From positions 1 to 59,085 of the forward strand of contig CACXUA010000003.1 in the NCBI GenBank assembly GCA_902770725.1: DNA of 59,085 nucleotides, given 5' to 3'. How positions within the stretch are numbered: the stretch's first letter is position 1; every line of letters starts with the position of its first letter. A model generated the notes under the pieces. The model was not told the DNA's origin. It ran no database searches and saw only the letters and a list, made by a program, of their open reading frames with translations. Source of the DNA: an uncultured Bacteroidales bacterium (GTDB taxonomy: Bacteria > Bacteroidota > Bacteroidia > Bacteroidales > Bacteroidaceae). Positions 1-59,085 of the stretch are shown here, piece by piece. The position numbers and the translations under genes were made by a program.

Positions 1-93
1 TTGAGTGCCATGCGAGGCTTCATGGGCAACGGGCATTTCCTCAAGTGCAACGAATACCTCACGCAGCATGGGCAAAGGCCAATCGTTTGGTAA
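1..93 (+). CDS. C-terminal end of an unidentified protein (5' cut by window)
   Basis: An open frame enters from the left edge and stops with TAA at 91-93, giving the last 30 residues of a protein (…[14 protein letters not shown]…). It overlaps the start of the next gene by 26 nt. That would fit translational coupling. Too little is present to name a family. It could also be a chance open frame, although the next gene's own good start at 68 argues that the DNA before it belongs to another gene. Confidence 0.4.
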
Positions 94-625
94 CCTCATC
101 GAGGTGGGCGACGTCATCCTGCACTCGGATATCCTGACAGAGTACTTCTGCTGTGACATCGAGCGCTGCCACGGACGGTGTTGCGAAGAGGGAAACGCAG
201 GAGCACCCGTCACGTTGGACGAGATAGCAGACATCGAGGAGCAACTCGACGACCTGTGGCCGAGGCTCTCGGCAGGTGCTCAGGCAGTCATCGACAAGCA
301 AGGCGTTGCTTATCCTGACCCTGAAGGCGAACTCGTGACGAGCATCGTGTGCGGCGGCAACTGCGCCTTCAGAGGTTCACAAGGCTGCCTCCTGAAGCAA
401 AAGCCCATCAGCTGCCACCTCTATCCCATCCGCGAGAAGAAGTTGGGACCGCTGACAGGACTGAACTACCATCGTTGGAACATCTGCGAGGATGCCATCC
501 GCCTCGGCACAGAAAGCGGCATCCGTCTCTACGAGTTCCTGCGCGAGCCACTCATCCGACGCTTCGGCAAAGAATGGTACGACGAGCTATGCAAAGTAGC
601 AAGCCTGATACAAACCTCCCTCTAA
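68..625 (+). CDS. DUF3109 family protein (cysteine-rich, probable metal/Fe-S binding)
   Basis: A 185-residue protein of the DUF3109 family, common in Bacteroidota. The family hallmark is visible: after [11 protein letters not shown] comes [12 protein letters not shown], then GNCAF, GCLL and SCHLYPI, a spacing of cysteines typical of zinc/iron-sulfur binding proteins (the YkgJ/CxxCxxCC type). The function is unknown. I chose the ATG at 68 because family members begin only a few residues before the (I)EVGDV segment; a longer open frame from base 5 has no family-like sequence. The 3' end runs into TCCCTCTAAAGGGA, a short palindrome that includes the stop codon. Confidence 0.85.
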
Positions 626-651
626 AGGGAAGACACAACAACTAACTAACT

Positions 652-2355
652 ATGAAGAACTTCATTTTAGCCCATTTCATCGCTCTATTTAGCCTGACCA
701 TCAGTGCTCAGGTCAATGATATGGAGTTGCCCGACCCCAAGCAAGGACCGCAGGAAGCTTGGCAACAACTGTCACAACCAACACTCGGTTGGGGCAGCAT
801 CGATGTTCGATATTCACGTTCTCAGGTTCCTGAAACAACTAAGACGTCACCTCTGCTTCGTGCATGGCGCGGAGAAAGGGTTTCAGCACAGGCAGTCCTC
901 GCTACACCAAGAGAGTTGCAGGATGTCTCGTTCACCATCAGCGACCTCAAGAGCGGGCGCAACATCATCCCTGCTTCTGCTGTGAAGAAGTACTTCGTCC
1001 GCTATGTCTTGACCGACTTCTTCAAGAACAGAAATGACTCCTTCCTTATGGCCGACCGCCTCGACCCCGTTGAGACACTGAAGGTGGAAGCTAACACGGC
1101 ACGTCCCATTTGGCTCGACATCCATGTGCCTGCTGATGCGAAGGCAGGAACTTATAAAGGCACCGTCTCCCTGAACTGCGACGGCAAGAAACTCTCCCTG
1201 CCCATCGTGCTGCAAGTGGCTGACCGCGTGCTGCCCGAACCAAGCGAATGGAGCTTCCACCTCGACCTTTGGCAGAACCCTTATGCCGTTGCCCGATACT
1301 ATGACGTGCCGCTGTGGAGCCAACAGCACTTCAACAAGATGCGTCCCATCATGCAAATGTTGGCAGCTGCCGGACAGAAGGTCATCACTTGTTCCGTCAT
1401 CAGCCGACCGTGGAACGGACAGACGTTCGACCCCTTCGAGAGCATGATTGCCAAGATGAAGCAGCTTGACGGAACTTGGAAGTACAACTACACCGTCTTC
1501 GACCGTTGGGTGGAGTTCATGATGTCGTGCGGCATCACAGAGCAGATAGACTGCTACACCCTCGTGCCTTGGCACTATCGTTTCGACTACTACGACTGTG
1601 CCACGAACAGCGTGAAGCAACTTGCCTGCAAGCCTGGCGAACAGAAATACCACGATTTCATCGTTCCTTTCCTAAAGGACTTCAGCCGCCATCTCCGCCA
1701 AAAAGGATGGTTCAGCCGCACCTTTATCGCGATGGACGAACGGCCTAAAGACCAAATGGAGGCAGCTTGGCAGACCATACAGGATGCCGACCCCGAGTTC
1801 AAGATTGAGGGAGCTGCCAATTACAGCGTAGAGAGCGAAGCAGCCGACCGTGTGGACGACATCAGTGTCGGCTTCCAATACAACCTGATTAAGGGTGAGG
1901 CCCTGGCTCGTCGTGCTGCCAAGGGACAGAAGATAACCTTCTACACCTGCTGCAATCCCGACCGCCCCAACACCTTCACCTTCTCGCCCCCAGCCGAGTC
2001 GGCTTATCTCGGATTGCATGCTAAAGCCTGCGGCTACGACGGCTACCTCAGATGGGCCTACAACAGTTGGCCTAAGCAACCCAATCAGGACAGCCGCTTC
2101 AACTCGAGGAGCTGGTACTCTGGCGACTGCTATTTCGTCTATCCAGGTGGAAGCAGCATTCGCTTCGAGCGCCTCATAGAAGGCATTCAGGCTTACGAGA
2201 AGATACGTCTGCTCCGCCCATCACTCAACCTTAAAGGCGCCAAGGACCTCGACGAGATGCTTCGTTACTTCGGCTCCAATACTTATAAAGACGACACCGA
2301 CGCACCCGCCTTGTTGCGCCAAATGAACGACTTGCTTTGGAAACTATCTAAATAA
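652..2355 (+). CDS. Secreted DUF4091 / GH123-like glycoside hydrolase
   Basis: 567 residues with a signal peptide (about 1-19, …LFSLTISAQ). The body has an N-terminal beta-sandwich region and a C-terminal barrel typical of DUF4091 proteins, which are related to glycoside hydrolase family 123 (beta-N-acetylgalactosaminidases). The expected acidic pair is visible as IAMDERP, Asp362-Glu363. In GH123 such a pair works by substrate-assisted catalysis. The trailing region (YLRWAYNSWPKQPNQDSR) is also typical of the family. Probably periplasmic or surface exposed, acting on host or microbial glycans. It is followed 7 nt later by an AraC-type regulator on the same strand, so the two are probably one transcript. 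The substrate is inferred from the family only. Confidence 0.8.
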   Translation: MKNFILAHFIALFSLTISAQVNDMELPDPKQGPQEAWQQLSQPTLGWGSIDVRYSRSQVPETTKTSPLLRAWRGERVSAQAVLATPRELQDVSFTISDLKSGRNIIPASAVKKYFVRYVLTDFFKNRNDSFLMADRLDPVETLKVEANTARPIWLDIHVPADAKAGTYKGTVSLNCDGKKLSLPIVLQVADRVLPEPSEWSFHLDLWQNPYAVARYYDVPLWSQQHFNKMRPIMQMLAAAGQKVITCSVISRPWNGQTFDPFESMIAKMKQLDGTWKYNYTVFDRWVEFMMSCGITEQIDCYTLVPWHYRFDYYDCATNSVKQLACKPGEQKYHDFIVPFLKDFSRHLRQKGWFSRTFIAMDERPKDQMEAAWQTIQDADPEFKIEGAANYSVESEAADRVDDISVGFQYNLIKGEALARRAAKGQKITFYTCCNPDRPNTFTFSPPAESAYLGLHAKACGYDGYLRWAYNSWPKQPNQDSRFNSRSWYSGDCYFVYPGGSSIRFERLIEGIQAYEKIRLLRPSLNLKGAKDLDEMLRYFGSNTYKDDTDAPALLRQMNDLLWKLSK

Positions 2356-2362
2356 TATCATC

Positions 2363-3217
2363 ATGAAAAACGAAAAACATCCTCTTGAGACAATTAACGA
2401 ATGGCTGGACGAGCGCGGACTAGCTGTCTTGGATAATGTGACAGGCATGCCCGTCTATGGTGAACCTTATGTTTCACAGAACCTCGTCATCGCCCTGAAC
2501 CATCGGGGCTGGCTGAAAGCGGACTACGACATGCACCCCATCACCTTCCAGCAACACGACCATGCAGCCATTTATCCTGGCCATATCCTGACGGCACACG
2601 AGGCCAGCAAAGACTATCTCTGCTCGCTCCTCGTCATATCGCCCAAGTTCCTGAGAATCCTGAGCCAGCTACACCCGAAGCATTATCTCTTCGAATACCA
2701 TTACAACACCTCGTTCCAACTGACGGACAGCCAGTTCGAAGTAATGTTGACTTGCTTCAAAATGCTGAAAAACATCAGCATGTTGGATATTCCCGACCGT
2801 GACGAGATGCTGACCATACAAATGGACATCACTGCCCGAATCGTGCGAACCTATTTGCGAGCCAATGGAAAGGAGATTATTCACAACGACACCGCTGTCC
2901 AGCAACTGCTCACCCAGTTCCACGAAGCCATTACCCTGCATTATCGTGAGAGCCGCGAAGTGAATTTCTATGCCCATTTGCTCAATCTGACGCCCAAGTA
3001 CTTCGGCACCCTTATCCGGCATACCACAGGCATCGGTGCAGGCCAATGGATAGCGAAGTACGTCACCGTTCAGGCGAAGTTCATGCTTCGGCATCACCCC
3101 GAACTCACCATTCAGCAAATCAGTAGCGAGCTCGGCTTCCCCGAACAGACCTCTTTCTCGCGTTACTTCAAGACCAATGTCGGCATATCGCCAAAGCAAT
3201 ACCGAGACGACGATTAA
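2363..3217 (+). CDS. AraC-family transcriptional regulator
   Basis: 284 residues. The N-terminal half looks like a cupin-type sensor domain. The last about 100 residues form the double helix-turn-helix of AraC/XylS proteins, with the characteristic second helix-turn-helix LTIQQISSELGFPEQTSFSRYFK followed by the family ending GISPKQYR (residues given in two parts of one motif). The gene starts 7 nt after the GH123-like gene and so is probably co-transcribed with it. It may control the neighbouring glycan or surface genes, but the effector is unknown. Confidence 0.9.
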   Translation: MKNEKHPLETINEWLDERGLAVLDNVTGMPVYGEPYVSQNLVIALNHRGWLKADYDMHPITFQQHDHAAIYPGHILTAHEASKDYLCSLLVISPKFLRILSQLHPKHYLFEYHYNTSFQLTDSQFEVMLTCFKMLKNISMLDIPDRDEMLTIQMDITARIVRTYLRANGKEIIHNDTAVQQLLTQFHEAITLHYRESREVNFYAHLLNLTPKYFGTLIRHTTGIGAGQWIAKYVTVQAKFMLRHHPELTIQQISSELGFPEQTSFSRYFKTNVGISPKQYRDDD

Positions 3218-3399
3218 ACAGCCCACAAATAATACCTTTTTCAAGGAATACACATTCTTTGGCAAAGGTATTATAATACTTTAGCCGAGGAGGCAGTCTA
3301 GTATGCAACCAAGCCACGGCTGCCTTTTCCTTTTCTATTCTTTGTCTGATAAAATCAGATACTATTTTTTCGGTTACCATAAATTTTGTGGCTCCAGTA

Positions 3400-3431
3400 T
3401 TGGTGTAGTATTGCATTTTTCCTTAACTTTG
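3400..3431 (+). promoter_or_regulatory. Bacteroidota-type promoter for the secreted protein at 3,469
   Basis: TTG at 3400-3402, 21 nt spacer, then TAACTTTG at 3424-3431. This matches the Bacteroidota sigma-70 consensus (TTG / TAnnTTTG). The predicted start of transcription is about 30 nt before the ATG at 3469. Confidence 0.7.
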
Positions 3432-3468
3432 CAGTGGAATTATTAACCTTTTATCATTACTAACAACT

Positions 3469-4212
3469 ATGACATTCATTTCTCTTAAACGATTGTTTAT
3501 GGGTTTGGCCTTGCTGACACCTGCATGGCTCGCCGGCCAAGAGTTCGACTCGGAATTGCAGTTAAGCTCCGACGTGGTCTATTGGTACCGCATCTGCACG
3601 GCTGCCCCGGGATTGGACGGGTTTGCCATGACAGACGTCAACACGGGCTCTGCTTCCGACGACTATCAGAACATGGCGTTCGTGCTGCCGACGGAGACCG
3701 ACGACATCCGCTCGCAGTGGAAGTTGACGGCTGGCGAAGACGGTAAAATCATCATCACCAACCGCGCCACAGGCAACCAGATTGCCAACTCGTCCTACTG
3801 GTATGTCGACCACAGCATCACGGCACTCACTGCCTCAGGAGCCTCTGGCTTCACCGCCACCTCCCTTGGCGACTATGCTTTCAAACTGGAGAGCGTGGAA
3901 GATGATGGCGTGAACCGCTGCCTCGCTCTGGCTGACAAGGATGCTGGAACTGTCTTCTATCCCGAATCGGGCGAAAGCGAGTCGGCCATCGCCTGGAAGT
4001 TCTTCCCCGTAGAGATAGAAACAGGCATCGGTTCGATGGGAACAGGCCGCCAAGTCATCAGCGTGAAGAACGGACGCATCTCCGTAGCAGGCAGCACTGA
4101 GTGGCAACTGTTCAACGCCTCGGGCGAAGAGATGCCTCGCACCGTATCGCTGCCGACAGGCATCTATCTGGTAAAGACAGGACAAAAGGCAATCAAGATT
4201 CTAGTGCCGTAA
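3469..4212 (+). CDS. Secreted hypothetical protein with type IX-like C-terminal tail
   Basis: 247 residues with a signal peptide (…ALLTPAWLAGQ) and no domain I recognise in the body. Residues about 45-185 look like a beta-rich, ricin/lectin-like fold (ITNRATGNQI, WKLTAGEDG), but this is a weak impression. The last about 55 residues (ISVKNGRISVAG…GIYLVKTGQKAIKILVP) have the form of a Por/type IX secretion sorting tail, which would put the protein on the cell surface. It has its own promoter. The next secreted gene starts 22 nt after its stop, so the two probably form an operon. Confidence 0.75.
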   Translation: MTFISLKRLFMGLALLTPAWLAGQEFDSELQLSSDVVYWYRICTAAPGLDGFAMTDVNTGSASDDYQNMAFVLPTETDDIRSQWKLTAGEDGKIIITNRATGNQIANSSYWYVDHSITALTASGASGFTATSLGDYAFKLESVEDDGVNRCLALADKDAGTVFYPESGESESAIAWKFFPVEIETGIGSMGTGRQVISVKNGRISVAGSTEWQLFNASGEEMPRTVSLPTGIYLVKTGQKAIKILVP

Positions 4213-4234
4213 AGATTATTATAACTAAGTAAAC

Positions 4235-7231
4235 ATGAAAGCTATGAAAAGATATATCCTCCTCCTCTTGCTCCTTGCTCCGTGCTTCATGCTCCAGCTT
4301 CGAGCACAAAATTATGTCGTCACATCGCTGGCCACACCTGGTGCCGCAACTTTCACGTCGGACCGGATTGTGAACGGTGTCATCACCCTTCCCTTCACGG
4401 CAGCGACAGAGACCATACAGATTGAGACTAATCAGAATGCTGCAACCGTCAGCAGCGATGAAAACTGGTGCGAGGCAACCTATGCAAATGGGACACTCAC
4501 CATCACCGTCACCGAGAACACAGGCGAAGATGCCCGTACCGCAGAACTCTCCGTTCGCAGCAAGGACTTCCATCCGCTCATCATCACCGTCAAGCAGGAG
4601 TCGCGTCTGGTCTTTGCAGTCATCTCCGATGTCCACGTCGGTAACAATTCTGGTGCAGGCTACAAAGTGAAGATTCCGCAAGCACTTCAGCACTTGACGG
4701 GACATGGGAAGCTTGATGCAATGGCCGTGGTGGGCGACCTTACTGATAACGGCCGGACGGGTCAGTATCAGGAGTTCGTGCAGTACTTCGGCAGCGAGCA
4801 GAACATTCTGAATCCCATCGACAACTTCCTCTTCATGATGGGCAACCACGATAACTACGACAGCAACGGACAGTCAAACTACAAGAGCGGCCTCAAGGCA
4901 TTCAACGGAAACCGCAGCTATCCGCTCGACCAATATGTCCTCATCAAGGGCTATCCCTTCATTACCATCAGCCAACGCGGCAGTGCCAACAACGATGATA
5001 ATGTCAGCAACGGCACAACATCCTATCCCAGCACAGTAGTGGCTACCCTGAAGCGCTACCTTAAGCAAGCCGTCGCAGATGCTCCTGGCAAACCCATCTT
5101 CATCTTCACACATGTCGCTCCCCGCTGGACATGCTATAGCTCTTGGGGCGACCTGGAAGGTGCCGCCTGGGCTATGAAGGTGCTGAACCCTGTCCTGAAC
5201 GATTACCCGCAAGCCGTTGTCTTCTGCGGCCACAGCCACTATCCTCTTGGCGACCCGCGAAGCATCCATCAGGGAACTAACCCCAATAGCACACGCAATA
5301 ACTACTATACCGTCATCAATACCGCCAGCACGACGTATTCGGAGATTAATCCCGGTGCTGTCAACGCAGGCATTCACCCCGAAGGCTTTGCCTATGTGAC
5401 TGAGGGAATGATTCTCGTGGAGCAACCTAATGGCAACATCGAGATACGTCGCTACGATACTTATCGCAACGTTGAGATTGACCCCGAACATCGTTGGGTG
5501 CTGAAGGCTCCCTTCGACGGCAGCCAGTTCCAATATGCCGACATTCGCGATAAGGACGACAACCCGAACAATGTTCCCCTTCGCGACGGTCTGCCTGCTC
5601 CAGCATTCACCAAGAGCGCAAAACTGACGCTGGATGTCTATCCTGAGGACGTGAAGATAACCTTCCCGCAAGCCACCGACAACGAGTGCGTCTTCCGCTA
5701 CAAGGTTCGCATCCTTAACGGAGAGACAGAGGTCAAAAGTGCCTTCATCTTCTCGCAGTTCTACCTTACGACAGACATGCCTCAGACGCTCTCCTACACC
5801 GTCGATGGCTTGGCTGCAGGCACGAAGTACACGGCCGAGGTCACTGCCTACGACTCTTGGGACAACCAATCTGTGCCTCTCTCTGAAACCTTCACCACGC
5901 TTTCCGATGATACGCCTGTTCCCGATCCTGTAGGTTGGTGGACGTTCGACAATCCTGACAACTTGCTGGAAGGCACTGGCGTAGCCACTCTTCAGGGCGC
6001 TCTCCATAGCGCAGGCAATGTCCAGCCAGTCGAAGGACCCTCCTTTGCCTACATTAATCCTGCCGATGGTCCGTCTATGAGCGACAGAGCCGCCACTGTT
6101 CCTGTAGGCTCCAGCCTTCTGATGAACACCAACCTCAACACCAACAACCTCTCGACCTACACTTGGAGCATGGACATTCATCTGGCTCAGACAAGCGGCT
6201 ACACCTCTCTCTTCCAGAACGACTTGACCAACACAAAGGACGGCAGCCTCTTCGTCTATAACGGCACCATCGGCAAGAATGTGGCCGACTTGGGCTACCA
6301 CGGCATGATTACCTCGACGGGATGGCACCGCATTGTCTTTACTGTACGCGATAACCAGGCGAAGCTCTACATCGACGGCAATCTCGTCAGCCAAAGCACA
6401 TCTGCCAACGAGTTGAACTGGCAAATAAGCACCGGCGCCCTCTTCTTCGCAGACCAAGACGGCGAAGAGCACACGATTGAGATTGCCGACCTGCGTTTCT
6501 GGGACAAGATGCTGACGAGTAGTCAGGTTGGTAAACTGGGCAAGGTCGAGACAAGCGGCGAACCCATCGAGGTCACCATACCCGATGCCCTGGGCGTTTG
6601 GACGTTCGACAATCCCAATAACCTGCTGGCAGGCACGGGTATGGCTACGCTGATGAGCGCCGAGCATGCCACAGACGGCTCGGGCGGTGTGCATGTCTTT
6701 GCCGACCCCATTGGCGCTTCCTGGATTACTGAAGGACCTGCACAAGGCAATGGAGCCATCCTCGTATCCAAAGGCTCCAGCCTATACATGAACGCCAACC
6801 TCGGCACAAGCGAGATAGGAACCTACAGCATCCTCTGGGACGTGAAGGGAGCGGACCTCTCGACCTACGTACCGCTCCTGCAGAACGACCTTACCAACAA
6901 GAAGGACGGCAGCCTCTTCTTCAACCAAAACAAGATTGGACTGGGCGGCTCGCTCGGTTATAACGGTCAAATCAATAACAACCAGTGGTACCGTATCGTC
7001 TTCGTCGTGGAAGCACCGAACAGGGCGACCCTCTACGTTGACGGCACTCTGGTAAGCACCTGCGAAAAAGACAACGCCTACAACCTGCACTGGAAGTTGA
7101 CCACCGGCGCACTCTTCTTTGCCGACAACGATGGCGAAGAGAAAGCCATCGCCACGTCCGAGATTCGTTTCTGGAACGTGCCTCTCACCAACCAGCAGGC
7201 AGCCAAACTGGGCGGCGTACCGACCGAATAA
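4235..7231 (+). CDS. Secreted metallophosphoesterase with BACON-like and two LamG-like domains
   Basis: 998 residues. Signal peptide at the N-terminus (the start may be 4235 or the ATG at 4247, MKRYILL). Residues about 30-125 resemble a BACON-type beta domain (SSDENWCEATY…ELSVRS). Residues about 128-390 are a calcineurin-like phosphoesterase with all metal motifs: DVH at 132-134, VVGDLTDN, MGNHDN, FTHVAP and GHSH at 332-335. A fibronectin III-like segment follows (DGLAAGTKYTAEVTAYDSWD). Last come two homologous LamG/concanavalin domains, each starting WTFDNP.N and ending LFFAD.DGEE. The likely role is surface hydrolysis of a phosphodiester or phosphomonoester while bound to a glycan. The substrate is unknown. 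A strong terminator follows. Confidence 0.85.
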   Translation: MKAMKRYILLLLLLAPCFMLQLRAQNYVVTSLATPGAATFTSDRIVNGVITLPFTAATETIQIETNQNAATVSSDENWCEATYANGTLTITVTENTGEDARTAELSVRSKDFHPLIITVKQESRLVFAVISDVHVGNNSGAGYKVKIPQALQHLTGHGKLDAMAVVGDLTDNGRTGQYQEFVQYFGSEQNILNPIDNFLFMMGNHDNYDSNGQSNYKSGLKAFNGNRSYPLDQYVLIKGYPFITISQRGSANNDDNVSNGTTSYPSTVVATLKRYLKQAVADAPGKPIFIFTHVAPRWTCYSSWGDLEGAAWAMKVLNPVLNDYPQAVVFCGHSHYPLGDPRSIHQGTNPNSTRNNYYTVINTASTTYSEINPGAVNAGIHPEGFAYVTEGMILVEQPNGNIEIRRYDTYRNVEIDPEHRWVLKAPFDGSQFQYADIRDKDDNPNNVPLRDGLPAPAFTKSAKLTLDVYPEDVKITFPQATDNECVFRYKVRILNGETEVKSAFIFSQFYLTTDMPQTLSYTVDGLAAGTKYTAEVTAYDSWDNQSVPLSETFTTLSDDTPVPDPVGWWTFDNPDNLLEGTGVATLQGALHSAGNVQPVEGPSFAYINPADGPSMSDRAATVPVGSSLLMNTNLNTNNLSTYTWSMDIHLAQTSGYTSLFQNDLTNTKDGSLFVYNGTIGKNVADLGYHGMITSTGWHRIVFTVRDNQAKLYIDGNLVSQSTSANELNWQISTGALFFADQDGEEHTIEIADLRFWDKMLTSSQVGKLGKVETSGEPIEVTIPDALGVWTFDNPNNLLAGTGMATLMSAEHATDGSGGVHVFADPIGASWITEGPAQGNGAILVSKGSSLYMNANLGTSEIGTYSILWDVKGADLSTYVPLLQNDLTNKKDGSLFFNQNKIGLGGSLGYNGQINNNQWYRIVFVVEAPNRATLYVDGTLVSTCEKDNAYNLHWKLTTGALFFADNDGEEKAIATSEIRFWNVPLTNQQAAKLGGVPTE

Positions 7232-7249
7232 AGAATACTTGCAGATACA

Positions 7250-7290
7250 AAGAAAGCCTTCCCGCTGGCAAGCAGGAAGGCTTTCTTATT
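7250..7290. terminator. Rho-independent terminator
   Basis: Arms at 7250-7262 and 7275-7287 form a perfect 13-bp stem (AAGAAAGCCTTCC) with a 12-nt loop. The T-rich right arm ends the upstream secreted-protein operon. It lies directly before the 22-nt repeat element at 7303. Confidence 0.85.
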
Positions 7291-7302
7291 CCAAGTCCAT
7301 AA

Positions 7303-7390
7303 ACATGGCGTGCCAAGTTGGCAAACATGGCACGTCGAATCGACAAACTCGGCACGTCGAATTGGCAAACATGGCGTGCCGCGTTTTTAA
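7303..7390 (+). repeat. Four-unit 22-nt repeat element (GGCRYGYC word)
   Basis: Four abutting 22-nt units start at 7303, 7325, 7347 and 7369. The first 12 nt of each resembles ACATGGCRYGYC; the remaining 10 nt vary (AAGTTGGCAA, GAATCGACAA, GAATTGGCAA, then a degenerate end). It belongs to the same family as the elements at 39308, 45741 and 53119. It lies between a terminator and the promoter of the next gene. There are no spacers, so this is not a CRISPR. Confidence 0.9.
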
Positions 7391-7408
7391 CATTCCCTAG
7401 CTTCGTGT

Positions 7409-7439
7409 TTGGAGATTACACGGAAAAGTTATACTTTTG
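7409..7439 (+). promoter_or_regulatory. Promoter for the HExxH membrane protein
   Basis: TTG at 7409-7411, 20 nt spacer, TACTTTTG at 7432-7439. This box overlaps the first possible ATG of the downstream frame (7437), so that start cannot be used from this promoter. Confidence 0.7.
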
Positions 7440-7457
7440 CATCGGAAAGCAATGGAA

Positions 7458-7787
7458 ATGAAAGGCAAGCAACACAAAATATACTTGGTCAAGCGCCTTC
7501 TGCTGGGGAAAGACTTCCTGGCCATCTGCCTGTTTGGCTTCATCTTATCCGTCAGGCCGCTCGACAAAGAGGAACTCAACCACGAGCTCATCCATGCGGC
7601 TCAACAACGGGAACTGCTCTACTTGCCCTTCTTCGTCTGGTACGGCATCGAGTGGCTAGTCCTACTCCTGAAATACAGAGACCGCATGGAAGCCTATCGC
7701 CACATTCGCTTCGAGCAGGAAGCCTACCGCCATCAGCACGACCTCACATACCTCGAGCACCGGAAGCACTATCACTATTTGAGGTAA
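7458..7787 (+). CDS. Small HExxH-containing membrane protein
   Basis: 109 residues. A hydrophobic helix (FLAICLFGFILSV) is followed by NHELIHAAQ, a perfect HExxH zinc-protease motif. Then comes a second hydrophobic stretch (LPFFVWYGIEWLVLLL) and RFEQEAYRHQ, whose glutamates could supply a third ligand. This arrangement suggests a minimal membrane metalloprotease or a zinc-binding relic of one. Activity is unproven. The frame opens at 7437, but that ATG sits in the promoter's -7 box, so I prefer 7458 (7452 is also possible). The gene converges on the GH5-GH43 gene, with 11 nt between the stop codons and no visible terminator. Confidence 0.7.
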   Translation: MKGKQHKIYLVKRLLLGKDFLAICLFGFILSVRPLDKEELNHELIHAAQQRELLYLPFFVWYGIEWLVLLLKYRDRMEAYRHIRFEQEAYRHQHDLTYLEHRKHYHYLR

Positions 7788-7798
7788 CGGAAATCACC

Positions 7799-10549
7799 CT
7801 ATTGGGTCGAGAAGCAGTCGAAGTCGGCATAGCCGCCTTGTTGCTTTGTGGCATAACAGAAGATGCCGAAGCGAGAGCCGACAAAGACGGTGAGGTTGAA
7901 CGACTGCTGCGTCTCGCCGCCAAAACGTTCCCATGTCTTGCCGTCAAGGGAATAGAAGAAATACGCCTTGTTGTCGCCATAGCGTATGGCAGCACGAAGA
8001 TAGATGATGCCCTTCTTTGGCTTGATGAACTGCGTCTTCTCTGCTGCTTCGAAACCTCGGCCGGCATTACGGACCTTATCTTGCTTCCACATCAACTGAT
8101 AGCTTTTCTTGCCTGTCTTCTCCACACAAATCTGAGCGTAGGGGTCTTGGAAGATGCAAATGCCTGCACGGTCGCCTTCCTTGAGCTTGCTTACGTCGAG
8201 GCGAACGGTGGCTGTTGAAGCACTGTCGGGATCGGCAAAGATGCGCTGAGTCAACGTGCCTTGAGCCTGATGAAGGTCTTCTGTGATGCCTGTCGTCTTC
8301 AGTCGCAACCAACCCGGACGCTCCTCGAGGCTCCAAGCGCCAGGCACAGGATTGTGATTCCATTGCCACTGCATGCCCAAAGTCTTCTGGCTGAAGTCGT
8401 CGCTGGTGGGCAGGGTATTCTGAGTTTTCGGAGTACTCAGATTACTCGGACCCTCTATGCTTTCAACAAAGCTGACGGGAGGCCTTGTGCCGCTTGCCAC
8501 GATGGGCCAGCCGTCTTTCCAAGTGACGGGAAGCAGGTTGGGGAAGCGACCAAGGGCTCCCAGGTCTTCCTGCATCACGGTCCACCACCTGCCGCCGATG
8601 TCCTCGACGAGGGCTCCCTGATGGATGGTGTTGGGCTTGCGGTCGTACCACTTCTCAACGAGCACTCGCTCCTCGTAAGGCCCGAAGATATTCTTCGAGC
8701 GGAAGACTGTCTGCCCGCTTGGCCAGCCGCCATAAGTGGCATAGATATAGTAGTAGTCGCCTATCCTATAGAGGTGGCAGCCCTCGAGCCCGCTGCCTTC
8801 GCGAACCACGACCTCTTGCTCGCGAAGGAAGTTGAAGTCCTCGTCAAGCTCACACATCTGGAGATGATTGATGCCGCAGACGATATAGACCTTGCCGCCA
8901 TCGAAGAGCATGCCCGGGTCGTAGTAGTTGCGCGAGAGTCGCTGCACCGTCCATTCGCCCTCGGGGTCTGTCGCAGAGAGCAGCCATGCTCGGTGGTCGT
9001 TGCCATTGATGAGGAGGTAGAACTTGCCGTCGTGCCACTTGATGGACGATGCCCACATGCCTCTTGCATAGGCATTCTTGCCATCGCGAAGGTTGTAGTG
9101 GTCGTCGTCGAGCAGCGACTTCAAGGGTTGGGCACAGTACTCCCAATTGACGAGGTCCTTGGACTTCAGGATTGTGGCTCCAGGAAAGTGGAACATTGTG
9201 GTGCTGACCATGTAGTAGGTCGTGCCCACACGAATCACGTCAGGGTCAGGGAAGTCAGCCCGCACAATCGGATTCGTGAACGTTCCCTCTTCACCTTTCA
9301 ACCTTTTAACCTTTTCACCTTTCCACGTTTTGTACCACTGCCAGCAGGCTCCTGAGCAGGCTTCGGGATTCCCGTCGAAGGAAGGCACAGGATGCAAGGG
9401 GTCCTTCATCATCTTATCGAGGTCGAGGTAGTCGTGCGGGTGCGTTAAGGTCATCGAGATGTTGCCATAGTGGTCGAGCACAGCCTTGTAGCATACGCCC
9501 CACTTCGAGGTGCTGGCCGTCGCCCAAGTGCCCAAGTTCCTATAAATAGAGTCACCCCATTCGTTGACCTTATCAAACTCGCGAGGCTCCTTGATAGGGC
9601 TCCAATCGACCTCGGACACGAAGATGGGATGCGTCTCTACGACAGGCACCTGTTTCTTGAACTGCCGGATGAAGTCCTGCTTGCTCTTCTCTATGTCAGC
9701 GTCGCGGTCCATCTTCTTGTCGTCACAACCGTACCAGCCGGGATAGACATGCACGGCATAACCGATGTTCTCGCCTTCGATGGGATGGACAGCATAGTCA
9801 GCATAGCTCGACTGGAAGCCTGTGCCAGGCACCCAGATGATGCCCATGAAGCCATTGGCTCGGATGACATCGACGATGGGCTGGAAGTAGTCGTGCAGAG
9901 CCTTCGGGTCGTTCTCGCCCTCACGGTTCTTGATGTTGATGGGCTCGTTGGCAAGTTCGATGGATATCAGCCCAGGGTACTTGAGGACAGAGTCGTTTCT
10001 CGATACGATGTCCCAGACCTCCATCAGGTATTTCTGATAGTAATCGCCCACCTTGAGGTTGAAGGGACACACGCCTGGCGGCCGCATCACGACGTACTGC
10101 CCATGACAGAGTGCCTTCATTGCCAAAGGAATATAAAGCCTCTGCATGTAGAGCTTGAGACGTTCGGGATTGAAGTGGCTGATGTCTGCCTCGCCTCTTG
10201 CTCCCTGTCCCTCGCCCTTTGCTACGGGATAGAGATAGTCCTTGTCGTTGGTCCAGACGGGATCGAGATGCAGACGGAAGATGTCGCAGTTGGCTATCTC
10301 GAGGCTTGTCAGCATCTTCTCGAAGTAATCGAGGCAACGATTGAGTCCCTCGTCGTCGTAGCTCCAGCCCCACCTGCCGCCGTTGAACCAGGCATTGGGC
10401 GTATCCATCACGCCATGCAGCACAACATGATTGCCCTTGTCGTCCACCAGCCAACGCCCATCGACATGAATAGGCGGCATACTCTCCACTTGTGCCTGGG
10501 CCATCAAGGCTGCCAGACACACATATAATAATAATGTAAGTTTCTTCAT
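7799..10549 (-). CDS. Secreted GH5-GH43 bifunctional glycoside hydrolase
   Basis: 916 residues with a signal peptide (MKKLTLLLYVCLAALMAQAQ). Residues about 25-400 are a GH5-like barrel with acid/base Glu202 in ELANEP and nucleophile Glu313 in FVSEVDW. Residues about 420-720 are a GH43 propeller with base Asp432 (RADFPDPD) and acid Glu589 (SGLEGCHLY). The last about 190 residues are the beta-sandwich that follows many GH43 xylosidases/arabinofuranosidases. The fusion suggests combined endo- and exo-attack on plant xylan or a similar hemicellulose, consistent with a gut or rumen Prevotella; the substrate is inferred. The ATG overlaps the TGA of the upstream fRMsr gene (ATGA), so translation is probably coupled. 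A longer open frame upstream is only the shadow of that gene. Confidence 0.9.
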   Translation of the reverse strand: MKKLTLLLYVCLAALMAQAQVESMPPIHVDGRWLVDDKGNHVVLHGVMDTPNAWFNGGRWGWSYDDEGLNRCLDYFEKMLTSLEIANCDIFRLHLDPVWTNDKDYLYPVAKGEGQGARGEADISHFNPERLKLYMQRLYIPLAMKALCHGQYVVMRPPGVCPFNLKVGDYYQKYLMEVWDIVSRNDSVLKYPGLISIELANEPINIKNREGENDPKALHDYFQPIVDVIRANGFMGIIWVPGTGFQSSYADYAVHPIEGENIGYAVHVYPGWYGCDDKKMDRDADIEKSKQDFIRQFKKQVPVVETHPIFVSEVDWSPIKEPREFDKVNEWGDSIYRNLGTWATASTSKWGVCYKAVLDHYGNISMTLTHPHDYLDLDKMMKDPLHPVPSFDGNPEACSGACWQWYKTWKGEKVKRLKGEEGTFTNPIVRADFPDPDVIRVGTTYYMVSTTMFHFPGATILKSKDLVNWEYCAQPLKSLLDDDHYNLRDGKNAYARGMWASSIKWHDGKFYLLINGNDHRAWLLSATDPEGEWTVQRLSRNYYDPGMLFDGGKVYIVCGINHLQMCELDEDFNFLREQEVVVREGSGLEGCHLYRIGDYYYIYATYGGWPSGQTVFRSKNIFGPYEERVLVEKWYDRKPNTIHQGALVEDIGGRWWTVMQEDLGALGRFPNLLPVTWKDGWPIVASGTRPPVSFVESIEGPSNLSTPKTQNTLPTSDDFSQKTLGMQWQWNHNPVPGAWSLEERPGWLRLKTTGITEDLHQAQGTLTQRIFADPDSASTATVRLDVSKLKEGDRAGICIFQDPYAQICVEKTGKKSYQLMWKQDKVRNAGRGFEAAEKTQFIKPKKGIIYLRAAIRYGDNKAYFFYSLDGKTWERFGGETQQSFNLTVFVGSRFGIFCYATKQQGGYADFDCFSTQ

Positions 10550-11016
10550 GGTAACATCTTTACTATTTGCTCCAGGTAGCGGCGGTCGGTCTGGTCGAAG
10601 GTGCCAAGTTGGGCGCTGTCGATGTCGAGGACGGCGATGACCTCTCCTTCCTTGAAGATGGGGACTACGATTTCGCTTCTTGAAGCCGACGAGCAGGCGA
10701 TGTGGCCTGGGAACTGATCGACGTCGGGCACGACCTGTGTCTGTGCCTCTGCCCATGCTGTGCCACACACTCCCCTACCCTTCTTTATTCTTGTGCAAGC
10801 CATCGGACCTTGGAAGGGACCGAGCACCAGCTTTTCGCCCTCGACACGATAGAAGCCTGTCCACCAGAAGCCGAAGGTCTCGTGAAGCATTGCCGCCACG
10901 TTAGCCATGTTGGCAATGAGGTCGGGCTCGTCCTCTACGACTGCCTTTATCTGCGGCAAGAGGGCTTCGTAACGCTCTTGCTTCGTCTCGCCACTGATGA
11001 TTAACTGCTCTGACAT
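10546..11016 (-). CDS. msrC: Free methionine-(R)-sulfoxide reductase (GAF domain)
   Basis: 156 residues forming a single GAF domain. The cysteines expected for fRMsr are present: one in ACTRIKKGRGVC (two cysteines) and one in HIACSSASRSE. The conserved ending VLDIDSAQLGTFDQTD is also there. The enzyme reduces free methionine-R-sulfoxide in the cytoplasm, with thioredoxin as the usual partner. Its stop codon overlaps the start of the GH5-GH43 gene by 4 nt, a pairing with no obvious metabolic link. Confidence 0.88.
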   Translation of the reverse strand: MSEQLIISGETKQERYEALLPQIKAVVEDEPDLIANMANVAAMLHETFGFWWTGFYRVEGEKLVLGPFQGPMACTRIKKGRGVCGTAWAEAQTQVVPDVDQFPGHIACSSASRSEIVVPIFKEGEVIAVLDIDSAQLGTFDQTDRRYLEQIVKMLP

Positions 11017-11041
11017 AACTTGTTTGTTTAAGGTACTCGCT

Positions 11042-11066
11042 CCCCCTAAAGGGGGCTGGGGGGTCC
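11042..11066. repeat. CCCCCTAAAGGGGG palindromic repeat
   Basis: A 14-nt palindrome followed by CTGGGGGGTC. The same element occurs in the opposite orientation at 47169-47190 in the division cluster. I know of similar short palindromes at gene ends in Bacteroidota. Here it sits just after the stop of the rep gene. Confidence 0.6.
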
Positions 11067-11071
11067 TGAAG

Positions 11072-12568
11072 TTATACGTCCTGGAAGATATAGGTCAGCT
11101 TCTTGTCGGCTCCGAAGGCGCTGTAGAAGTAGCTGATGATTTCGCTGATGTGCTCCTCCCATTGCTCGGAGACGAACTTGTTGGGCACGGACACGAAGAC
11201 GTTCTTGTCGCGGACGGCCCAGAGGCAGCAGCAGGTCATGTACTGGTTGTAGAACTGCTCGCCCAGACGCTCCTTGGCCTTCTCCATCCAGAGGTTCCAT
11301 TTCTCGAGATAGATGGGCTGAACGAACGGACGGTCAGGCTCTTCGTCCTTCACCTCGACTGCCTCGGCGAACTCTGGCTCCTTCGGTTTCTGCTGCTCCT
11401 TGAGCCAGCGATAGAGCACCTCGGTGACGTAAGCGTGCACATTGTCTGGCTGTTTGTCCTCGACGAGCTTGTCGATGCGTTCCAACTCGGGCTTGAGGTC
11501 GAGTCCGTCGTAGATGAGGTCCTCCAGCCTGGCCCACTCGTTTGGCTGCAGCTGGTACTTCGTGATGAGCTTGGCTCGCATCTTGCCCAGGAAACTCTCG
11601 TGCTGCTGAGCCTGCCCCATCTTGCCTTCGATGATGGTGAAGCGGATGCTGTCTGGGTCGCCACGACTGATGCCGTGAGGATAGACGGGCTCGTACTCGA
11701 AGCAGAACTCCACCTTGCCCTCGTCGGAGAGCTTTCGCATCTCCTTCAACACGGGGTCGAGCACGTCGCGATGGAAGGCGCCGTACTTGACATAACGGTT
11801 CTCGACGATGCGCTTGTGGTCCTTGCTGAACGTGAGCACGCCGAAGAACTCCTTCAGGTCGATATAGTTGACGGTGCAACTGCCTATCCTGCGCCAAGCG
11901 CTCAGGTAGATGTAGAGACGCGGCGTGCGCGGACTGCGACAGAGCTGGGTGATGCCTTTCAGGTGACGCGTGTAGCCCTTGCGGAGGTTCAGAATCTCAC
12001 GGGCACTCTCGTCCACCATGTCTATCTTGATGACGCCCTTCCTGCGCTGTCCTCCCTTGTAGGCCACCTTCTCGCCGGCAGCATTCAGTTCGGCCGTCGG
12101 GAACTCTATCTTGTGGAAGATGTTCTGCTTCACATTATATTCTACACGCTCGTACTCGTCGTAACGCTTGTAGGACATGTCCACCTTCAGCAGAGCGTCA
12201 CAAGCGGCCTCCAGCTCGCCGTACTTCTTCGGACTGATGCCGAGCTCCTTCAGCGGTATCTCGAAGTGGAGCAGGTTGCCCGTCAGGTCCTCGGGCTTGA
12301 ACAGGAACGTCGATTCGCCCATGCTGAGCTGTTCGCGGATGCGATCCTGCAACTGAGAGATGATGGCAATCATCAGGTTGGTCTGCACCAGCGAGAAGTT
12401 GCCACGTATCTGCGTGTAGCTCACCGGATTAAGGATGAAATCCAGATCGCGATTGTTGGCTATCGTCTGCACAAGCTCGTTGCTTTGGCTCACCATAGCC
12501 AGTCCTTTTTTCTTTGCCATTTCGTCTTCGTCTAAGAATTCGTCTGCAAAATTAGGCCATTCTAACAT
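11072..12568 (-). CDS. Rep_3-family replication initiator with a DnaA domain I-like C-terminus
   Basis: 498 residues. Residues about 25-340 match the Rep_3/RepB double winged-helix initiators of theta plasmids: ELVQTIANNRDLDF near the start, ALLKVDMSYKRY, then GYTRHLKGITQLCRSPRTPR, YIYLSAWRR and the second winged helix (DLKEFFGVLTFSKDHKR, VLDPVLKEMRKLSD). After an acidic linker (EPEFAEAVEVKDEEPDRP), the last about 80 residues resemble DnaA domain I: LW…RLGEQFYNQYM…VFVSVPNKFVSEQWEEHI…FGAD..L.Y. Such a protein should bind iterons and open an origin, and the extra domain could recruit the helicase. I chose the ATG at 12568; a TTG lies 9 nt upstream. It diverges from parA across 1.85 kb of repeat-rich DNA. 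Confidence 0.88.
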   Translation of the reverse strand: MLEWPNFADEFLDEDEMAKKKGLAMVSQSNELVQTIANNRDLDFILNPVSYTQIRGNFSLVQTNLMIAIISQLQDRIREQLSMGESTFLFKPEDLTGNLLHFEIPLKELGISPKKYGELEAACDALLKVDMSYKRYDEYERVEYNVKQNIFHKIEFPTAELNAAGEKVAYKGGQRRKGVIKIDMVDESAREILNLRKGYTRHLKGITQLCRSPRTPRLYIYLSAWRRIGSCTVNYIDLKEFFGVLTFSKDHKRIVENRYVKYGAFHRDVLDPVLKEMRKLSDEGKVEFCFEYEPVYPHGISRGDPDSIRFTIIEGKMGQAQQHESFLGKMRAKLITKYQLQPNEWARLEDLIYDGLDLKPELERIDKLVEDKQPDNVHAYVTEVLYRWLKEQQKPKEPEFAEAVEVKDEEPDRPFVQPIYLEKWNLWMEKAKERLGEQFYNQYMTCCCLWAVRDKNVFVSVPNKFVSEQWEEHISEIISYFYSAFGADKKLTYIFQDV

Positions 12569-12900
12569 AATATCCAAATTTTTAAGTATAAATTTTTAAA
12601 ATTATAGCAATAAAGTGTTCAAATTATTCGCACCTTGCTGTTAGTTAACTCTCGCACCGTTGTTTATCTGCCTATTAACACCAGTATGTTCGCTTGATTA
12701 TTACTCGGCTCTATCCAACATCACGCACCGAAGTGTTCCACCATACACTCAGCGAAATCTTCCCCTACTCCATGACCGAACTCTTCCAACACTCTCCGAC
12801 ATCCATCTTCCCAGCATTCAGCACCAGACTCTACCCTATCACCTGCACCAGGATGTACCCCAACCCTTACACCCAAATGTGCCGAACTCCCCGTACCAAA

Positions 12901-13011
12901 TGTTTCCGAAGCATGAACCAAAGTGTTTCTGAAGCCCAACCTAAATGTTTCTGAAACCCAACCAAAGTGTGTAGGAAATCTGACCTGAATGTATCAGAAA
13001 CTTGAACCACA
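12901..13011 (+). repeat. 22-nt tandem repeat, five units (TGTTTCTGAA word)
   Basis: Units begin at 12901, 12924, 12946, 12968 and 12990 (one 23-nt unit, then 22). Each has the form TGTNTNNGAA followed by about 12 nt with the word AACCAAA or similar. The divergence is high. Spurious reading frames across it encode repetitive peptides. Confidence 0.8.
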
Positions 13012-13056
13012 ACATGGCTGCAATCCCCACCAGCAGCCACCCAGCCAAACCCACCA

Positions 13057-13140
13057 TAGAGGAACCGGCATCGCCCTATAGAGAATTCGCCAACGCCCTA
13101 TAGAGGAACCGGCATCGCCCTATAGTGAATTATCAGGTGT
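13057..13140 (+). repeat. 22-nt tandem repeat, three units plus a partial (GCCCTATAGAG word)
   Basis: Units begin at 13057, 13079 and 13101, with a partial at 13123. Units 1 and 3 are identical, and unit 2 differs in the middle. All share TAGAGRA at the start and CGCCCTA at the end. Confidence 0.85.
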
Positions 13141-13147
13141 ATTAGGA

Positions 13148-13259
13148 TTCATGAGCAGAAGCAACAGCATTCATAAACAGAAGCACGACTCCTCACAGGC
13201 AAAAGCACTACCTCCCATGAACAAAACCACCACCGTTCATGAGCAAAAGCACAAGTGTT
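13148..13259 (+). repeat. About 22-nt degenerate repeat, five units (TTCATGARCARAAGCA word)
   Basis: Successive copies of TTCATRARCARAAGCAC separated by about 22 nt, from 13148 to 13259. They follow the previous block after a short gap, but with a new word. Confidence 0.7.
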
Positions 13260-13536
13260 TCTGCCCGCTTGGCTCTTCACCACGCTACCTATATATACAA
13301 GGCACCCCCCTTTTTTTCAACCCCTAAGGCCAACTTTTTTTCAAAAAAAATCAAAAATGCCCTATTTATGCCCACTTTACGACCTGAGTTAAATTAATTC
13401 AACTACGCACAAGGGAATATTATGTTTAATTAATTTTTCACGTCGGCAATGACATTACCCATGGTAGGACAAAACAACTGCAACATACAGGAACCTCTCC
13501 GCCCGCATGAACCTAACAGTCCAGGTCTTCCGAAAG

Positions 13537-13610
13537 TTCGCACCAAGTCTTCACATACGGCTCACAAAAACTTCCCGAACGTCACACCAAATCTACCCAA
13601 ACTCCGCACC
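13537..13610 (+). repeat. Iteron-like sites, left cluster (AAAGTTCGCACC)
   Basis: TTCGCACC at 13537-13544, preceded by CGAAAG, and TCCGCACC at 13603-13610, preceded by CCAAAC, with a degenerate copy between (GTCACACC near 13581). They share the word that recurs at 13795-13918 and 16469-16899. Isolated relatives lie at 12627 and 12652, next to rep. Confidence 0.65.
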
Positions 13611-13794
13611 ACCCCTACCCTACCACTCTAATACACAGACAGTTGCACCAGTCTATAATAAATATATCAATATAATTTGATAAACGATACTCCAAAGAAA
13701 AATTCTTTCTTATAATATATGAATATCTTATATTATATATAAGGTGTCGTAACCCCTTGATTATTAGTGAACTGCTCCCCCACTGGTGCGAAAC

Positions 13795-13882
13795 TTCGGA
13801 ACACATGGTGCGAATGTTCGGAACATAAGGTGCTGCTTTTATGTACATAAGGTGCGGCCATCTATAACATCTCTATCTTAAC
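13795..13882 (+). repeat. Four-unit 22-nt element of iteron-like GGTGCGAA sites
   Basis: GGTGC starts at 13795, 13817, 13839 and 13861, exactly 22 nt (about two helical turns) apart. Units 1 and 2 carry GGTGCGAANNTTCGGAAC; units 3 and 4 are degenerate after GGTGC. A further site, GGTGCGGACTTTAGGAAGAT, follows at 13911-13930. The reverse complement of this word dominates the cluster downstream of parAB. Confidence 0.85.
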
Positions 13883-13933
13883 CCCACCTTTTGCCCTTCT
13901 GGTGCGGACTTTAGGAAGATATTTCTCGACACC

Positions 13934-13975
13934 AGTCAAGATATCTCTCGACGCCAGTTAACCTTTCCGCTTCCC
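13934..13975 (+). repeat. TCTCGACRCCAGT repeats, two units 22 nt apart
   Basis: TCTCGACACCAGTCAAG starts at 13934 and TCTCGACGCCAGT at 13956. The word is the reverse complement of the TCGAGAAA…TTGACT units at 16382-16469. It directly follows a GGTGCGGACTTTAGGAAGAT site, the same composite order as at 16892-16955. Confidence 0.75.
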
Positions 13976-14040
13976 TATTCCACAACCTATCATATTCCTG
14001 ACCTCTATCTACATACATTCATACTTTTATACTTACATAT

Positions 14041-14300
14041 CCAAATATTTGCATACCCAAGTCCTCCAGTCCTTATCATCCTATATATTCAAATATCTAA
14101 GTATTGTAATACATTTATATATGAACATCCCGCTATGTGAATCTCTACATATTCTTCAATACCCAAATATCTGCATAGCATGAAATATCTGCCTATTTGC
14201 GTATATTTATCGTATTAAATCGTTGTTTATTAGTGTGTTTCACTAAATATTTGAGTCTATTCAAGTATAAAAGTATGCAAATATTTCAAAATATTTGGGT
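14041..14300 (+). repeat. AAATATTTG-rich region upstream of parA
   Basis: Very A/T-rich DNA with repeated AAATATTTG or AAATATCTG words (near 14043, 14168, 14245 and 14279-14297). One more (AAATATTTGAATAC) follows the parA stop at 15303. These could be operator or parS half-sites for the ParB-like protein, or a DNA unwinding element. The assignment is inferred from position only. Confidence 0.45.
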
Positions 14301-14306
14301 ATTTCC

Positions 14307-14337
14307 TTGCAAGATATTTCTAAAAGTATTACCTTTG
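14307..14337 (+). promoter_or_regulatory. parA promoter
   Basis: TTG at 14307-14309, 20 nt spacer, TACCTTTG at 14330-14337. Transcription would begin about 70 nt before the parA ATG. Confidence 0.7.
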
Positions 14338-14415
14338 CAGTCGATAAACATGTTGAATTATCAAAGGAGTTTTCTTGATAGAAGAATATATTGTTAACGT
14401 AAGAAACTGAACGAT

Positions 14416-15303
14416 ATGTCACAAGTTATTTCTCTTTTACACGATAAGGGTGGTTGCGCTAAGACTACTACCTGTGTCAATCTGGGCTTTGCCCTCTGGT
14501 TGCTTGGCAAGAAGGTGCTGCTTGTGGATACTGATCCGCAGTGCAATCTGACGGATACGGTCGATAAAACAGTGCATCTCGAGGCGGATAGCACCATCTA
14601 CGAGTGGCTCCACGACGCGCAGCCCGGCGAGTCGCTTCCGCTCCCTATCTATACGCGCTACGATGGGCTGGACTATGTTCCTGGCAGCCACAGCATGAGC
14701 AACATCAATGCGGAACTGCAGCTCATGTATAACCGCGAACGCCGGCTGGCTGATTTCCTGAACATGGTTGACCCTGAAACTGGGGTGAAGATACGTGATT
14801 CGTACGACTATGTCTTCATCGACTGTGCCCCTGGTGGCGAGACATTGATGAACACTAACGCACTGGTTGCCAGCGACTTCGTGATAGTTCCGACCGAAGC
14901 TGGCATCTACAGTTTGCAGGGCTTGCCGCGTCTGCTCGACTATATAAACAAGGTCCACACTCAGCTTAACTGCCCTGTTTCCATCATGGGCTATCTCTTG
15001 GTGCGTTGGAATCGCAATCGTAATATCAGTCGCGAGGTGAAGGAGTACTACAGCGACATTGAAGCCGTCAAGGCTCCGCTGTTCCCTGTTAGCATTCGTG
15101 AGAGCGTAAGATGCACAGAATCAGTTGCTTCCGAGATGTCTCTCTTCGAGTACGCCAGCACAAGTCCCGTTGCTGATGACTATATGCGCGTGGCCGAATA
15201 CATGATTGGTCGCAAGGCCCGTCCCAAGGGCTGGACGCCAGCTCGCTGGGGCCAGATAGCTAATGCAGCTTACGACCGCTTCATGAAGGAGCGAAGTATG
15301 TAA
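14416..15303 (+). CDS. parA: ParA-family partition ATPase
   Basis: 295 residues. It has the deviant Walker A box KGGCAKTTT at residues 11-19 with the signature lysine at 11, an A' motif VDTDPQCN, and Walker B in YVFIDCAPGG. The usual ParA core follows (VPTEAGIYSLQGLPRLLDYI). There is no N-terminal helix-turn-helix, so it is the small type (Ib-like), which relies on a small DNA-binding partner. It would segregate the replicon by moving on the nucleoid. The first gene after the candidate origin, it lies upstream of the small ParB-like gene and is flanked on both sides by the same iteron-like words. Confidence 0.9.
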   Translation: MSQVISLLHDKGGCAKTTTCVNLGFALWLLGKKVLLVDTDPQCNLTDTVDKTVHLEADSTIYEWLHDAQPGESLPLPIYTRYDGLDYVPGSHSMSNINAELQLMYNRERRLADFLNMVDPETGVKIRDSYDYVFIDCAPGGETLMNTNALVASDFVIVPTEAGIYSLQGLPRLLDYINKVHTQLNCPVSIMGYLLVRWNRNRNISREVKEYYSDIEAVKAPLFPVSIRESVRCTESVASEMSLFEYASTSPVADDYMRVAEYMIGRKARPKGWTPARWGQIANAAYDRFMKERSM

Positions 15304-15389
15304 ATATTTGAATACACAGACACTTGACTATCTGAGTGTTCAGGTATAGAAGTATTGAGATTTAAACGATAAATAATACCATAAAACAT

Positions 15390-15394
15390 AGGAG
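15390..15394 (+). promoter_or_regulatory. Shine-Dalgarno-like AGGAG before the ParB-like gene
   Basis: AGGAG ends 8 nt before the ATG at 15403, an ideal position. Other starts I looked at in this window lack such a sequence, as expected in Bacteroidota, so this one is unusual. Confidence 0.5.
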
Positions 15395-15402
15395 AAAAGA
15401 TT

Positions 15403-15774
15403 ATGGCAATTAAGAAGAAAACGCTGAATATCAGCAGGGTAGCAGCGGAGGCGACAATGAATTACGTGGCTCCAAAGCCTTTGGCAACGAACGATGCCGT
15501 TCGCAACAAGATAGTCCAGGAGACGCCTGCACCGAAGCCCTTGCGTCGTGTTTGTACAATCCAGAAGGTGGGCGGCTTCACTTTCTTCACTGGCGACGAC
15601 GACCGTAACGCCCTCGACTACATTGCTTTCCGCCAGAAGTTGGAGAAGCAGAACGTGGTCCGTGCTGCGCTCCATCAGTTCCTGAAGCAGCACTACAAGG
15701 AGGGTCAGGGCCTCGACGCAGAGTCCTTGCGCATCGTCCAGCAGTACGAGGATAGCGTCTATCAGTGGGTTTGA
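15403..15774 (+). CDS. Small ParB-like centromere-binding protein (candidate)
   Basis: 123 residues. The N-terminus is basic and disordered-looking (MAIKKKTLNISRVAAEA). The middle has a proline/lysine linker (TPAPKPLRRV). The C-terminal half (DDRNALDYIAFRQKLEKQNVVRAAL in two pieces, then HQFLKQHYKEG) has a helical pattern that could be a ribbon-helix-helix fold like ParG or the DUF3408 proteins of Bacteroidota mobile elements. Its place 99 nt after parA is where a centromere-binding partner is expected. The function is inferred from context. Confidence 0.6.
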   Translation: MAIKKKTLNISRVAAEATMNYVAPKPLATNDAVRNKIVQETPAPKPLRRVCTIQKVGGFTFFTGDDDRNALDYIAFRQKLEKQNVVRAALHQFLKQHYKEGQGLDAESLRIVQQYEDSVYQWV

Positions 15775-16108
15775 ATTAGTGCTGCGCTCGTGTTCGCCGA
15801 TGCTTGTTGACAAGCAAGTCGGCGCTATCGGCATGAATCAGCGAAAAAGCGAGTAGGGTAGGGGAGAGCCATTGCTTTCCGCCTGCCCTACTATGTGTCT
15901 GAGCGTAGGCTGGGCCGTTCCCAATCTGCCTTTGTCTTCATTCGTGGGAAATCATCCAAAATGCCGCTTTTCGAACCTCTTTTAGTAACAGTTACAAAAG
16001 TGACGAAAAAAAGTTGTAAAGATTTTTCGCAGTATTTTGTGAGTCTTCGCGTCAAGTGTTTTGGATCAAAACTAGTCCTTTTTCAACTCCTGCAGTCATC
16101 TTTGCTAA

Positions 16109-16196
16109 ATCGACGTGCCGATTTCATCAAATCGACGTGCCTCTCCAAGCAAATCGACGTGTCGATTTCGTCAATTCGACGTGCCAAATTGTCAGT
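16109..16196 (+). repeat. Four-unit 22-nt element (ATCGACGTGCC word)
   Basis: Units start at 16109, 16131, 16153 and 16175. The first 11 nt are ATCGACGTGCC with at most two changes; the second half varies and ends in TCAA or GCAA in three of four units. Confidence 0.9.
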
Positions 16197-16381
16197 CTGA
16201 AAATCAGGGCGTTGCAAGATAATGCTGAGAGTTTGACGAAAACGAAGGATTTTGTTAAGAATTTTGTAGTATTAGGAGAAATGTCATGATTGAGGTGCAC
16301 CTTTTGCCTCGCTTTTTTCAGTTTTGGAAACGTAGTTTTTGGGCTCTGATTACTCCAAGTAGGGCGAAGTGTTGACTCACT

Positions 16382-16469
16382 TCGAGAAATATCTTGACCG
16401 TCATCGAGAAATACCTTGACTAGCGTCGAGAAAAATCTTGAATTGCATCAAACAAAATCTTCCCAAAGT
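16382..16469 (+). repeat. Four-unit 22-nt element (TCGAGAAANATCTTGA word)
   Basis: Units start at 16382, 16404, 16426 and 16448, exactly 22 nt apart. Three carry TCGAGAAANANCTTGA; the fourth is degenerate (TCAAACAAAATCTT) and runs into the first iteron-like site AAAGTTCGCACC. Confidence 0.88.
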
Positions 16470-16945
16470 TCGCACCAGGAGGCTTGAAAGGGCAAAACGA
16501 GGTGCGGACTTCGGGAAAGAAACCTGTTTGGAAGGGCTTTTCAGCCTTCAAAACACCTAAAAAGGCCCTAAAATGTTCGTAAAGTCCGCACCAAAGAGCC
16601 TTAAAATAGCCCTAAACACCCCGAAAAGTTCCCAAAGTCCGCACCAAAAGCCCCCAAAACCATCATGTTTCATGGAAAATCTTCCCACTTTTCGCACCTC
16701 GACGCAACAAGTCTTCTCAAAGTTCGCACCACGTCATAGAAGTGTTCTCAAAGTTCGCACCAGGAAGCAGAAATGTGTCGTTATGAGCTGGATGGAGTAG
16801 GGTAGCGTGCGAATAATAGGGCAGAAGGGGCGAGTTTTGTGTCTTTTCTAGGTTGATTAAAGCATTCTTTGTACTTATTGGATTAAAACAAGGTGCGGAC
16901 TATGGGAAGATTTTGTTTGATGCAATTCAAGATTTTTCTCGACGC
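16423..16945. repeat. 54-bp inverted repeat, arms 16423-16476 and 16892-16945
   Basis: The right arm's reverse complement matches the left arm at 52 of 54 positions. Each arm joins one GCGTCGAGAAAAATCTTGA unit to one iteron-like YCGCACC site. The arms are separated by 415 nt that hold the rest of the iteron-like sites. Weaker similarity continues outward (TTGACT). Confidence 0.85.
16469..16761 (+). repeat. Iteron-like sites, right cluster (CCCAAAGTYCGCACC)
   Basis: Sites in forward orientation end in YCGCACC at 16469, 16585, 16638, 16691, 16723 and 16754. Inverted copies begin GGTGCGGA at 16501 and, outside this block, at 16892. The last three are 32 and 31 nt apart, about three helical turns. 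The fullest form is TTCCCAAAGTYCGCACC. Confidence 0.8.
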
Positions 16946-17007
16946 CAGTCAAGTTTTTCTTAGAAAAGTTCAACGCCAGTCATGATTTATAATTGAAATA
17001 TTTTTCG

Positions 17008-17015
17008 TATCTTTG
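17008..17015 (+). promoter_or_regulatory. -7 box for the exonuclease gene
   Basis: TATCTTTG at 17008-17015, 22 nt before the ATG at 17038. A clear -33 TTG at the usual distance is not seen. Confidence 0.5.
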
Positions 17016-17037
17016 TAGCCGGAAAAGATTAAGCCAG

Positions 17038-17529
17038 ATGCTTGACTTTGCAGCGATAGACTTTGAGACGGCCAATAGCGAGCGCAGTTCGGTGTGTTCT
17101 GTGGGCGTTGTCGTTGTGCGGGGTGGGGAGATTGTGGATTCGTTCTACTCGCTCATCCAGCCTGAGCCGAACTATTATAACTACTGGTGCCAGCGCGTGC
17201 ATGGGCTGGGGCACAGGGATACGGACGATGCGCCGTTGTTTCCTGAGGTGTGGGCACAGGTGGAGCCTCTGATTGAGGGCCTGCCCTTGGTGGCTCACAA
17301 CAGCCGTTTCGACGAGGGTTGCCTCAAGGCGGTGTTCCGCTGTTACAGGATGGACTATCCCGACTACGAGTTCTTCGACACGCTTTGTGCTTCACGCAGG
17401 CAGTTCCGTTCTTTGCCGAACCATCAGCTGCAGACGGTGGCCGAGGCTTGCGGCTTCTGCATGGAGAACCACCATCACGCGCTTGCCGATGCCGAGGCTT
17501 GTGCCAGGATAGCGATGGAGATACTGTGA
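17038..17529 (+). CDS. DEDDh 3'-5' exonuclease (DnaQ-like)
   Basis: 163 residues, a complete RNase T/DnaQ exonuclease fold. Motif I is AIDFETA (Asp, Glu). Motif II is AHNSRFDEG (Asp). Motif III is HHALADAEA (His, Asp). All four acidic ligands and the histidine of the DEDDh class are present. It is a free-standing domain, like the proofreading subunits and exonuclease X-like proteins of Bacteroidota; whether it proofreads is unknown. The frame is open from 16993, but the -7 box at 17008 means translation must begin at the ATG at 17038. Confidence 0.88.
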   Translation: MLDFAAIDFETANSERSSVCSVGVVVVRGGEIVDSFYSLIQPEPNYYNYWCQRVHGLGHRDTDDAPLFPEVWAQVEPLIEGLPLVAHNSRFDEGCLKAVFRCYRMDYPDYEFFDTLCASRRQFRSLPNHQLQTVAEACGFCMENHHHALADAEACARIAMEIL

Positions 17530-17572
17530 AGAACCCGTCGGATGGGGTGGGGAAGAGTCTTTGCAGAAAAGA

Positions 17573-17602
17573 AGATGCCCGCGACGTTTTTCGTGGGCAT
17601 CT
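17573..17602. terminator. Bidirectional terminator between convergent genes
   Basis: A 12-bp stem (AGATGCCCGCGA with one G-T pair) and a 6-nt loop lie between the exonuclease gene (+) and the secreted unknown (-). Confidence 0.8.
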
Positions 17603-17609
17603 ATTGTTA

Positions 17610-18416
17610 TTACTTGATGGCTTTGAATTCGCTGGTGGTGAGGGCAGTCATCCGCATCGTTTCCTTGTCTATCTTGATGTAGCCCTCGTCCATCGGACTG
17701 TCAAAGCCGAGGCTCTGCTTCGTTCTTTCGCTGATGGGGATGTACCAGAAGAGGTCTGTCTCGTGTGCCACGGTGTATTTCTCCAGGTTGCTGTCGCCGG
17801 AGACGTTGATGTATTTCACGTTCTCGTCGAGCGGCGAGCACGATGAGACGCGGAAGTGGCACGGCTCGCCTTTAGCCAGGGGCAGCACCGTCTCCTGCTT
17901 CGGCAGGATGAACCACACCAGCCCTCGGTCCATGTCCGTTATGAGCATCTCCTTCTCGGAGTTGTTCCTCACGATGAGGTCCACCATCAGTGTCTTCATC
18001 TCCTCAGCCTGAGCGTAGGCATCGGCAGACATTGCGTCGAGTCCTCTTTCCAGATCTCTTCCCTCTACGTAGCCGGCGATGTAGCCCGCTCCTCTGTTGC
18101 CTCTGAACATCTGAACCTCGGAAAAAGTGGTGCCGCCGGCAGAAAGAGCAGAGGCTACCGACAGCCAGCCAGCGGTCCGCTTAGCCTGCTTGATAGCTTT
18201 GATGAGTTCGGGCGACACGACTTGCTGCGCCACGAAGCACGACACGAGGTTGTCCTTCGAGTCCATCTGCAGCATTTGCCGATGGTTCGTGAGCGAGTCC
18301 ATTTGCCCATTCTCGATGAGGATGATGCGGTTCAGGTACGTTGGGATGTACGTTGTCTTGGCTTGCGAAGCCAGTGCCAGCATGGCAAGCATCGCGATGG
18401 AACAGAGTCTTTTCAT
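17610..18416 (-). CDS. Secreted hypothetical protein
   Basis: 268 residues with a signal peptide (MKRLCSIAMLAMLALASQAK). I do not recognise the family. The mature part contains a glycine-rich hydrophobic stretch (WLSVASALSAGGTTF), then a region with the look of an immunoglobulin-like beta domain (LIVRNNSEKEMLITDMDRGLVWFILPK). There is no type IX tail and no lipobox, so it is probably periplasmic. Upstream, the reverse strand has a TAACTTCG box close to the Bacteroidota -7 consensus (near 18434). Confidence 0.7.
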   Translation of the reverse strand: MKRLCSIAMLAMLALASQAKTTYIPTYLNRIILIENGQMDSLTNHRQMLQMDSKDNLVSCFVAQQVVSPELIKAIKQAKRTAGWLSVASALSAGGTTFSEVQMFRGNRGAGYIAGYVEGRDLERGLDAMSADAYAQAEEMKTLMVDLIVRNNSEKEMLITDMDRGLVWFILPKQETVLPLAKGEPCHFRVSSCSPLDENVKYINVSGDSNLEKYTVAHETDLFWYIPISERTKQSLGFDSPMDEGYIKIDKETMRMTALTTSEFKAIK

Positions 18417-18685
18417 AATTTTGACAGGTTTTCGGCTGCGAAGTTACGACGAAAAGCAGAAACAGCCAAACAAAAGCCCGATTTTTTCCCTTACTCGCGT
18501 TTCAATCATTTTAGAACATCTAAAGACACGAAAGACTTCCAAATATTAAATCCGTTCAATTAGTTCAATCCGTTGTTCGAATAAACATTTTCGTGCCTTT
18601 TCGTGTCTTTCGATGTCTTGGAAAAATCTTTTGTTCCGTTGGGGCCTTTCCTCCTGACTGCAAGTGAAGAAAATATGCAAAATGT

Positions 18686-18716
18686 TTGGTAACGTCATGC
18701 AAAACCATTATCTTTG
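18686..18716 (+). promoter_or_regulatory. Promoter for the phosphoethanolamine-transferase-like gene
   Basis: TTG at 18686-18688, 20 nt spacer, TATCTTTG at 18709-18716. It fixes the gene start downstream, at 18743. Confidence 0.75.
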
Positions 18717-18742
18717 CACGGAAGAAGAACATAACTACTGCA

Positions 18743-20320
18743 ATGCGATACGATGCGAAGACGAGGTGTCCACGGACACAGAAGGCTGCTGGAGGGAGGA
18801 ATCTGCTCTGCTTCTTCTCTCTGTTCCTGATGTTCTGTGCAGCAGCTATCTACCGTGCCTTGCTGTATGGGAATGAGCCTTATGCCAACCTGCTACTCGT
18901 AGCATTGTCCAGCGCCGTGCTGTCGTTCTTCCTGACGGCGATGCGTCCCTATTGGCTCTTCGTCCTGCTGAGCATTCCCCTGATGTGGCTCTCCGGCAAC
19001 GAGACCTTCGTGGCTGTGGTGTACCGTCACTACATGAAGGCGATGAATGTCGTCTCGATGTTCATCACGAATACGACGGAAAGCGGCAGCTTCATCTCCA
19101 ACAACCTCTTGGCCGTTCTGTGCGACGTGCCCATCGTCATCCTGTGGCTCGTGGCCTTGTGGGCAAAGCGCACGAGTCGTCCGCTTAGCTACAAGACGTT
19201 TGCCTCCTCGGGCGCGTTGCTGGTGCTGTTCCTGACCTTTACGTGGAACACGAAGCTGATGGACCTGCCGCCCTTCAACCTGCCGCTGCAGTACTACCGA
19301 GGCTATGCCATAAACAAGAAGATAACTCAGACGGCTTCCGGCCCCCACATCACGCCCGACTGCCAGCAGCTCAATCCCGAGGAGCGCGAGGCGTACGTCC
19401 TGTTCATAGGCGAAAGCGTTGTCTATGACCACCTGTCGCTCGCAGGATACAACCGTCCCACCACTCCGCTCATGGATGCTCGCGACAACCTCACCCTCTT
19501 CACCGACTACATGACCAATGCTACGTTGACATTGCTGGCAGCACCAATGCTGATGACCGACGCCACGACCGACGACTTCTTCCGGAGCTATTCCGGTGTC
19601 AACAGCTTGCAAGTCTTTGGGGCATGCGGCTTCAAGACCTTCGTCCTGGTCTGCACCAACCATCTGGAATACGACACCTACCTCACTACGTCGGCCGACG
19701 AGGTGATAAGCGTGGGCAAGGATATAGACATCCCCGCCAAGGTGGACTCCCTGACAGACATCTATCCCAAGACCTTCTTCATCGTGCAGGGACTTGGCAA
19801 CCACTGTTACTTCTATAACTTCGAAGAGCAGGACAACCTCTTCACCCCCAACCCGTATTACGGGTCAAGCGCCCAGTCCGACAGCCTCTACTACAATGCC
19901 TACGACTGCACCCTCCGCTATACGGACCGCGTCGTGGATGGCGTCATCAGTGCCATCGACAAGGAAGGCATGACCTCCCTGATGCTCTTCGCCTCCGACC
20001 ACGGAGAGAATGTGAACCCAGGCGACGAACGGCGCTCCGTCTCCATGAACCCGATGCGGAGCGAATATCATGTGCCCCTTATCATCTGGAGGAGCCAAAC
20101 GTGGATAGATCAGAACCCCGAAAAGGAACAATGCATACTCGCCGCCAAAGACCGCCCAACGAACACCGACAACGTCTTCTATACCTTGTGCGACGCAGCA
20201 TCAATCCTCCTTCCCGACTCCCTCTCCAAACCCGAATGGGCCATCACCTCCCCGACATTCACCCAGCACAAGCGCACACTCCTCACCCCCGATGGCAAGA
20301 CCATCCTCGAGCTTGACTGA
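18743..20320 (+). CDS. Membrane sulfatase-fold transferase, phosphoethanolamine transferase-like
   Basis: 525 residues. Four or five membrane helices in the first about 190 residues are followed by a periplasmic alkaline phosphatase/sulfatase-like domain. Visible motifs are FIGESVVYDHLSLAGYNRPTTP (in parts: FIGES, then GYNRPTTPLMD), the nucleophile region TNATLTLLAAPMLMT and ASDHGEN. These match the EptA/OpgE/CptA group, which moves phosphoethanolamine from phosphatidylethanolamine to lipid A, glycans or core sugars. The target here is unknown. The sequence between GES and the threonine region deviates from EptA, so another headgroup is possible. The frame opens at 18686, inside the promoter; the ATG at 18743 is the likely start. 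Confidence 0.8.
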   Translation: MRYDAKTRCPRTQKAAGGRNLLCFFSLFLMFCAAAIYRALLYGNEPYANLLLVALSSAVLSFFLTAMRPYWLFVLLSIPLMWLSGNETFVAVVYRHYMKAMNVVSMFITNTTESGSFISNNLLAVLCDVPIVILWLVALWAKRTSRPLSYKTFASSGALLVLFLTFTWNTKLMDLPPFNLPLQYYRGYAINKKITQTASGPHITPDCQQLNPEEREAYVLFIGESVVYDHLSLAGYNRPTTPLMDARDNLTLFTDYMTNATLTLLAAPMLMTDATTDDFFRSYSGVNSLQVFGACGFKTFVLVCTNHLEYDTYLTTSADEVISVGKDIDIPAKVDSLTDIYPKTFFIVQGLGNHCYFYNFEEQDNLFTPNPYYGSSAQSDSLYYNAYDCTLRYTDRVVDGVISAIDKEGMTSLMLFASDHGENVNPGDERRSVSMNPMRSEYHVPLIIWRSQTWIDQNPEKEQCILAAKDRPTNTDNVFYTLCDAASILLPDSLSKPEWAITSPTFTQHKRTLLTPDGKTILELD

Positions 20321-20367
20321 GTGCCCATAAAGACTGACGGCATTACTGTCTATGAGTTATGAAAAAG

Positions 20368-20396
20368 ATTAGGGGAGCTGATGTGGCTCCCCTAAT
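20368..20396. terminator. Bidirectional terminator
   Basis: A perfect 11-bp stem, ATTAGGGGAGC with GCTCCCCTAAT, and a 7-nt loop lie between the convergent transferase (+) and acid phosphatase (-) genes. Confidence 0.85.
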
Positions 20397-20419
20397 TATT
20401 TCTGTCTGGCAGGCTGGAT

Positions 20420-21136
20420 TTACTTTCCCTTCTTCAGTTTCTCGAACTCTTTCTTTGCTTTGGCGAGCTGGTCCATGAAGTCTTTGTTGTTCATCAGGGC
20501 GGGCAGGACGAGTGCACCTACCATCTGGCCGGCCTTGACGTCGCTGTAGTGGTGGAAGCCTACTATCCAGCGGCTTTCACCGAAGTCGAGGCCGCGCTTG
20601 TAGAGTTGGTTCTGGCGTTCGGGATTGATGCAGGCCAGCACCATCGAGACGGCGACGCCTGTTGCGCTGTGACCTGATACGTAGCTGCCGTTGTGGCGCA
20701 GGTGCTCCTCTGCCTCGGGCACGGGTGTGGGCTCGTTGTAGAGAGCATACGGACGGGTGCGCTTGTAGAGGTTCTTCGTGCAGCGTGTGGCATAGCTGCC
20801 GGCATCTTCCTTCATGCGGTTGATGAGGTTATAGATTTCCGGCGTGTCTTCCTTCGAGAGTTTCATGCCGAAGGCTTCGGAGAAGACGTCCAGGATGTTG
20901 TCGGTCGAGGTGTTGGCGTCCTTGACGGCTTGCTTGCCGCGAGGTGTGTCGCGGAGCGTCTTGCCGTACTGATACATGTGGAAGTCCTGTTCGAAGAGCA
21001 GCGAGCCGAATGCTGGTGGGGGACCGATGAAGGTAGTGTCCAGGGGAGCTTCCTCCTTGGTCAGGTAGTGGTTCGACTGTCCGTAGATGGTGATTACGGT
21101 GAACAAAAACGCGATGATGCTGATACTTCTTTTCAT
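20420..21136 (-). CDS. Class A acid phosphatase (PAP2 superfamily)
   Basis: 238 residues with a signal peptide (…FLFTVITIYGQ). The three PAP2 motifs are present: KNLYKRTRPY (K-x6-RP), GSYVSGHS (SGH, His in the catalytic core) and SRWIVGFHHYSD (SR-x5-H-x3-D). This is the layout of periplasmic non-specific acid phosphatases of the PhoC/PhoN type, which release phosphate from organic esters. The C-terminus is a charged lysine-rich tail. It is transcribed from duplicated promoters (see 21170-21284). Confidence 0.9.
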   Translation of the reverse strand: MKRSISIIAFLFTVITIYGQSNHYLTKEEAPLDTTFIGPPPAFGSLLFEQDFHMYQYGKTLRDTPRGKQAVKDANTSTDNILDVFSEAFGMKLSKEDTPEIYNLINRMKEDAGSYATRCTKNLYKRTRPYALYNEPTPVPEAEEHLRHNGSYVSGHSATGVAVSMVLACINPERQNQLYKRGLDFGESRWIVGFHHYSDVKAGQMVGALVLPALMNNKDFMDQLAKAKKEFEKLKKGK

Positions 21137-21169
21137 TGTTTTTAGTTGTTAGATGTGTTTTAGTGCCTG

Positions 21170-21294
21170 CAAAGTTACGAATAAGTGAGAGAAATACAAA
21201 AAGAAAAGCGTATTTTCTTTTGTATTTCCGAACGAGAGTAAGTTCGACGAATGTCAAAGTTACGAATAAGTGAGAGAAATACAAAAAGAAAAGC
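21170..21294 (-). promoter_or_regulatory. Tandemly duplicated promoter for the acid phosphatase gene
   Basis: A 40-nt segment at 21170-21209 is repeated perfectly at 21255-21294, an 85-nt offset. On the minus strand each copy contains TTG, a 19-nt spacer and TAACTTTG (boxes at 21170-21177/21197-21199 and 21255-21262/21282-21284). The DNA between the copies is also similar, and a degenerate third copy begins near 21340. Confidence 0.8.
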
Positions 21295-21389
21295 CAAGTT
21301 TTTCCTTTTGTTTTTCCGAGCGGAAGTAAATTCGACGACAGTCAAAGTACAAAATAGAGGGTTAAATGCAAAGAAAAACGAAGATTTCT

Positions 21390-21420
21390 TTGGTTTTTAT
21401 ATTGCTAATCCGTAACTTTG
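21390..21420 (+). promoter_or_regulatory. Promoter for the DUF4332 gene
   Basis: TTG at 21390-21392, 20 nt spacer, TAACTTTG at 21413-21420. Confidence 0.75.
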
Positions 21421-21464
21421 TAGGCGAGAACACCTATTTATTAACCACCTAAACTCTAAGTACT

Positions 21465-21872
21465 ATGACTTACAAGATTATTGACATCGAGGGCATTGGC
21501 GAGGCTTATGCTCCGAAACTCATCAAGGCTGGCGTCGTTACTGTTGATGCTTTGCTCAAGAAGTGTGCTGCTCCCAAGGGTCGTGCTGCATTGGCAGAGG
21601 CTACGGGCATCAGCGAGAAGCTCATCCTGACGTGGACAAACCATGCCGACCTGTTCCGCATCAAGGGCGTTGGCCCACAGTTTGCCGAACTGCTCGAGGC
21701 TGCAGGCGTCGATACCGTGAAGGAGTTCCGCCATCGCGTAGCTGACAACTTGGTGAAGAAGATGCAGGAGACGAACGCTGCTAAGAAGCTCGTCCGCCGT
21801 GTTCCTTCCGTGAAGCAAGTCGAGAAGATGATTGCTCAGGCTAAGGAGCTCAAGCCCGTGATGAAGTATTAG
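21465..21872 (+). CDS. DUF4332 helix-hairpin-helix protein
   Basis: 135 residues made of two helix-hairpin-helix-like halves: IEGIGEAYAPKLIKAGVVTVDALL and IKGVGPQFAELLEAAGVDTVKEF (each quoted as a motif start and end). Both repeats carry the G-x-G-x-x-x-x-x-L pattern that contacts DNA backbone in such folds. The C-terminal part is lysine-rich. The family name is DUF4332; nucleic-acid binding is inferred from the fold, and the biological role is unknown. It is a single-gene unit with its own promoter and terminator. Confidence 0.75.
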   Translation: MTYKIIDIEGIGEAYAPKLIKAGVVTVDALLKKCAAPKGRAALAEATGISEKLILTWTNHADLFRIKGVGPQFAELLEAAGVDTVKEFRHRVADNLVKKMQETNAAKKLVRRVPSVKQVEKMIAQAKELKPVMKY

Positions 21873-21895
21873 TACGTTCCCCCGATGAGGGAAAA

Positions 21896-21935
21896 AAACG
21901 CCGCACCCGGACCTCCCGAGTGCGGCGTTTCTTAT
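21896..21935 (+). terminator. Rho-independent terminator of the DUF4332 gene
   Basis: An 11-bp stem AAACGCCGCAC with GTGCGGCGTTT (arms 21896-21906 and 21920-21930), followed by CTTAT. Confidence 0.88.
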
Positions 21936-21939
21936 CCTC

Positions 21940-22049
21940 GCGTGGATAAACCAAAAATGTAACGTGGATAAATTCAAAACTTCACGTGGATAAATGTCAA
22001 ACTTCACGTGGATAAATTCAAAACTTCACGTGCCATGTTTGGCATCTTC
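21940..22049 (+). repeat. Five-unit 22-nt element with CGTGGATAA cores
   Basis: CGTGGATAA occurs at 21941, 21963, 21985 and 22007, exactly 22 nt apart. A fifth unit at 22029 has CGTGCCATG. The core differs from the reverse complement of the DnaA box (TGTGGATAA) at one position. It lies between the terminator of the DUF4332 gene and the 3' end of the 1536-residue protein gene. Confidence 0.88.
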
Positions 22050-22123
22050 CCTTGTGGCGTATGAAAACAAGTGCAGGCGGATTGTGCAATCCGCCTGCTC
22101 TCTATTTGCCGCTAAGGCTGTTC

Positions 22124-25100
22124 TTACTTCTTAAGCATCTTTCTGCCGCCCTGGATGACGATGCCCTTGTAGCCGCTGCCTACCTTCTGGCCGGCTAGGT
22201 TATAAACAGCTACACCATTCTTAATACTTAATTCTATATTCTTCATTTCATCGATGCCCGTGATGTAGTCCTCACTGGCGATGATGACCCACTGGTCTGT
22301 GATGTTGTTGTCGTTGGCATCCAGGATGTAGCCATACGGTATCCACATGTCTTCTTCTACCAAGACATCCACGATGCCGCAGTGTGCGCCTTCGGGCAGA
22401 CCAAGCACCAGTCCGTCGCTGAGCGAGAGAACGGCTTCCTCGCTGTCTGTTCCGTAGATTTCTACGGCTCCCTTTGCGCCCTTGAGCATGACGACGGTCT
22501 CTGAGCCGCTGACAGCAAGGGGATAGAAGCTCCAAAGAGCACTTCTCGTTTGGCTGTCGGCAGTCACCTTGGCACCTCCTTCGATGACAAATGATCCATT
22601 GAGAGCCTCGAATTTTGATGTCACGCTGAGTGAGCCAGGACCTGTTATCGTAAATGATGCGTCGCTATAGATGCCAAAGCCTTCGGGGACTTCTATGCTG
22701 TTCTCGCCTTCGAGCTTGATGATAACCTCGTCAATCTCTGTCGAGAGTCCCTCGCCCTCTGCCTCGATGTCGGCGCCGTTGAGCGTCAGCGTGTTCGTCT
22801 CTGCATCGTAACTAACCGTGCCGTCGCCAAGGACGTCCGCCTGATTGAGGCTCGTCACTTGTGTGCCTGCGATGAAGATTTCGTAGCTTTCGACAGACAC
22901 AGGCGCGCCAATCACGACCCATTCGCCCTTGATGGCCTCGCCCTCGGCATTGACGATGTTGCCCGTATCTTCGTTGTAGTATGCGCCGACTGGCTGCGTA
23001 AGCTCCAGTCCGTCTTCGAGCTCGGGAGCAAAGCCGCTATAGGTTCCTTCCTCGCCCTTCATGCCCAGCACGGTCTCTGCGCCGCTAACCGTCAGGAATT
23101 GTGTGAGGATGGCATAGGAGCCTGTACTTTCTGCCGTTACATGTGCGCCGCCGCAGACGTTCAGACTGCTTGTGGCACGAATCCCGGTGTATGATGCTAT
23201 GATGTCGAGCGTGCCGGGACCGTGGCTGTCGTCGGTCGTTGCTTCGATGTTTAGAGTTTGCCCCATGATGCCGGAGCCTTCGCTCGTAATCTTGTTCTCG
23301 CCTTCGAGCTTGATGATAACCTCGTCAATCTGTGTCGAGAGTCCCTCGCCCTCTGTCTCGATGTTGGCATTGTTGAGCGTCAAGGTGTTTGTCTCTGCAT
23401 CGTAACTAACCGTGCCGTCGCCAAGGACGTCCGCCTGATTGAGGCTCGTCACTTGTGTGCCTGCCACATAGATGTTGTACTTGTTGACCTTCTGGATTGT
23501 TACCCAAGATGTTACGATTTCATTGCGGCGGCCTGCACAGATGGCGAGTTTGCTCAGATTGAACGAAGCGCCTGCAGGCTGAGTTATCTCGAGCTGGTCG
23601 TTCAGGTTAAGAGCTGTGCATCCGAACGAACCATCGTTGCCCTTGGCGTTCACGACAGTCTCTTCGCCGCTGATGGTTGTGATGCCTGCCGTGATGCCCT
23701 TCAAGTCTCCCTCGGCCGATACCTGTGCGCCATCAAGAATCTGCAGTGCTTTGGGCTGATTGTTTCCTATAGCAAAGATACCGTACATTGCAGTGATGGA
23801 GAGCGAGCCAGGGCCTTCGATGTAGCCTTTGCCCTTGAACCAGACGCCTTTGCTTGTGCCATTCAGCGACCTTGTGCAAGTGATGGCGCTGCTGCCCTCG
23901 AGCTTGATGTGGAGTTCCTGCTCAGCCTCGATGCCGCTGCCGTCACCGCCGTCGATGTTGGCATCGGTGAGTGTCAAGGTCAGTGTCTCGGGGTCGTAGC
24001 TTACGGTGCCGTCGCCCAGCACGTCAGCCATGTTGTGGTTGGTGACCTTTATGCCTGCGACAGTAATGCCATAGTCCTCGGTGTACTGAATGGTTACCCA
24101 TTCGTCCTTGATGATGTTGCCGCTAGCATCCTTTATCTCGCCATCGACATATTGGGCGCCTTCGGGTGTTTCAATTCTGAGGCCATCGTTGAGGGTGAGG
24201 CTGGTCGATGCTCTGAATGTGCCGCGGGCATCAGGGCCGCACTTCATCCTTACGACAGTATTCTCGCCGCTGATGGTTGTCTCCTGTCCATTGATGGCAT
24301 ATTGCGTTGAACCCTCGGCCGTCACCTGAGCTCCGTCGCTGATGAAGAGCTTCGACAGATGAGCATCGATGCCGTATTTTCCGTTGACATAGAGCGAGCC
24401 AGGGCCTTGGATGTAGCAATATTTAGAGGCAATGCCGTATGTCGTGCTGTTGATGGTGTTCTCGCCTTCGAGCTTGATATAGAGGGTCTTGCCTGCATTG
24501 ATGCCTGCTTCAGAGCCAGCCTCGATGTTGGCATTCGTGAGGATGAGCGTGCCAGGGCCGCCATCATAAGTAGGCTCTTGGAAGACAATGGTCCCGTCGC
24601 CCAGCACATCATGCTGGTTGGCATTCGTGATTTGCGTGCCAGCCACGTAATATTGGTACTCGCGCAGCTTGCCGATGACGACTTCTGCACCCTTAATGAT
24701 GATGCCTGTGTTTGTCTTGAAGCAATGCATGTTGTTGCTGAATATTATGCCTTTGGGAGCCACGATGATATTGTCGTCTTCCAGGACGAGGGCTTCTGCA
24801 TACAGCGGCTTGCCGGCATGCTTCCCAATGCGAAGCTCAGCTTCTCCCTTCACATAGAGATTACCGCTCACGTAAGCGCAATATGCTTCCGAATAGGTTG
24901 TCGATTTAGCTTCCACGCGGGCAGCGCTATTCAGCACGAGGTCGCCGCCAAGGAGTGCAATGGGATTTTTGTTGGCACTGACATTGAGTTTCTGTTTGTA
25001 CCATTCTGCTTCGGCAGTCGTGATGGTGAGGGACTTTACGGTATTGCTGTCGGTAGCTATGCCGTCTTCTGCGCCAATGATGTTGACGAGGTCTTCGCCG

Positions 25101-26734
25101 AGTTCGATAATGGGATTGGAATTCTTTATCCTGAAGTCGATGGCATTGCCTGTTTCGCTGACGATGTCCACGCCGCTGAGGCAGAGGGTCTGCTTCGAGA
25201 TGTCGTAGCGGGCATAGCCCCAATCGGTGTTCTTCGTCACTCCAGGCAGGACGGTCAGGTCGTTGGCATTGGCAGAGGTGATGTGCTTTCCGGCAATCTG
25301 TATGTTATAGACCACATTGCCTTCATCGTCTATGTTGCCCAGAATGACGTTCCACCCTTTGTCCTTTGCTATTTGAGCCTGTGCAAGGGTGCAGACATTG
25401 TCGGTAGTCAGGTCTTGTCCCATGACGGTGATTTGCGCATTCTTGTATGGTGAAACCTCGTGCAGACTCTCAAGCGTCTCGGTCATCCAAGCGTCGATGA
25501 TGTTTCCGCTGATGTCTGCATTAATGAGGCTCTGGCAATCGGTGAAGTCAATGAAAGTAATTCTGTTGCCCGAGCAATACAATGAGATGAGGTGCTGGCA
25601 ATTCGTGAGCTTCAGGTACGTTATCTGATTCATGCGGCAATCTAACTGTAACAGGTGCTCCATGCTGCTTACATCTAGATATGTCAACTTGTTATTTCTG
25701 CAATAAACCTTCTTCAAGTACAGCAGCTGGTTTATGCCCTGGAGCGAAGAGATGCCCATGTTGTCCGCATAGAGATTCTCAGCGTTTAACACTTCTTCGA
25801 AGTCAAGTTCGCTATCGCTGTTCTTGTCGAACGATGAGGTGACGAGACCCCGGAATGCTTCGTCGGGGAAGGTTTCCTCGTTGATGGGCGTATAGGTGAG
25901 GATGGACATATCTGTGACCGCCGAACCCGCTGCCCTCAGGAGGAATGTCCCGTCGGTCTGGCTGAAATAGACCTCCTGGTCATTCGCGTCCTTCATCTTC
26001 TCTGTGCCGAGGATGCGTACATCCTTCAGTCCCGTGGCAACAGGCTGGGCGAAAGTCCTGGTGGAGAGCTTGACGCCGCTGTTCTGCACAACAAACAGGC
26101 TGAGGTCGCTCAGTGCCTTTTTGCCCTCTATATCCACATAGGCATCGGTGATGACGACTTCTTCCCTGCCCGACTTGCTCACGATAGCGGTGGAAGCATC
26201 GTAGGGGGTAACGAATGCGCTAACAGATAGTTGGATGTCGGCGATGACAAGCCTTGCTGCATTGGAGATGGCGATGGCATCCTTTTCACTTCCAATGATT
26301 TTGGTATACAACTCAGAGCCGCCAATAATGCCAGAGGCAGACTTGATTGTAGTGTTGGCATTCAGCCGAAGGGCAGAAGCATAATCGGACCGTATCTTAT
26401 TATAATCTTCGAAGACAATCGTCAAGCCATCGCAGCTCTCGTTGTAGATAGCATACTCATTGTTCTTGCAATCAATTGTGATGTTTCTCAGGGTGAGCGT
26501 CTTGGTGCCGGGGTCGAAGCTTATCTTTGAGTAATAGGAATCGAATGTGAAATAATTGTTGTCGAAGATGTAATGTTCATGAGTGAAGATTCTGTTGCCG
26601 GTAATGTTGTTGCAGTTGTCGGATGTGACGCTTACGCCTGCAACCTTGATGCCGTAGTACTCGGCACGTGCTGCCTGAGGCACGAAGCATGCCAGCATCA
26701 GCAGCAAAAGGGAAAAGAAATGAACGTTCTTCAT
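22124..26734 (-). CDS. Giant secreted repeat protein with leucine-rich repeats and type IX-like tail
   Basis: 1536 residues with a signal peptide (…LACFVPQAARA). Residues about 30-280 are beta-rich. Then comes an EF-hand-like FDKNSDSELDFEE, followed by about five leucine-rich repeats of the Bacteroidota type (LDCRMNQITYLKL, LYCSGNRITFIDF). The rest is four to five copies of a 150-200-residue module, each opening with a form of VAGTQVTSLNQADVLGDGTV and running into TLTLNNANI…IIKLEGEN, which reads as a parallel beta-helix (carbohydrate- or cell-binding style). The C-terminus (NGVAVYNLAGQKVGSGYKG) is a type IX-like sorting tail. It is probably a surface adhesin, co-transcribed with the upstream 1758-residue protein (34 nt apart), which ends in the same module. 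Confidence 0.8.
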   Translation of the reverse strand: MKNVHFFSLLLLMLACFVPQAARAEYYGIKVAGVSVTSDNCNNITGNRIFTHEHYIFDNNYFTFDSYYSKISFDPGTKTLTLRNITIDCKNNEYAIYNESCDGLTIVFEDYNKIRSDYASALRLNANTTIKSASGIIGGSELYTKIIGSEKDAIAISNAARLVIADIQLSVSAFVTPYDASTAIVSKSGREEVVITDAYVDIEGKKALSDLSLFVVQNSGVKLSTRTFAQPVATGLKDVRILGTEKMKDANDQEVYFSQTDGTFLLRAAGSAVTDMSILTYTPINEETFPDEAFRGLVTSSFDKNSDSELDFEEVLNAENLYADNMGISSLQGINQLLYLKKVYCRNNKLTYLDVSSMEHLLQLDCRMNQITYLKLTNCQHLISLYCSGNRITFIDFTDCQSLINADISGNIIDAWMTETLESLHEVSPYKNAQITVMGQDLTTDNVCTLAQAQIAKDKGWNVILGNIDDEGNVVYNIQIAGKHITSANANDLTVLPGVTKNTDWGYARYDISKQTLCLSGVDIVSETGNAIDFRIKNSNPIIELGEDLVNIIGAEDGIATDSNTVKSLTITTAEAEWYKQKLNVSANKNPIALLGGDLVLNSAARVEAKSTTYSEAYCAYVSGNLYVKGEAELRIGKHAGKPLYAEALVLEDDNIIVAPKGIIFSNNMHCFKTNTGIIIKGAEVVIGKLREYQYYVAGTQITNANQHDVLGDGTIVFQEPTYDGGPGTLILTNANIEAGSEAGINAGKTLYIKLEGENTINSTTYGIASKYCYIQGPGSLYVNGKYGIDAHLSKLFISDGAQVTAEGSTQYAINGQETTISGENTVVRMKCGPDARGTFRASTSLTLNDGLRIETPEGAQYVDGEIKDASGNIIKDEWVTIQYTEDYGITVAGIKVTNHNMADVLGDGTVSYDPETLTLTLTDANIDGGDGSGIEAEQELHIKLEGSSAITCTRSLNGTSKGVWFKGKGYIEGPGSLSITAMYGIFAIGNNQPKALQILDGAQVSAEGDLKGITAGITTISGEETVVNAKGNDGSFGCTALNLNDQLEITQPAGASFNLSKLAICAGRRNEIVTSWVTIQKVNKYNIYVAGTQVTSLNQADVLGDGTVSYDAETNTLTLNNANIETEGEGLSTQIDEVIIKLEGENKITSEGSGIMGQTLNIEATTDDSHGPGTLDIIASYTGIRATSSLNVCGGAHVTAESTGSYAILTQFLTVSGAETVLGMKGEEGTYSGFAPELEDGLELTQPVGAYYNEDTGNIVNAEGEAIKGEWVVIGAPVSVESYEIFIAGTQVTSLNQADVLGDGTVSYDAETNTLTLNGADIEAEGEGLSTEIDEVIIKLEGENSIEVPEGFGIYSDASFTITGPGSLSVTSKFEALNGSFVIEGGAKVTADSQTRSALWSFYPLAVSGSETVVMLKGAKGAVEIYGTDSEEAVLSLSDGLVLGLPEGAHCGIVDVLVEEDMWIPYGYILDANDNNITDQWVIIASEDYITGIDEMKNIELSIKNGVAVYNLAGQKVGSGYKGIVIQGGRKMLKK
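22703..23464 (-). repeat. 168-nt near-identical direct repeat (22703-22870 and 23297-23464)
   Basis: Two 168-nt stretches, offset by 594 nt (198 codons), differ at only a handful of positions. They encode the opening of two beta-helix modules (AGTQVTSLNQADVLGDGTV and following). High DNA identity between modules suggests recent duplication or gene conversion within the gene. Confidence 0.85.
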
Positions 26735-26768
26735 AATCTTCGTATATTATATGGTATTATTTAATGTG

Positions 26769-29700
26769 TTACTTTCTCAGATACTTCTTGCCGCCCTCGA
26801 CGACGATACCCTTGTAGTCCTTGCCCACCTTCTGGCCAGCGAGGTTGTAGGTAGAGTCCTTAAGGTCCTTAGAGTCCTTAAGGTCGTTAATGCCATCGAT
26901 GTAGTCTGGTCGTGCAAGCGTTACCCAGTACGGAATCAAGTAGCCACCTGCGTTCACTATGCCGACATCCTCGACGAATGTCCTGCCGTCGTAAATTGCA
27001 TCGGTGTTAATCTCGATGCCGTCGTTGAGGTCGAGGGCATGGAAGTTCATGATGGAACCCTGGCGACCTTTTGCTTGCAGCATGGTCTGAGTGCCGTACA
27101 TGTGGATGGAGGGGAATGTCGGGGCAGATGCCCTTCTTCCTTGCAAACCGCAGTTATTGCCTGTGCATTCCACTATCAGGTTCACGTCATCCTTCAGTAC
27201 AATGTCGTGCCAAGTCACAATGCCCATGCCTTCAGAAGTGATGCTCAGCGTACCGCCGCCCTGGAAGGTAACAATCGAGGCATCACCCGGAGTTCTCAGT
27301 GCCATGCCGACATGGTTGTCGCTGGCATTGATGTAGCTATGTCCGACGAGGTTGACTTTGAGGCCTGCCGTCTTGGCAGCGATGCCTCCCACTTCTGTGG
27401 CACCGAGTGTGGCATTGTTCAGCGTCAGGGTATTTGTCTCGGAAACGTAGTTGACCTTGCCGTCACCCAGGACATCGTGCTTGTTGATGTTATAGACGTC
27501 GGTGCCTGCCACGGTGATGTTGTAGGCGATGGGTGTCTCGTGGCTTGTTGTCACCAGGAAGGTTGCCTTGCCTTCCGTGTAATGGATGTTGGCCTCGCTG
27601 GTAGCGATGATCGTGGCGGTGCCTTGCTTCAGCATGGTTACCTTGCCCGTCGCAGCATCCACTCTGGCAATGGACTCGTTGGAGCTCTTGTAGGTGACTG
27701 CCAGATTGCCAGGCGTCTTCAGCAGCTGGGGAGCCGCTACCGTTGCGCCCACGCTGGCCGTCAAAATCTTCTCTTTGAATGTCAGGCTCGGCACGTTCTT
27801 CCTGTAGATGGCGCGCACGGTGACGTTGTTGGGCGACATGTATGTCCAGTGGTTTCCGTATGTCGGGCTAGACGATGAGCCCCATCCGTCAGTCCGCTCA
27901 ACGTCGTGTTCGTTGCGCAGCATGTTGCTGTCATCTTTGATGACCCTCCAGTATAGGAAGTCCTTCCTCCAGTTGTCTTCAGGCTCCAATCGTATGGGTA
28001 CGCCACCACGCACTTGCAGCTTGTTGCCACAGTTCGTGTCGAGCACAAAGTTGTTTCCGACAAGGGTGCCCGTTGTGGCCACGCCGTCCTCGACGGTCAG
28101 CGTGTACTTCTCTTCCGTCTTCTTGACATGGCAGGACAGGTACATCTCGGGCGAAGAGATGTATATCTTCTCGCCATTCTCGTCGAGCGATTGTAGATCA
28201 AACGTTAGGGCACTCTCATAGTCATCCACGATATCTTTCGGTGTGATGGTGAGTGTCAAACCCTCGAAGCTCACATCTACCAAGCAGTTTTCCTCAATAG
28301 CATAGGTGAAGTTATGGATGTCGTTCCTACCTATCGACTTGAAGGTGATGGTCTGCGATGGGATTGGGTCGCCATAGGTCCACTCGAAGCGGAGCCTCGT
28401 CTTGTTGGGCTTCAGCCTGTAGTCCGGACCGCTGTAGTCGGTGAGGCGAGTTTCTACATGCGTTTCATCGTTGAGGCAGATGCGCTGCTCCATGCCCTTG
28501 ACCGTTTTGGTAGCCTCGCGAATTGTTTCCCATTCGCCCCACTCATGACCGAGGCGCGGTTCTCGATGGCCTTTCTCGACGAGCTTGTTGCAGTATTGAC
28601 AATACCAATCGCCTGTGTAGCCGTCGGTGGTGCATGTTGACCAGACTCTATTCTTCACTTCGCCTCTCCAATTCAGATAGATTTGTTCTCCTCTGTCATC
28701 CAACGACCAGTACCAGCTGTCTCTGAGGCCATGAGTGAGCGGTGTCCTCTTGCCCTTGACGGTTTCTCCGCAGCGGTTGCAGAGGAAGTCACCCTCATAG
28801 CCATAGGTCTTTTCGTTTGGATGTGTCCAGTTATTATATCGGAGTGTGCAGTATTCCACCTGCTCTGTGCCTGCAATCGGTGTGTCGGGCAGGTCGTGTC
28901 CGAGGGCAGGGATGCGTGCGCCTTCCTCCAGCACAGTTTCGCAATCCTTGCAGAGCGTGTGTGGCTCATGGCCATGGCTTGAGCAAGTAGCTGCTACGCG
29001 CTTGCTCTGTTTGGTTCCGCCGGAGTGGTCGCAATCTTCGATGTCTGCGAAGGCAACGGCAGGGCCGTCGGGCATGGTAAATGAATATAGGCCAGCGGTT
29101 CGATTGAATCGGAAGGTAAAGCTTTGGAGGATGATGTCGCTTCGACCACCGTCCCACGGGATATCGTTATCGCCCCCCGGAGAGTAACCACTAATCCACT
29201 GCTTGAACTTGACAGGCACATTAGTAAAGGACAATTCCGCCTGAGCTGCCTTCGGGTCGTAGGCGAGGAATATGGTCTCCCCCTGTTTGGCGTATGCAAC
29301 TTCCTTAGATCTTATGATTCTTCCATCCCTTATGGTTATATCGTAAGCCTTGCCGCCAAGAACCATGATGGGCCAGGAGCCGAAGGGATAGAACTTCTCT
29401 TCGCAGTAGCCACAGATGTCGCAGTAGCGCACAAGCTTGCCGGGAATGGTGTCCGTACCAGAAATCTTGGCATCTCTCGAGTTCTCCCACACCGGCCATA
29501 CGTGCTTCTCGGTCTTCTTCTCGTTGCAAGTCTTGCACTTGACGGTGTGCGAATTAGGTCCGTAGCTGCCCCTCTTCGGGTTGGGACCCCAATGACCGTT
29601 AGGCAAATACATTCCTATTTCGTCGAACGTGTACCAGACGTGCTCGTGTGGTAGTTTGTCTATCTTTGCCCTCTTCGAGTAACCGCATGCGGAGCAGGTA

Positions 29701-32045
29701 AGCCTGTTTTCGCCATACTCCTGATCGGTAGGCTCTGTGATGACTTCAGTCTCGTCGAAGTTGTGGTCTTGTGCAGGCTCGGGGCTGGAGATGCCGCAAG
29801 AGCAAACGAACCAGTGCTGCGTGATGCTGTACTTTGCTATGTCGTAAGAGTGAACGTGGCCAGGCTCTACCTTCGGGATGACTTCGCTGTTCTTGTACTG
29901 GCAGTCCAAGCAGGTCTGTTCGCGCAGGCCCGTCTCTTCGGAAGTGGCAGGACGAACGAGTGTCCACTCTGTGAAGCGGTGCTTGGAGACTTCCTTCATC
30001 GCGCTGCACTCGCCGAAGCAGTAGTTCTCGTGCGTTTCGCTGTCCTTTGACCTGTAGCGTCCGAAGACGTGCTGTGCTTTAATTGTGACGACGTCGGACG
30101 TCACGCTGCCGCGCTCGTTCGAGATGACGCAGTAGTACTTATAGTATTGTTGCTTATAGTCATCACAGGCATCGGTAAGAACGACTGCCTTCAATGTTGC
30201 TGTCTGTGCGCCGGCATGTTGGTAGAAGCCGTCTTCGTCGGGCGTGTCGTCCGTGACAGCACTATAGCCGCTGACTGTCCTCCTGTACCACTGATAGCTC
30301 AGGTTTGCGCCGCCTGCCTTCACCTTGAATGTAGCATAGCGTTGAGGCACATCAAGATAAGCGGAGGTGTTGGTCTTGCCTGTGTAGTCGGTTGGCTGGC
30401 TGAGGATGTAGGGCTTGCCGTCGGCAGCTACCTCAACGTATGGAATGGAGATGATGCTCATCTTGTAGTCGCAGACTGCACAGTTCACCTGAGCCGTTCC
30501 GTTGGTATGTGTGCTGGGGTTGGCCGGAGTCAGGGTGACGGGTGTTCCCTCGGAATGGATGGCTTTGTTCAAAGCGATGCCGCAGTCCTCGCAGACATTC
30601 CAGTGAGCGTTGGCGTCTTTTCTCCAAGTTGTGCTCACGTTGAGGTGCTGGCATTCTGCGTCGTGCTCGCAGAGTTCGAGGCACTGGTCGTCCTCGTAGC
30701 ACCAATGCTCGGCAAATTCGTCGCTCTCGATGCAGAGGTCGTGGTCGCAGCCTACAGAAGATGTGTTGTTGGCGCAGCAGTCGAGACAGAGCTCGCAGAT
30801 GTCGCAGCGGTCCTCGCCTTCGTAGCAGTCGCCGCACTGGTCGCAGATGAAGTGGCCGCCGAAGTCGTCGTCGCTCTCCGGGCAGACGTCGTGCTCGCAA
30901 TGTTCGCGGCAATCCTCGCAGAGGCCGCAGTATTCGCAGAGCTCGCCCTCGTCGAAGCATTCGCCGCAATCGGGGCAGACATGGTCGTCCCAGTCAGAAC
31001 CGTCGGGACAGAGTTCGTGCTCGCAGTGGTAATCGGCCTGGCAATCGGGGCAGAGTCCGCAGTACTCGCATTCTTCATCCTGCGGGCATGCTCCGCACTC
31101 GGGGCAGAGATGGTCTTCGTAGTCGGCGGAAGCGATGCAGTAGCCATGTTCGCAACCCTCCGACTCGCTGTTGTTATAGCAGCAGTCTTCGCAAAGCTCA
31201 CAGTCAGAGCAAAGTTCGACGCCGGCTCCTTCGGTGCACTTGCCGCATTGCGGACATTTCCAGTCGTTCTCTTCGCAGCAATGTATGCAATGTTCGCCGC
31301 CAAACTCACACCAGACCACTTCGTCGCCGAAGCAGTCGCCGCACTCGGGGCAGTGCTCTTGGTAGCTGGCACAGCTCTCGCAGAGTCCGCATTCGTCGCA
31401 GACATCTTCGTCGCAACGGAAACATTCGCGGCAGTGGATGAAGTCCTCGGCCGCAGCATCTTCCATGCATACGTGGCAGATGGCATGTTCCACGCAGGCA
31501 TCGCCCGCCGCGAAATCGGTCTCTTCTCCGTCGATGACCATACAGTTGCCGCACTTATCGCATTGCACTTCGCTGCAGTCCGTGCAGTGTTTCTCTAACA
31601 TCGAGTATTCGCAGTCGCACTCTGAGGCACCTTCGCCAAATATTTCATGACAGTAGGGACATCCGGCACCAGATTCTTCGATGAGATATTCTGCGCAGTC
31701 GTAGCAAACGTATTCGTCGAACATGTTGAAGATGCCGTCGTGGTATTCGCCATTGTCGATACAATTGCTACAAAACTGGCAGTGGTGCGAACGATAGCAA
31801 TCGGAATTGACATCTTCAGTGCACGAGCCGCAATCCGAGCAGAAGAGATCTTCGGCTGCTGCCTCTGCTTCGGCAGAGCTTTCGGCATAGATGGCGTACT
31901 CGGAGCCGCACTCTTCGCACCAGGCGACGGCTTCGCCCCAGGTGTCAGTCCACTGCCAGTCCCAGTCGGCATGGGCTTTGAGCAGTGGGAACAACATTAT
32001 GGCCAGCGCCATAATCACTCTCATTGTGGTGTGATACGTTTTCAT
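26769..32045 (-). CDS. Giant secreted cysteine-rich protein with dozens of CxxC knuckles
   Basis: 1758 residues with a signal peptide (…IMLFPLLKAHA). Residues about 40-470 hold roughly 80 cysteines by my count, nearly all as CxxC or CxxCGxC knuckles in a very acidic background (CPECGDCFGDE, CEYCGLCPDC, CDQCGDCYEGEDRC), resembling serial zinc ribbons. Residues about 480-1150 hold scattered CxxC pairs in other beta-rich modules (for example CDICGYCEEKF). Next come an Ig-like part, a bacterial Ig-like (Big_2-type) segment (SSNESIARVDAATGKVTML), one copy of the VAGTDVYNINKHDVLGDGKV module shared with the next gene, a DLKDSKDLKDS linker and a type IX-like tail. Function unknown; surface metal binding or a disulfide-rich adhesin are the main options. 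It has its own promoter at 32081-32111. Confidence 0.8.
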   Translation of the reverse strand: MKTYHTTMRVIMALAIMLFPLLKAHADWDWQWTDTWGEAVAWCEECGSEYAIYAESSAEAEAAAEDLFCSDCGSCTEDVNSDCYRSHHCQFCSNCIDNGEYHDGIFNMFDEYVCYDCAEYLIEESGAGCPYCHEIFGEGASECDCEYSMLEKHCTDCSEVQCDKCGNCMVIDGEETDFAAGDACVEHAICHVCMEDAAAEDFIHCRECFRCDEDVCDECGLCESCASYQEHCPECGDCFGDEVVWCEFGGEHCIHCCEENDWKCPQCGKCTEGAGVELCSDCELCEDCCYNNSESEGCEHGYCIASADYEDHLCPECGACPQDEECEYCGLCPDCQADYHCEHELCPDGSDWDDHVCPDCGECFDEGELCEYCGLCEDCREHCEHDVCPESDDDFGGHFICDQCGDCYEGEDRCDICELCLDCCANNTSSVGCDHDLCIESDEFAEHWCYEDDQCLELCEHDAECQHLNVSTTWRKDANAHWNVCEDCGIALNKAIHSEGTPVTLTPANPSTHTNGTAQVNCAVCDYKMSIISIPYVEVAADGKPYILSQPTDYTGKTNTSAYLDVPQRYATFKVKAGGANLSYQWYRRTVSGYSAVTDDTPDEDGFYQHAGAQTATLKAVVLTDACDDYKQQYYKYYCVISNERGSVTSDVVTIKAQHVFGRYRSKDSETHENYCFGECSAMKEVSKHRFTEWTLVRPATSEETGLREQTCLDCQYKNSEVIPKVEPGHVHSYDIAKYSITQHWFVCSCGISSPEPAQDHNFDETEVITEPTDQEYGENRLTCSACGYSKRAKIDKLPHEHVWYTFDEIGMYLPNGHWGPNPKRGSYGPNSHTVKCKTCNEKKTEKHVWPVWENSRDAKISGTDTIPGKLVRYCDICGYCEEKFYPFGSWPIMVLGGKAYDITIRDGRIIRSKEVAYAKQGETIFLAYDPKAAQAELSFTNVPVKFKQWISGYSPGGDNDIPWDGGRSDIILQSFTFRFNRTAGLYSFTMPDGPAVAFADIEDCDHSGGTKQSKRVAATCSSHGHEPHTLCKDCETVLEEGARIPALGHDLPDTPIAGTEQVEYCTLRYNNWTHPNEKTYGYEGDFLCNRCGETVKGKRTPLTHGLRDSWYWSLDDRGEQIYLNWRGEVKNRVWSTCTTDGYTGDWYCQYCNKLVEKGHREPRLGHEWGEWETIREATKTVKGMEQRICLNDETHVETRLTDYSGPDYRLKPNKTRLRFEWTYGDPIPSQTITFKSIGRNDIHNFTYAIEENCLVDVSFEGLTLTITPKDIVDDYESALTFDLQSLDENGEKIYISSPEMYLSCHVKKTEEKYTLTVEDGVATTGTLVGNNFVLDTNCGNKLQVRGGVPIRLEPEDNWRKDFLYWRVIKDDSNMLRNEHDVERTDGWGSSSSPTYGNHWTYMSPNNVTVRAIYRKNVPSLTFKEKILTASVGATVAAPQLLKTPGNLAVTYKSSNESIARVDAATGKVTMLKQGTATIIATSEANIHYTEGKATFLVTTSHETPIAYNITVAGTDVYNINKHDVLGDGKVNYVSETNTLTLNNATLGATEVGGIAAKTAGLKVNLVGHSYINASDNHVGMALRTPGDASIVTFQGGGTLSITSEGMGIVTWHDIVLKDDVNLIVECTGNNCGLQGRRASAPTFPSIHMYGTQTMLQAKGRQGSIMNFHALDLNDGIEINTDAIYDGRTFVEDVGIVNAGGYLIPYWVTLARPDYIDGINDLKDSKDLKDSTYNLAGQKVGKDYKGIVVEGGKKYLRK
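26855..26887 (-). repeat. 9-nt repeat encoding the DLKDSKDLKDS linker
   Basis: A run of AAGGACYYT-type 9-nt repeats lies in frame just before the type IX-like tail. The same kind of repeat is found at 34240-34280 in an unrelated protein. Confidence 0.7.
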
Positions 32046-32080
32046 ATTCGCGTATGTTATAATTATTAATAATGTGTATG

Positions 32081-32111
32081 CAAAGATACTTTTTTTTACT
32101 CAAGAAGCCAA
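32081..32111 (-). promoter_or_regulatory. Promoter of the cysteine-rich protein gene
   Basis: On the minus strand, TTG (32111-32109), 20 nt spacer and TATCTTTG (32088-32081). It overlaps the 3' end of the 57-residue ORF. Confidence 0.75.
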
Positions 32112-32273
32112 ATGTTCCGCAATCTTTTTGTCTATCAGCTGCTCTAACCAAGGTTCTATCTCCTTCCACTTTCGGTCGAGCATCCTGTTCATCACGGCCT
32201 CCTGCTGCGACAGGAAACTCATATAGTCTGTCGCAAGCTCGTGGGCTACTTTTTGCTTTTCTGTGGAGGACAT
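32100..32273 (-). CDS. Small hypothetical protein, 57 residues
   Basis: A short open frame from ATG at 32273 to TGA at 32102-32100. The product is highly charged and predicted helical (MSSTEKQKVAHELATDYMSF, then LDRKWKEIEPWLEQLIDKKI), with no signal peptide or membrane helix. A TACTTTTG -7 box lies at 32309-32302, 29 nt before the start, so it is probably a real transcribed gene. I do not recognise the family. It precedes the giant cysteine-rich protein gene on the same strand. Confidence 0.6.
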   Translation of the reverse strand: MSSTEKQKVAHELATDYMSFLSQQEAVMNRMLDRKWKEIEPWLEQLIDKKIAEHLAS

Positions 32274-32301
32274 GATGTGTGGTTTTGATTGTTTTCTGCT
32301 G

Positions 32302-32309
32302 CAAAAGTA
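32302..32309 (-). promoter_or_regulatory. -7 box for the 57-residue gene
   Basis: TACTTTTG on the minus strand at 32309-32302. No good TTG at the usual distance was found. Confidence 0.5.
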
Positions 32310-32453
32310 GGACTATTTTATGGAAAGCCAGTTGTTAAAATCTTCCAAAATATTTGTTATTTTCTTCCAAAATGCTGTTTTTCTCGATGAAATGGGGGAA
32401 AATGAAAAATAAAAACTCCTTTACTCCTTAGAAGAAGTAAGAGGTAAGATTTC

Positions 32454-32578
32454 GCCCCGGAGGGGCATTGAGCAGTCAGCCCAGGGCATGGCCCTGGGTA
32501 TTGAAGCACCTCACACTCCCTCGCCCTGAAAGGGCAAAAGCATTATGGGAAATGTATGGCTTTTGCCCTTTCAGGGCG
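32454..32578. repeat. Cluster of three palindromes (REP-like)
   Basis: A short palindrome GCCCCGGAGGGGC at 32454-32466, CCCAGGGC/GCCCTGGG at 32480-32498, and a perfect 20-bp inverted repeat with a 17-nt loop (arms 32522-32541 and 32559-32578, CGCCCTGAAAGGGCAAAAGC). The last lies directly after the stop of the dipeptidase gene and may serve as its terminator. Confidence 0.8.
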
Positions 32579-32580
32579 CT

Positions 32581-34152
32581 TTAGAAGCCCGACCAGAACT
32601 GTCGCCAGTATTTGCGTGCCAGTTCGTCCCAGCTGCCGATGGTGGCGTTGAAGAAGTCGGCTGTGTAGCCATTCAGGAAGGCAGTCCGCTGCTTCTCCTC
32701 GGTGTTCCACCACGTCTGCTCCACGAAGGACTGTTCGCGAGCCGCTTTGTCGAGGAAATGCTGCTGTGCTTTTTGCAGCGAAGTGCGCGTTTGTCCCCAT
32801 TTCATCGAAGAAATGCGGTTCGCTTCGCGGTAATGCCAGAGTGCTGCATCGTCTCTTTTCCGATGCTGACCACACACGCCAAGCATCATGGGCAGCTCTG
32901 TGTTTCCAGAGAAGATGGGGAAGCGAGGCGACTGCCCAGGGTTGTCGAGCGCTATCCAAGCCACACCGCCAATGTCGTCGGGCATCCACGAACGCAGCTG
33001 GATGATGGTGCTGTATGCACACCATGATACGCTGACGGTGCGTATGTTGGCCATCGTGCTGTCGTTCAGCAGTCCGGCATAACGGCGTATCTCGTCGGGC
33101 CGCATCCAAGGGTTGCTTATCAAGGGCTTGCCGCCCTTCAGTTTCACTCCGTCGCCATCCTTAGCCAGCGAGTCGATTTTGCACGACAGACTCAGGTCCG
33201 TTCCCTCGTAATAAGAGCCCAAAAGCTTTGAGACCCTCTCGACGGAAACCTTCTCTTTTGGCTTCACCGAGAGCGGTAATTCGCCCATTTCATCGGTAAA
33301 ATTGGCATCGGGAGCCAGCTGCTGCATGATGAAAAGTTCGCGCACGCTGTAGTTCTTCGGCTCGTTAAAATAGTTACCACCTGAATAGGCTTTCCAGAAC
33401 GAGAATTCCTCCTTGCCGTCCCACAGCCCCAGTTGCTTGGCGACGCTGAAGACATTGTCCGAAGCCATGAAGTGGTCCGTGTCGTTGAGGTCGAGTCGGC
33501 CTATGCGGCAGATGTTGGCGCTGACGGCAACCTCATCGTCGGGGATGCGTTGTGCTGCCCATACGCCACCGATTTGCTTCGGTCCTTCGCCGAAGACTTC
33601 GAAGATCCACACCTCGTTCTGGTCGGCAATGGTGAGGCATTCGCCGCTGTCGCCGTAGCCGTACTGCTTGATGAGGCTGCCCATGAGGCGTATGGCTTCG
33701 CGGGCTGTGGAGCAGCGTTGCAGGGCGACGCGTTGCAGTTCCTCAATCATGAAGAGTCCCTTCTTGTTCTGCAGGGTGTCGCGACCGCTGATGGTTGTCT
33801 CGCCCATTCCCAGTTGCTTCTCGTTCAGGCAGGGGTAGGCCGTATTGAGGAAGCGGTAGGTGTGACGTGCCTGAGGTATCGTCCCGCGTTCCTTGACGCC
33901 CGTCATGTCGCCGCTGTTCTCGGTGTGCATCAGGCCTTCGTAGATGCTCATGATGGTGTCGCGCGGATAGTCCTTGGCGGGCTCGATGCTCATCCAGGTG
34001 CGATACCACGAGTCGCAGGTGTGGCTGGTCATGACCGAGCCGTCGGTCGATGCTTGTTTGCCCACCATGATGCTGGTGCAGGCGTCTTGGGGTGTTTGTG
34101 CCGAGCAGAAGAGAGCCCAGGCAAGGAATGTCAGGAGTGTTGTGTGTCTCAT
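32581..34152 (-). CDS. Peptidase family C69 dipeptidase
   Basis: 523 residues with a signal peptide. Cleavage near Ala18/Ala24 would expose Cys25 (QDACTSIMVG), the N-terminal nucleophile of the C69 (PepD) family. Other family segments follow (GSVMTSHTCDS, YGYGDSGECLTIADQNEVWIF in two parts, and VSVSWCAYSTI near the end). It cuts dipeptides, probably in the periplasm. Its ATG overlaps the TGA of the upstream GH97 gene (ATGA), so the two are translationally coupled. Confidence 0.88.
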   Translation of the reverse strand: MRHTTLLTFLAWALFCSAQTPQDACTSIMVGKQASTDGSVMTSHTCDSWYRTWMSIEPAKDYPRDTIMSIYEGLMHTENSGDMTGVKERGTIPQARHTYRFLNTAYPCLNEKQLGMGETTISGRDTLQNKKGLFMIEELQRVALQRCSTAREAIRLMGSLIKQYGYGDSGECLTIADQNEVWIFEVFGEGPKQIGGVWAAQRIPDDEVAVSANICRIGRLDLNDTDHFMASDNVFSVAKQLGLWDGKEEFSFWKAYSGGNYFNEPKNYSVRELFIMQQLAPDANFTDEMGELPLSVKPKEKVSVERVSKLLGSYYEGTDLSLSCKIDSLAKDGDGVKLKGGKPLISNPWMRPDEIRRYAGLLNDSTMANIRTVSVSWCAYSTIIQLRSWMPDDIGGVAWIALDNPGQSPRFPIFSGNTELPMMLGVCGQHRKRDDAALWHYREANRISSMKWGQTRTSLQKAQQHFLDKAAREQSFVEQTWWNTEEKQRTAFLNGYTADFFNATIGSWDELARKYWRQFWSGF

Positions 34153-36656
34153 TGCTTCAAGAGTTTCTTTCCGTCGTGAATGTAAATGCCCCGCGCAGGA
34201 GTGCCTGCCAGCTTGCGGCCGTCGAGGGCGAAGTAGTTAGGGTCTTTAAGGTCCTTAGGGTCCTTAAGGACTTTAGGGTCGATGGCTGTCACCTCTTCGT
34301 CGGAGAGGACAGGATGGATGGTGATGCGGTCGAAGTTAGGTGCCCAGGAGTCGTCTAACGACTGGATGGTTACAATATTCGTAGAGCCTTTCTTCAGGGT
34401 GATAGGGAACATCTTCCACCCCATGCCGTCGGGATCCCACGAGCTGGTGCAGTCGCCATTGTCCTTGAAGATGATGGTGTCGCCAATCTGTTCGCCGTTG
34501 ACGAAGAGCTTGGCCGGGCGCGTGTCTCGCGACATATAATATAAGGTAAGGATGTACTCGCCGTCGTGGGTGGCCTTGATGCGGTTGAACTGTATCTTGC
34601 CGCCGTTGCCGAGGTAGCCCACGTAGCCGCCTCCTGAAGCATGGAGCGTGCTGTAAGTCTCCCTCCTTGTGTCGCCGGTCAGGGTGTTGCTGGTGGATTC
34701 AGCCTCGTAGGTAGTGCGGTCCAAAGGCACGGCGAGGTTGTCGTTGGGAGATATCTGTACGAGGAATCCGCCCTCGCTCAGTTCCTTCAGGCTGAGGGTC
34801 TTGTCCTTCGTCACTTGCCTCTTCTCGAACTTGAGGTCGGTTCGGCAGTTCCCGTCTTTGTAGATGTAGGCCGTGTAGGTCGTTCCCTCGTCGAGGAAGT
34901 CGAGCTTCAGGCGTGCGGTCCGCTCGTTGACGCTGATGCCCGACAGCCACCAATCGCTGCCTTTCCTTCTGGCAACAGTGGCGAAGGAAGTCGGATTGCC
35001 CTCCAGGAGCAGACTCTCATCCCAGGCTGCAGGCAGACGCTTCATGATGTCCTTGCCGATGAAGTACTTCAGGTTCTGCGGTGCCTCGGCGATGTGTACG
35101 ATGCCGCTCTCGAAGAGGGTTGTCAGGGCGAGGTGATGGCCCTGGCTTCGTTGCGTCATGAGGCTGCCTCGCCATGTTGCGAAGTCGCCAGGCGTGAAGT
35201 CCATCGCACCGACCACATTGCGGGTGAAGAGGACGTCGAGGTGGTGCTGCGTGGAGTTCAACCTTGGGTTCCAGAACTGTTGTTCGCCGCCATAGATGCC
35301 CTCCTGCGTCATGATGTGCGGATAGGTGCGGCGCAGGCCAGAAGGACGAGTGCAGCCGTGGAGGTTGACGAGCATGTGATACTTTGCTGCGGTCTTGTAG
35401 AGGTTCTCCATTCGCTCCATTGTCTCCTTCGAATCGTCTTCCCAGAAATCGACCTTGATGCCCTTGATGCCCCAGCCTTGCCATTTCTTCAGGGTAGCGT
35501 CCATCTTCTCGTTCGAGAAGTCCTGACTGGCGCCCAGGTTGGCATTCTGCCAGAGCAGGCAATCGACGCCTTTCGCGTTCGCATCGTTGATGAAGCCAGG
35601 GAACCACGATGAGCTCCAGCCTGCATCGATGAGGTAGTATGGCCAGCCCATGTCGGCAGCCAGTTCGCAGTGAGCCCACTCGCCTTCGCGGAGTCCGCCG
35701 TAAGCATCTCTGATCTCACCTCTACCACCATCTGAGCCGCCCCAATACCAAGCAGAGACGCCTGGCTTAATCCAACTCAGGTCGGTCATCTCGGTAGGTG
35801 GACAGAGATTCTCGGTCATTGTGGTCTCGAAGATAGTCTTCGGCGAGCCGCACACCACCATTCGCCAAGGCGTTTGGGTAGGCAGGGTGCAAGTGATGCG
35901 ATGCGTCTTGTCCTCGGCATAATCCTTTGTCTGGCCCGTCCAACTGTATGAGAACTCGCCTTCCGTTTCCTCGGCTTTGGTGAGCGAAGTGCAGAAGAAC
36001 CTGCGGCAGTCTGCTTCGGAGATGAGCAGATAATCGGTGCCGTTATAGACGAGGGTAGGGGAGTTGTATCGCGCATCGCCCGTCGTGATGAGCGTCTGCC
36101 AGTCGTTGTATTTTGCATAGTGCCCTTCGTAGGGATAGTTAGGGTCGTTGCCACCCGAGTTTCCCAAGAAGCGGCAGGCCGTCGTGCTCTTGATGTTTGC
36201 CACACGAATGCGGCTCGCCTCGTCGATAAGTGTAGCGGAAGTGTGTCCGCCAAACTTTGGGAGAAGATACCGGAAAGCGAAGCCGTCGTCGTAGAGGCGG
36301 AACATGACATTCATCCTCCAAGTATACCTCTTCATCGTAAGTGTGAGGGTGTTGCAATGGTCGCGCAGTTGGCTGCGTTTGCCGACGGGCAAGGTGTAAC
36401 TGTCATCAACGGTGCCGGAATCCACCTCCACCAGTTCCAGACTTTCCGAAAGGTTGCTGGTGGAGAGTTTCAGCCCGAGTGGTGACTCGGAGACGATGGC
36501 TCTGTCGCCTCGACTGACGGAGTAGGAGAGCTTTCCATCCGTAAAGGAAACGGTTGCCTTCAGGCTTCCATCGGGCGATGTGACGGTATAATCCTCGGCC
36601 CACACAAGGGAGCAAGGGGCGAAGAGCAACAATAAAAGTAGAGACTTCGTTCGCAT
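34149..36656 (-). CDS. Secreted GH97 glycoside hydrolase with C-terminal CBM-like domain
   Basis: 835 residues with a signal peptide (…FAPCSLVWA). It begins with the GH97 N-terminal beta-sandwich (SPDGSLKATVSFTDGKLSYSV). The catalytic barrel contains GIKGIKVDFWEDDSKE and IMTQEGIYGGEQ. The KVDFW aspartate fits the retaining branch of GH97 (alpha-galactosidase-like) better than the SusB branch; this is an inference. After the GH97 C-terminal domain comes a CBM6/35-like module (YEAESTSNTLTG…FDRITIHP). Then a DPKDLKDP linker and a type IX-like tail follow. The upstream promoter is at 36680-36709. It is coupled to the C69 dipeptidase gene. Confidence 0.88.
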   Translation of the reverse strand: MRTKSLLLLLLFAPCSLVWAEDYTVTSPDGSLKATVSFTDGKLSYSVSRGDRAIVSESPLGLKLSTSNLSESLELVEVDSGTVDDSYTLPVGKRSQLRDHCNTLTLTMKRYTWRMNVMFRLYDDGFAFRYLLPKFGGHTSATLIDEASRIRVANIKSTTACRFLGNSGGNDPNYPYEGHYAKYNDWQTLITTGDARYNSPTLVYNGTDYLLISEADCRRFFCTSLTKAEETEGEFSYSWTGQTKDYAEDKTHRITCTLPTQTPWRMVVCGSPKTIFETTMTENLCPPTEMTDLSWIKPGVSAWYWGGSDGGRGEIRDAYGGLREGEWAHCELAADMGWPYYLIDAGWSSSWFPGFINDANAKGVDCLLWQNANLGASQDFSNEKMDATLKKWQGWGIKGIKVDFWEDDSKETMERMENLYKTAAKYHMLVNLHGCTRPSGLRRTYPHIMTQEGIYGGEQQFWNPRLNSTQHHLDVLFTRNVVGAMDFTPGDFATWRGSLMTQRSQGHHLALTTLFESGIVHIAEAPQNLKYFIGKDIMKRLPAAWDESLLLEGNPTSFATVARRKGSDWWLSGISVNERTARLKLDFLDEGTTYTAYIYKDGNCRTDLKFEKRQVTKDKTLSLKELSEGGFLVQISPNDNLAVPLDRTTYEAESTSNTLTGDTRRETYSTLHASGGGYVGYLGNGGKIQFNRIKATHDGEYILTLYYMSRDTRPAKLFVNGEQIGDTIIFKDNGDCTSSWDPDGMGWKMFPITLKKGSTNIVTIQSLDDSWAPNFDRITIHPVLSDEEVTAIDPKVLKDPKDLKDPNYFALDGRKLAGTPARGIYIHDGKKLLKQ
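34240..34280 (-). repeat. 9-nt repeat encoding the KDPKDLKDP linker
   Basis: About four 9-nt units of the AAGGACCYT type in frame, placed between the CBM-like domain and the C-terminal tail. Confidence 0.75.
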
Positions 36657-36679
36657 GGTATTTTAGTTTAAAACTGGTG

Positions 36680-36709
36680 CAAAGATACGAAAAAAGCAGC
36701 AAACTACAA
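36680..36709 (-). promoter_or_regulatory. Promoter of the GH97-dipeptidase operon
   Basis: On the minus strand, TTG (36709-36707), 19 nt spacer, TATCTTTG (36687-36680). Confidence 0.75.
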
Positions 36710-36781
36710 AAGAAAAAAGCATTCTTTGCATAAGGCACCAGCAAGGGTTTCACAATTCCCTATGGAAGGATTGCAAACTTA

Positions 36782-36847
36782 ACGTGTGTAGTTGGCAAAG
36801 TTAACGTGTGAAGTTGGCGAACCTAACGTGTGAAGTTTGAAGACTTG
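36782..36847 (+). repeat. 22-nt repeat element, three units (ACGTGTGAAGTTGG word)
   Basis: Units start at 36782, 36804 and 36826, exactly 22 nt apart. The shared first half is ACGTGTGWAGTT. The element lies in the 200-nt gap between the GH97 and EEP genes. Confidence 0.85.
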
Positions 36848-36857
36848 ACTGCCTGCC

Positions 36858-37799
36858 CTATTTCACGGCAATCACCTTCTTTGCGTTCTTCATGATATAG
36901 AGGCCCTTAGGCAAAGTTCTGCTCGAGGATTTCCCTGTTGCCACACGCTTCCCGCTGAGGTCGTAAATCTCCTCATCCTGCACAGCTTCGAGGTCTGCAG
37001 AGGGCGACTGTATGCCGGTAGTGTATGGCTTGATTGTTATTACCACCAGGACGGGTCGATGGTCGGAGGCATTCGGTTCGTTGATGACCTGACGGCTCCT
37101 GATGGATTTTATGACGTGGCCGTAAGTGGCGATGTAGTCGATAATCTTCTTCGGACTTGAGGCCGGGAAGGTGTAATTAGCAGGGCTTGCTGTAAGGTTG
37201 TTCAGGAATTGGAACTTCCTCTTCATCGTTGTGATGAGTTTCGAAGAGGGTTCGTCGTTCCAGTCGCCGCAGATGAAGAACGGCTTTTCCCATCGCGCGA
37301 TTTCCTCCAGTATGATGTCCAACGAGGTGAGGCGATTCTCCTCTTCAAGGGCGAGATGGGTGCAGGCAAAGACATATTCCTGGAACTCGCAGACGAGGAG
37401 TGTTCTTTTCTCACTTCCAGGCAAAGGAATGTTGCGGACAGACAGCGGCTCTTCCTTGCTGAGGATGGCCACTCCGTATTTCCCTTTAGTAAGGGGAATG
37501 GCGGGACCAAAGGTGGCATACATTCCGAGCTTGCTGGCCAGGACGGCAGCTTCGTTGATGTAGCCAGAACGCTTCACGCAACTGTCCACTTCCTGCAGTC
37601 CCACGATGTCTGGCTGAGCAGCTCCGATGACTGCAGCTTGCCTGTCCATGTTGACCACGTCGTCCGACCCTGCACCATGCTGAATGTTGTAGGTCATGAT
37701 GCGAAGTGTGTCGAGTCCATCGTCCTGCGAATAAGCCTTCGGGGTCGAGGACAGGATGCCGAGGATAAGACTAAGGAGGAAAATAAGATAGCTTCTCAT
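36858..37799 (-). CDS. Secreted endonuclease/exonuclease/phosphatase family protein
   Basis: 313 residues with a signal peptide (…TPKAYSQ). EEP-fold motifs are present in order: TYNIQHG, GLQEVDS, GDWNDEP and SDHRPVLV. These hold the acidic, Asn and His residues of the DNase I-like active site. Family members cut DNA or phosphodiesters or act as sphingomyelinase-like enzymes; the substrate here is unknown. The last about 45 residues (YDLSGKRVATG…KGLYIMKNAKKVIAV) form a type IX-like tail, so the protein is probably exported to the surface. Confidence 0.85.
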   Translation of the reverse strand: MRSYLIFLLSLILGILSSTPKAYSQDDGLDTLRIMTYNIQHGAGSDDVVNMDRQAAVIGAAQPDIVGLQEVDSCVKRSGYINEAAVLASKLGMYATFGPAIPLTKGKYGVAILSKEEPLSVRNIPLPGSEKRTLLVCEFQEYVFACTHLALEEENRLTSLDIILEEIARWEKPFFICGDWNDEPSSKLITTMKRKFQFLNNLTASPANYTFPASSPKKIIDYIATYGHVIKSIRSRQVINEPNASDHRPVLVVITIKPYTTGIQSPSADLEAVQDEEIYDLSGKRVATGKSSSRTLPKGLYIMKNAKKVIAVK

Positions 37800-37906
37800 A
37801 GTGGAATGTTGTTCAGTTTTAGTTTATTTCAGCCGTAAAAGTAGTGCTTTTTCCCTTTCGTGCAAAGAAAAAACACATATTAAATAAGAAAAAAGGCGGA
37901 AAATGC

Positions 37907-37936
37907 TTGGTGGAATGAAAAATTGTCGTACCTTTG
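37907..37936 (+). promoter_or_regulatory. Promoter of the rpmB operon
   Basis: TTG at 37907-37909, 19 nt spacer, TACCTTTG at 37929-37936, 55 nt before the rpmB ATG. Confidence 0.8.
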
Positions 37937-37991
37937 CAGCCGGTTTGGAAAAAGTCGTCTATTGGAATAGACTAAAAAGAGAAGATTAGAA

Positions 37992-38252
37992 ATGTCTAAG
38001 ATTTGTCAAATTACCGGTAAGAAGGCCATGATTGGCAATAACGTGTCACACTCCAAGCGTCGCACGAAGAGGACTTTCGACGTGAACCTGTTCACCAAGA
38101 AGTTCTACTATGTGGAAGAGGATTGCTGGATCAGTCTGAACATCAGCGCTTCCGGTCTGCGCTATATCAATAAGGTAGGACTCGACGCCGCTCTGAAGAA
38201 TGCAGTGGCTCAGGGTTATTGTGATTGGAAAGAAATTCGTGTAATCGGCTAA
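37992..38252 (+). CDS. rpmB: Large-subunit ribosomal protein bL28
   Basis: 86 residues with the bL28 signature: [20 protein letters not shown] at the start, [11 protein letters not shown], then [18 protein letters not shown] (in one stretch of 18). A ribosomal protein of the 50S subunit. First gene of a three-gene operon with rpmG and the DUF4295 gene, read from the promoter at 37907, and closed by the terminator at 38660. Confidence 0.97.
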
Positions 38253-38272
38253 CCGCTAAACATTCAGAAACT

Positions 38273-38461
38273 ATGGCAAAGAAAGTTAAAGGCAACAGAG
38301 TCCAGGTGATTCTGGAATGCACAGAGATGAAGCAGAGCGGTCTGCCAGGCACATCTCGCTACATCACCACTAAGAACAGGAAGAATACTCCCGAGCGCCT
38401 CGAGCTCAAGAAGTACAACCCCATCTTGAAGAAGATGACTGTTCACAAGGAAATCAAGTAA
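38273..38461 (+). CDS. rpmG: Large-subunit ribosomal protein bL33
   Basis: 62 residues: [43 protein letters not shown]. This is bL33. Only one cysteine remains, so it is the zinc-free (C-minus) form. It starts 20 nt after rpmB and precedes the DUF4295 gene by 16 nt. Confidence 0.96.
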
Positions 38462-38477
38462 ATAAAACAACAGAACT

Positions 38478-38636
38478 ATGGCAAAAAAGACAGTCGCTAC
38501 CCTTCAGACGGGTAAAACCGATGGCCGTTCATACACCAAGGTTATCAAGATGGTGAAGAACCCTCAGACGGGATCCTACTCTTTCGACGAGCAGATGGTT
38601 CCCAACGAGGCCGTTAAGGACTTCTTCAAGAACTAA
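38478..38636 (+). CDS. DUF4295 small protein (probable Bacteroidota ribosomal protein bL38)
   Basis: 52 residues: MAKKTVATLQTGKTDGRSYT, then KVIKMVKNPQTGSYSFDEQM, then VPNEAVKDFFKN. DUF4295 proteins are basic, confined to Bacteroidota and found beside rpmG. I recall that a novel small protein called bL38 was seen in the Flavobacterium johnsoniae ribosome, and this is the natural candidate; that identity is from memory and is less certain than the DUF4295 assignment. Confidence 0.88.
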   Translation: MAKKTVATLQTGKTDGRSYTKVIKMVKNPQTGSYSFDEQMVPNEAVKDFFKN

Positions 38637-38659
38637 ACAATACAAAGAGATAGAGGAAG

Positions 38660-38690
38660 GCGGGGAGCAGTAAAGGCTTCCCGCTTTCTC
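38660..38690 (+). terminator. Terminator of the rpmB-rpmG-DUF4295 operon
   Basis: A 9-bp stem GCGGGGAGC/GCTTCCCGC with a 7-nt loop, followed by TTTCTC. The M16 peptidase ATG lies 10 nt downstream. Confidence 0.75.
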
Positions 38691-38700
38691 GTTTCACAAG

Positions 38701-39936
38701 ATGTTCACCACTTACACGCTTCCACAGGGACTACGCATCGTCTGTGCTCCAGGCCGGACGGATGCAGTCTATCTCGGTCTCGCAGTCGATGCCGGCACAC
38801 GCGACGAACTGCCTCAGGAGAGCGGCATGGCGCATTTCACCGAGCACATGTCGTTCAAGGGAACACAGCGACGTTCGGCACGTCAGGTCATCTCCTGCAT
38901 GGAAAGTGTGGGCGGAGAACTCAATGCCTTCACGGGCAAGGAGGAGACGGTCTATTACTGCACTTGCCTGCAAGGGCATGTCGGCCGAGCCATCGACCTG
39001 CTCCTCGACATAACCCTCTCCAGCACCTATCCCGACGAAGAGATGGCGCACGAGGTGGAAGTCGTCATCGACGAGATAGAGAGCTACAGGGATCAGCCTT
39101 CGGAACTCATCTACGACGAGTTCGAGAGCCTCCTCTTCCCCGAGCATCCGCTGGGCCGCAACATCTTGGGCGACGCCGACACGCTCCGAACCTTCCATTC
39201 CGCCGACATGCAACAGTTCGCGCGAAGGCTTTACCGGCCCGACCGCATGGTGCTCTACGTCCTGGGCAACGTAAAGCCAGAACAGGTGCTCCGTGCGGCA
39301 GAGAAAAACGCGGCACGCCATCTTTGCGAATGCGGCACGCCATCTTTGTCAACGCGACACACCGAGTTTGCCAACGCGGCACGCCGAGATAACCACATCA
39401 TCCGCAGGAAAGACACACACCAGGCGCATGTCGTCGTCGGAGCACAAGCCTTCGCAGCCTCCGACCCCCGCCACCTGAACCTCTATTTCCTCAGCAACAT
39501 GCTGGGCGGACCAGCCATGTCGAGCCGTCTGAACCTCGCCCTGCGCGAACGGAACGGCCTTGTATATACCGTGGAAAGCAACAGCGTGGCCTATACCGAC
39601 ACAGGCTTCTGGTCGGTCTATTACGGTTGTGACGCAAAAGACCGCGCCCGTTGCCGCCGACTCGTCCTTCGGGAACTGGACAAACTCACGCAAAACCCCA
39701 TGTCCCAGCGCACCCTCGATGCCGCACGCCGGCAACTGAAAGGCCAGATAGGCATCTCCTACGACAACTTCGAGAACGTAGCCATCGGCATGGCGAAACG
39801 TTTTCTTCATTACGGCAAGACGCTCACAAAGGAACAACTCTTCGAGCGCCTCGACGCCCTCACACCCGACGACTTGCTCCAGACAGCACAGCACGTCTTC
39901 TCCCCCGACAGACTTTTGACTCTCGAATACGTCTGA
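38701..39936 (+). CDS. M16 family zinc peptidase (processing-peptidase-like)
   Basis: 411 residues, the usual length of single-chain bacterial M16B proteins. The inverted zinc motif AHFTEHMSF (HxxEH) and the downstream Glu in EVVIDEIES are present, with the GGELNAFTGKE motif between. The C-terminal half has the MSSRLNLALRERNGLVYTV substrate-binding signature (R/Y pair). Unusually, residues about 203-232 are encoded by a four-unit 22-nt repeat element (39308-39395), giving low-complexity sequence (NAARHLCECGTPSL…) at the hinge between the two halves. No signal peptide is seen, so it is probably cytoplasmic. It has no promoter of its own that I can see, and the ribosomal terminator is close upstream. 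Confidence 0.88.
   Translation: MFTTYTLPQGLRIVCAPGRTDAVYLGLAVDAGTRDELPQESGMAHFTEHMSFKGTQRRSARQVISCMESVGGELNAFTGKEETVYYCTCLQGHVGRAIDLLLDITLSSTYPDEEMAHEVEVVIDEIESYRDQPSELIYDEFESLLFPEHPLGRNILGDADTLRTFHSADMQQFARRLYRPDRMVLYVLGNVKPEQVLRAAEKNAARHLCECGTPSLSTRHTEFANAARRDNHIIRRKDTHQAHVVVGAQAFAASDPRHLNLYFLSNMLGGPAMSSRLNLALRERNGLVYTVESNSVAYTDTGFWSVYYGCDAKDRARCRRLVLRELDKLTQNPMSQRTLDAARRQLKGQIGISYDNFENVAIGMAKRFLHYGKTLTKEQLFERLDALTPDDLLQTAQHVFSPDRLLTLEYV
39308..39395 (+). repeat. Four-unit 22-nt element inside the M16 peptidase gene
   Basis: Units start at 39308, 39330, 39352 and 39374, with cores ACGCGGCACGCC, ATGCGGCACGCC, ACGCGACACACC and ACGCGGCACGCC and 10-nt variable halves. The frame stays open through it, though 88 nt is not a multiple of three. 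Confidence 0.92.
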
Positions 39937-40236
39937 AAAGTTCAGACCCCGACGCGTTTAATTGTGTTTTATTACGCGTTTTTTTCCTTTTCTCGATTTT
40001 CTCCCCACCATTTTTGTAATGTAAGTAAAAAAGTTTTCAACAGCACTTTTTTATATGTCGTAGTGTGCTGAAAGTCCTTTATTTATGGCCTTTTGCGAAA
40101 ACAAAATGGTGACCAGTTGGCAGGTTATCAACAAGATAAGCTAAGTCGCTAAGAAAAAAAAGTTTAAAGAAAGTGTGGGGAATTGTGGGGAATTGTGTAT
40201 CTTTGCACCAGAAATTGCAATAAAAGCCTAAAATCG
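39937..40236. other. Intergenic region upstream of mraZ
   Basis: 300 nt without a gene. It contains an ACGCGTTT pair that could form a weak terminator for the M16 gene (39952-39990), two TTNTCAACA words (near 40034 and 40125), and the -7 box TATCTTTG at 40198-40205 that should drive the division cluster. Confidence 0.5.
40198..40205 (+). promoter_or_regulatory. -7 box of the division/cell wall cluster
   Basis: TATCTTTG, 31 nt before the mraZ ATG. It rules out the upstream GTG/TTG starts that the open frame would otherwise allow. Three GTGGGG-type words lie just upstream where MraZ, which represses its own operon in other bacteria through repeated GTGGG-type sites, might bind (GTGTGGGG, TTGTGGGG at 40174-40190). 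Confidence 0.65.
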
Positions 40237-40689
40237 ATGAGATTTACAGGAAGTATAGATGCCAAGACAGACGAGAAAGGACGCGTTTTCGTGCCCAGCG
40301 TCTTCCGTAAAATCCTGCAGAAGGAAGAGGAGGAAGGGCTGGTGCTGCGTCGCGATCTCTTCGTGAACTGCCTTGTGCTCTACCCAAAGAGTGTGTGGGA
40401 CGCTCAGGTTGACAGTATCCGAGCCCGCACCAACCCCTTCAACCGCCATCAGCGCGAAGGCATGCGTCTGTTCACGGCCGACGCAGAGAACATCACGCTG
40501 GACAGCGGCGGGCGTATGCTCATCCCTCGCCGTTACATGGAACATGCAGGCATCAAGAGCGATGTGCGCTTCATCGGTGTGGACGACACCATCGAGATCT
40601 GGAGCAAGCAAGCTGCCGAAGGCCTGCTCAGCGACCCCGAGAAGGTAGGCAGCATCTTGGAGGAGATGATGAAGGACGACAATACATAA
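40237..40689 (+). CDS. mraZ: MraZ transcriptional regulator of the division cluster
   Basis: 150 residues beginning MRFTGSIDAKTDEKGRVFVP, with two AbrB-like halves (first DEKGRVFVPSVFRK, second LDSGGRMLIPRRYMEHAG). MraZ forms a ring-shaped oligomer that binds GTGGG-type repeats upstream of itself; two such words lie at 40174-40190. It heads the division/wall cluster that follows on the same strand with short gaps. Confidence 0.95.
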   Translation: MRFTGSIDAKTDEKGRVFVPSVFRKILQKEEEEGLVLRRDLFVNCLVLYPKSVWDAQVDSIRARTNPFNRHQREGMRLFTADAENITLDSGGRMLIPRRYMEHAGIKSDVRFIGVDDTIEIWSKQAAEGLLSDPEKVGSILEEMMKDDNT

Positions 40690-40706
40690 TATAATAATAT
40701 ATTATA

Positions 40707-41654
40707 ATGTTCGCGAGGTGTGAGGAATATCATGTGCCGGTACTGTTGAAAGAGACAGTTGATGGACTGGACATCAAGCCCGGCGGCATATATGTGGACC
40801 TCACATTCGGTGGCGGCGGCCACAGCAGGGAGATACTCCGGCGCCTTCAGGGCACAGGACATCTCTACAGCTTCGACCAGGACGAGGATGCCCTGCAGAA
40901 TGCCAAAGAGATGGAAGGCGAAGCGAACTTCACCTTCATCCGCAGCAACTTCCGCTTCCTCAAGAACTGGATGCTCTACTACGGACACGAGCAGGTGGAC
41001 GGCATACTGGCAGATCTAGGCGTGAGCAGCCATCATTTCGACGAAGAAGAACGGGGCTTCAGCTTCCGTTTCGATGCTCCGCTCGACATGAGGATGAACC
41101 GCCAAGCCAGTCTCAATGCGAAGAAGATAGTGGAGGAGTACAGCGAAGAGCAGCTCTCCAACATCCTCTATCTCTATGGCGAACTGAAGAACAGCCGTCG
41201 CATCGCTGCAGCCATCGTCAAGGCACGTCAGCAGAAACCCATCACCACTACAACAGAACTGGTGGAGGTGCTGAAGCCTTTGATGGCTCGCGACAGCAAG
41301 TCGTCAAAAGGCGACCGCGAGAAGAAAGACTTGGCCCGTGTCTTCCAGGCGCTTCGCATAGAAGTCAATGGCGAGATGGTTGCCCTGAGGCAGATGCTCG
41401 ATGCAGCTACAAAACTGCTCAAGCCAGCAGGCAGGCTCAGCATCCTCACCTATCATTCCCTCGAGGACCGCATGGTGAAGAACATCGTCAAGGCTGGCAA
41501 CGCAGAGGGAAAAGTAGAGACCGACCTCTTCGGACGCAGCAATGCACCGCTCGAGGCAGTCAATCGCAGCGTCATCATCCCCAGCGATGAAGAGCAGGAA
41601 AGCAATCCTCGCAGCCGTTCGGCAAAGCTCCGTGTGGCAAGGAGGAAGGATTAA
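40707..41654 (+). CDS. rsmH: 16S rRNA (cytosine1402-N4)-methyltransferase
   Basis: 315 residues: the N-terminal EYHVPVLLKETVDGL and the AdoMet motif DLTFGGGGHS, then LGVSSHHFDEEERGFSFR and the substrate segment FRFDAPLDMRMN, and the end SAKLRVARR. This is RsmH (MraW), which methylates C1402 of 16S rRNA in the decoding centre. It starts 17 nt after mraZ. Confidence 0.96.
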   Translation: MFARCEEYHVPVLLKETVDGLDIKPGGIYVDLTFGGGGHSREILRRLQGTGHLYSFDQDEDALQNAKEMEGEANFTFIRSNFRFLKNWMLYYGHEQVDGILADLGVSSHHFDEEERGFSFRFDAPLDMRMNRQASLNAKKIVEEYSEEQLSNILYLYGELKNSRRIAAAIVKARQQKPITTTTELVEVLKPLMARDSKSSKGDREKKDLARVFQALRIEVNGEMVALRQMLDAATKLLKPAGRLSILTYHSLEDRMVKNIVKAGNAEGKVETDLFGRSNAPLEAVNRSVIIPSDEEQESNPRSRSAKLRVARRKD

Positions 41655-41678
41655 AGATTAAGGAATAGGGACAATCCT

Positions 41679-42155
41679 ATGGCAGAGATAGAGATAGATA
41701 ACTTCGAGGAACTCCAGGAAGTGGAGCAGGAAGCTCAGGACGTGCAGGAAACTCCTGAGGTTCAGGAAGAGAAGGAGCAAGTCAGCGACAAGGAGAAGCT
41801 GATGCGCTCGCTTGTCAGCGACGACGATGAAGTCGATGAACTGACTGCCGCCAACATCCGTCAGATGCTGGACGCTGCTCCCCGTTGGTTCCTGAGCCAG
41901 TGGAAGATGTTGCTCCTCATCCTGGCCGGCATATTCCTCTACATCACCAACGGCTATCAGGCACAGGTGGAGATGATGAAGGAAACAGAGCTCGAGGCAG
42001 AACTCAAGGACTGGCGATACAGGAGCATCACTCGCGTCAGCGAACTCACGCTGCTCTGCCGTCAAAGCCAACTCGAGCAGAAACTTCGCGAACAAGGCGA
42101 CAGCACGCTCACTCCCAGCAAGGTTGCACCATTCATCATTAACGTGAAAGACTAA
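41679..42155 (+). CDS. ftsL: FtsL-like cell division protein
   Basis: 158 residues. An acidic cytoplasmic N-terminus (about 70 residues, EVEQEAQDVQETPEVQEEKE) comes before one membrane helix (MLLLILAGIFLYI) and a helical, coiled-coil-like periplasmic part (VEMMKETELEAELKDWRYRS). The topology and the position between rsmH and ftsI identify it as the FtsL analogue. It would form the FtsQLB-type complex that activates FtsW-FtsI. The family is poorly conserved, so the name rests mainly on position. The N-terminal tail is longer than in E. coli. Confidence 0.8.
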   Translation: MAEIEIDNFEELQEVEQEAQDVQETPEVQEEKEQVSDKEKLMRSLVSDDDEVDELTAANIRQMLDAAPRWFLSQWKMLLLILAGIFLYITNGYQAQVEMMKETELEAELKDWRYRSITRVSELTLLCRQSQLEQKLREQGDSTLTPSKVAPFIINVKD

Positions 42156-42162
42156 GCCCACA

Positions 42163-44274
42163 ATGAAGCAAGCAGGTAAAGATAAGGCCCCCAGACGCTA
42201 CATCTTCATCTTCGTGATGATGCTCCTGGCCGGATTGTATATCCTGGCTAAGGCTCTCTATACGATGTTGCCGCCTGAGAGTGATTATTGGAAAGAGGTG
42301 GGACGCAACAGCAAGACGGCCCAGATTCCTGCCAATCGTGGTAACATCCTTTCCTGCGACCGGCAAGTTCTCTCTGGCACTGTGCCGAAGTATGCTCTCT
42401 ATATGGACTTTGCCGTGCACGACCCTGATTCGAGCATCGAGGCAAAGACAAGGGCTTTCCGCGACTCGGCTTTCCGTGTTGACCTGGACAGTATTGCAAA
42501 GGGATTGGCCCACATCTTCCCCGACCGCGACGAGCAATGGTTCCGCCAGCGCCTGCTGCAGGGAAAGGCTCGCGGCAAGTACTCCTGGCGCATCTATCCC
42601 AAGTTGGCCAGCTACGTTCAGTATCGTGCTTGTAAGGATTTGCCACTCCTCAGGGAGAGCATGTACAAGAGTGGGTTCCATGCCGACGAGATGTTGCTCC
42701 GCCTCAAACCCTATGGCGGATTGGCAAGCCGCACGATAGGCGAACTTTACAACGATACAAGCAGCAAGCCCAAGTGCGGTTTGGAGTTGAGTTTCGACAG
42801 CATCCTTCGTGGCAAGCCCGGCTCGAAGCACTTCATCACCGTGCGCAACAGGAGGGTTCCCATCATAGATGCTCAGGCAGAGAACGGGCATGACCTGCTC
42901 ACCACCATCGACATCAACATACAGGACTTTGCCGACCGCACACTGCGCAGCAAGCTGAAGGAAGAGCTGGTGAACGGTGAGGTGGGTGTTGCCGTTGTGA
43001 TGGAAGTGAAGACAGGCGACGTGAAGGCCATCGTCAACCTCACTCGTGGTGAGGACGGCGAGTACTACGAGATGAAGAACAATGCCGTGAGCGACCTCTG
43101 GGAGCCTGGCTCGACGTTCAAGACAGCCAGCATCATGGTGGCTCTTGAGGACGGGAAGATAACCCTGAACAAGGAGGTGAACTGCGCCCCGGGCATCGTC
43201 AACATGCATGGCCGCAAGATGAAGGACCACAACTGGAACCGTGGCGGCTATGGTGTACTCAAGGTGGAGGACATCCTCGGGCAGAGCAGTAACATAGGCG
43301 TAAGCAGCATCATCGATGAGGCTTACGGCAGCAATCCTTCTGCTTATGTGGATGGTTTGCATCGTGAAGGTGTCGGCATTCCCTTGAATCTTCCTTTTGT
43401 GGGCAAGGGTGAGCCGTATGTTCCGCATCCCAAGGACAAGAACCGCTATTGGAGCAAACCCGATCTTCCCTGGATGAGCATCGGTTATGTGACGATGCTT
43501 CCGCCCATCAGCACCCTGACGTTCTACAACGCCATTGCCAACGGCGGCAAGATGGTGAAGCCACGCTTCGTGAAGGCTGAACTGAAGGACGGCATGGTGA
43601 TACGCGAGTTCCCGACGGAGGTCATCAAGGAAAGGATATGCAAACCTTCCACGCTTCGTGACATACAGTATTGCCTCGAGCATGTTGTGAGCGGCGGCCT
43701 CGGCAAGAAGGCCGGCAATGGCGGCAAGCTCTTCAAGGTGAGCGGCAAGACAGGAACGGCGCAGTTCAGCGAAAACGGCTCCTATGCTGGCCGCAAGTAT
43801 ATGGTCAGCTTCTGTGGATACTTCCCCAGCGACGACCCCAAGTACAGTTGCATCGTTTGCATCAGGAAGCGGGGCCTGCCTGCATCGGGTGGTGGACAGT
43901 GCGGCCCCGTCTTCAGCGAGATATCGCAGTACATCATGTCGCGCGACTCGATGCGTAGTGCAGTAGCGGCAGCCGACACGAACTCTGTGTTTGTCCCTGA
44001 AGTGACGAAGGGCAGCAAGCGTCGTGCCGAAGCCATCGTGGAGGGCATGGGCCTGCAGAAGAAGCAACTCAACCTGGTTGATGCAGACACTGTTCCGCTG
44101 AAGAAAGTGCCGGACGTCACAGGTATGGGTGTGAAGGATGCCGTCTATGCATTGCAGCAGCGCGGCTTGCGCGTCCGCATCAATGGCTGCGGAGAGATAA
44201 CGCGGCAAGACATCCCGGCCGGTTCCGATGCCGTCAAGGGCAAAACGATTACATTAACTGCCTCACCTAAATAA
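42163..44274 (+). CDS. ftsI: Penicillin-binding protein FtsI/PBP3 with PASTA domain
   Basis: 703 residues with a membrane anchor (RYIFIFVMMLLAGLYIL). The transpeptidase motifs are SxxK in EPGSTFKTAS, SxN in GQSSNIGVSS and KTG in SGKTGTAQ. It ends in a PASTA repeat (VPDVTGMGVKDAVYALQQRG), a feature of septal PBPs in Bacteroidota. It crosslinks septal peptidoglycan as FtsW's partner. It starts 7 nt after ftsL. Confidence 0.95.
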   Translation: MKQAGKDKAPRRYIFIFVMMLLAGLYILAKALYTMLPPESDYWKEVGRNSKTAQIPANRGNILSCDRQVLSGTVPKYALYMDFAVHDPDSSIEAKTRAFRDSAFRVDLDSIAKGLAHIFPDRDEQWFRQRLLQGKARGKYSWRIYPKLASYVQYRACKDLPLLRESMYKSGFHADEMLLRLKPYGGLASRTIGELYNDTSSKPKCGLELSFDSILRGKPGSKHFITVRNRRVPIIDAQAENGHDLLTTIDINIQDFADRTLRSKLKEELVNGEVGVAVVMEVKTGDVKAIVNLTRGEDGEYYEMKNNAVSDLWEPGSTFKTASIMVALEDGKITLNKEVNCAPGIVNMHGRKMKDHNWNRGGYGVLKVEDILGQSSNIGVSSIIDEAYGSNPSAYVDGLHREGVGIPLNLPFVGKGEPYVPHPKDKNRYWSKPDLPWMSIGYVTMLPPISTLTFYNAIANGGKMVKPRFVKAELKDGMVIREFPTEVIKERICKPSTLRDIQYCLEHVVSGGLGKKAGNGGKLFKVSGKTGTAQFSENGSYAGRKYMVSFCGYFPSDDPKYSCIVCIRKRGLPASGGGQCGPVFSEISQYIMSRDSMRSAVAAADTNSVFVPEVTKGSKRRAEAIVEGMGLQKKQLNLVDADTVPLKKVPDVTGMGVKDAVYALQQRGLRVRINGCGEITRQDIPAGSDAVKGKTITLTASPK

Positions 44275-44286
44275 ATAATAAAGGAA

Positions 44287-45738
44287 ATGAACCTCAGACA
44301 ACTCATACAAGATTGCAAGCCACAGCAAGTGGTGGGTAGCATCGACCGAGAAGTGACGGGCATCGAGATAGACAGCCGTCGCATCAAGAAGGACGCCATG
44401 TTCGTAGCCATGCGAGGCACTCAGGTTGACGGCCACACCTTCATCGCTGGGGCAATCGAACTGGGGGCGAGTGTTGTGGTGTGCGAGCAGTTGCCCGACA
44501 CGACGCAAGACGGCGTGACGTATCTGGTCTATCCCAACACCGAGGATGTGGTCGGAACGCTGGCCACGCACTTCTTCGGCGACCCGAGCGAGCGCATGCA
44601 CCTCATCGGCGTGACCGGCACGAACGGAAAGACGACCATCGCCACCGTGCTCTACAATATCTTCCGCCAGCTTGGCTACAAGTGCGGACTGTGCAGCACC
44701 GTCTGCAACTACATAGATGGTGAGCCCGTGCCTACTGAGGTGACGACTCCCGACCCCATCACGCTGAACCGTCTGCTCGGGCAGATGGCCGACGAGGGCT
44801 GTGCCTACGCCTTCATGGAGGTCAGCTCGCACAGTGTCGCTCAGAAGCGCATCGGAGGCCTCTCGTTCAGCGGCGGCATCTTCACCAACCTGACGCGCGA
44901 CCATCTGGACTATCACGGAACGTTCGAGAACTATCGTGACGCGAAGAAAGGTTTCTTCGACAGTTTGCCCGCCGACGCTTTCGCCATCATCAATGCCGAC
45001 GACCGCAACGGCATGGTCATGGTGCAGAACTGCAAGGCGAAGGTCAAGACCTACTCTCTCCACTCTGCAGCCGACTTCAAGGCCCGCATCATGGAGGAGA
45101 GTTTCGAGGGCATGGACCTTGAGATAGACGGCATGGACGTCAGCGTGCAGTTCGTGGGACGTTTCAACGTCAGCAACCTTCTGGCAGTCTATGGAGCAGC
45201 TGTCATGCTGGGCGTCGAGCCGCAACAGGCACTCGTCCTGCTCAGTGCGCAGAAGCCTGTCAACGGTCGCTTCGAGGCCATCCGCTCGAAGGAAGGCGTC
45301 ACGGCTATCGTCGATTACGCCCACACACCCGATGCCCTCGTCAACGTCCTTACGACAATCAACGAAGTGCTGGCGGGCAAGGGACAGTGCTGGACGGTTT
45401 GCGGCGCAGGCGGCAACCGCGATAAGGGCAAGCGCCCCCTGATGGCTCAGGAAGCCGTGAAGAACAGCGACCGCGTCATCATCACGAGTGACAACCCCAG
45501 GAACGAGGAGCCTCAGGACATCATCAACGACATGCTGGCTGGTCTCGACGCATCGCAGCGGCGCAGCGTCATCAGCATAGTGGACCGCCGAGAAGCCATC
45601 CGCACTGCTTGCACAATGGCTCAGCCGGGCGACGTCATCCTCGTAGCCGGCAAGGGACACGAAGACTATCAGATCATCAAGGGCGTGAAGCATCACTTCG
45701 ACGACCATGAGGTGATACGTGAAGCATTCGGGCTCTGA
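44287..45738 (+). CDS. murE: UDP-N-acetylmuramoyl-tripeptide synthetase MurE (mDAP-adding)
   Basis: 483 residues. The ATP loop is [10 protein letters not shown], the Mur ligase middle domain is intact, and the C-terminal DNPRNE motif marks the meso-diaminopimelate-adding type. It adds the third residue of the stem peptide in the cytoplasm. A four-unit 22-nt element starts 2 nt after its stop codon and separates it from mraY. Confidence 0.95.
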
Positions 45739-45740
45739 AA

Positions 45741-45828
45741 ACGCGGCACGCCATCTTTGCCAACGCGGCACGCCGAAATGACAAACATGGCACGCCGAAA
45801 TGCTCAACGCGGCACGCCATCTTTACAG
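45741..45828 (+). repeat. Four-unit 22-nt element between murE and mraY
   Basis: Units start at 45741, 45763, 45785 and 45807. The core is ACRYGGCACGCC in all four; the other 10 nt are either ATCTTTRCMR-like or GAAATGMYMA-like. A partial unit (ACATAGC) follows at 45829. It lies inside the transcribed division cluster. Confidence 0.93.
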
Positions 45829-45898
45829 ACATAGCTAAAAGGCAATATACAGACACAACGCGGCACTACATAACACAACAAACGAACATCGATAAGAT

Positions 45899-47164
45899 AT
45901 GCTATACTACTTGTTCAGATATTTAGGAGAATACGGAGTCTCGGGTGCCAACCTGTGGCACTACATCTCGTTCCGTGCAGTTCTCACGCTGGTCCTGAGC
46001 CTCGTCATCTCGATGTGGTTCGGCGAGTACTTCGTCCGTTGGATGCGTAAGCACAATGCCAACGAAGCTCAGCGAGATGCCAGCATCGACCCGTACGGCG
46101 TGGAGAAGAAGGGTGTGCCCACCATGGGCGGCATCATCATCATCGTGGCCACAGTCTTACCTTGCCTGTTGCTGGGCCGACTCCGCAACATCTACATGCT
46201 CCTCATGCTCTTCACCACCGTATGGCTCGGTGCTCTTGGCTTTGCCGACGACTACATCAAGATGAAGAAGACGAAGGACGGCATGCGCCCCATCTGGAAG
46301 TTGCTGGGACAGGCAGTGCTCGGTCTGGTCATCGGTCTGACACTTTGGATGAGCCCCGATGCCGTCATTCGCGAGAACATCGAGGGTGAACGTCAGGGCA
46401 CAGAACAAGTGGTGACGCATCGCAGCGAAGAGGTGAAGAGCACCATCACCACCATCCCGTTCGTCAAGAACAACAACCTCAACTACGCAGACATCTTCCG
46501 GTTCCTTGGCAAGTACCGTACGGCAGCCGGCTGGATATTCTTCGTCCTCGTCACCACCTTCATCGTGATGGCCGTCAGCAATGGTTCGAACCTGAACGAC
46601 GGCATGGACGGCCTCTGCGCAGGCAACGCGGCGATCATGTGCATAGCGCTGGGCATCCTGGCATACGTGAGCAGTCACGTCCACATGGCAGCCTACCTGA
46701 ACATCATGTACATCCCCGGTTCCGAGGAACTCGTCATATTCATCTGTGCCTTCGTCGGCGCACTGATTGGCTTCCTCTGGTACAATGCCTATCCCGCCCA
46801 AGTGTTCATGGGCGATACGGGCAGCCTGGCCATCGGCGGCATCATCGGCGTGACAGCCATCATCATACACAAGGAATTGCTGCTGCCCCTGCTTTGCTTC
46901 GTCTTCCTCATGGAGAGCCTGAGTGTCATCCTGCAGACCAACTATGCCAAGATGGGCAACCGCAAGGGACTGAAGTGGCGCGTCTTCAAGCGAGCCCCGC
47001 TGCACGACACTTTCCGCGTCAAGCCCGGGCAATTGCCGGCCGACTTCAAGGTGCTCATCAACTGGCCCAAGGGCTGCTGGCTGGAATCTAAGATAACCGT
47101 CCGCTTCTGGATAGTAACCATCATCATGGCGGCACTCGCCATCGTAACATTGAAGATAAGGTAG
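45899..47164 (+). CDS. mraY: Phospho-N-acetylmuramoyl-pentapeptide-transferase
   Basis: 421 residues with ten membrane helices. Family motifs are KKGVPTMGG, FADDYIKMKKTKDGM, SNGSNLNDGMDGL and ESLSVILQTNYAK. Like other Bacteroidota MraY proteins it has an insertion (around GERQGTEQVVTHRSEEVKS) between helices. It makes lipid I at the inner membrane. Confidence 0.95.
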   Translation: MLYYLFRYLGEYGVSGANLWHYISFRAVLTLVLSLVISMWFGEYFVRWMRKHNANEAQRDASIDPYGVEKKGVPTMGGIIIIVATVLPCLLLGRLRNIYMLLMLFTTVWLGALGFADDYIKMKKTKDGMRPIWKLLGQAVLGLVIGLTLWMSPDAVIRENIEGERQGTEQVVTHRSEEVKSTITTIPFVKNNNLNYADIFRFLGKYRTAAGWIFFVLVTTFIVMAVSNGSNLNDGMDGLCAGNAAIMCIALGILAYVSSHVHMAAYLNIMYIPGSEELVIFICAFVGALIGFLWYNAYPAQVFMGDTGSLAIGGIIGVTAIIIHKELLLPLLCFVFLMESLSVILQTNYAKMGNRKGLKWRVFKRAPLHDTFRVKPGQLPADFKVLINWPKGCWLESKITVRFWIVTIIMAALAIVTLKIR

Positions 47165-47168
47165 AAGA

Positions 47169-47190
47169 CCCCCTAACCCCCTTTAGGGGG
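47169..47190. repeat. CCCCCTTTAGGGGG palindrome between mraY and murD
   Basis: The palindrome (47177-47190), preceded by GACCCCCTAA, is the reverse complement of the element at 11042-11066. It lies in the 96-nt gap, which also holds a GCGCGC-rich hairpin candidate (47213-47230). Confidence 0.6.
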
Positions 47191-47260
47191 AACAAATGGT
47201 AAATGGAACTCCGCGCATTAAAAGCGCGCCTTGTTTCTAAAGAATACAAGAAATGGTTAA

Positions 47261-48610
47261 ATGGTAAATGAAAAGATGAGAAGAATAGTGATACTTGGAG
47301 CTGCCGAAAGCGGCGTTGGAGCAGCAGCCTTGGCTAAGGTGAAAGGCTTCGACGTGTTCGTCAGCGACATGGGCAAGATAAAGGAGAGCTACAAACAGGT
47401 TCTCCGCGAGTACGATGTGCCTTGGGAAGAGGAACATCATACGGAGGAGCTTATACTCAATGCCGTCGAGGTGGTGAAGAGCCCTGGCATCCCCGAGGAC
47501 GCACCTATGGTGCAGAAGGTCAGGAATGCAGGCATACCGGTCATCAGCGAGATAGAGTTCGCCGGACGCTATACGGATGCCAAGATGATTTGCATCACCG
47601 GCTCGAACGGCAAGACAACCACCACGAGCCTGATCTACCATATCTTCAAGAAGGCAGGCTACAATGTGGGACTCGCCGGAAACATCGGCCGCAGCCTGGC
47701 CCTGCAGATTGCCGAGGGAAAGACCTACGACTACTACATCATCGAACTCAGCAGTTTCCAGCTCGACAACATGTACGATTTCCGTGCCAACATCGCCATC
47801 CTGCTCAACATCACACCCGACCATCTGGATCGCTACGAAGGCTCGATGCAGAAATATACTGATGCCAAGATGCGCATCGTACAGAACCAGACAGAAGACG
47901 ACGCGTTCATCTACTGGAACGACGACCCCATCATCAGTGCCGAACTCAAGAAGTATGGCATCAAAGCCAGGATGTGTCCCTTCAGCATCATCAAGAAGGA
48001 AGGCATGATAGGCTACATCGCCGACGGGAAATATACCATCGAGTATCCCACGCCCTTCAACATGGAACAGGAGAGCCTGAGCCTCCGTGGGAAGCACAAT
48101 ATGTATAACAGCCTGGCTGCAGGCATCGCTGCACGCATCAGCGGCATAGACGATGACTCGCTGCGCCAGAGTCTGAGCGACTTCGAAGGCGTGGAGCATC
48201 GCTTGCAGAAAGTGGCTCGCGTGGGCGGCGTGCAGTATATCAACGACTCCAAAGCAACCAACGTCGATGCCTGCTGGTATGCCCTCGAGAGCATGACCAC
48301 ACCCACGATTCTCATCATCGGCGGCAAAGACAAAGGCAACGACTATAATGCCATCAAGGAACTGGTGCAGAAGAAATGTGCCGGCCTCGTCTATCTCGGA
48401 GCAGACAACACGAAGCTCCACAATTTCTTCGATGGAATGGGCATTCCTGTAGCAGATACCAACAACATGAAGGACTGCGTGGCTGCCTGCGCTCGCATGG
48501 CTAAGCCTGGTTACACAGTCTTGCTCAGTCCCTGTTGCGCAAGCTTCGACCTCTTCAAGAACATGGAAGACCGAGGCGAACAGTTCTGCGAGCAAGTGAG
48601 GAACCTATAA
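47261..48610 (+). CDS. murD: UDP-N-acetylmuramoylalanine-D-glutamate ligase
   Basis: 449 residues (or 444 from the ATG at 47276, MRRIVILGAAESG). It has the ATP loop ITGSNGKTTTTS and NDSKATNVDA, typical of MurD. It adds D-Glu to UDP-MurNAc-L-Ala. It follows mraY by 96 nt and ftsW starts 13 nt after it. Confidence 0.95.
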   Translation: MVNEKMRRIVILGAAESGVGAAALAKVKGFDVFVSDMGKIKESYKQVLREYDVPWEEEHHTEELILNAVEVVKSPGIPEDAPMVQKVRNAGIPVISEIEFAGRYTDAKMICITGSNGKTTTTSLIYHIFKKAGYNVGLAGNIGRSLALQIAEGKTYDYYIIELSSFQLDNMYDFRANIAILLNITPDHLDRYEGSMQKYTDAKMRIVQNQTEDDAFIYWNDDPIISAELKKYGIKARMCPFSIIKKEGMIGYIADGKYTIEYPTPFNMEQESLSLRGKHNMYNSLAAGIAARISGIDDDSLRQSLSDFEGVEHRLQKVARVGGVQYINDSKATNVDACWYALESMTTPTILIIGGKDKGNDYNAIKELVQKKCAGLVYLGADNTKLHNFFDGMGIPVADTNNMKDCVAACARMAKPGYTVLLSPCCASFDLFKNMEDRGEQFCEQVRNL

Positions 48611-48623
48611 GGAAAATGGAAAG

Positions 48624-49853
48624 ATGAAGCTAAACAATATAAAGAATAAGACCTTGATACATGGCGACCTGGGCGTCTGGGCTGTGTTCCTCATCCTATG
48701 TGCCATCTCACTCATCGAGGTTTATAGTGCCAGTTCACGCATGACCTTTGCCTCTGGCGCATATTGGGATCCCATTATGCAGCACGGCTCCTTCATGCTG
48801 ATGGGCATCTTCATCGCCTGGCTCGTGCATTTCATCCCGTGCAACTACTTCAAGTTGTTCTGCACCATAGGCATGTTCCTGTCGCTCTTCCTGCTGATTG
48901 CCGTGCTTGCCATCGGTCAGAAGACGAACGACGCAGGCCGCTGGATTTCGATAGGCTTCATAAGGTTCCAGCCAAGTGAACTGGCGAAGTTGAGTCTCGT
49001 AGGCTTCAGCTGCTTCATCCTCTCCTCTCTTCGCGACGAGAAGGGGGCTAGTCCGATGGGATTCAAGATAGTGGCATTGACGGCCTTCATGACAATTCTC
49101 CTCATCTTCACCGAGAATGCATCTACTGCCTTCATCATAGCCATTGTGATGTTCGGCATATGCTTCTATGCACAGATACGCAAGAAGATACTCATCGGAG
49201 CGCTTCTTCTGGGCATGCTCGGCATAGGCAGTGTCTTTGGCATCGCCTATTCCATACCCGAGAAAACACTTACCGAATGGCAGATGTCTGAGGGGCCTTT
49301 GCATCGCGTGCCTACTTGGATACATCGCATCACAGACAAGCAGGAGCGTCCTGCCGACCCTCGTGACTTCAAGCCTCAGGAGAATCCACAAAAGGCATAC
49401 GCCAAGGTGGCCATCGCAACGAGCAACATCATCGGTCGCGGCCCAGGGAACAGTCGTCAGCGTGACTTCATCCCGCAGGCTTTCTCCGACTTCATCTATG
49501 CCATCATCATAGAGGAACTTGGCTTCTTCGGAGCTTTCCTGGTGCTTGCCCTCTACTTGATATTGATGTATCGCTCCATGCGTATCGCCCAGAAGTGCAA
49601 GGCCCTCTTCCCTTCCTACCTGGTAATGGGACTGGCCCTAATGATAGTAGTCCAGGCGATGATGAATATGGCTGTGGCTGTAGGCGCATTCCCCGTCACG
49701 GGACAACCTCTGCCGCTTGTCAGCCGAGGCGGTACGAGTCTCTTCATCACCTGTACCTACATAGGCATGATACTGAGTGTAAGCCATACGGCAAAGCGTA
49801 AACCGCAATACGAAAACAAACAAATAGAAGCTCCCGAAGTAGCGGAAGCATAA
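48624..49853 (+). CDS. ftsW: Septal peptidoglycan glycosyltransferase FtsW
   Basis: 409 residues of the SEDS family with about ten membrane helices. Motifs are FIRFQPSELAKLSLVGF, IVQAMMNMAVAVGAFPVTGQ (20) and PLPLVSRGGTS. FtsW polymerises septal glycan strands together with FtsI. It has an acidic C-terminal tail. Confidence 0.95.
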   Translation: MKLNNIKNKTLIHGDLGVWAVFLILCAISLIEVYSASSRMTFASGAYWDPIMQHGSFMLMGIFIAWLVHFIPCNYFKLFCTIGMFLSLFLLIAVLAIGQKTNDAGRWISIGFIRFQPSELAKLSLVGFSCFILSSLRDEKGASPMGFKIVALTAFMTILLIFTENASTAFIIAIVMFGICFYAQIRKKILIGALLLGMLGIGSVFGIAYSIPEKTLTEWQMSEGPLHRVPTWIHRITDKQERPADPRDFKPQENPQKAYAKVAIATSNIIGRGPGNSRQRDFIPQAFSDFIYAIIIEELGFFGAFLVLALYLILMYRSMRIAQKCKALFPSYLVMGLALMIVVQAMMNMAVAVGAFPVTGQPLPLVSRGGTSLFITCTYIGMILSVSHTAKRKPQYENKQIEAPEVAEA

Positions 49854-49868
49854 TATATATATTATATA

Positions 49869-50990
49869 ATGTATATGGAAGGATTAAGAGTCATAATAAG
49901 TGGTGGCGGTACAGGCGGACACATATTCCCTGCCGTGAGCATTGCCAATGCCTTGCGTGAGATAAATCCCGACGTGGAGATTCTCTTCGTGGGCGCAGAA
50001 GGCAGAATGGAGATGCAACGCGTGCCTGCTGCCGGATATAAGATAATCGGATTGCCCGTCCGTGGCTTGCTTCGTCCTTTATGGAAGCCAGGCAACATCA
50101 GCATCCTGATGGACTTTTTGAAGAGCAAGCGTATGGTGAAGCAGACGCTGCGAGAGTTCAAGCCACAAGTGGCAGTGGGTGTAGGCGGCTATGCCAGTTC
50201 GGCAACCCTCAATGCTGCCTACGAGCTTGGCATCCCTTGCCTTATTCAGGAGCAGAACAGCTTTGCGGGACTCACCAATAAGACGCTTGCGAAGAAGGCC
50301 AGGAAGATATGCGTGGCATACGAAGGCATGGAGCGTTTCTTCCCAAAGGATCGCATCCTGCTCACAGGCAACCCAGTGCGTCAGAGCCTGCTTAACGACT
50401 CATTGACGCGCGAGGAGTGTGCCGCAGCCTTTGGTTTGAACCCAGCGAAGCCAACGGTATTGCTCATTGGAGGAAGCCTTGGCGCTCGCACCTTGAACGA
50501 GAGTGTCATAAGGAACCTCTCCCGCATCGCTGCTTCGTCGGTGCAGTTCATCTGGCAGACAGGCAGCTACTACAAGAAGGAGATAGAGCAGATGCTTGAC
50601 GTGAAGGGCAAGCCAAGCAATCTTGTCGTGACGGACTTCATCAGCAGGATGGATCAGGCATATTGTCTGGCAGACCTTGTCATCAGCCGCGCCGGTGCTG
50701 GCAGCATCAGCGAGCTGTGCCTGTTGGGTAAGCCAAGCATCTTGGTTCCCAGTCCCAATGTGGCAGAAGACCATCAAACACACAATGCGATGGCGCTTGT
50801 GGGCAAGGAGGCAGCATTGCTCGTCCGCGATGCAGATGCTCCTGAGCAGCTCATACCGCTTGCTTTGGAGACGGTCGTCGATGAAGAGAAGCTCAAGAAG
50901 CTCGGAGGGAATGCAGCTGCGATGGCATTGCGCGACTCGGCACGCATTATTGCCGAAGAGGTTATAAAACTTGCAGAGGAGAAGAAGTGA
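49869..50990 (+). CDS. murG: UDP-GlcNAc-lipid I N-acetylglucosaminyltransferase
   Basis: 373 residues (49875 is a second possible start). Family motifs are SGGGTGGHIFPA, GVGGYAS, EQNSFAGLTNK, GGSLGAR and SRAGAGSISE. It makes lipid II at the inner membrane. Its TGA overlaps the murC ATG by one base (TGATG). Confidence 0.95.
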   Translation: MYMEGLRVIISGGGTGGHIFPAVSIANALREINPDVEILFVGAEGRMEMQRVPAAGYKIIGLPVRGLLRPLWKPGNISILMDFLKSKRMVKQTLREFKPQVAVGVGGYASSATLNAAYELGIPCLIQEQNSFAGLTNKTLAKKARKICVAYEGMERFFPKDRILLTGNPVRQSLLNDSLTREECAAAFGLNPAKPTVLLIGGSLGARTLNESVIRNLSRIAASSVQFIWQTGSYYKKEIEQMLDVKGKPSNLVVTDFISRMDQAYCLADLVISRAGAGSISELCLLGKPSILVPSPNVAEDHQTHNAMALVGKEAALLVRDADAPEQLIPLALETVVDEEKLKKLGGNAAAMALRDSARIIAEEVIKLAEEKK

Positions 50991-52363
50991 TGGAAGAGAT
51001 AAAGGCAGTATATTTTGTAGGCATCGGCGGCATTGGCATGAGTGCCATAGCACGCTACTTCCTGAGTCGTGGCTTGGTCGTTGCCGGTTACGACAGGACT
51101 CCGAGCGACCTCACGAAGGCACTTCAGGAGGAAGGGGCGTTGGTTCATTATGAGGACAATGTGGAGTTCATCCCTGCTCCGTGTCGTGACAGGGAGAGTA
51201 CGTTGGTAGTCTATACGCCAGCCATCCCTGCAGAACATACGGAGCTGACTTTCTTCCGCAACAATGGCTTCGAGATACAGAAGCGTGCCCAAGTGCTCGG
51301 CACCTTGACGCGCTCGCTCAAAGGACTCTGTGTGGCTGGCACACATGGCAAGACGACGACATCGAGCATGGCTGCCCATCTGCTTCACCAGAGTCATGTG
51401 GACTGCAACGCTTTCCTGGGCGGCATCACGAAGAACTACGGCACGAACTACATCTTGAGCCAGAAGAGCCCTTATGTCGTCATCGAGGCTGATGAGTTCG
51501 ACCGCTCCTTCCACTGGCTGACCCCCTTTGCCAGTGTCATCACGGCGACGGATGCCGACCACCTCGACATCTATGGCACCGAGGAGGCTTACCTGGAGAG
51601 TTTCAGCAAGTACAGTAGCCTGATACTTCCCGGCGGCTACCTCATCCTGCATACGGGGCTGAAGATGAAGCCAGCCGTGCAGGAAGGCGTGACGGTCTTT
51701 ACCTATAGCCGCGAGGATGGCGACTTCCATGCTGAGAATGTCCGTATTGGTGATGGCCGCATTACCTTCGACCTCGTTTCGCCGCTTGGCAATATCCAGG
51801 GCATCGAACTTGGTGTGCCTGTCAGCGTCAACATAGAGAACGGCATTGCTGCCATGGCTTTGGCACAGATAGCCGGTGCTACGGCAGAGGAGATTCGCCG
51901 AGGCATGCTGTCCTTCAGCGGTGTGGATCGTCGCTTTGACTTCCACGTCAAGACAGACAAGATGGCCTACCTGAGCGACTATGCCCATCATCCCGAGGAG
52001 ATTCGCCGCAGCCTGGAGAGCCTGCGCGAGCTCTATCAGGGCCGTCGGATCAAGGCAATCTTCCAGCCGCACCTCTATACCCGTACACGCGACTTCTACA
52101 AGGACTTTGCCGCAGCCTTGTCGCTGCTCGACGATGTCTGCATCGTGGATATCTATCCGGCCCGCGAGGCACCTATACCTGGCGTAACGAGCCAGCTCAT
52201 CTACGACAACCTGAAGCCCGGCATCAAGCGAGAGATGTGCAGCAAGGACGGCATCCTGGATGTGGTGCGTCAAGGCGGCTTCGACGTGCTTGTCACGCTT
52301 GGGGCAGGCGACATCGAGGACTATGTTCAACAGATAACCGATATACTTCGACCCTTATCATGA
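50990..52363 (+). CDS. murC: UDP-N-acetylmuramate-L-alanine ligase
   Basis: 457 residues: FVGIGGIGMSAIARYFL, the ATP loop AGTHGKTTTSSM, and VIEADEFDRSF. It catalyses the first stem-peptide step. The start is the ATG that overlaps the murG stop. Its own stop overlaps the ftsQ start (ATGA), so murG-murC-ftsQ are tightly coupled. Confidence 0.95.
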   Translation: MEEIKAVYFVGIGGIGMSAIARYFLSRGLVVAGYDRTPSDLTKALQEEGALVHYEDNVEFIPAPCRDRESTLVVYTPAIPAEHTELTFFRNNGFEIQKRAQVLGTLTRSLKGLCVAGTHGKTTTSSMAAHLLHQSHVDCNAFLGGITKNYGTNYILSQKSPYVVIEADEFDRSFHWLTPFASVITATDADHLDIYGTEEAYLESFSKYSSLILPGGYLILHTGLKMKPAVQEGVTVFTYSREDGDFHAENVRIGDGRITFDLVSPLGNIQGIELGVPVSVNIENGIAAMALAQIAGATAEEIRRGMLSFSGVDRRFDFHVKTDKMAYLSDYAHHPEEIRRSLESLRELYQGRRIKAIFQPHLYTRTRDFYKDFAAALSLLDDVCIVDIYPAREAPIPGVTSQLIYDNLKPGIKREMCSKDGILDVVRQGGFDVLVTLGAGDIEDYVQQITDILRPLS

Positions 52364-53100
52364 AGACGGCAATCAAGATATTTCTGCTTCTGGCAGTCGT
52401 GGGCTACCTTGTGGTCGCTATCTGGAAGTTTGGCGGCCAGGCAGAGGACAGGACTTGCGAGGGCATTCGTGTCGAGATAATCGACAGCATCCCCGATGGC
52501 TTCATCACGGACGAGTATGTGCGTTCCATCCTGACGCGCAACAAGATATCGCCCGAGGGCATGAAGATAAGCGAAGTCAGCCTGGAGCAGATAGAGCAGC
52601 TGATGCTCGAGGAGTCGCACATCGAGCGTGCCTCCTGCTATTACGATGCGGCAGGCAGGCTCTGCATCAAGGTTGTACCGCAGCAGCCCATACTGCACGT
52701 CATCAGTCAGAAGGGCGAGGACTACTACCTGTCCAGCACTGGCCTGTCGATGTCAACCGGCACCTTCAACGTAGATCTGTGCGTTGCGACCGGCAACATC
52801 ACGAAGAAGTTTGCTGCCGAACACCTCCTGGAGTTCGCACGATATATCCACGACGACCTCTTCTGGAGCGAACAGATAGAGCAGATACACGTCGTCAGCC
52901 CCGAGGAGATAGAGCTGTATCCACGCGTCGGCCAGCATGTCATCGAACTGGGCAGCGTAAATGGATTCCAAGAGAAACTAGGCCGCCTGCGCACCTTCTA
53001 CCGTGAAGGACTGGAGCGCGTGGGTTGGAACAAATACAGTAAGATAAGTCTGGCATACGATGGCCAAGTCGTCTGCACAAAAGCCGACAACAGGAAATGA
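52360..53100 (+). CDS. ftsQ: Cell division protein FtsQ
   Basis: 246 residues. One N-terminal membrane helix (IKIFLLLAVVGYLVVAIW) is followed by a periplasmic POTRA-like and beta domain (ISEVSLEQIEQLMLEESHIE, ELYPRVGQHVIELGS). The position between murC and ftsA confirms the call. The start is the ATG overlapping the murC stop; an upstream open frame is a murC shadow. Confidence 0.9.
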   Translation: MKTAIKIFLLLAVVGYLVVAIWKFGGQAEDRTCEGIRVEIIDSIPDGFITDEYVRSILTRNKISPEGMKISEVSLEQIEQLMLEESHIERASCYYDAAGRLCIKVVPQQPILHVISQKGEDYYLSSTGLSMSTGTFNVDLCVATGNITKKFAAEHLLEFARYIHDDLFWSEQIEQIHVVSPEEIELYPRVGQHVIELGSVNGFQEKLGRLRTFYREGLERVGWNKYSKISLAYDGQVVCTKADNRK

Positions 53101-53118
53101 AGAATATCGGCTCAGGAA

Positions 53119-53206
53119 ACGCGGCACGCCATCTTTCGAAACGTGGCACGCCGAGATGACCAACATGGCACGCCATCTTTGCCAACGCGGCACGCCATCT
53201 TGAATA
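53119..53206 (+). repeat. Four-unit 22-nt element between ftsQ and ftsA
   Basis: Units start at 53119, 53141, 53163 and 53185. The core is ACRYGGCACGCC in all four, and the variable half is mostly ATCTTTSSMA or GAGATGACCA. Of the same family as those at 7303, 39308 and 45741. Confidence 0.93.
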
Positions 53207-53234
53207 ACATGCAACAACAATAAAAATAAATAAT

Positions 53235-54513
53235 ATGGGAGCAGAAAAAGACATTATCATTGCAGTAGAGCTGGCATCGACAGCTATACGCGCCATCGCA
53301 GGCAAGAGGGAACCTGACGGCAGTATGCGACAACATCGACAAGACGACACAGGCACTGACTCGTGTTGTAGCCAAGCTGAACGAGAAGCTGGGCGTTAAG
53401 GTCAACAGTGTCTATGTAGGCCTGGGCGGCCAGTCGTTGCGCTCAGTGCACAACCGTGTACTGCTGCAGTTCGACGGTCTGGAACTCCTTTCGCACAAGA
53501 CCATCGACAAGATGTGCGACACCAACAGCGGCGTCGTCTATCCCAATGCCGAGATTAAAGAAGTCGTTCCGCAAGAGTTCACCATCGGCAGCCGTAGCGT
53601 GGTCGATCCCGTCGGCATGCAGGCCGAGATGATCGAAGCGAACTTCATCAACATCATCGCACGCAACACACTCGAGGAGAACATCCGTAAGTGCATCAAT
53701 GCCGCTGGCCTTGAGGTGCAGGAGATACTCATCTCGCCACTGTGCCAGGCCAATACGCTGCTCACCCCCAACGAGAAGCGTTCCGGCTGCGCCTTGGTGG
53801 ATATGGGTGCCGACACCACAACGGTGAGTGTCTATGTCAACAACATCCTGCGTCACCTTTGCGTCATTCCTCTCGGCGGCTCCAATGTCACAAGCGACAT
53901 CACCAGCCTCAAGGTGGAAGCCGAAGAAGCCGAAGAACTGAAGAAGAAGTACGGCACAGCCTTCCGACCCGACAACGAAGACAAGACAGGACAGAAGATC
54001 AGCCTGAGCTTCGATCGTACGGAAGACGAGGAAAAGCTCCAGGAAATCGTCGAGGCACGCTACGAAGAAATCGTTGCCAACGTCTGGCATCACATCTCGC
54101 CCTATAAGGACAAGATGCTCTCGGGCATCGTCCTGACAGGCGGCGCAGCTCGCATTCCCGACCTTCCACAGGCTTTCGCAAGACAGACAGGCGGCGAACT
54201 GAACCTCCGCATAGCAAAAGGCCTCCCCGAGAACGTCACCATCTCATTTGGCGTACAGGTGGGCGAACCGGACCGCCTCTATACCCTCTATGCACTGCTG
54301 CTGGAAGGCAAAGAGAATTGTGTAGGCGAAGAGTCAAAAGCACCGGCTCAGGACACATTTGACTTCGAGCCGAAGGAAGAAGAGCCTGAAGTAAAGGCAG
54401 AACAGGAAACCCAGGAAGGTCAAGAAACTCAGGAGAAGCAGGAGAAGAAAGGCCCCTCAGCCTTCAGCCGTTTATGGAAGACAATAGGCGACATGCTTTC
54501 CGACGAAGAATAA
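53235..54513 (+). pseudogene. ftsA: FtsA with N-terminal deletion and frameshift
   Basis: The ATG at 53235 opens a good FtsA N-terminus (MGAEKDIIIAVELASTAIRA, then IAGKREPDGS), but this frame stops at 53399. The FtsA sequence resumes one frame away at about 53323 (VCDNIDKTTQALTRVVAKLN) and continues intact for 396 residues: YVGLGGQSLRSV, SPLCQANTLLTPNEKRSGCA, VDMGADTTTVSVY, LTGGAARIPDL, and the C-terminal amphipathic GPSAFSRLWKTIGDMLSDEE. Compared with FtsA of relatives, about 20 residues seem missing at the junction. FtsA is the actin-like anchor of FtsZ. It is either a true lesion, with a shorter product starting internally (TTG at 53437 or an earlier codon), or a sequencing or assembly error. 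Bases 53318-53325 are where to look. Confidence 0.85.
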
Positions 54514-54538
54514 CACATTACCTTAAATAGATACAACT

Positions 54539-55849
54539 ATGGCAGAAGAAAAGAACATACAGCCAATGGGCGGCATTAACTTCGTAATGCCGAAGACAGA
54601 GAATCCTTGTATCATCAAGGTAGTAGGCGTAGGCGGCGGTGGCGGCAACGCCATCAATCACATGTATCGCGAAGGCATACACGAAGTGACCTACGTGGTT
54701 TGCAATACAGACAAGAAGGCTCTCAACGACTCGCCTGTTCCCAACCACCTGCAGTTGGGCAAGGACGGCCTTGGTGCCGGCAACAACCCCGCTGTGGGAC
54801 GTCAGCGTGCAGAAGAAAGCATCGATGACATCCGCGAGATGCTCAACGACGGCACCCGCATGGTCTTCATCACTGCAGGCATGGGCGGCGGCACAGGCAC
54901 TGGCGCTGCTCCCATCATTGCGCAGTGCGCGAAGGATGCAGGCATCTTGACCGTCGGCATCGTCACCATTCCCTTCAAGTTCGAGGGAAACAAGAAGATC
55001 AATCAGGCGCTGGACGGCGTCGAGGAGATAGCCAAGCACGTAGATGCCCTTCTGGTCATCAACAACGAACGCCTCCGCGAGATTTATCCCGAACTGACCG
55101 TCATCAATGCCTTTGCCAAGGCAGACGACACACTGAGCGTGGCAGCCAAGAGCATCGCAGAAATCATTACGATGCATGGCACCATCAATCTCGACTTCCA
55201 AGACGTTACGACAGTCCTCAAGGATGGTGGCGTGGCCATTATGAGTACAGGCTATGGTGAAGGCGAGAACCGTGTCACAAAGGCCATCCAAGAGGCCCTG
55301 AACAGTCCACTGCTTAACAACAACGACATCTTCAACTCGAAGAAGGTTCTGCTCAACATCAACTTCTGCAGCGAGAACGAGACGGGCAACCTCATGATGG
55401 AGGAGATGAATGAGGTGAACGACTTCATGAGCCGCTTCCGCAAGGATGTGGAGACGAAGTGGGGCCTTGCTACCGATAGCTCGCTTGGCGATAAGGTGAA
55501 GATTACGCTGCTTGCCACAGGCTTTGGCTTACAGAACGTGCCTGGCGTCCGTGGCATAGTAGAGCAGAAGGAACAGGAGCAGTCTGCTGTCGATAGGGAA
55601 CTCGAGGACTACCATGAGGAGCGTGCAGGCTTCTATTACGGCTCTTCTACAGGTTCGCCTGTTCGTCGTCGTCGCCACAACACCTACATCTTCACAGATG
55701 ATGACCTCGACAACGACGATATCATCTCAATGGTCGATGCCCGTCCTGCCTACAACCGCACAAAGGACGAGGTGAGCAAGATCAAGGAGAAGAGCAGTCC
55801 TGCTCAGGAGTCTGACACGCCAACGATGGGCGTCGCCTTCGAACTTTAA
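54539..55849 (+). CDS. ftsZ: Cell division GTPase FtsZ
   Basis: 436 residues. The tubulin signature GGGTGTGAAP is present, with VGVGGGGGNAINHM and NTDKKALND ahead of it, and the T7 loop region NINFCSENETGN following. The C-terminal tail is long and charged (KDEVSKIKEKSSPAQESD), ending MGVAFEL. It forms the Z ring. It starts 25 nt after ftsA and ends the cluster, 5 nt from the convergent recO stop with no clear terminator between. Confidence 0.97.
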   Translation: MAEEKNIQPMGGINFVMPKTENPCIIKVVGVGGGGGNAINHMYREGIHEVTYVVCNTDKKALNDSPVPNHLQLGKDGLGAGNNPAVGRQRAEESIDDIREMLNDGTRMVFITAGMGGGTGTGAAPIIAQCAKDAGILTVGIVTIPFKFEGNKKINQALDGVEEIAKHVDALLVINNERLREIYPELTVINAFAKADDTLSVAAKSIAEIITMHGTINLDFQDVTTVLKDGGVAIMSTGYGEGENRVTKAIQEALNSPLLNNNDIFNSKKVLLNINFCSENETGNLMMEEMNEVNDFMSRFRKDVETKWGLATDSSLGDKVKITLLATGFGLQNVPGVRGIVEQKEQEQSAVDRELEDYHEERAGFYYGSSTGSPVRRRRHNTYIFTDDDLDNDDIISMVDARPAYNRTKDEVSKIKEKSSPAQESDTPTMGVAFEL

Positions 55850-55854
55850 ACATC

Positions 55855-56583
55855 TTAGGCCAGAACCTCACGCAACACAGCAAGCGAACGCAGGTCGCGG
55901 AACTCAGGCACGTGCAACTGATAGTAAAGGGTGAGCACATCCAGCATTCGGTTGCGCTGCTGCCGCGTCAGCAGGAAGCGATGCATGTTGCGCACATTCA
56001 TTCGTAGCAACTTGGGCATCATAGCAACCTCTTGTCCTTTGAGGAAGAAGTTGTGCTTGGGTTCTGTGTCTGTTGCAATGCTGTCTTTCAAATCGAAGAA
56101 AGGCAGCTTGTTCTTTTTGTCCATGTTAGGCCAGAAGCCCAGATAATACGTCATGCGTGTGAGGAAAGCGACATGGAAGTTAGCCAGTCCTTCACTTGTT
56201 ATATCGAACCATTGCAGACTATATAATATATAATGGTATAGGTCGGGATTCTTCACCTCGCTTCTCAGGACGTTGTGCAGGAACTCGGACAGGAAGAGGG
56301 CTACCGTCTCCTTAATCGGGTCGTAGGGTAGGGAGGTGTAGCAATGTGCGATGTGAACTTCCTGGATGCGTTGCAGAGAGGCTGTTGCGCGATAGTCGAA
56401 CATCACTTCCACGACGTTGAGCGGTCGTAGCAGCGTGGTGTGGATACTCTTTTTACGCTGCTGTCGTCGGTCGCGCACGAGAAAGGAAACACTGCCACGC
56501 GACAATGTAAAGATGTCCACGATGGCACTGTCGTCGTTGTATCTGTTGTAATGAAGTACGATTCCTTGCGTTGTCTCGAGCAT
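55855..56583 (-). CDS. recO: DNA repair protein RecO
   Basis: 242 residues: the OB fold starts with ETTQGIVLHYNRYNDDSAIV and FTLSRGSVSFLVR. The helical C-terminal half contains LFLSEFLHNVLRSEVKN and a position (LLRMNVRNMHRFLL) typical of Bacteroidota RecO, which lack the zinc cysteines. It helps load RecA with RecF and RecR. Confidence 0.9.
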   Translation of the reverse strand: MLETTQGIVLHYNRYNDDSAIVDIFTLSRGSVSFLVRDRRQQRKKSIHTTLLRPLNVVEVMFDYRATASLQRIQEVHIAHCYTSLPYDPIKETVALFLSEFLHNVLRSEVKNPDLYHYILYSLQWFDITSEGLANFHVAFLTRMTYYLGFWPNMDKKNKLPFFDLKDSIATDTEPKHNFFLKGQEVAMMPKLLRMNVRNMHRFLLTRQQRNRMLDVLTLYYQLHVPEFRDLRSLAVLREVLA

Positions 56584-56688
56584 ATCCTTTCGTCTTCTTT
56601 CAGTATGTAAAAGTACATAAAAAGACGCACTTTATGGGCACGTTACAGGAAAAATGCATCGAAAGCAACATTTTTCCTTGAAATTATT

Positions 56689-56718
56689 TTGTCAGTCTCG
56701 GAAATTGTTATACCTTTG
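56689..56718 (+). promoter_or_regulatory. Promoter for tRNA-Glu and rpsT
   Basis: TTG at 56689-56691, 19 nt spacer, TACCTTTG at 56711-56718, about 53 nt before the tRNA. Confidence 0.8.
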
Positions 56719-56771
56719 CACCCGCAATTGAGCCCCCGTACTCAAAAGCACAGGCTAAAAGCCGAGGGTAA

Positions 56772-56843
56772 GGTCCCTTCGTCTATCGGTTAGGACGAGA
56801 GATTTTCATTCTCTAAAGAGGAGTTCGACTCTCCTAGGGACTA
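56772..56843 (+). tRNA. tRNA-Glu (anticodon TTC)
   Basis: Cloverleaf with acceptor arms GGTCCCT and AGGGACT. The anticodon stem AGAGA/TCTCT encloses the loop TTTTCAT, with anticodon TTC. The T arm is present (GGAGTTCGACTCTCC). The 3' CCA is not encoded. It precedes rpsT by 37 nt and probably shares its transcript. Confidence 0.95.
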
Positions 56844-56880
56844 CAAGAGAAACAAGTAATAAAATAAGATAGAAAAACAG

Positions 56881-57135
56881 ATGGCTAATCACAAATCATC
56901 ACTTAAGCGCATCCGTCAGGAGGAAAAGAGAAGACTCCACAATCGCTATTACGCCAAGACCATGCGTAATGCAGTGCGCAAGCTTCGTGCTACAACCGAG
57001 AAGGCTGCAGCAATCGAGATGTATCCCAGCGTTCAGAAGGCACTTGACAAGCTCGCTAAGATCAATGTCATTCATGCAAATAAGGCTGCTAACCTGAAGT
57101 CTAAGCTGGCAAAGTACATCCAGAAGCTCGGCTAA
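56881..57135 (+). CDS. rpsT: Small-subunit ribosomal protein bS20
   Basis: 84 residues: [56 protein letters not shown]. The helical, lysine- and arginine-rich pattern of bS20. It has a strong terminator 31 nt after the stop. Confidence 0.97.
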
Positions 57136-57166
57136 GAAGCCAAATCTCTTTTAGCTATAACGGAAC

Positions 57167-57199
57167 AAAAAGGCAACTCTTTCGGGAGTTGCCTTTTTT
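57167..57199 (+). terminator. rpsT terminator
   Basis: A perfect 13-bp stem AAAAAGGCAACTC/GAGTTGCCTTTTT with a 6-nt loop and T run. Confidence 0.92.
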
Positions 57200-57218
57200 G
57201 TTATTGTTTGTAGGGGAA

Positions 57219-57284
57219 CCTAGGAATGCCAAGGAAAACCTAGGAGGCCCTAGGAAATCCTAGGAGCAACTAGGATAACCTAGC
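57219..57284. repeat. 10-nt CCTAGG repeats at the gyrB 3' end
   Basis: Seven copies of a 10-nt unit led by CCTAGG or a one-base variant begin at 57219, 57229, 57239, 57249, 57259, 57269 and 57279. The array ends at the base before the gyrB stop codon. Confidence 0.85.

Positions 57285-59085
<1,801 letters not shown>

Follow-up and report, generated by a model that had tools for sequence, protein, structure and literature searches.

How can a family of short repeats hold its unit length and phase constant while its sequence changes from one site to the next? This question is raised by several blocks of abutting 22-nt units in the window, by which we mean the whole stretch of 59,085 nucleotides analysed here, from an uncultured Bacteroidales bacterium. 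An earlier note, made from the sequence alone, had listed eleven such blocks, seven of them with exactly four units, and had suggested an unknown copying or binding mechanism. The period itself is real, and chance falls far short of explaining it. The window holds 12 blocks of period 22, against 0-1 at each other period between 5 and 59 except the harmonic 44 (8 blocks). To represent this genome (G000), we took a 459-kb sample composed of the window and 20 stretches of 20 kb from 20 other contigs. TRF assigned period 22 to 62 of its 166 tandem-repeat rows (overlapping rows counted), and 56 period-22 arrays remain when overlapping rows are removed; three shuffled copies of the sample yielded 4 rows, with 0 at period 22. 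A genome-wide excess of the period, which the earlier note had named as the test of its own claim, is thus present. The density is 12.2 arrays per 100 kb, which by extrapolation gives about 270 arrays per genome. All but one of the arrays in the sample (55/56) lie outside called genes, and they often sit immediately 3' of a stop codon.

The relevant features of the window are the following.

7303..7390, + strand: dispersed array of 4 units, AAC-NNNN-CACG/CGTG-NNNN-GTT plus spacer; by eye, it lies beyond a terminator-like hairpin
11072..12568, - strand: Rep3-family initiator (PF01051); a DnaA_N-like match at its C-terminus is weak and does not reach the cut-off
12901..13010, + strand: tandem repeats of 22 nt that belong to the Rep3 origin-like region and not to the dispersed frame
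13057..13122, + strand: 3-unit array inside the Rep3 origin-like region; its word CCCTATAGAG is the dialect word of the sister genome G085
13784..13870, + strand: iteron-like repeats GGTGCGAA at 22-nt spacing, near ParA
14416..15303, + strand: ParA-type ATPase
16109..16196, + strand: dispersed-type array, 4 units of ATCGACGTGCCGATTTCATCAA, adjoining the ParA module
16372..16469, + strand: 22-nt repeats TTGACTAGCGTCGAGAAATATC belonging to the origin-like region, with similar repeats in this module of G085
21940..22049, + strand: dispersed array of 5 units, ACGTGGATAAAT..., the final unit turning to the ACGTGCCATGTTTGGC type
36773..36847, + strand: dispersed array of 3 units plus a partial unit, ACGTGTGAAGTTGGCAAACTTA, at a distance of 21 nt from the stop end of ORF 36858-37799 (- strand)
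39308..39395, + strand: array of 4 units within a gene, forming the variable linker of what we take to be an M16-type peptidase (ORF 38701-39936)
45741..45828, + strand: array in the dcw operon, right after the murE stop codon and before mraY
53119..53206, + strand: array in the dcw operon, in the ftsQ-ftsA gap

Five of the eleven blocks listed earlier (12901, 13057, 13795, 16109 and 16382) fall in the Rep3/ParA origin-like region at 11.1-16.9 kb, and that list is a mix of dispersed arrays and arrays of this region. Four 22-nt units were recovered at 7303, 16109, 39308, 45741 and 53119, with mean pairwise identities of 14.2-16.0 of 22 positions, and the related blocks at 21940 (five units), 36782 (three) and 13057 (three) reached 14.5-18.7 of 22. 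The block at 16382 keeps the period (14.0 of 22) with a weaker fourth unit, that at 12901 is weaker (11.9 of 22), and the one at 13795, in the phase first proposed, is no clean four-unit block (11.2 of 22, its fourth unit sharing little). The word said to be common to distant loci is present as a tandem ACRYGGCACGCC pair at 45741 and 53119; at 39308, two of four units have the word and the remaining two have variants of it. The tandem pair also occurs elsewhere in the genome, with 20 matches in all. Four units is not a rule. Among 130 arrays from stretches of 22 genomes, counted in half-unit steps, 5 have 2 units, 11 have 2.5, 30 have 3, 24 have 3.5, 26 have 4, 19 have 4.5, 4 have 5, 9 have 5.5, and one each has 6 and 9, so that the expected excess of four-unit blocks was not borne out. 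The constancy of phase stands, and is stronger across species, but length is constant only to a degree (3-4.5 units in 99/130). Beyond this genus periods of 21-24 are all present, which indicates that the exactness of 22 is not equal everywhere.

The observation of a separate core word at each locus is correct only to some extent, because many of the different words conform to a single degenerate near-palindromic frame, AAC-NNNN-CACG-NNNN-GTT with a 4-nt spacer. Using three centre motifs picked after the arrays had been seen (CACG, CGTG and CATG), we found the centres of these palindromes 22, 44 or 66 nt apart: 52, 31 and 11 pairs, respectively, in 459 kb of G000, where every other distance from 12 to 110 nt gave fewer than 3 pairs and the shuffled mean at 22 was 0.0, and 45, 30 and 9 pairs across 745 kb from 21 other genomes. 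The 83 arrays that scored well for dyads have 225 dyad centres, among them 85 with CACG or CGTG and 18 with CATG. An any-centre scan demanding 7/7 arm pairs proved overly strict and of little use, with no distance reaching four pairs in G000, and with 6 pairs at 11 nt and 4 at 22 nt in the other genomes. Not every array is clearly palindromic, as 59 of 138 beat a column-permuted control at z > 2, and some mix half-units of different words (AACTTAACGTGCCATCTTTGC), which indicates that matching arms are not obligatory. In the pairs that we compared, the arm changes are symmetric, with TTAA/TTAA to TTCA/TGAA swaps in orthologous pairs.

The host group consists of rumen gut bacteria, whose genomes hold many blocks of three to five near-palindromes of 22 bases, for the most part directly 3' of genes. 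Related species have the same slots and the same lattice with other words, these words being common to the slots within one genome. The M16 linker slot is filled in 17 of 21 genomes (at a permissive threshold) and is of equal length in close relatives, in an alignment in which L034 is misparsed. The murE-mraY slot is filled in 15 of 17 (by eye), and the ftsQ-ftsA slot in 5 of 8 among the genomes listed, being empty in G032, G076, G081 and G093; the examined stretches of G032 and G076 hold few or no arrays, and G027, G112 and G091 are array-rich members of the clade. In the sister genome G085, identity of the 300-nt flanks is 89-94% at the M16 slot; at the murE-mraY and ftsQ-ftsA slots it is 98-99%, and the arrays there are 66-69% identical (64-69% over all three slots). 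The number of units varies between genomes by steps of 22 nt. At one slot, inspected by eye in 11 of 21 genomes, the end units are similar and the inner units differ, the inner word being TACATGTA in 8, GTCGCGAC in 1 and CTCCT..AGGAG in 2. The flanking dyad score of 31 TACATGTA elements is maximal at exactly 22 nt (3.16 of 7, with 1.2-2.4 at other offsets). Sharing of 7-mers is 0.144 between arrays within genomes (66 pairs) and 0.044 between genomes (1260 pairs), a within-genome value that 0 of 5000 label shuffles reached; random non-array segments of the same stretches gave 0.028 and 0.021. The array words are genome-specific. These results carry the pattern of changing words in constant phase from loci to species, with the words shared genome-wide within each, and the earlier observation is in part confirmed and much extended.

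We propose, with a probability of about 0.45, that the arrays are dispersed, mostly non-coding, DNA-level near-palindromic 22-bp units, similar to REP/BIME, that are read by an oligomerising DNA-binding protein and whose words are copied between loci. Successive dyads, which lie about two helical turns apart, would each be read by a dimer of such a protein that would also touch the neighbouring dimers, so that a spacing of 21 or 23 bp would be forbidden. A new word may begin as a change in one half-site that slippage or template switching carries over to the remaining half-sites of that array, and it may then spread to the other arrays of the genome through ectopic gene conversion or a copying enzyme, with old end units often remaining during the change. 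The changing words are hard to reconcile with one sequence-specific protein and count against this reading, as do the arrays that lack clear palindromy or mix half-units, the good RNA folding of some arrays (below) and the range of periods beyond the genus. The CACG orientation, a signal that a symmetric site does not require, also counts against it: on the sense strand, CACG outnumbers CGTG by 51 to 13 in units of the more palindromic arrays, although the bias is smaller when counted per array (35 vs 21). The suggestion of a copying or binding mechanism stands, and the data seem to need both; neither a binding protein nor a copying enzyme was identified for the arrays, and the earlier interpretation is partly supported.

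At two slots, two close species have flanks that are 98-99% identical and different words of the same geometry. Either short blocks of DNA are overwritten throughout the genome by an enzyme, or there is very rapid co-evolution between a binding protein and its many sites, and both options make it testable how repeated non-coding sites can be uniform within a genome, yet change between species. In a bolder version that we hold only tentatively, and think rather unlikely, a genome-wide copying system would place a single palindromic word, the one in use at the time, in many fixed slots of a rigid 22-bp lattice; after a change of that word, presumably together with its reader protein, old arrays would be overwritten without any shift in spacing, and each species would have its own dialect at conserved positions, even in frame within a gene.

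The most probable alternative, though unlikely, is a selfish element, in which a dedicated unrecognised enzyme (a transposase or reverse transcriptase) copies palindromic cassettes of 66-88 bp into preferred slots, replacing the inner units, with lattice and word belonging to the element. Matches to the TACATGTA pair pattern are very uneven (145 in G027, 109 in G112, 43 in G085 and 0 in 122 of 139 genomes), inner cassettes are nearly identical between different flanks, and empty sites are present. In one slot, the G027 and G112 copies have 20-bp inverted ends, GTTGTTTG...CAAACAAC. However, the enzyme was not found, no general target duplication was noticed by eye, and several changes are symmetric base-pair swaps rather than cassette swaps.

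A candidate mobiliser is a RAYT. The arrays share with REP/BIME their intergenic position, palindromy, many copies and genome-specific words, and in a study of REP and RAYT, orthologous RAYT genes are associated with different REP classes, with partial replacement possible after an 'orthoswitch' (PMC3686654). Unlike REP/BIME, the arrays form an exact 22-bp tandem lattice of direct units, and a search of G000, whose assembly is 80.6% complete, found no PF01797 (RAYT, Y1 transposase), a family matched in 62 of 139 genomes that do not include G085. A strong PF01797 match occurs in 5 of the 7 genomes having at least 10 TACATGTA pattern matches, an apparent correlation. Of 20 Y1 genes, 6 (G027, G112, G087, G043, G001 and G064) have a period-22 array no more than about 1.5 kb away, which is not above what array density would give, and none of these arrays has the TACATGTA word; by eye, the flanks listed, those of 16 of the 20 loci, bear other palindromes (GCCCTGAAAGGGC and others). 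RAYT as the mobiliser is not supported, as G000 and G085 do not have PF01797 and the RAYT flanks listed carry other palindromes.

None of the tested families accounts for the arrays, for which the earlier note had no named family either, and our literature search found no description of them. Porphyromonas gingivalis belongs to the same order, Bacteroidales. Its BrickBuilt MITE has a short tandem repeat of 23 nt in intergenic elements, with a leader and tail bearing IS5-like terminal inverted repeats around that one repeat (PMC4596501). The arrays, in contrast, use a variety of words, and neither a leader nor a tail of this kind was seen. Some TACATGTA copies have inverted ends, and one array in G027 has AAGGCTTC on both sides. 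Rickettsia palindromic elements are repeats tolerated in frame inside genes, whereas here there is one main in-gene case (the M16 linker), where the slot hardly varies in length and the words are interchangeable. Unlike a CRISPR array, the units abut without unique spacers.

An improbable reading is that the arrays are a neutral product, tandem palindromes homogenising themselves through slippage and hairpin template switching, with their place after genes reflecting tolerance only. Unit numbers that differ by one fit this reading, as do permissive sites (3' intergenic regions and a variable linker); quasi-palindrome correction yields symmetric arm changes such as those observed. It is opposed by a dyad spacing of exactly 22 without 21 or 23, by the same slot recurring with new words and by unlinked loci of one genome sharing words; the independent words per locus expected of a neutral minisatellite were not found (0/5000 label shuffles).

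Still less probable is that the arrays are iteron-like decoys or sites bound by plasmid or chromosomal Rep3-type initiators, whose iterons also have a two-turn period. The window contains a Rep3 initiator together with 22-nt repeats. Elsewhere in this genome, a 6.55-kb contig (by appearance a plasmid with Rep3 and mobilisation genes) has a 3.8 x 22 array AATAAGGAGAAATTTTGGCTCG, and by eye GGTGCG iterons nearly match the dispersed frame. Both types are direct repeats of about 22 bp with a few units; the arrays, however, are dispersed genome-wide, are often dyad-symmetric and do not carry the word of the resident Rep3. Attractive as the shared period and module make it, this candidate was rejected on the origin word TTCGCACC, which by eye recurs in several species while the dispersed words change, with the exception that 13057 and the Rep3 regions of G085 and G093 also hold arrays with the dialect word. 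Moreover, G032 and G076 have Rep, yet arrays are scarce or absent in their examined stretches. Two arrays compared with PLSDB gave one weak, unconvincing match (a Lactobacillus plasmid, 82%, E 0.3) and scans of viral contigs found nothing, so a plasmid or phage origin of the words gained no support.

Least probable are RNA hairpin arrays serving as stabilisers or protein targets at mRNA 3' ends, for although arrays follow stop codons and those at 7303 (z -4.9) and 21940 (z -2.3) and one TACATGTA array (z -6.2) fold better than shuffles, the wobble test and folding lend little support (sense-orientation GT 36 vs AC 41, without excess; 5 of 7 window blocks folding like shuffles), no Rfam match lies at arrays in the window and four sampled stretches, and some arrays, such as 7303, are by eye beyond a terminator-like hairpin.

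Given their density, the arrays make up a large share of intergenic DNA and are possible strain-level markers for rumen bacteria.

The assembly of this uncultured Bacteroidales genome, G000, comprises 2.26 Mb in 134 contigs (80.6% complete), with the window as its contig C3, and its nearest named records are rumen and gut MAGs of Bacteroidaceae, Bacteroidales, Prevotellaceae and Paraprevotella. The window holds 12 blocks at period 22, and the other periods between 5 and 59 have zero or one each, except for 44. We sampled 459 kb of G000 (the window and 20 stretches of 20 kb): TRF gave 166 rows there, 62 of them with period 22, and three shuffled copies of this sample gave zero such rows; the excess of period 22 that the earlier note would expect genome-wide thus holds in this sample. 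In stretches taken from 22 genomes of this genus, with overlaps taken out and period 44 entered as 22, this period accounts for 138 of 331 tandem-repeat arrays (short blocks of abutting units), followed by 7 bp with 43. The same note had described blocks of four units, each locus with its own word (the core sequence of the unit). Four units are not the rule: among 130 arrays outside the origin-like region at 12.8-16.9 kb, 30 have 3 units, 24 have 3.5, 26 have 4, 19 have 4.5, 16 have fewer and 15 more, these counts being approximate because end units are often degenerate. The words do vary, but many fit a single common frame, AAC-NNNN-CACG(or CGTG)-NNNN-GTT plus a spacer of 4 nt (TGCC, GGCA and the like), totalling 22 nt; examples are AACTTAA-CACG-TTAAGTT and AACATGG-CACG-CCATGTT, and further array words are TTGCATCTACATGTACATGCAA, TTAAATATTCATGACCATTTAA, CGCCCTATAGGGG and CAAAGAGGTATACCTCTTTGCC.

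Symmetry within the units is common but not universal, as 59 of 138 arrays exceed their own column-permuted control at z > 2, with a mean best-phase complementarity of 4.70/7 vs 3.69 in the permuted copies. The centre is CACG, CGTG or CATG in 103 of 225 cases (83 arrays with a mean score of at least 4.5). When such a motif with at least 5/7 complementary arm pairs is taken as a dyad-like centre, the G000 sample has 52, 31 and 11 pairs of centres at 22, 44 and 66 nt, all other distances between 12 and 110 stay below three pairs, and the shuffled sample has 0.0 pairs at 22 nt. In 745 kb from 21 other genomes the corresponding counts are 45, 30 and 9, and between 12 and 70 the remaining distances again stay below three; since the centre motifs were chosen after the arrays had been seen, it is the spacing that is tested here, not the motif. 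The rigid spacing and the dyad symmetry point to the DNA level and to a putative protein lattice with direct contacts between neighbours. Selection on RNA pairing shows no sign, with 36 G-T vs 41 A-C mismatched arm pairs in the sense orientation (57 arrays). In folding, five of the seven blocks examined in the window do not stand out from shuffles; 7303 and 21940 do, as does one array of the word TACATGTA. Rfam gave zero matches at the arrays of the window and four sampled stretches.

The arrays occupy recurrent places, or slots, which we compared using dcw-region stretches from 21 genomes:

39308, array within the M16-type peptidase linker, reading frame kept
45741, array between murE and mraY
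53119, array between ftsQ and ftsA

Under a permissive threshold, 17 of the 21 genomes have an array in the M16 linker; the exceptions are G032, G076 and the sister genomes G085 and G027. An array follows murE in 15 of 17 printed genomes by eye (not in G032 and G076; short in G058), and the ftsQ-ftsA array is present in 5 of 8 (G032, G076 and G081 are empty), that slot being empty in G093 too. Sharing of 7-mers is 0.144 within a genome (66 pairs) vs 0.044 between genomes (1260 pairs; 0/5000 shuffles), and for random segments drawn from these stretches outside the arrays the two values are 0.028 and 0.021. The M16 slot itself shares 0.166 with the other slots of its own genome vs 0.092 with the M16 slot of other genomes. 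Because unlinked loci of one genome share words, we infer that words are copied between loci, for which an enzyme or ordinary recombination would be candidate agents. Between G085 and G000 the 300-nt flanks are 89-94% identical at the M16 slot and 98-99% at murE-mraY and ftsQ-ftsA, but the arrays just 64-69%; at the latter two slots the word is CCCTATAGGGG in G085 vs GGCACGCC in G000, with the AACGC frame retained. Orthologous array pairs differ by symmetric swaps, plus one unit lost or gained, and one slot after a stop codon carries arrays with differing words in 8 of 22 genomes and in the query genome G027 (by eye).

At another slot, 11 of 21 genomes have similar end units around a phase-locked inner stretch, absence not being secure in G050, G024, G076, G039 and G037, where the alignment ends 130-170 nt early. 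Eight have the inner word TACATGTA, one has GTCGCGAC and two have CTCCT..AGGAG, both of the latter with TACATGTA as their third unit; one genome has two inner units, not three, and in G128 a related word appears further along. For 31 TACATGTA elements, orthologous ones among them, the dyad score of the flanks reaches 3.16/7 at 22 nt exactly, against 1.2-2.4 at the remaining offsets from 14 to 40, as expected if the lattice is common to the end units. The 145, 109 and 43 matches to the TACATGTA pattern in G027, G112 and G085 argue for its recent spread.

The G000 sample has 56 arrays, 8 of them in or near the origin-like region, and 55 of the 56 fall outside called ORFs of >150 codons. Outside that region, 47 of 67 arrays between same-direction genes in the 22 genomes are closer to the upstream stop codon than to the next start (medians 46 and 117 nt). 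Of 120 arrays in these genomes, 24 fall within an ORF of at least 150 codons, 14 of these being the M16 slot and the remaining ten including possibly spurious ORFs. We take the ORF around 39308 to be an M16-type peptidase from its motifs. Its linker is equal in length in the closest relatives and longer in L040, L045, L047 and L052 (alignment of 29 parsed rows, L034 misparsed). In G085 and G027 the linker is also of equal length and repeats AAAGAGGTAG 66 nt apart by eye, with no periodicity by the periodicity test.

Five of the blocks in the earlier note lie in the origin-like region, those at 13057 and 16109 with words of the dispersed type:

11072-16900, origin-like module of Rep3 initiator, iteron-like repeats, ParA and a small protein
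11072-12568 (-), Rep3 initiator with TTCGCACC/GGTGCGAA repeats

As the initiator has these repeats of its own, we rejected the dispersed arrays as Rep3 iterons. Its C-terminal part weakly matches the DnaA N-terminal domain (E 0.0016, under the curated cut-off). In G085 the listed identity is 100% for the Rep protein against 90% for the M16 protein, which suggests either recent transfer or strong conservation. L268, a 6.55 kb contig of G000 (C84) that by appearance is a plasmid with Rep3 and mobilisation genes, carries a 3.8 x 22 array of AATAAGGAGAAATTTTGGCTCG. BrickBuilt of P. gingivalis has a 23-nt repeat with IS5-like ends, unlike the 22-nt units here (PMC4596501). A RAYT/IS200 transposase as mobiliser was rejected, as none was found in G000 and the printed flanks in the genus carry other palindromes. 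In relatives, RAYT-like genes (L250, L251, L252, L253) are flanked by GCCCTGAAAGGGC and CCCAGGGC..GCCCTGGG palindromes, and form a separate REP-like system of the genus.

Farther afield, in 45 loci that are Prevotella-like or from other Bacteroidales, 22 nt is likewise the commonest period (27 arrays), followed by 21 bp (17), 15 bp (12) and 24 bp (10), so that arrays of this kind may extend beyond the genus, though less exactly. The distant Prevotella-like loci L141, L142 and L143 also have 22-nt arrays, L141 and L143 with apparently different words in a similar arrangement. In the window, ftsA seems to have a broken reading frame near 53.33 kb (53210-53440) when set against relatives, perhaps through an assembly error. 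Two copies of an 88-bp repeat that has no relation to the 22-nt units lie at 21170-21348, and AACCTAGGAA tandem repeats (10/20/30 bp) lie at 57211-57283, just past the ORF at 57285.
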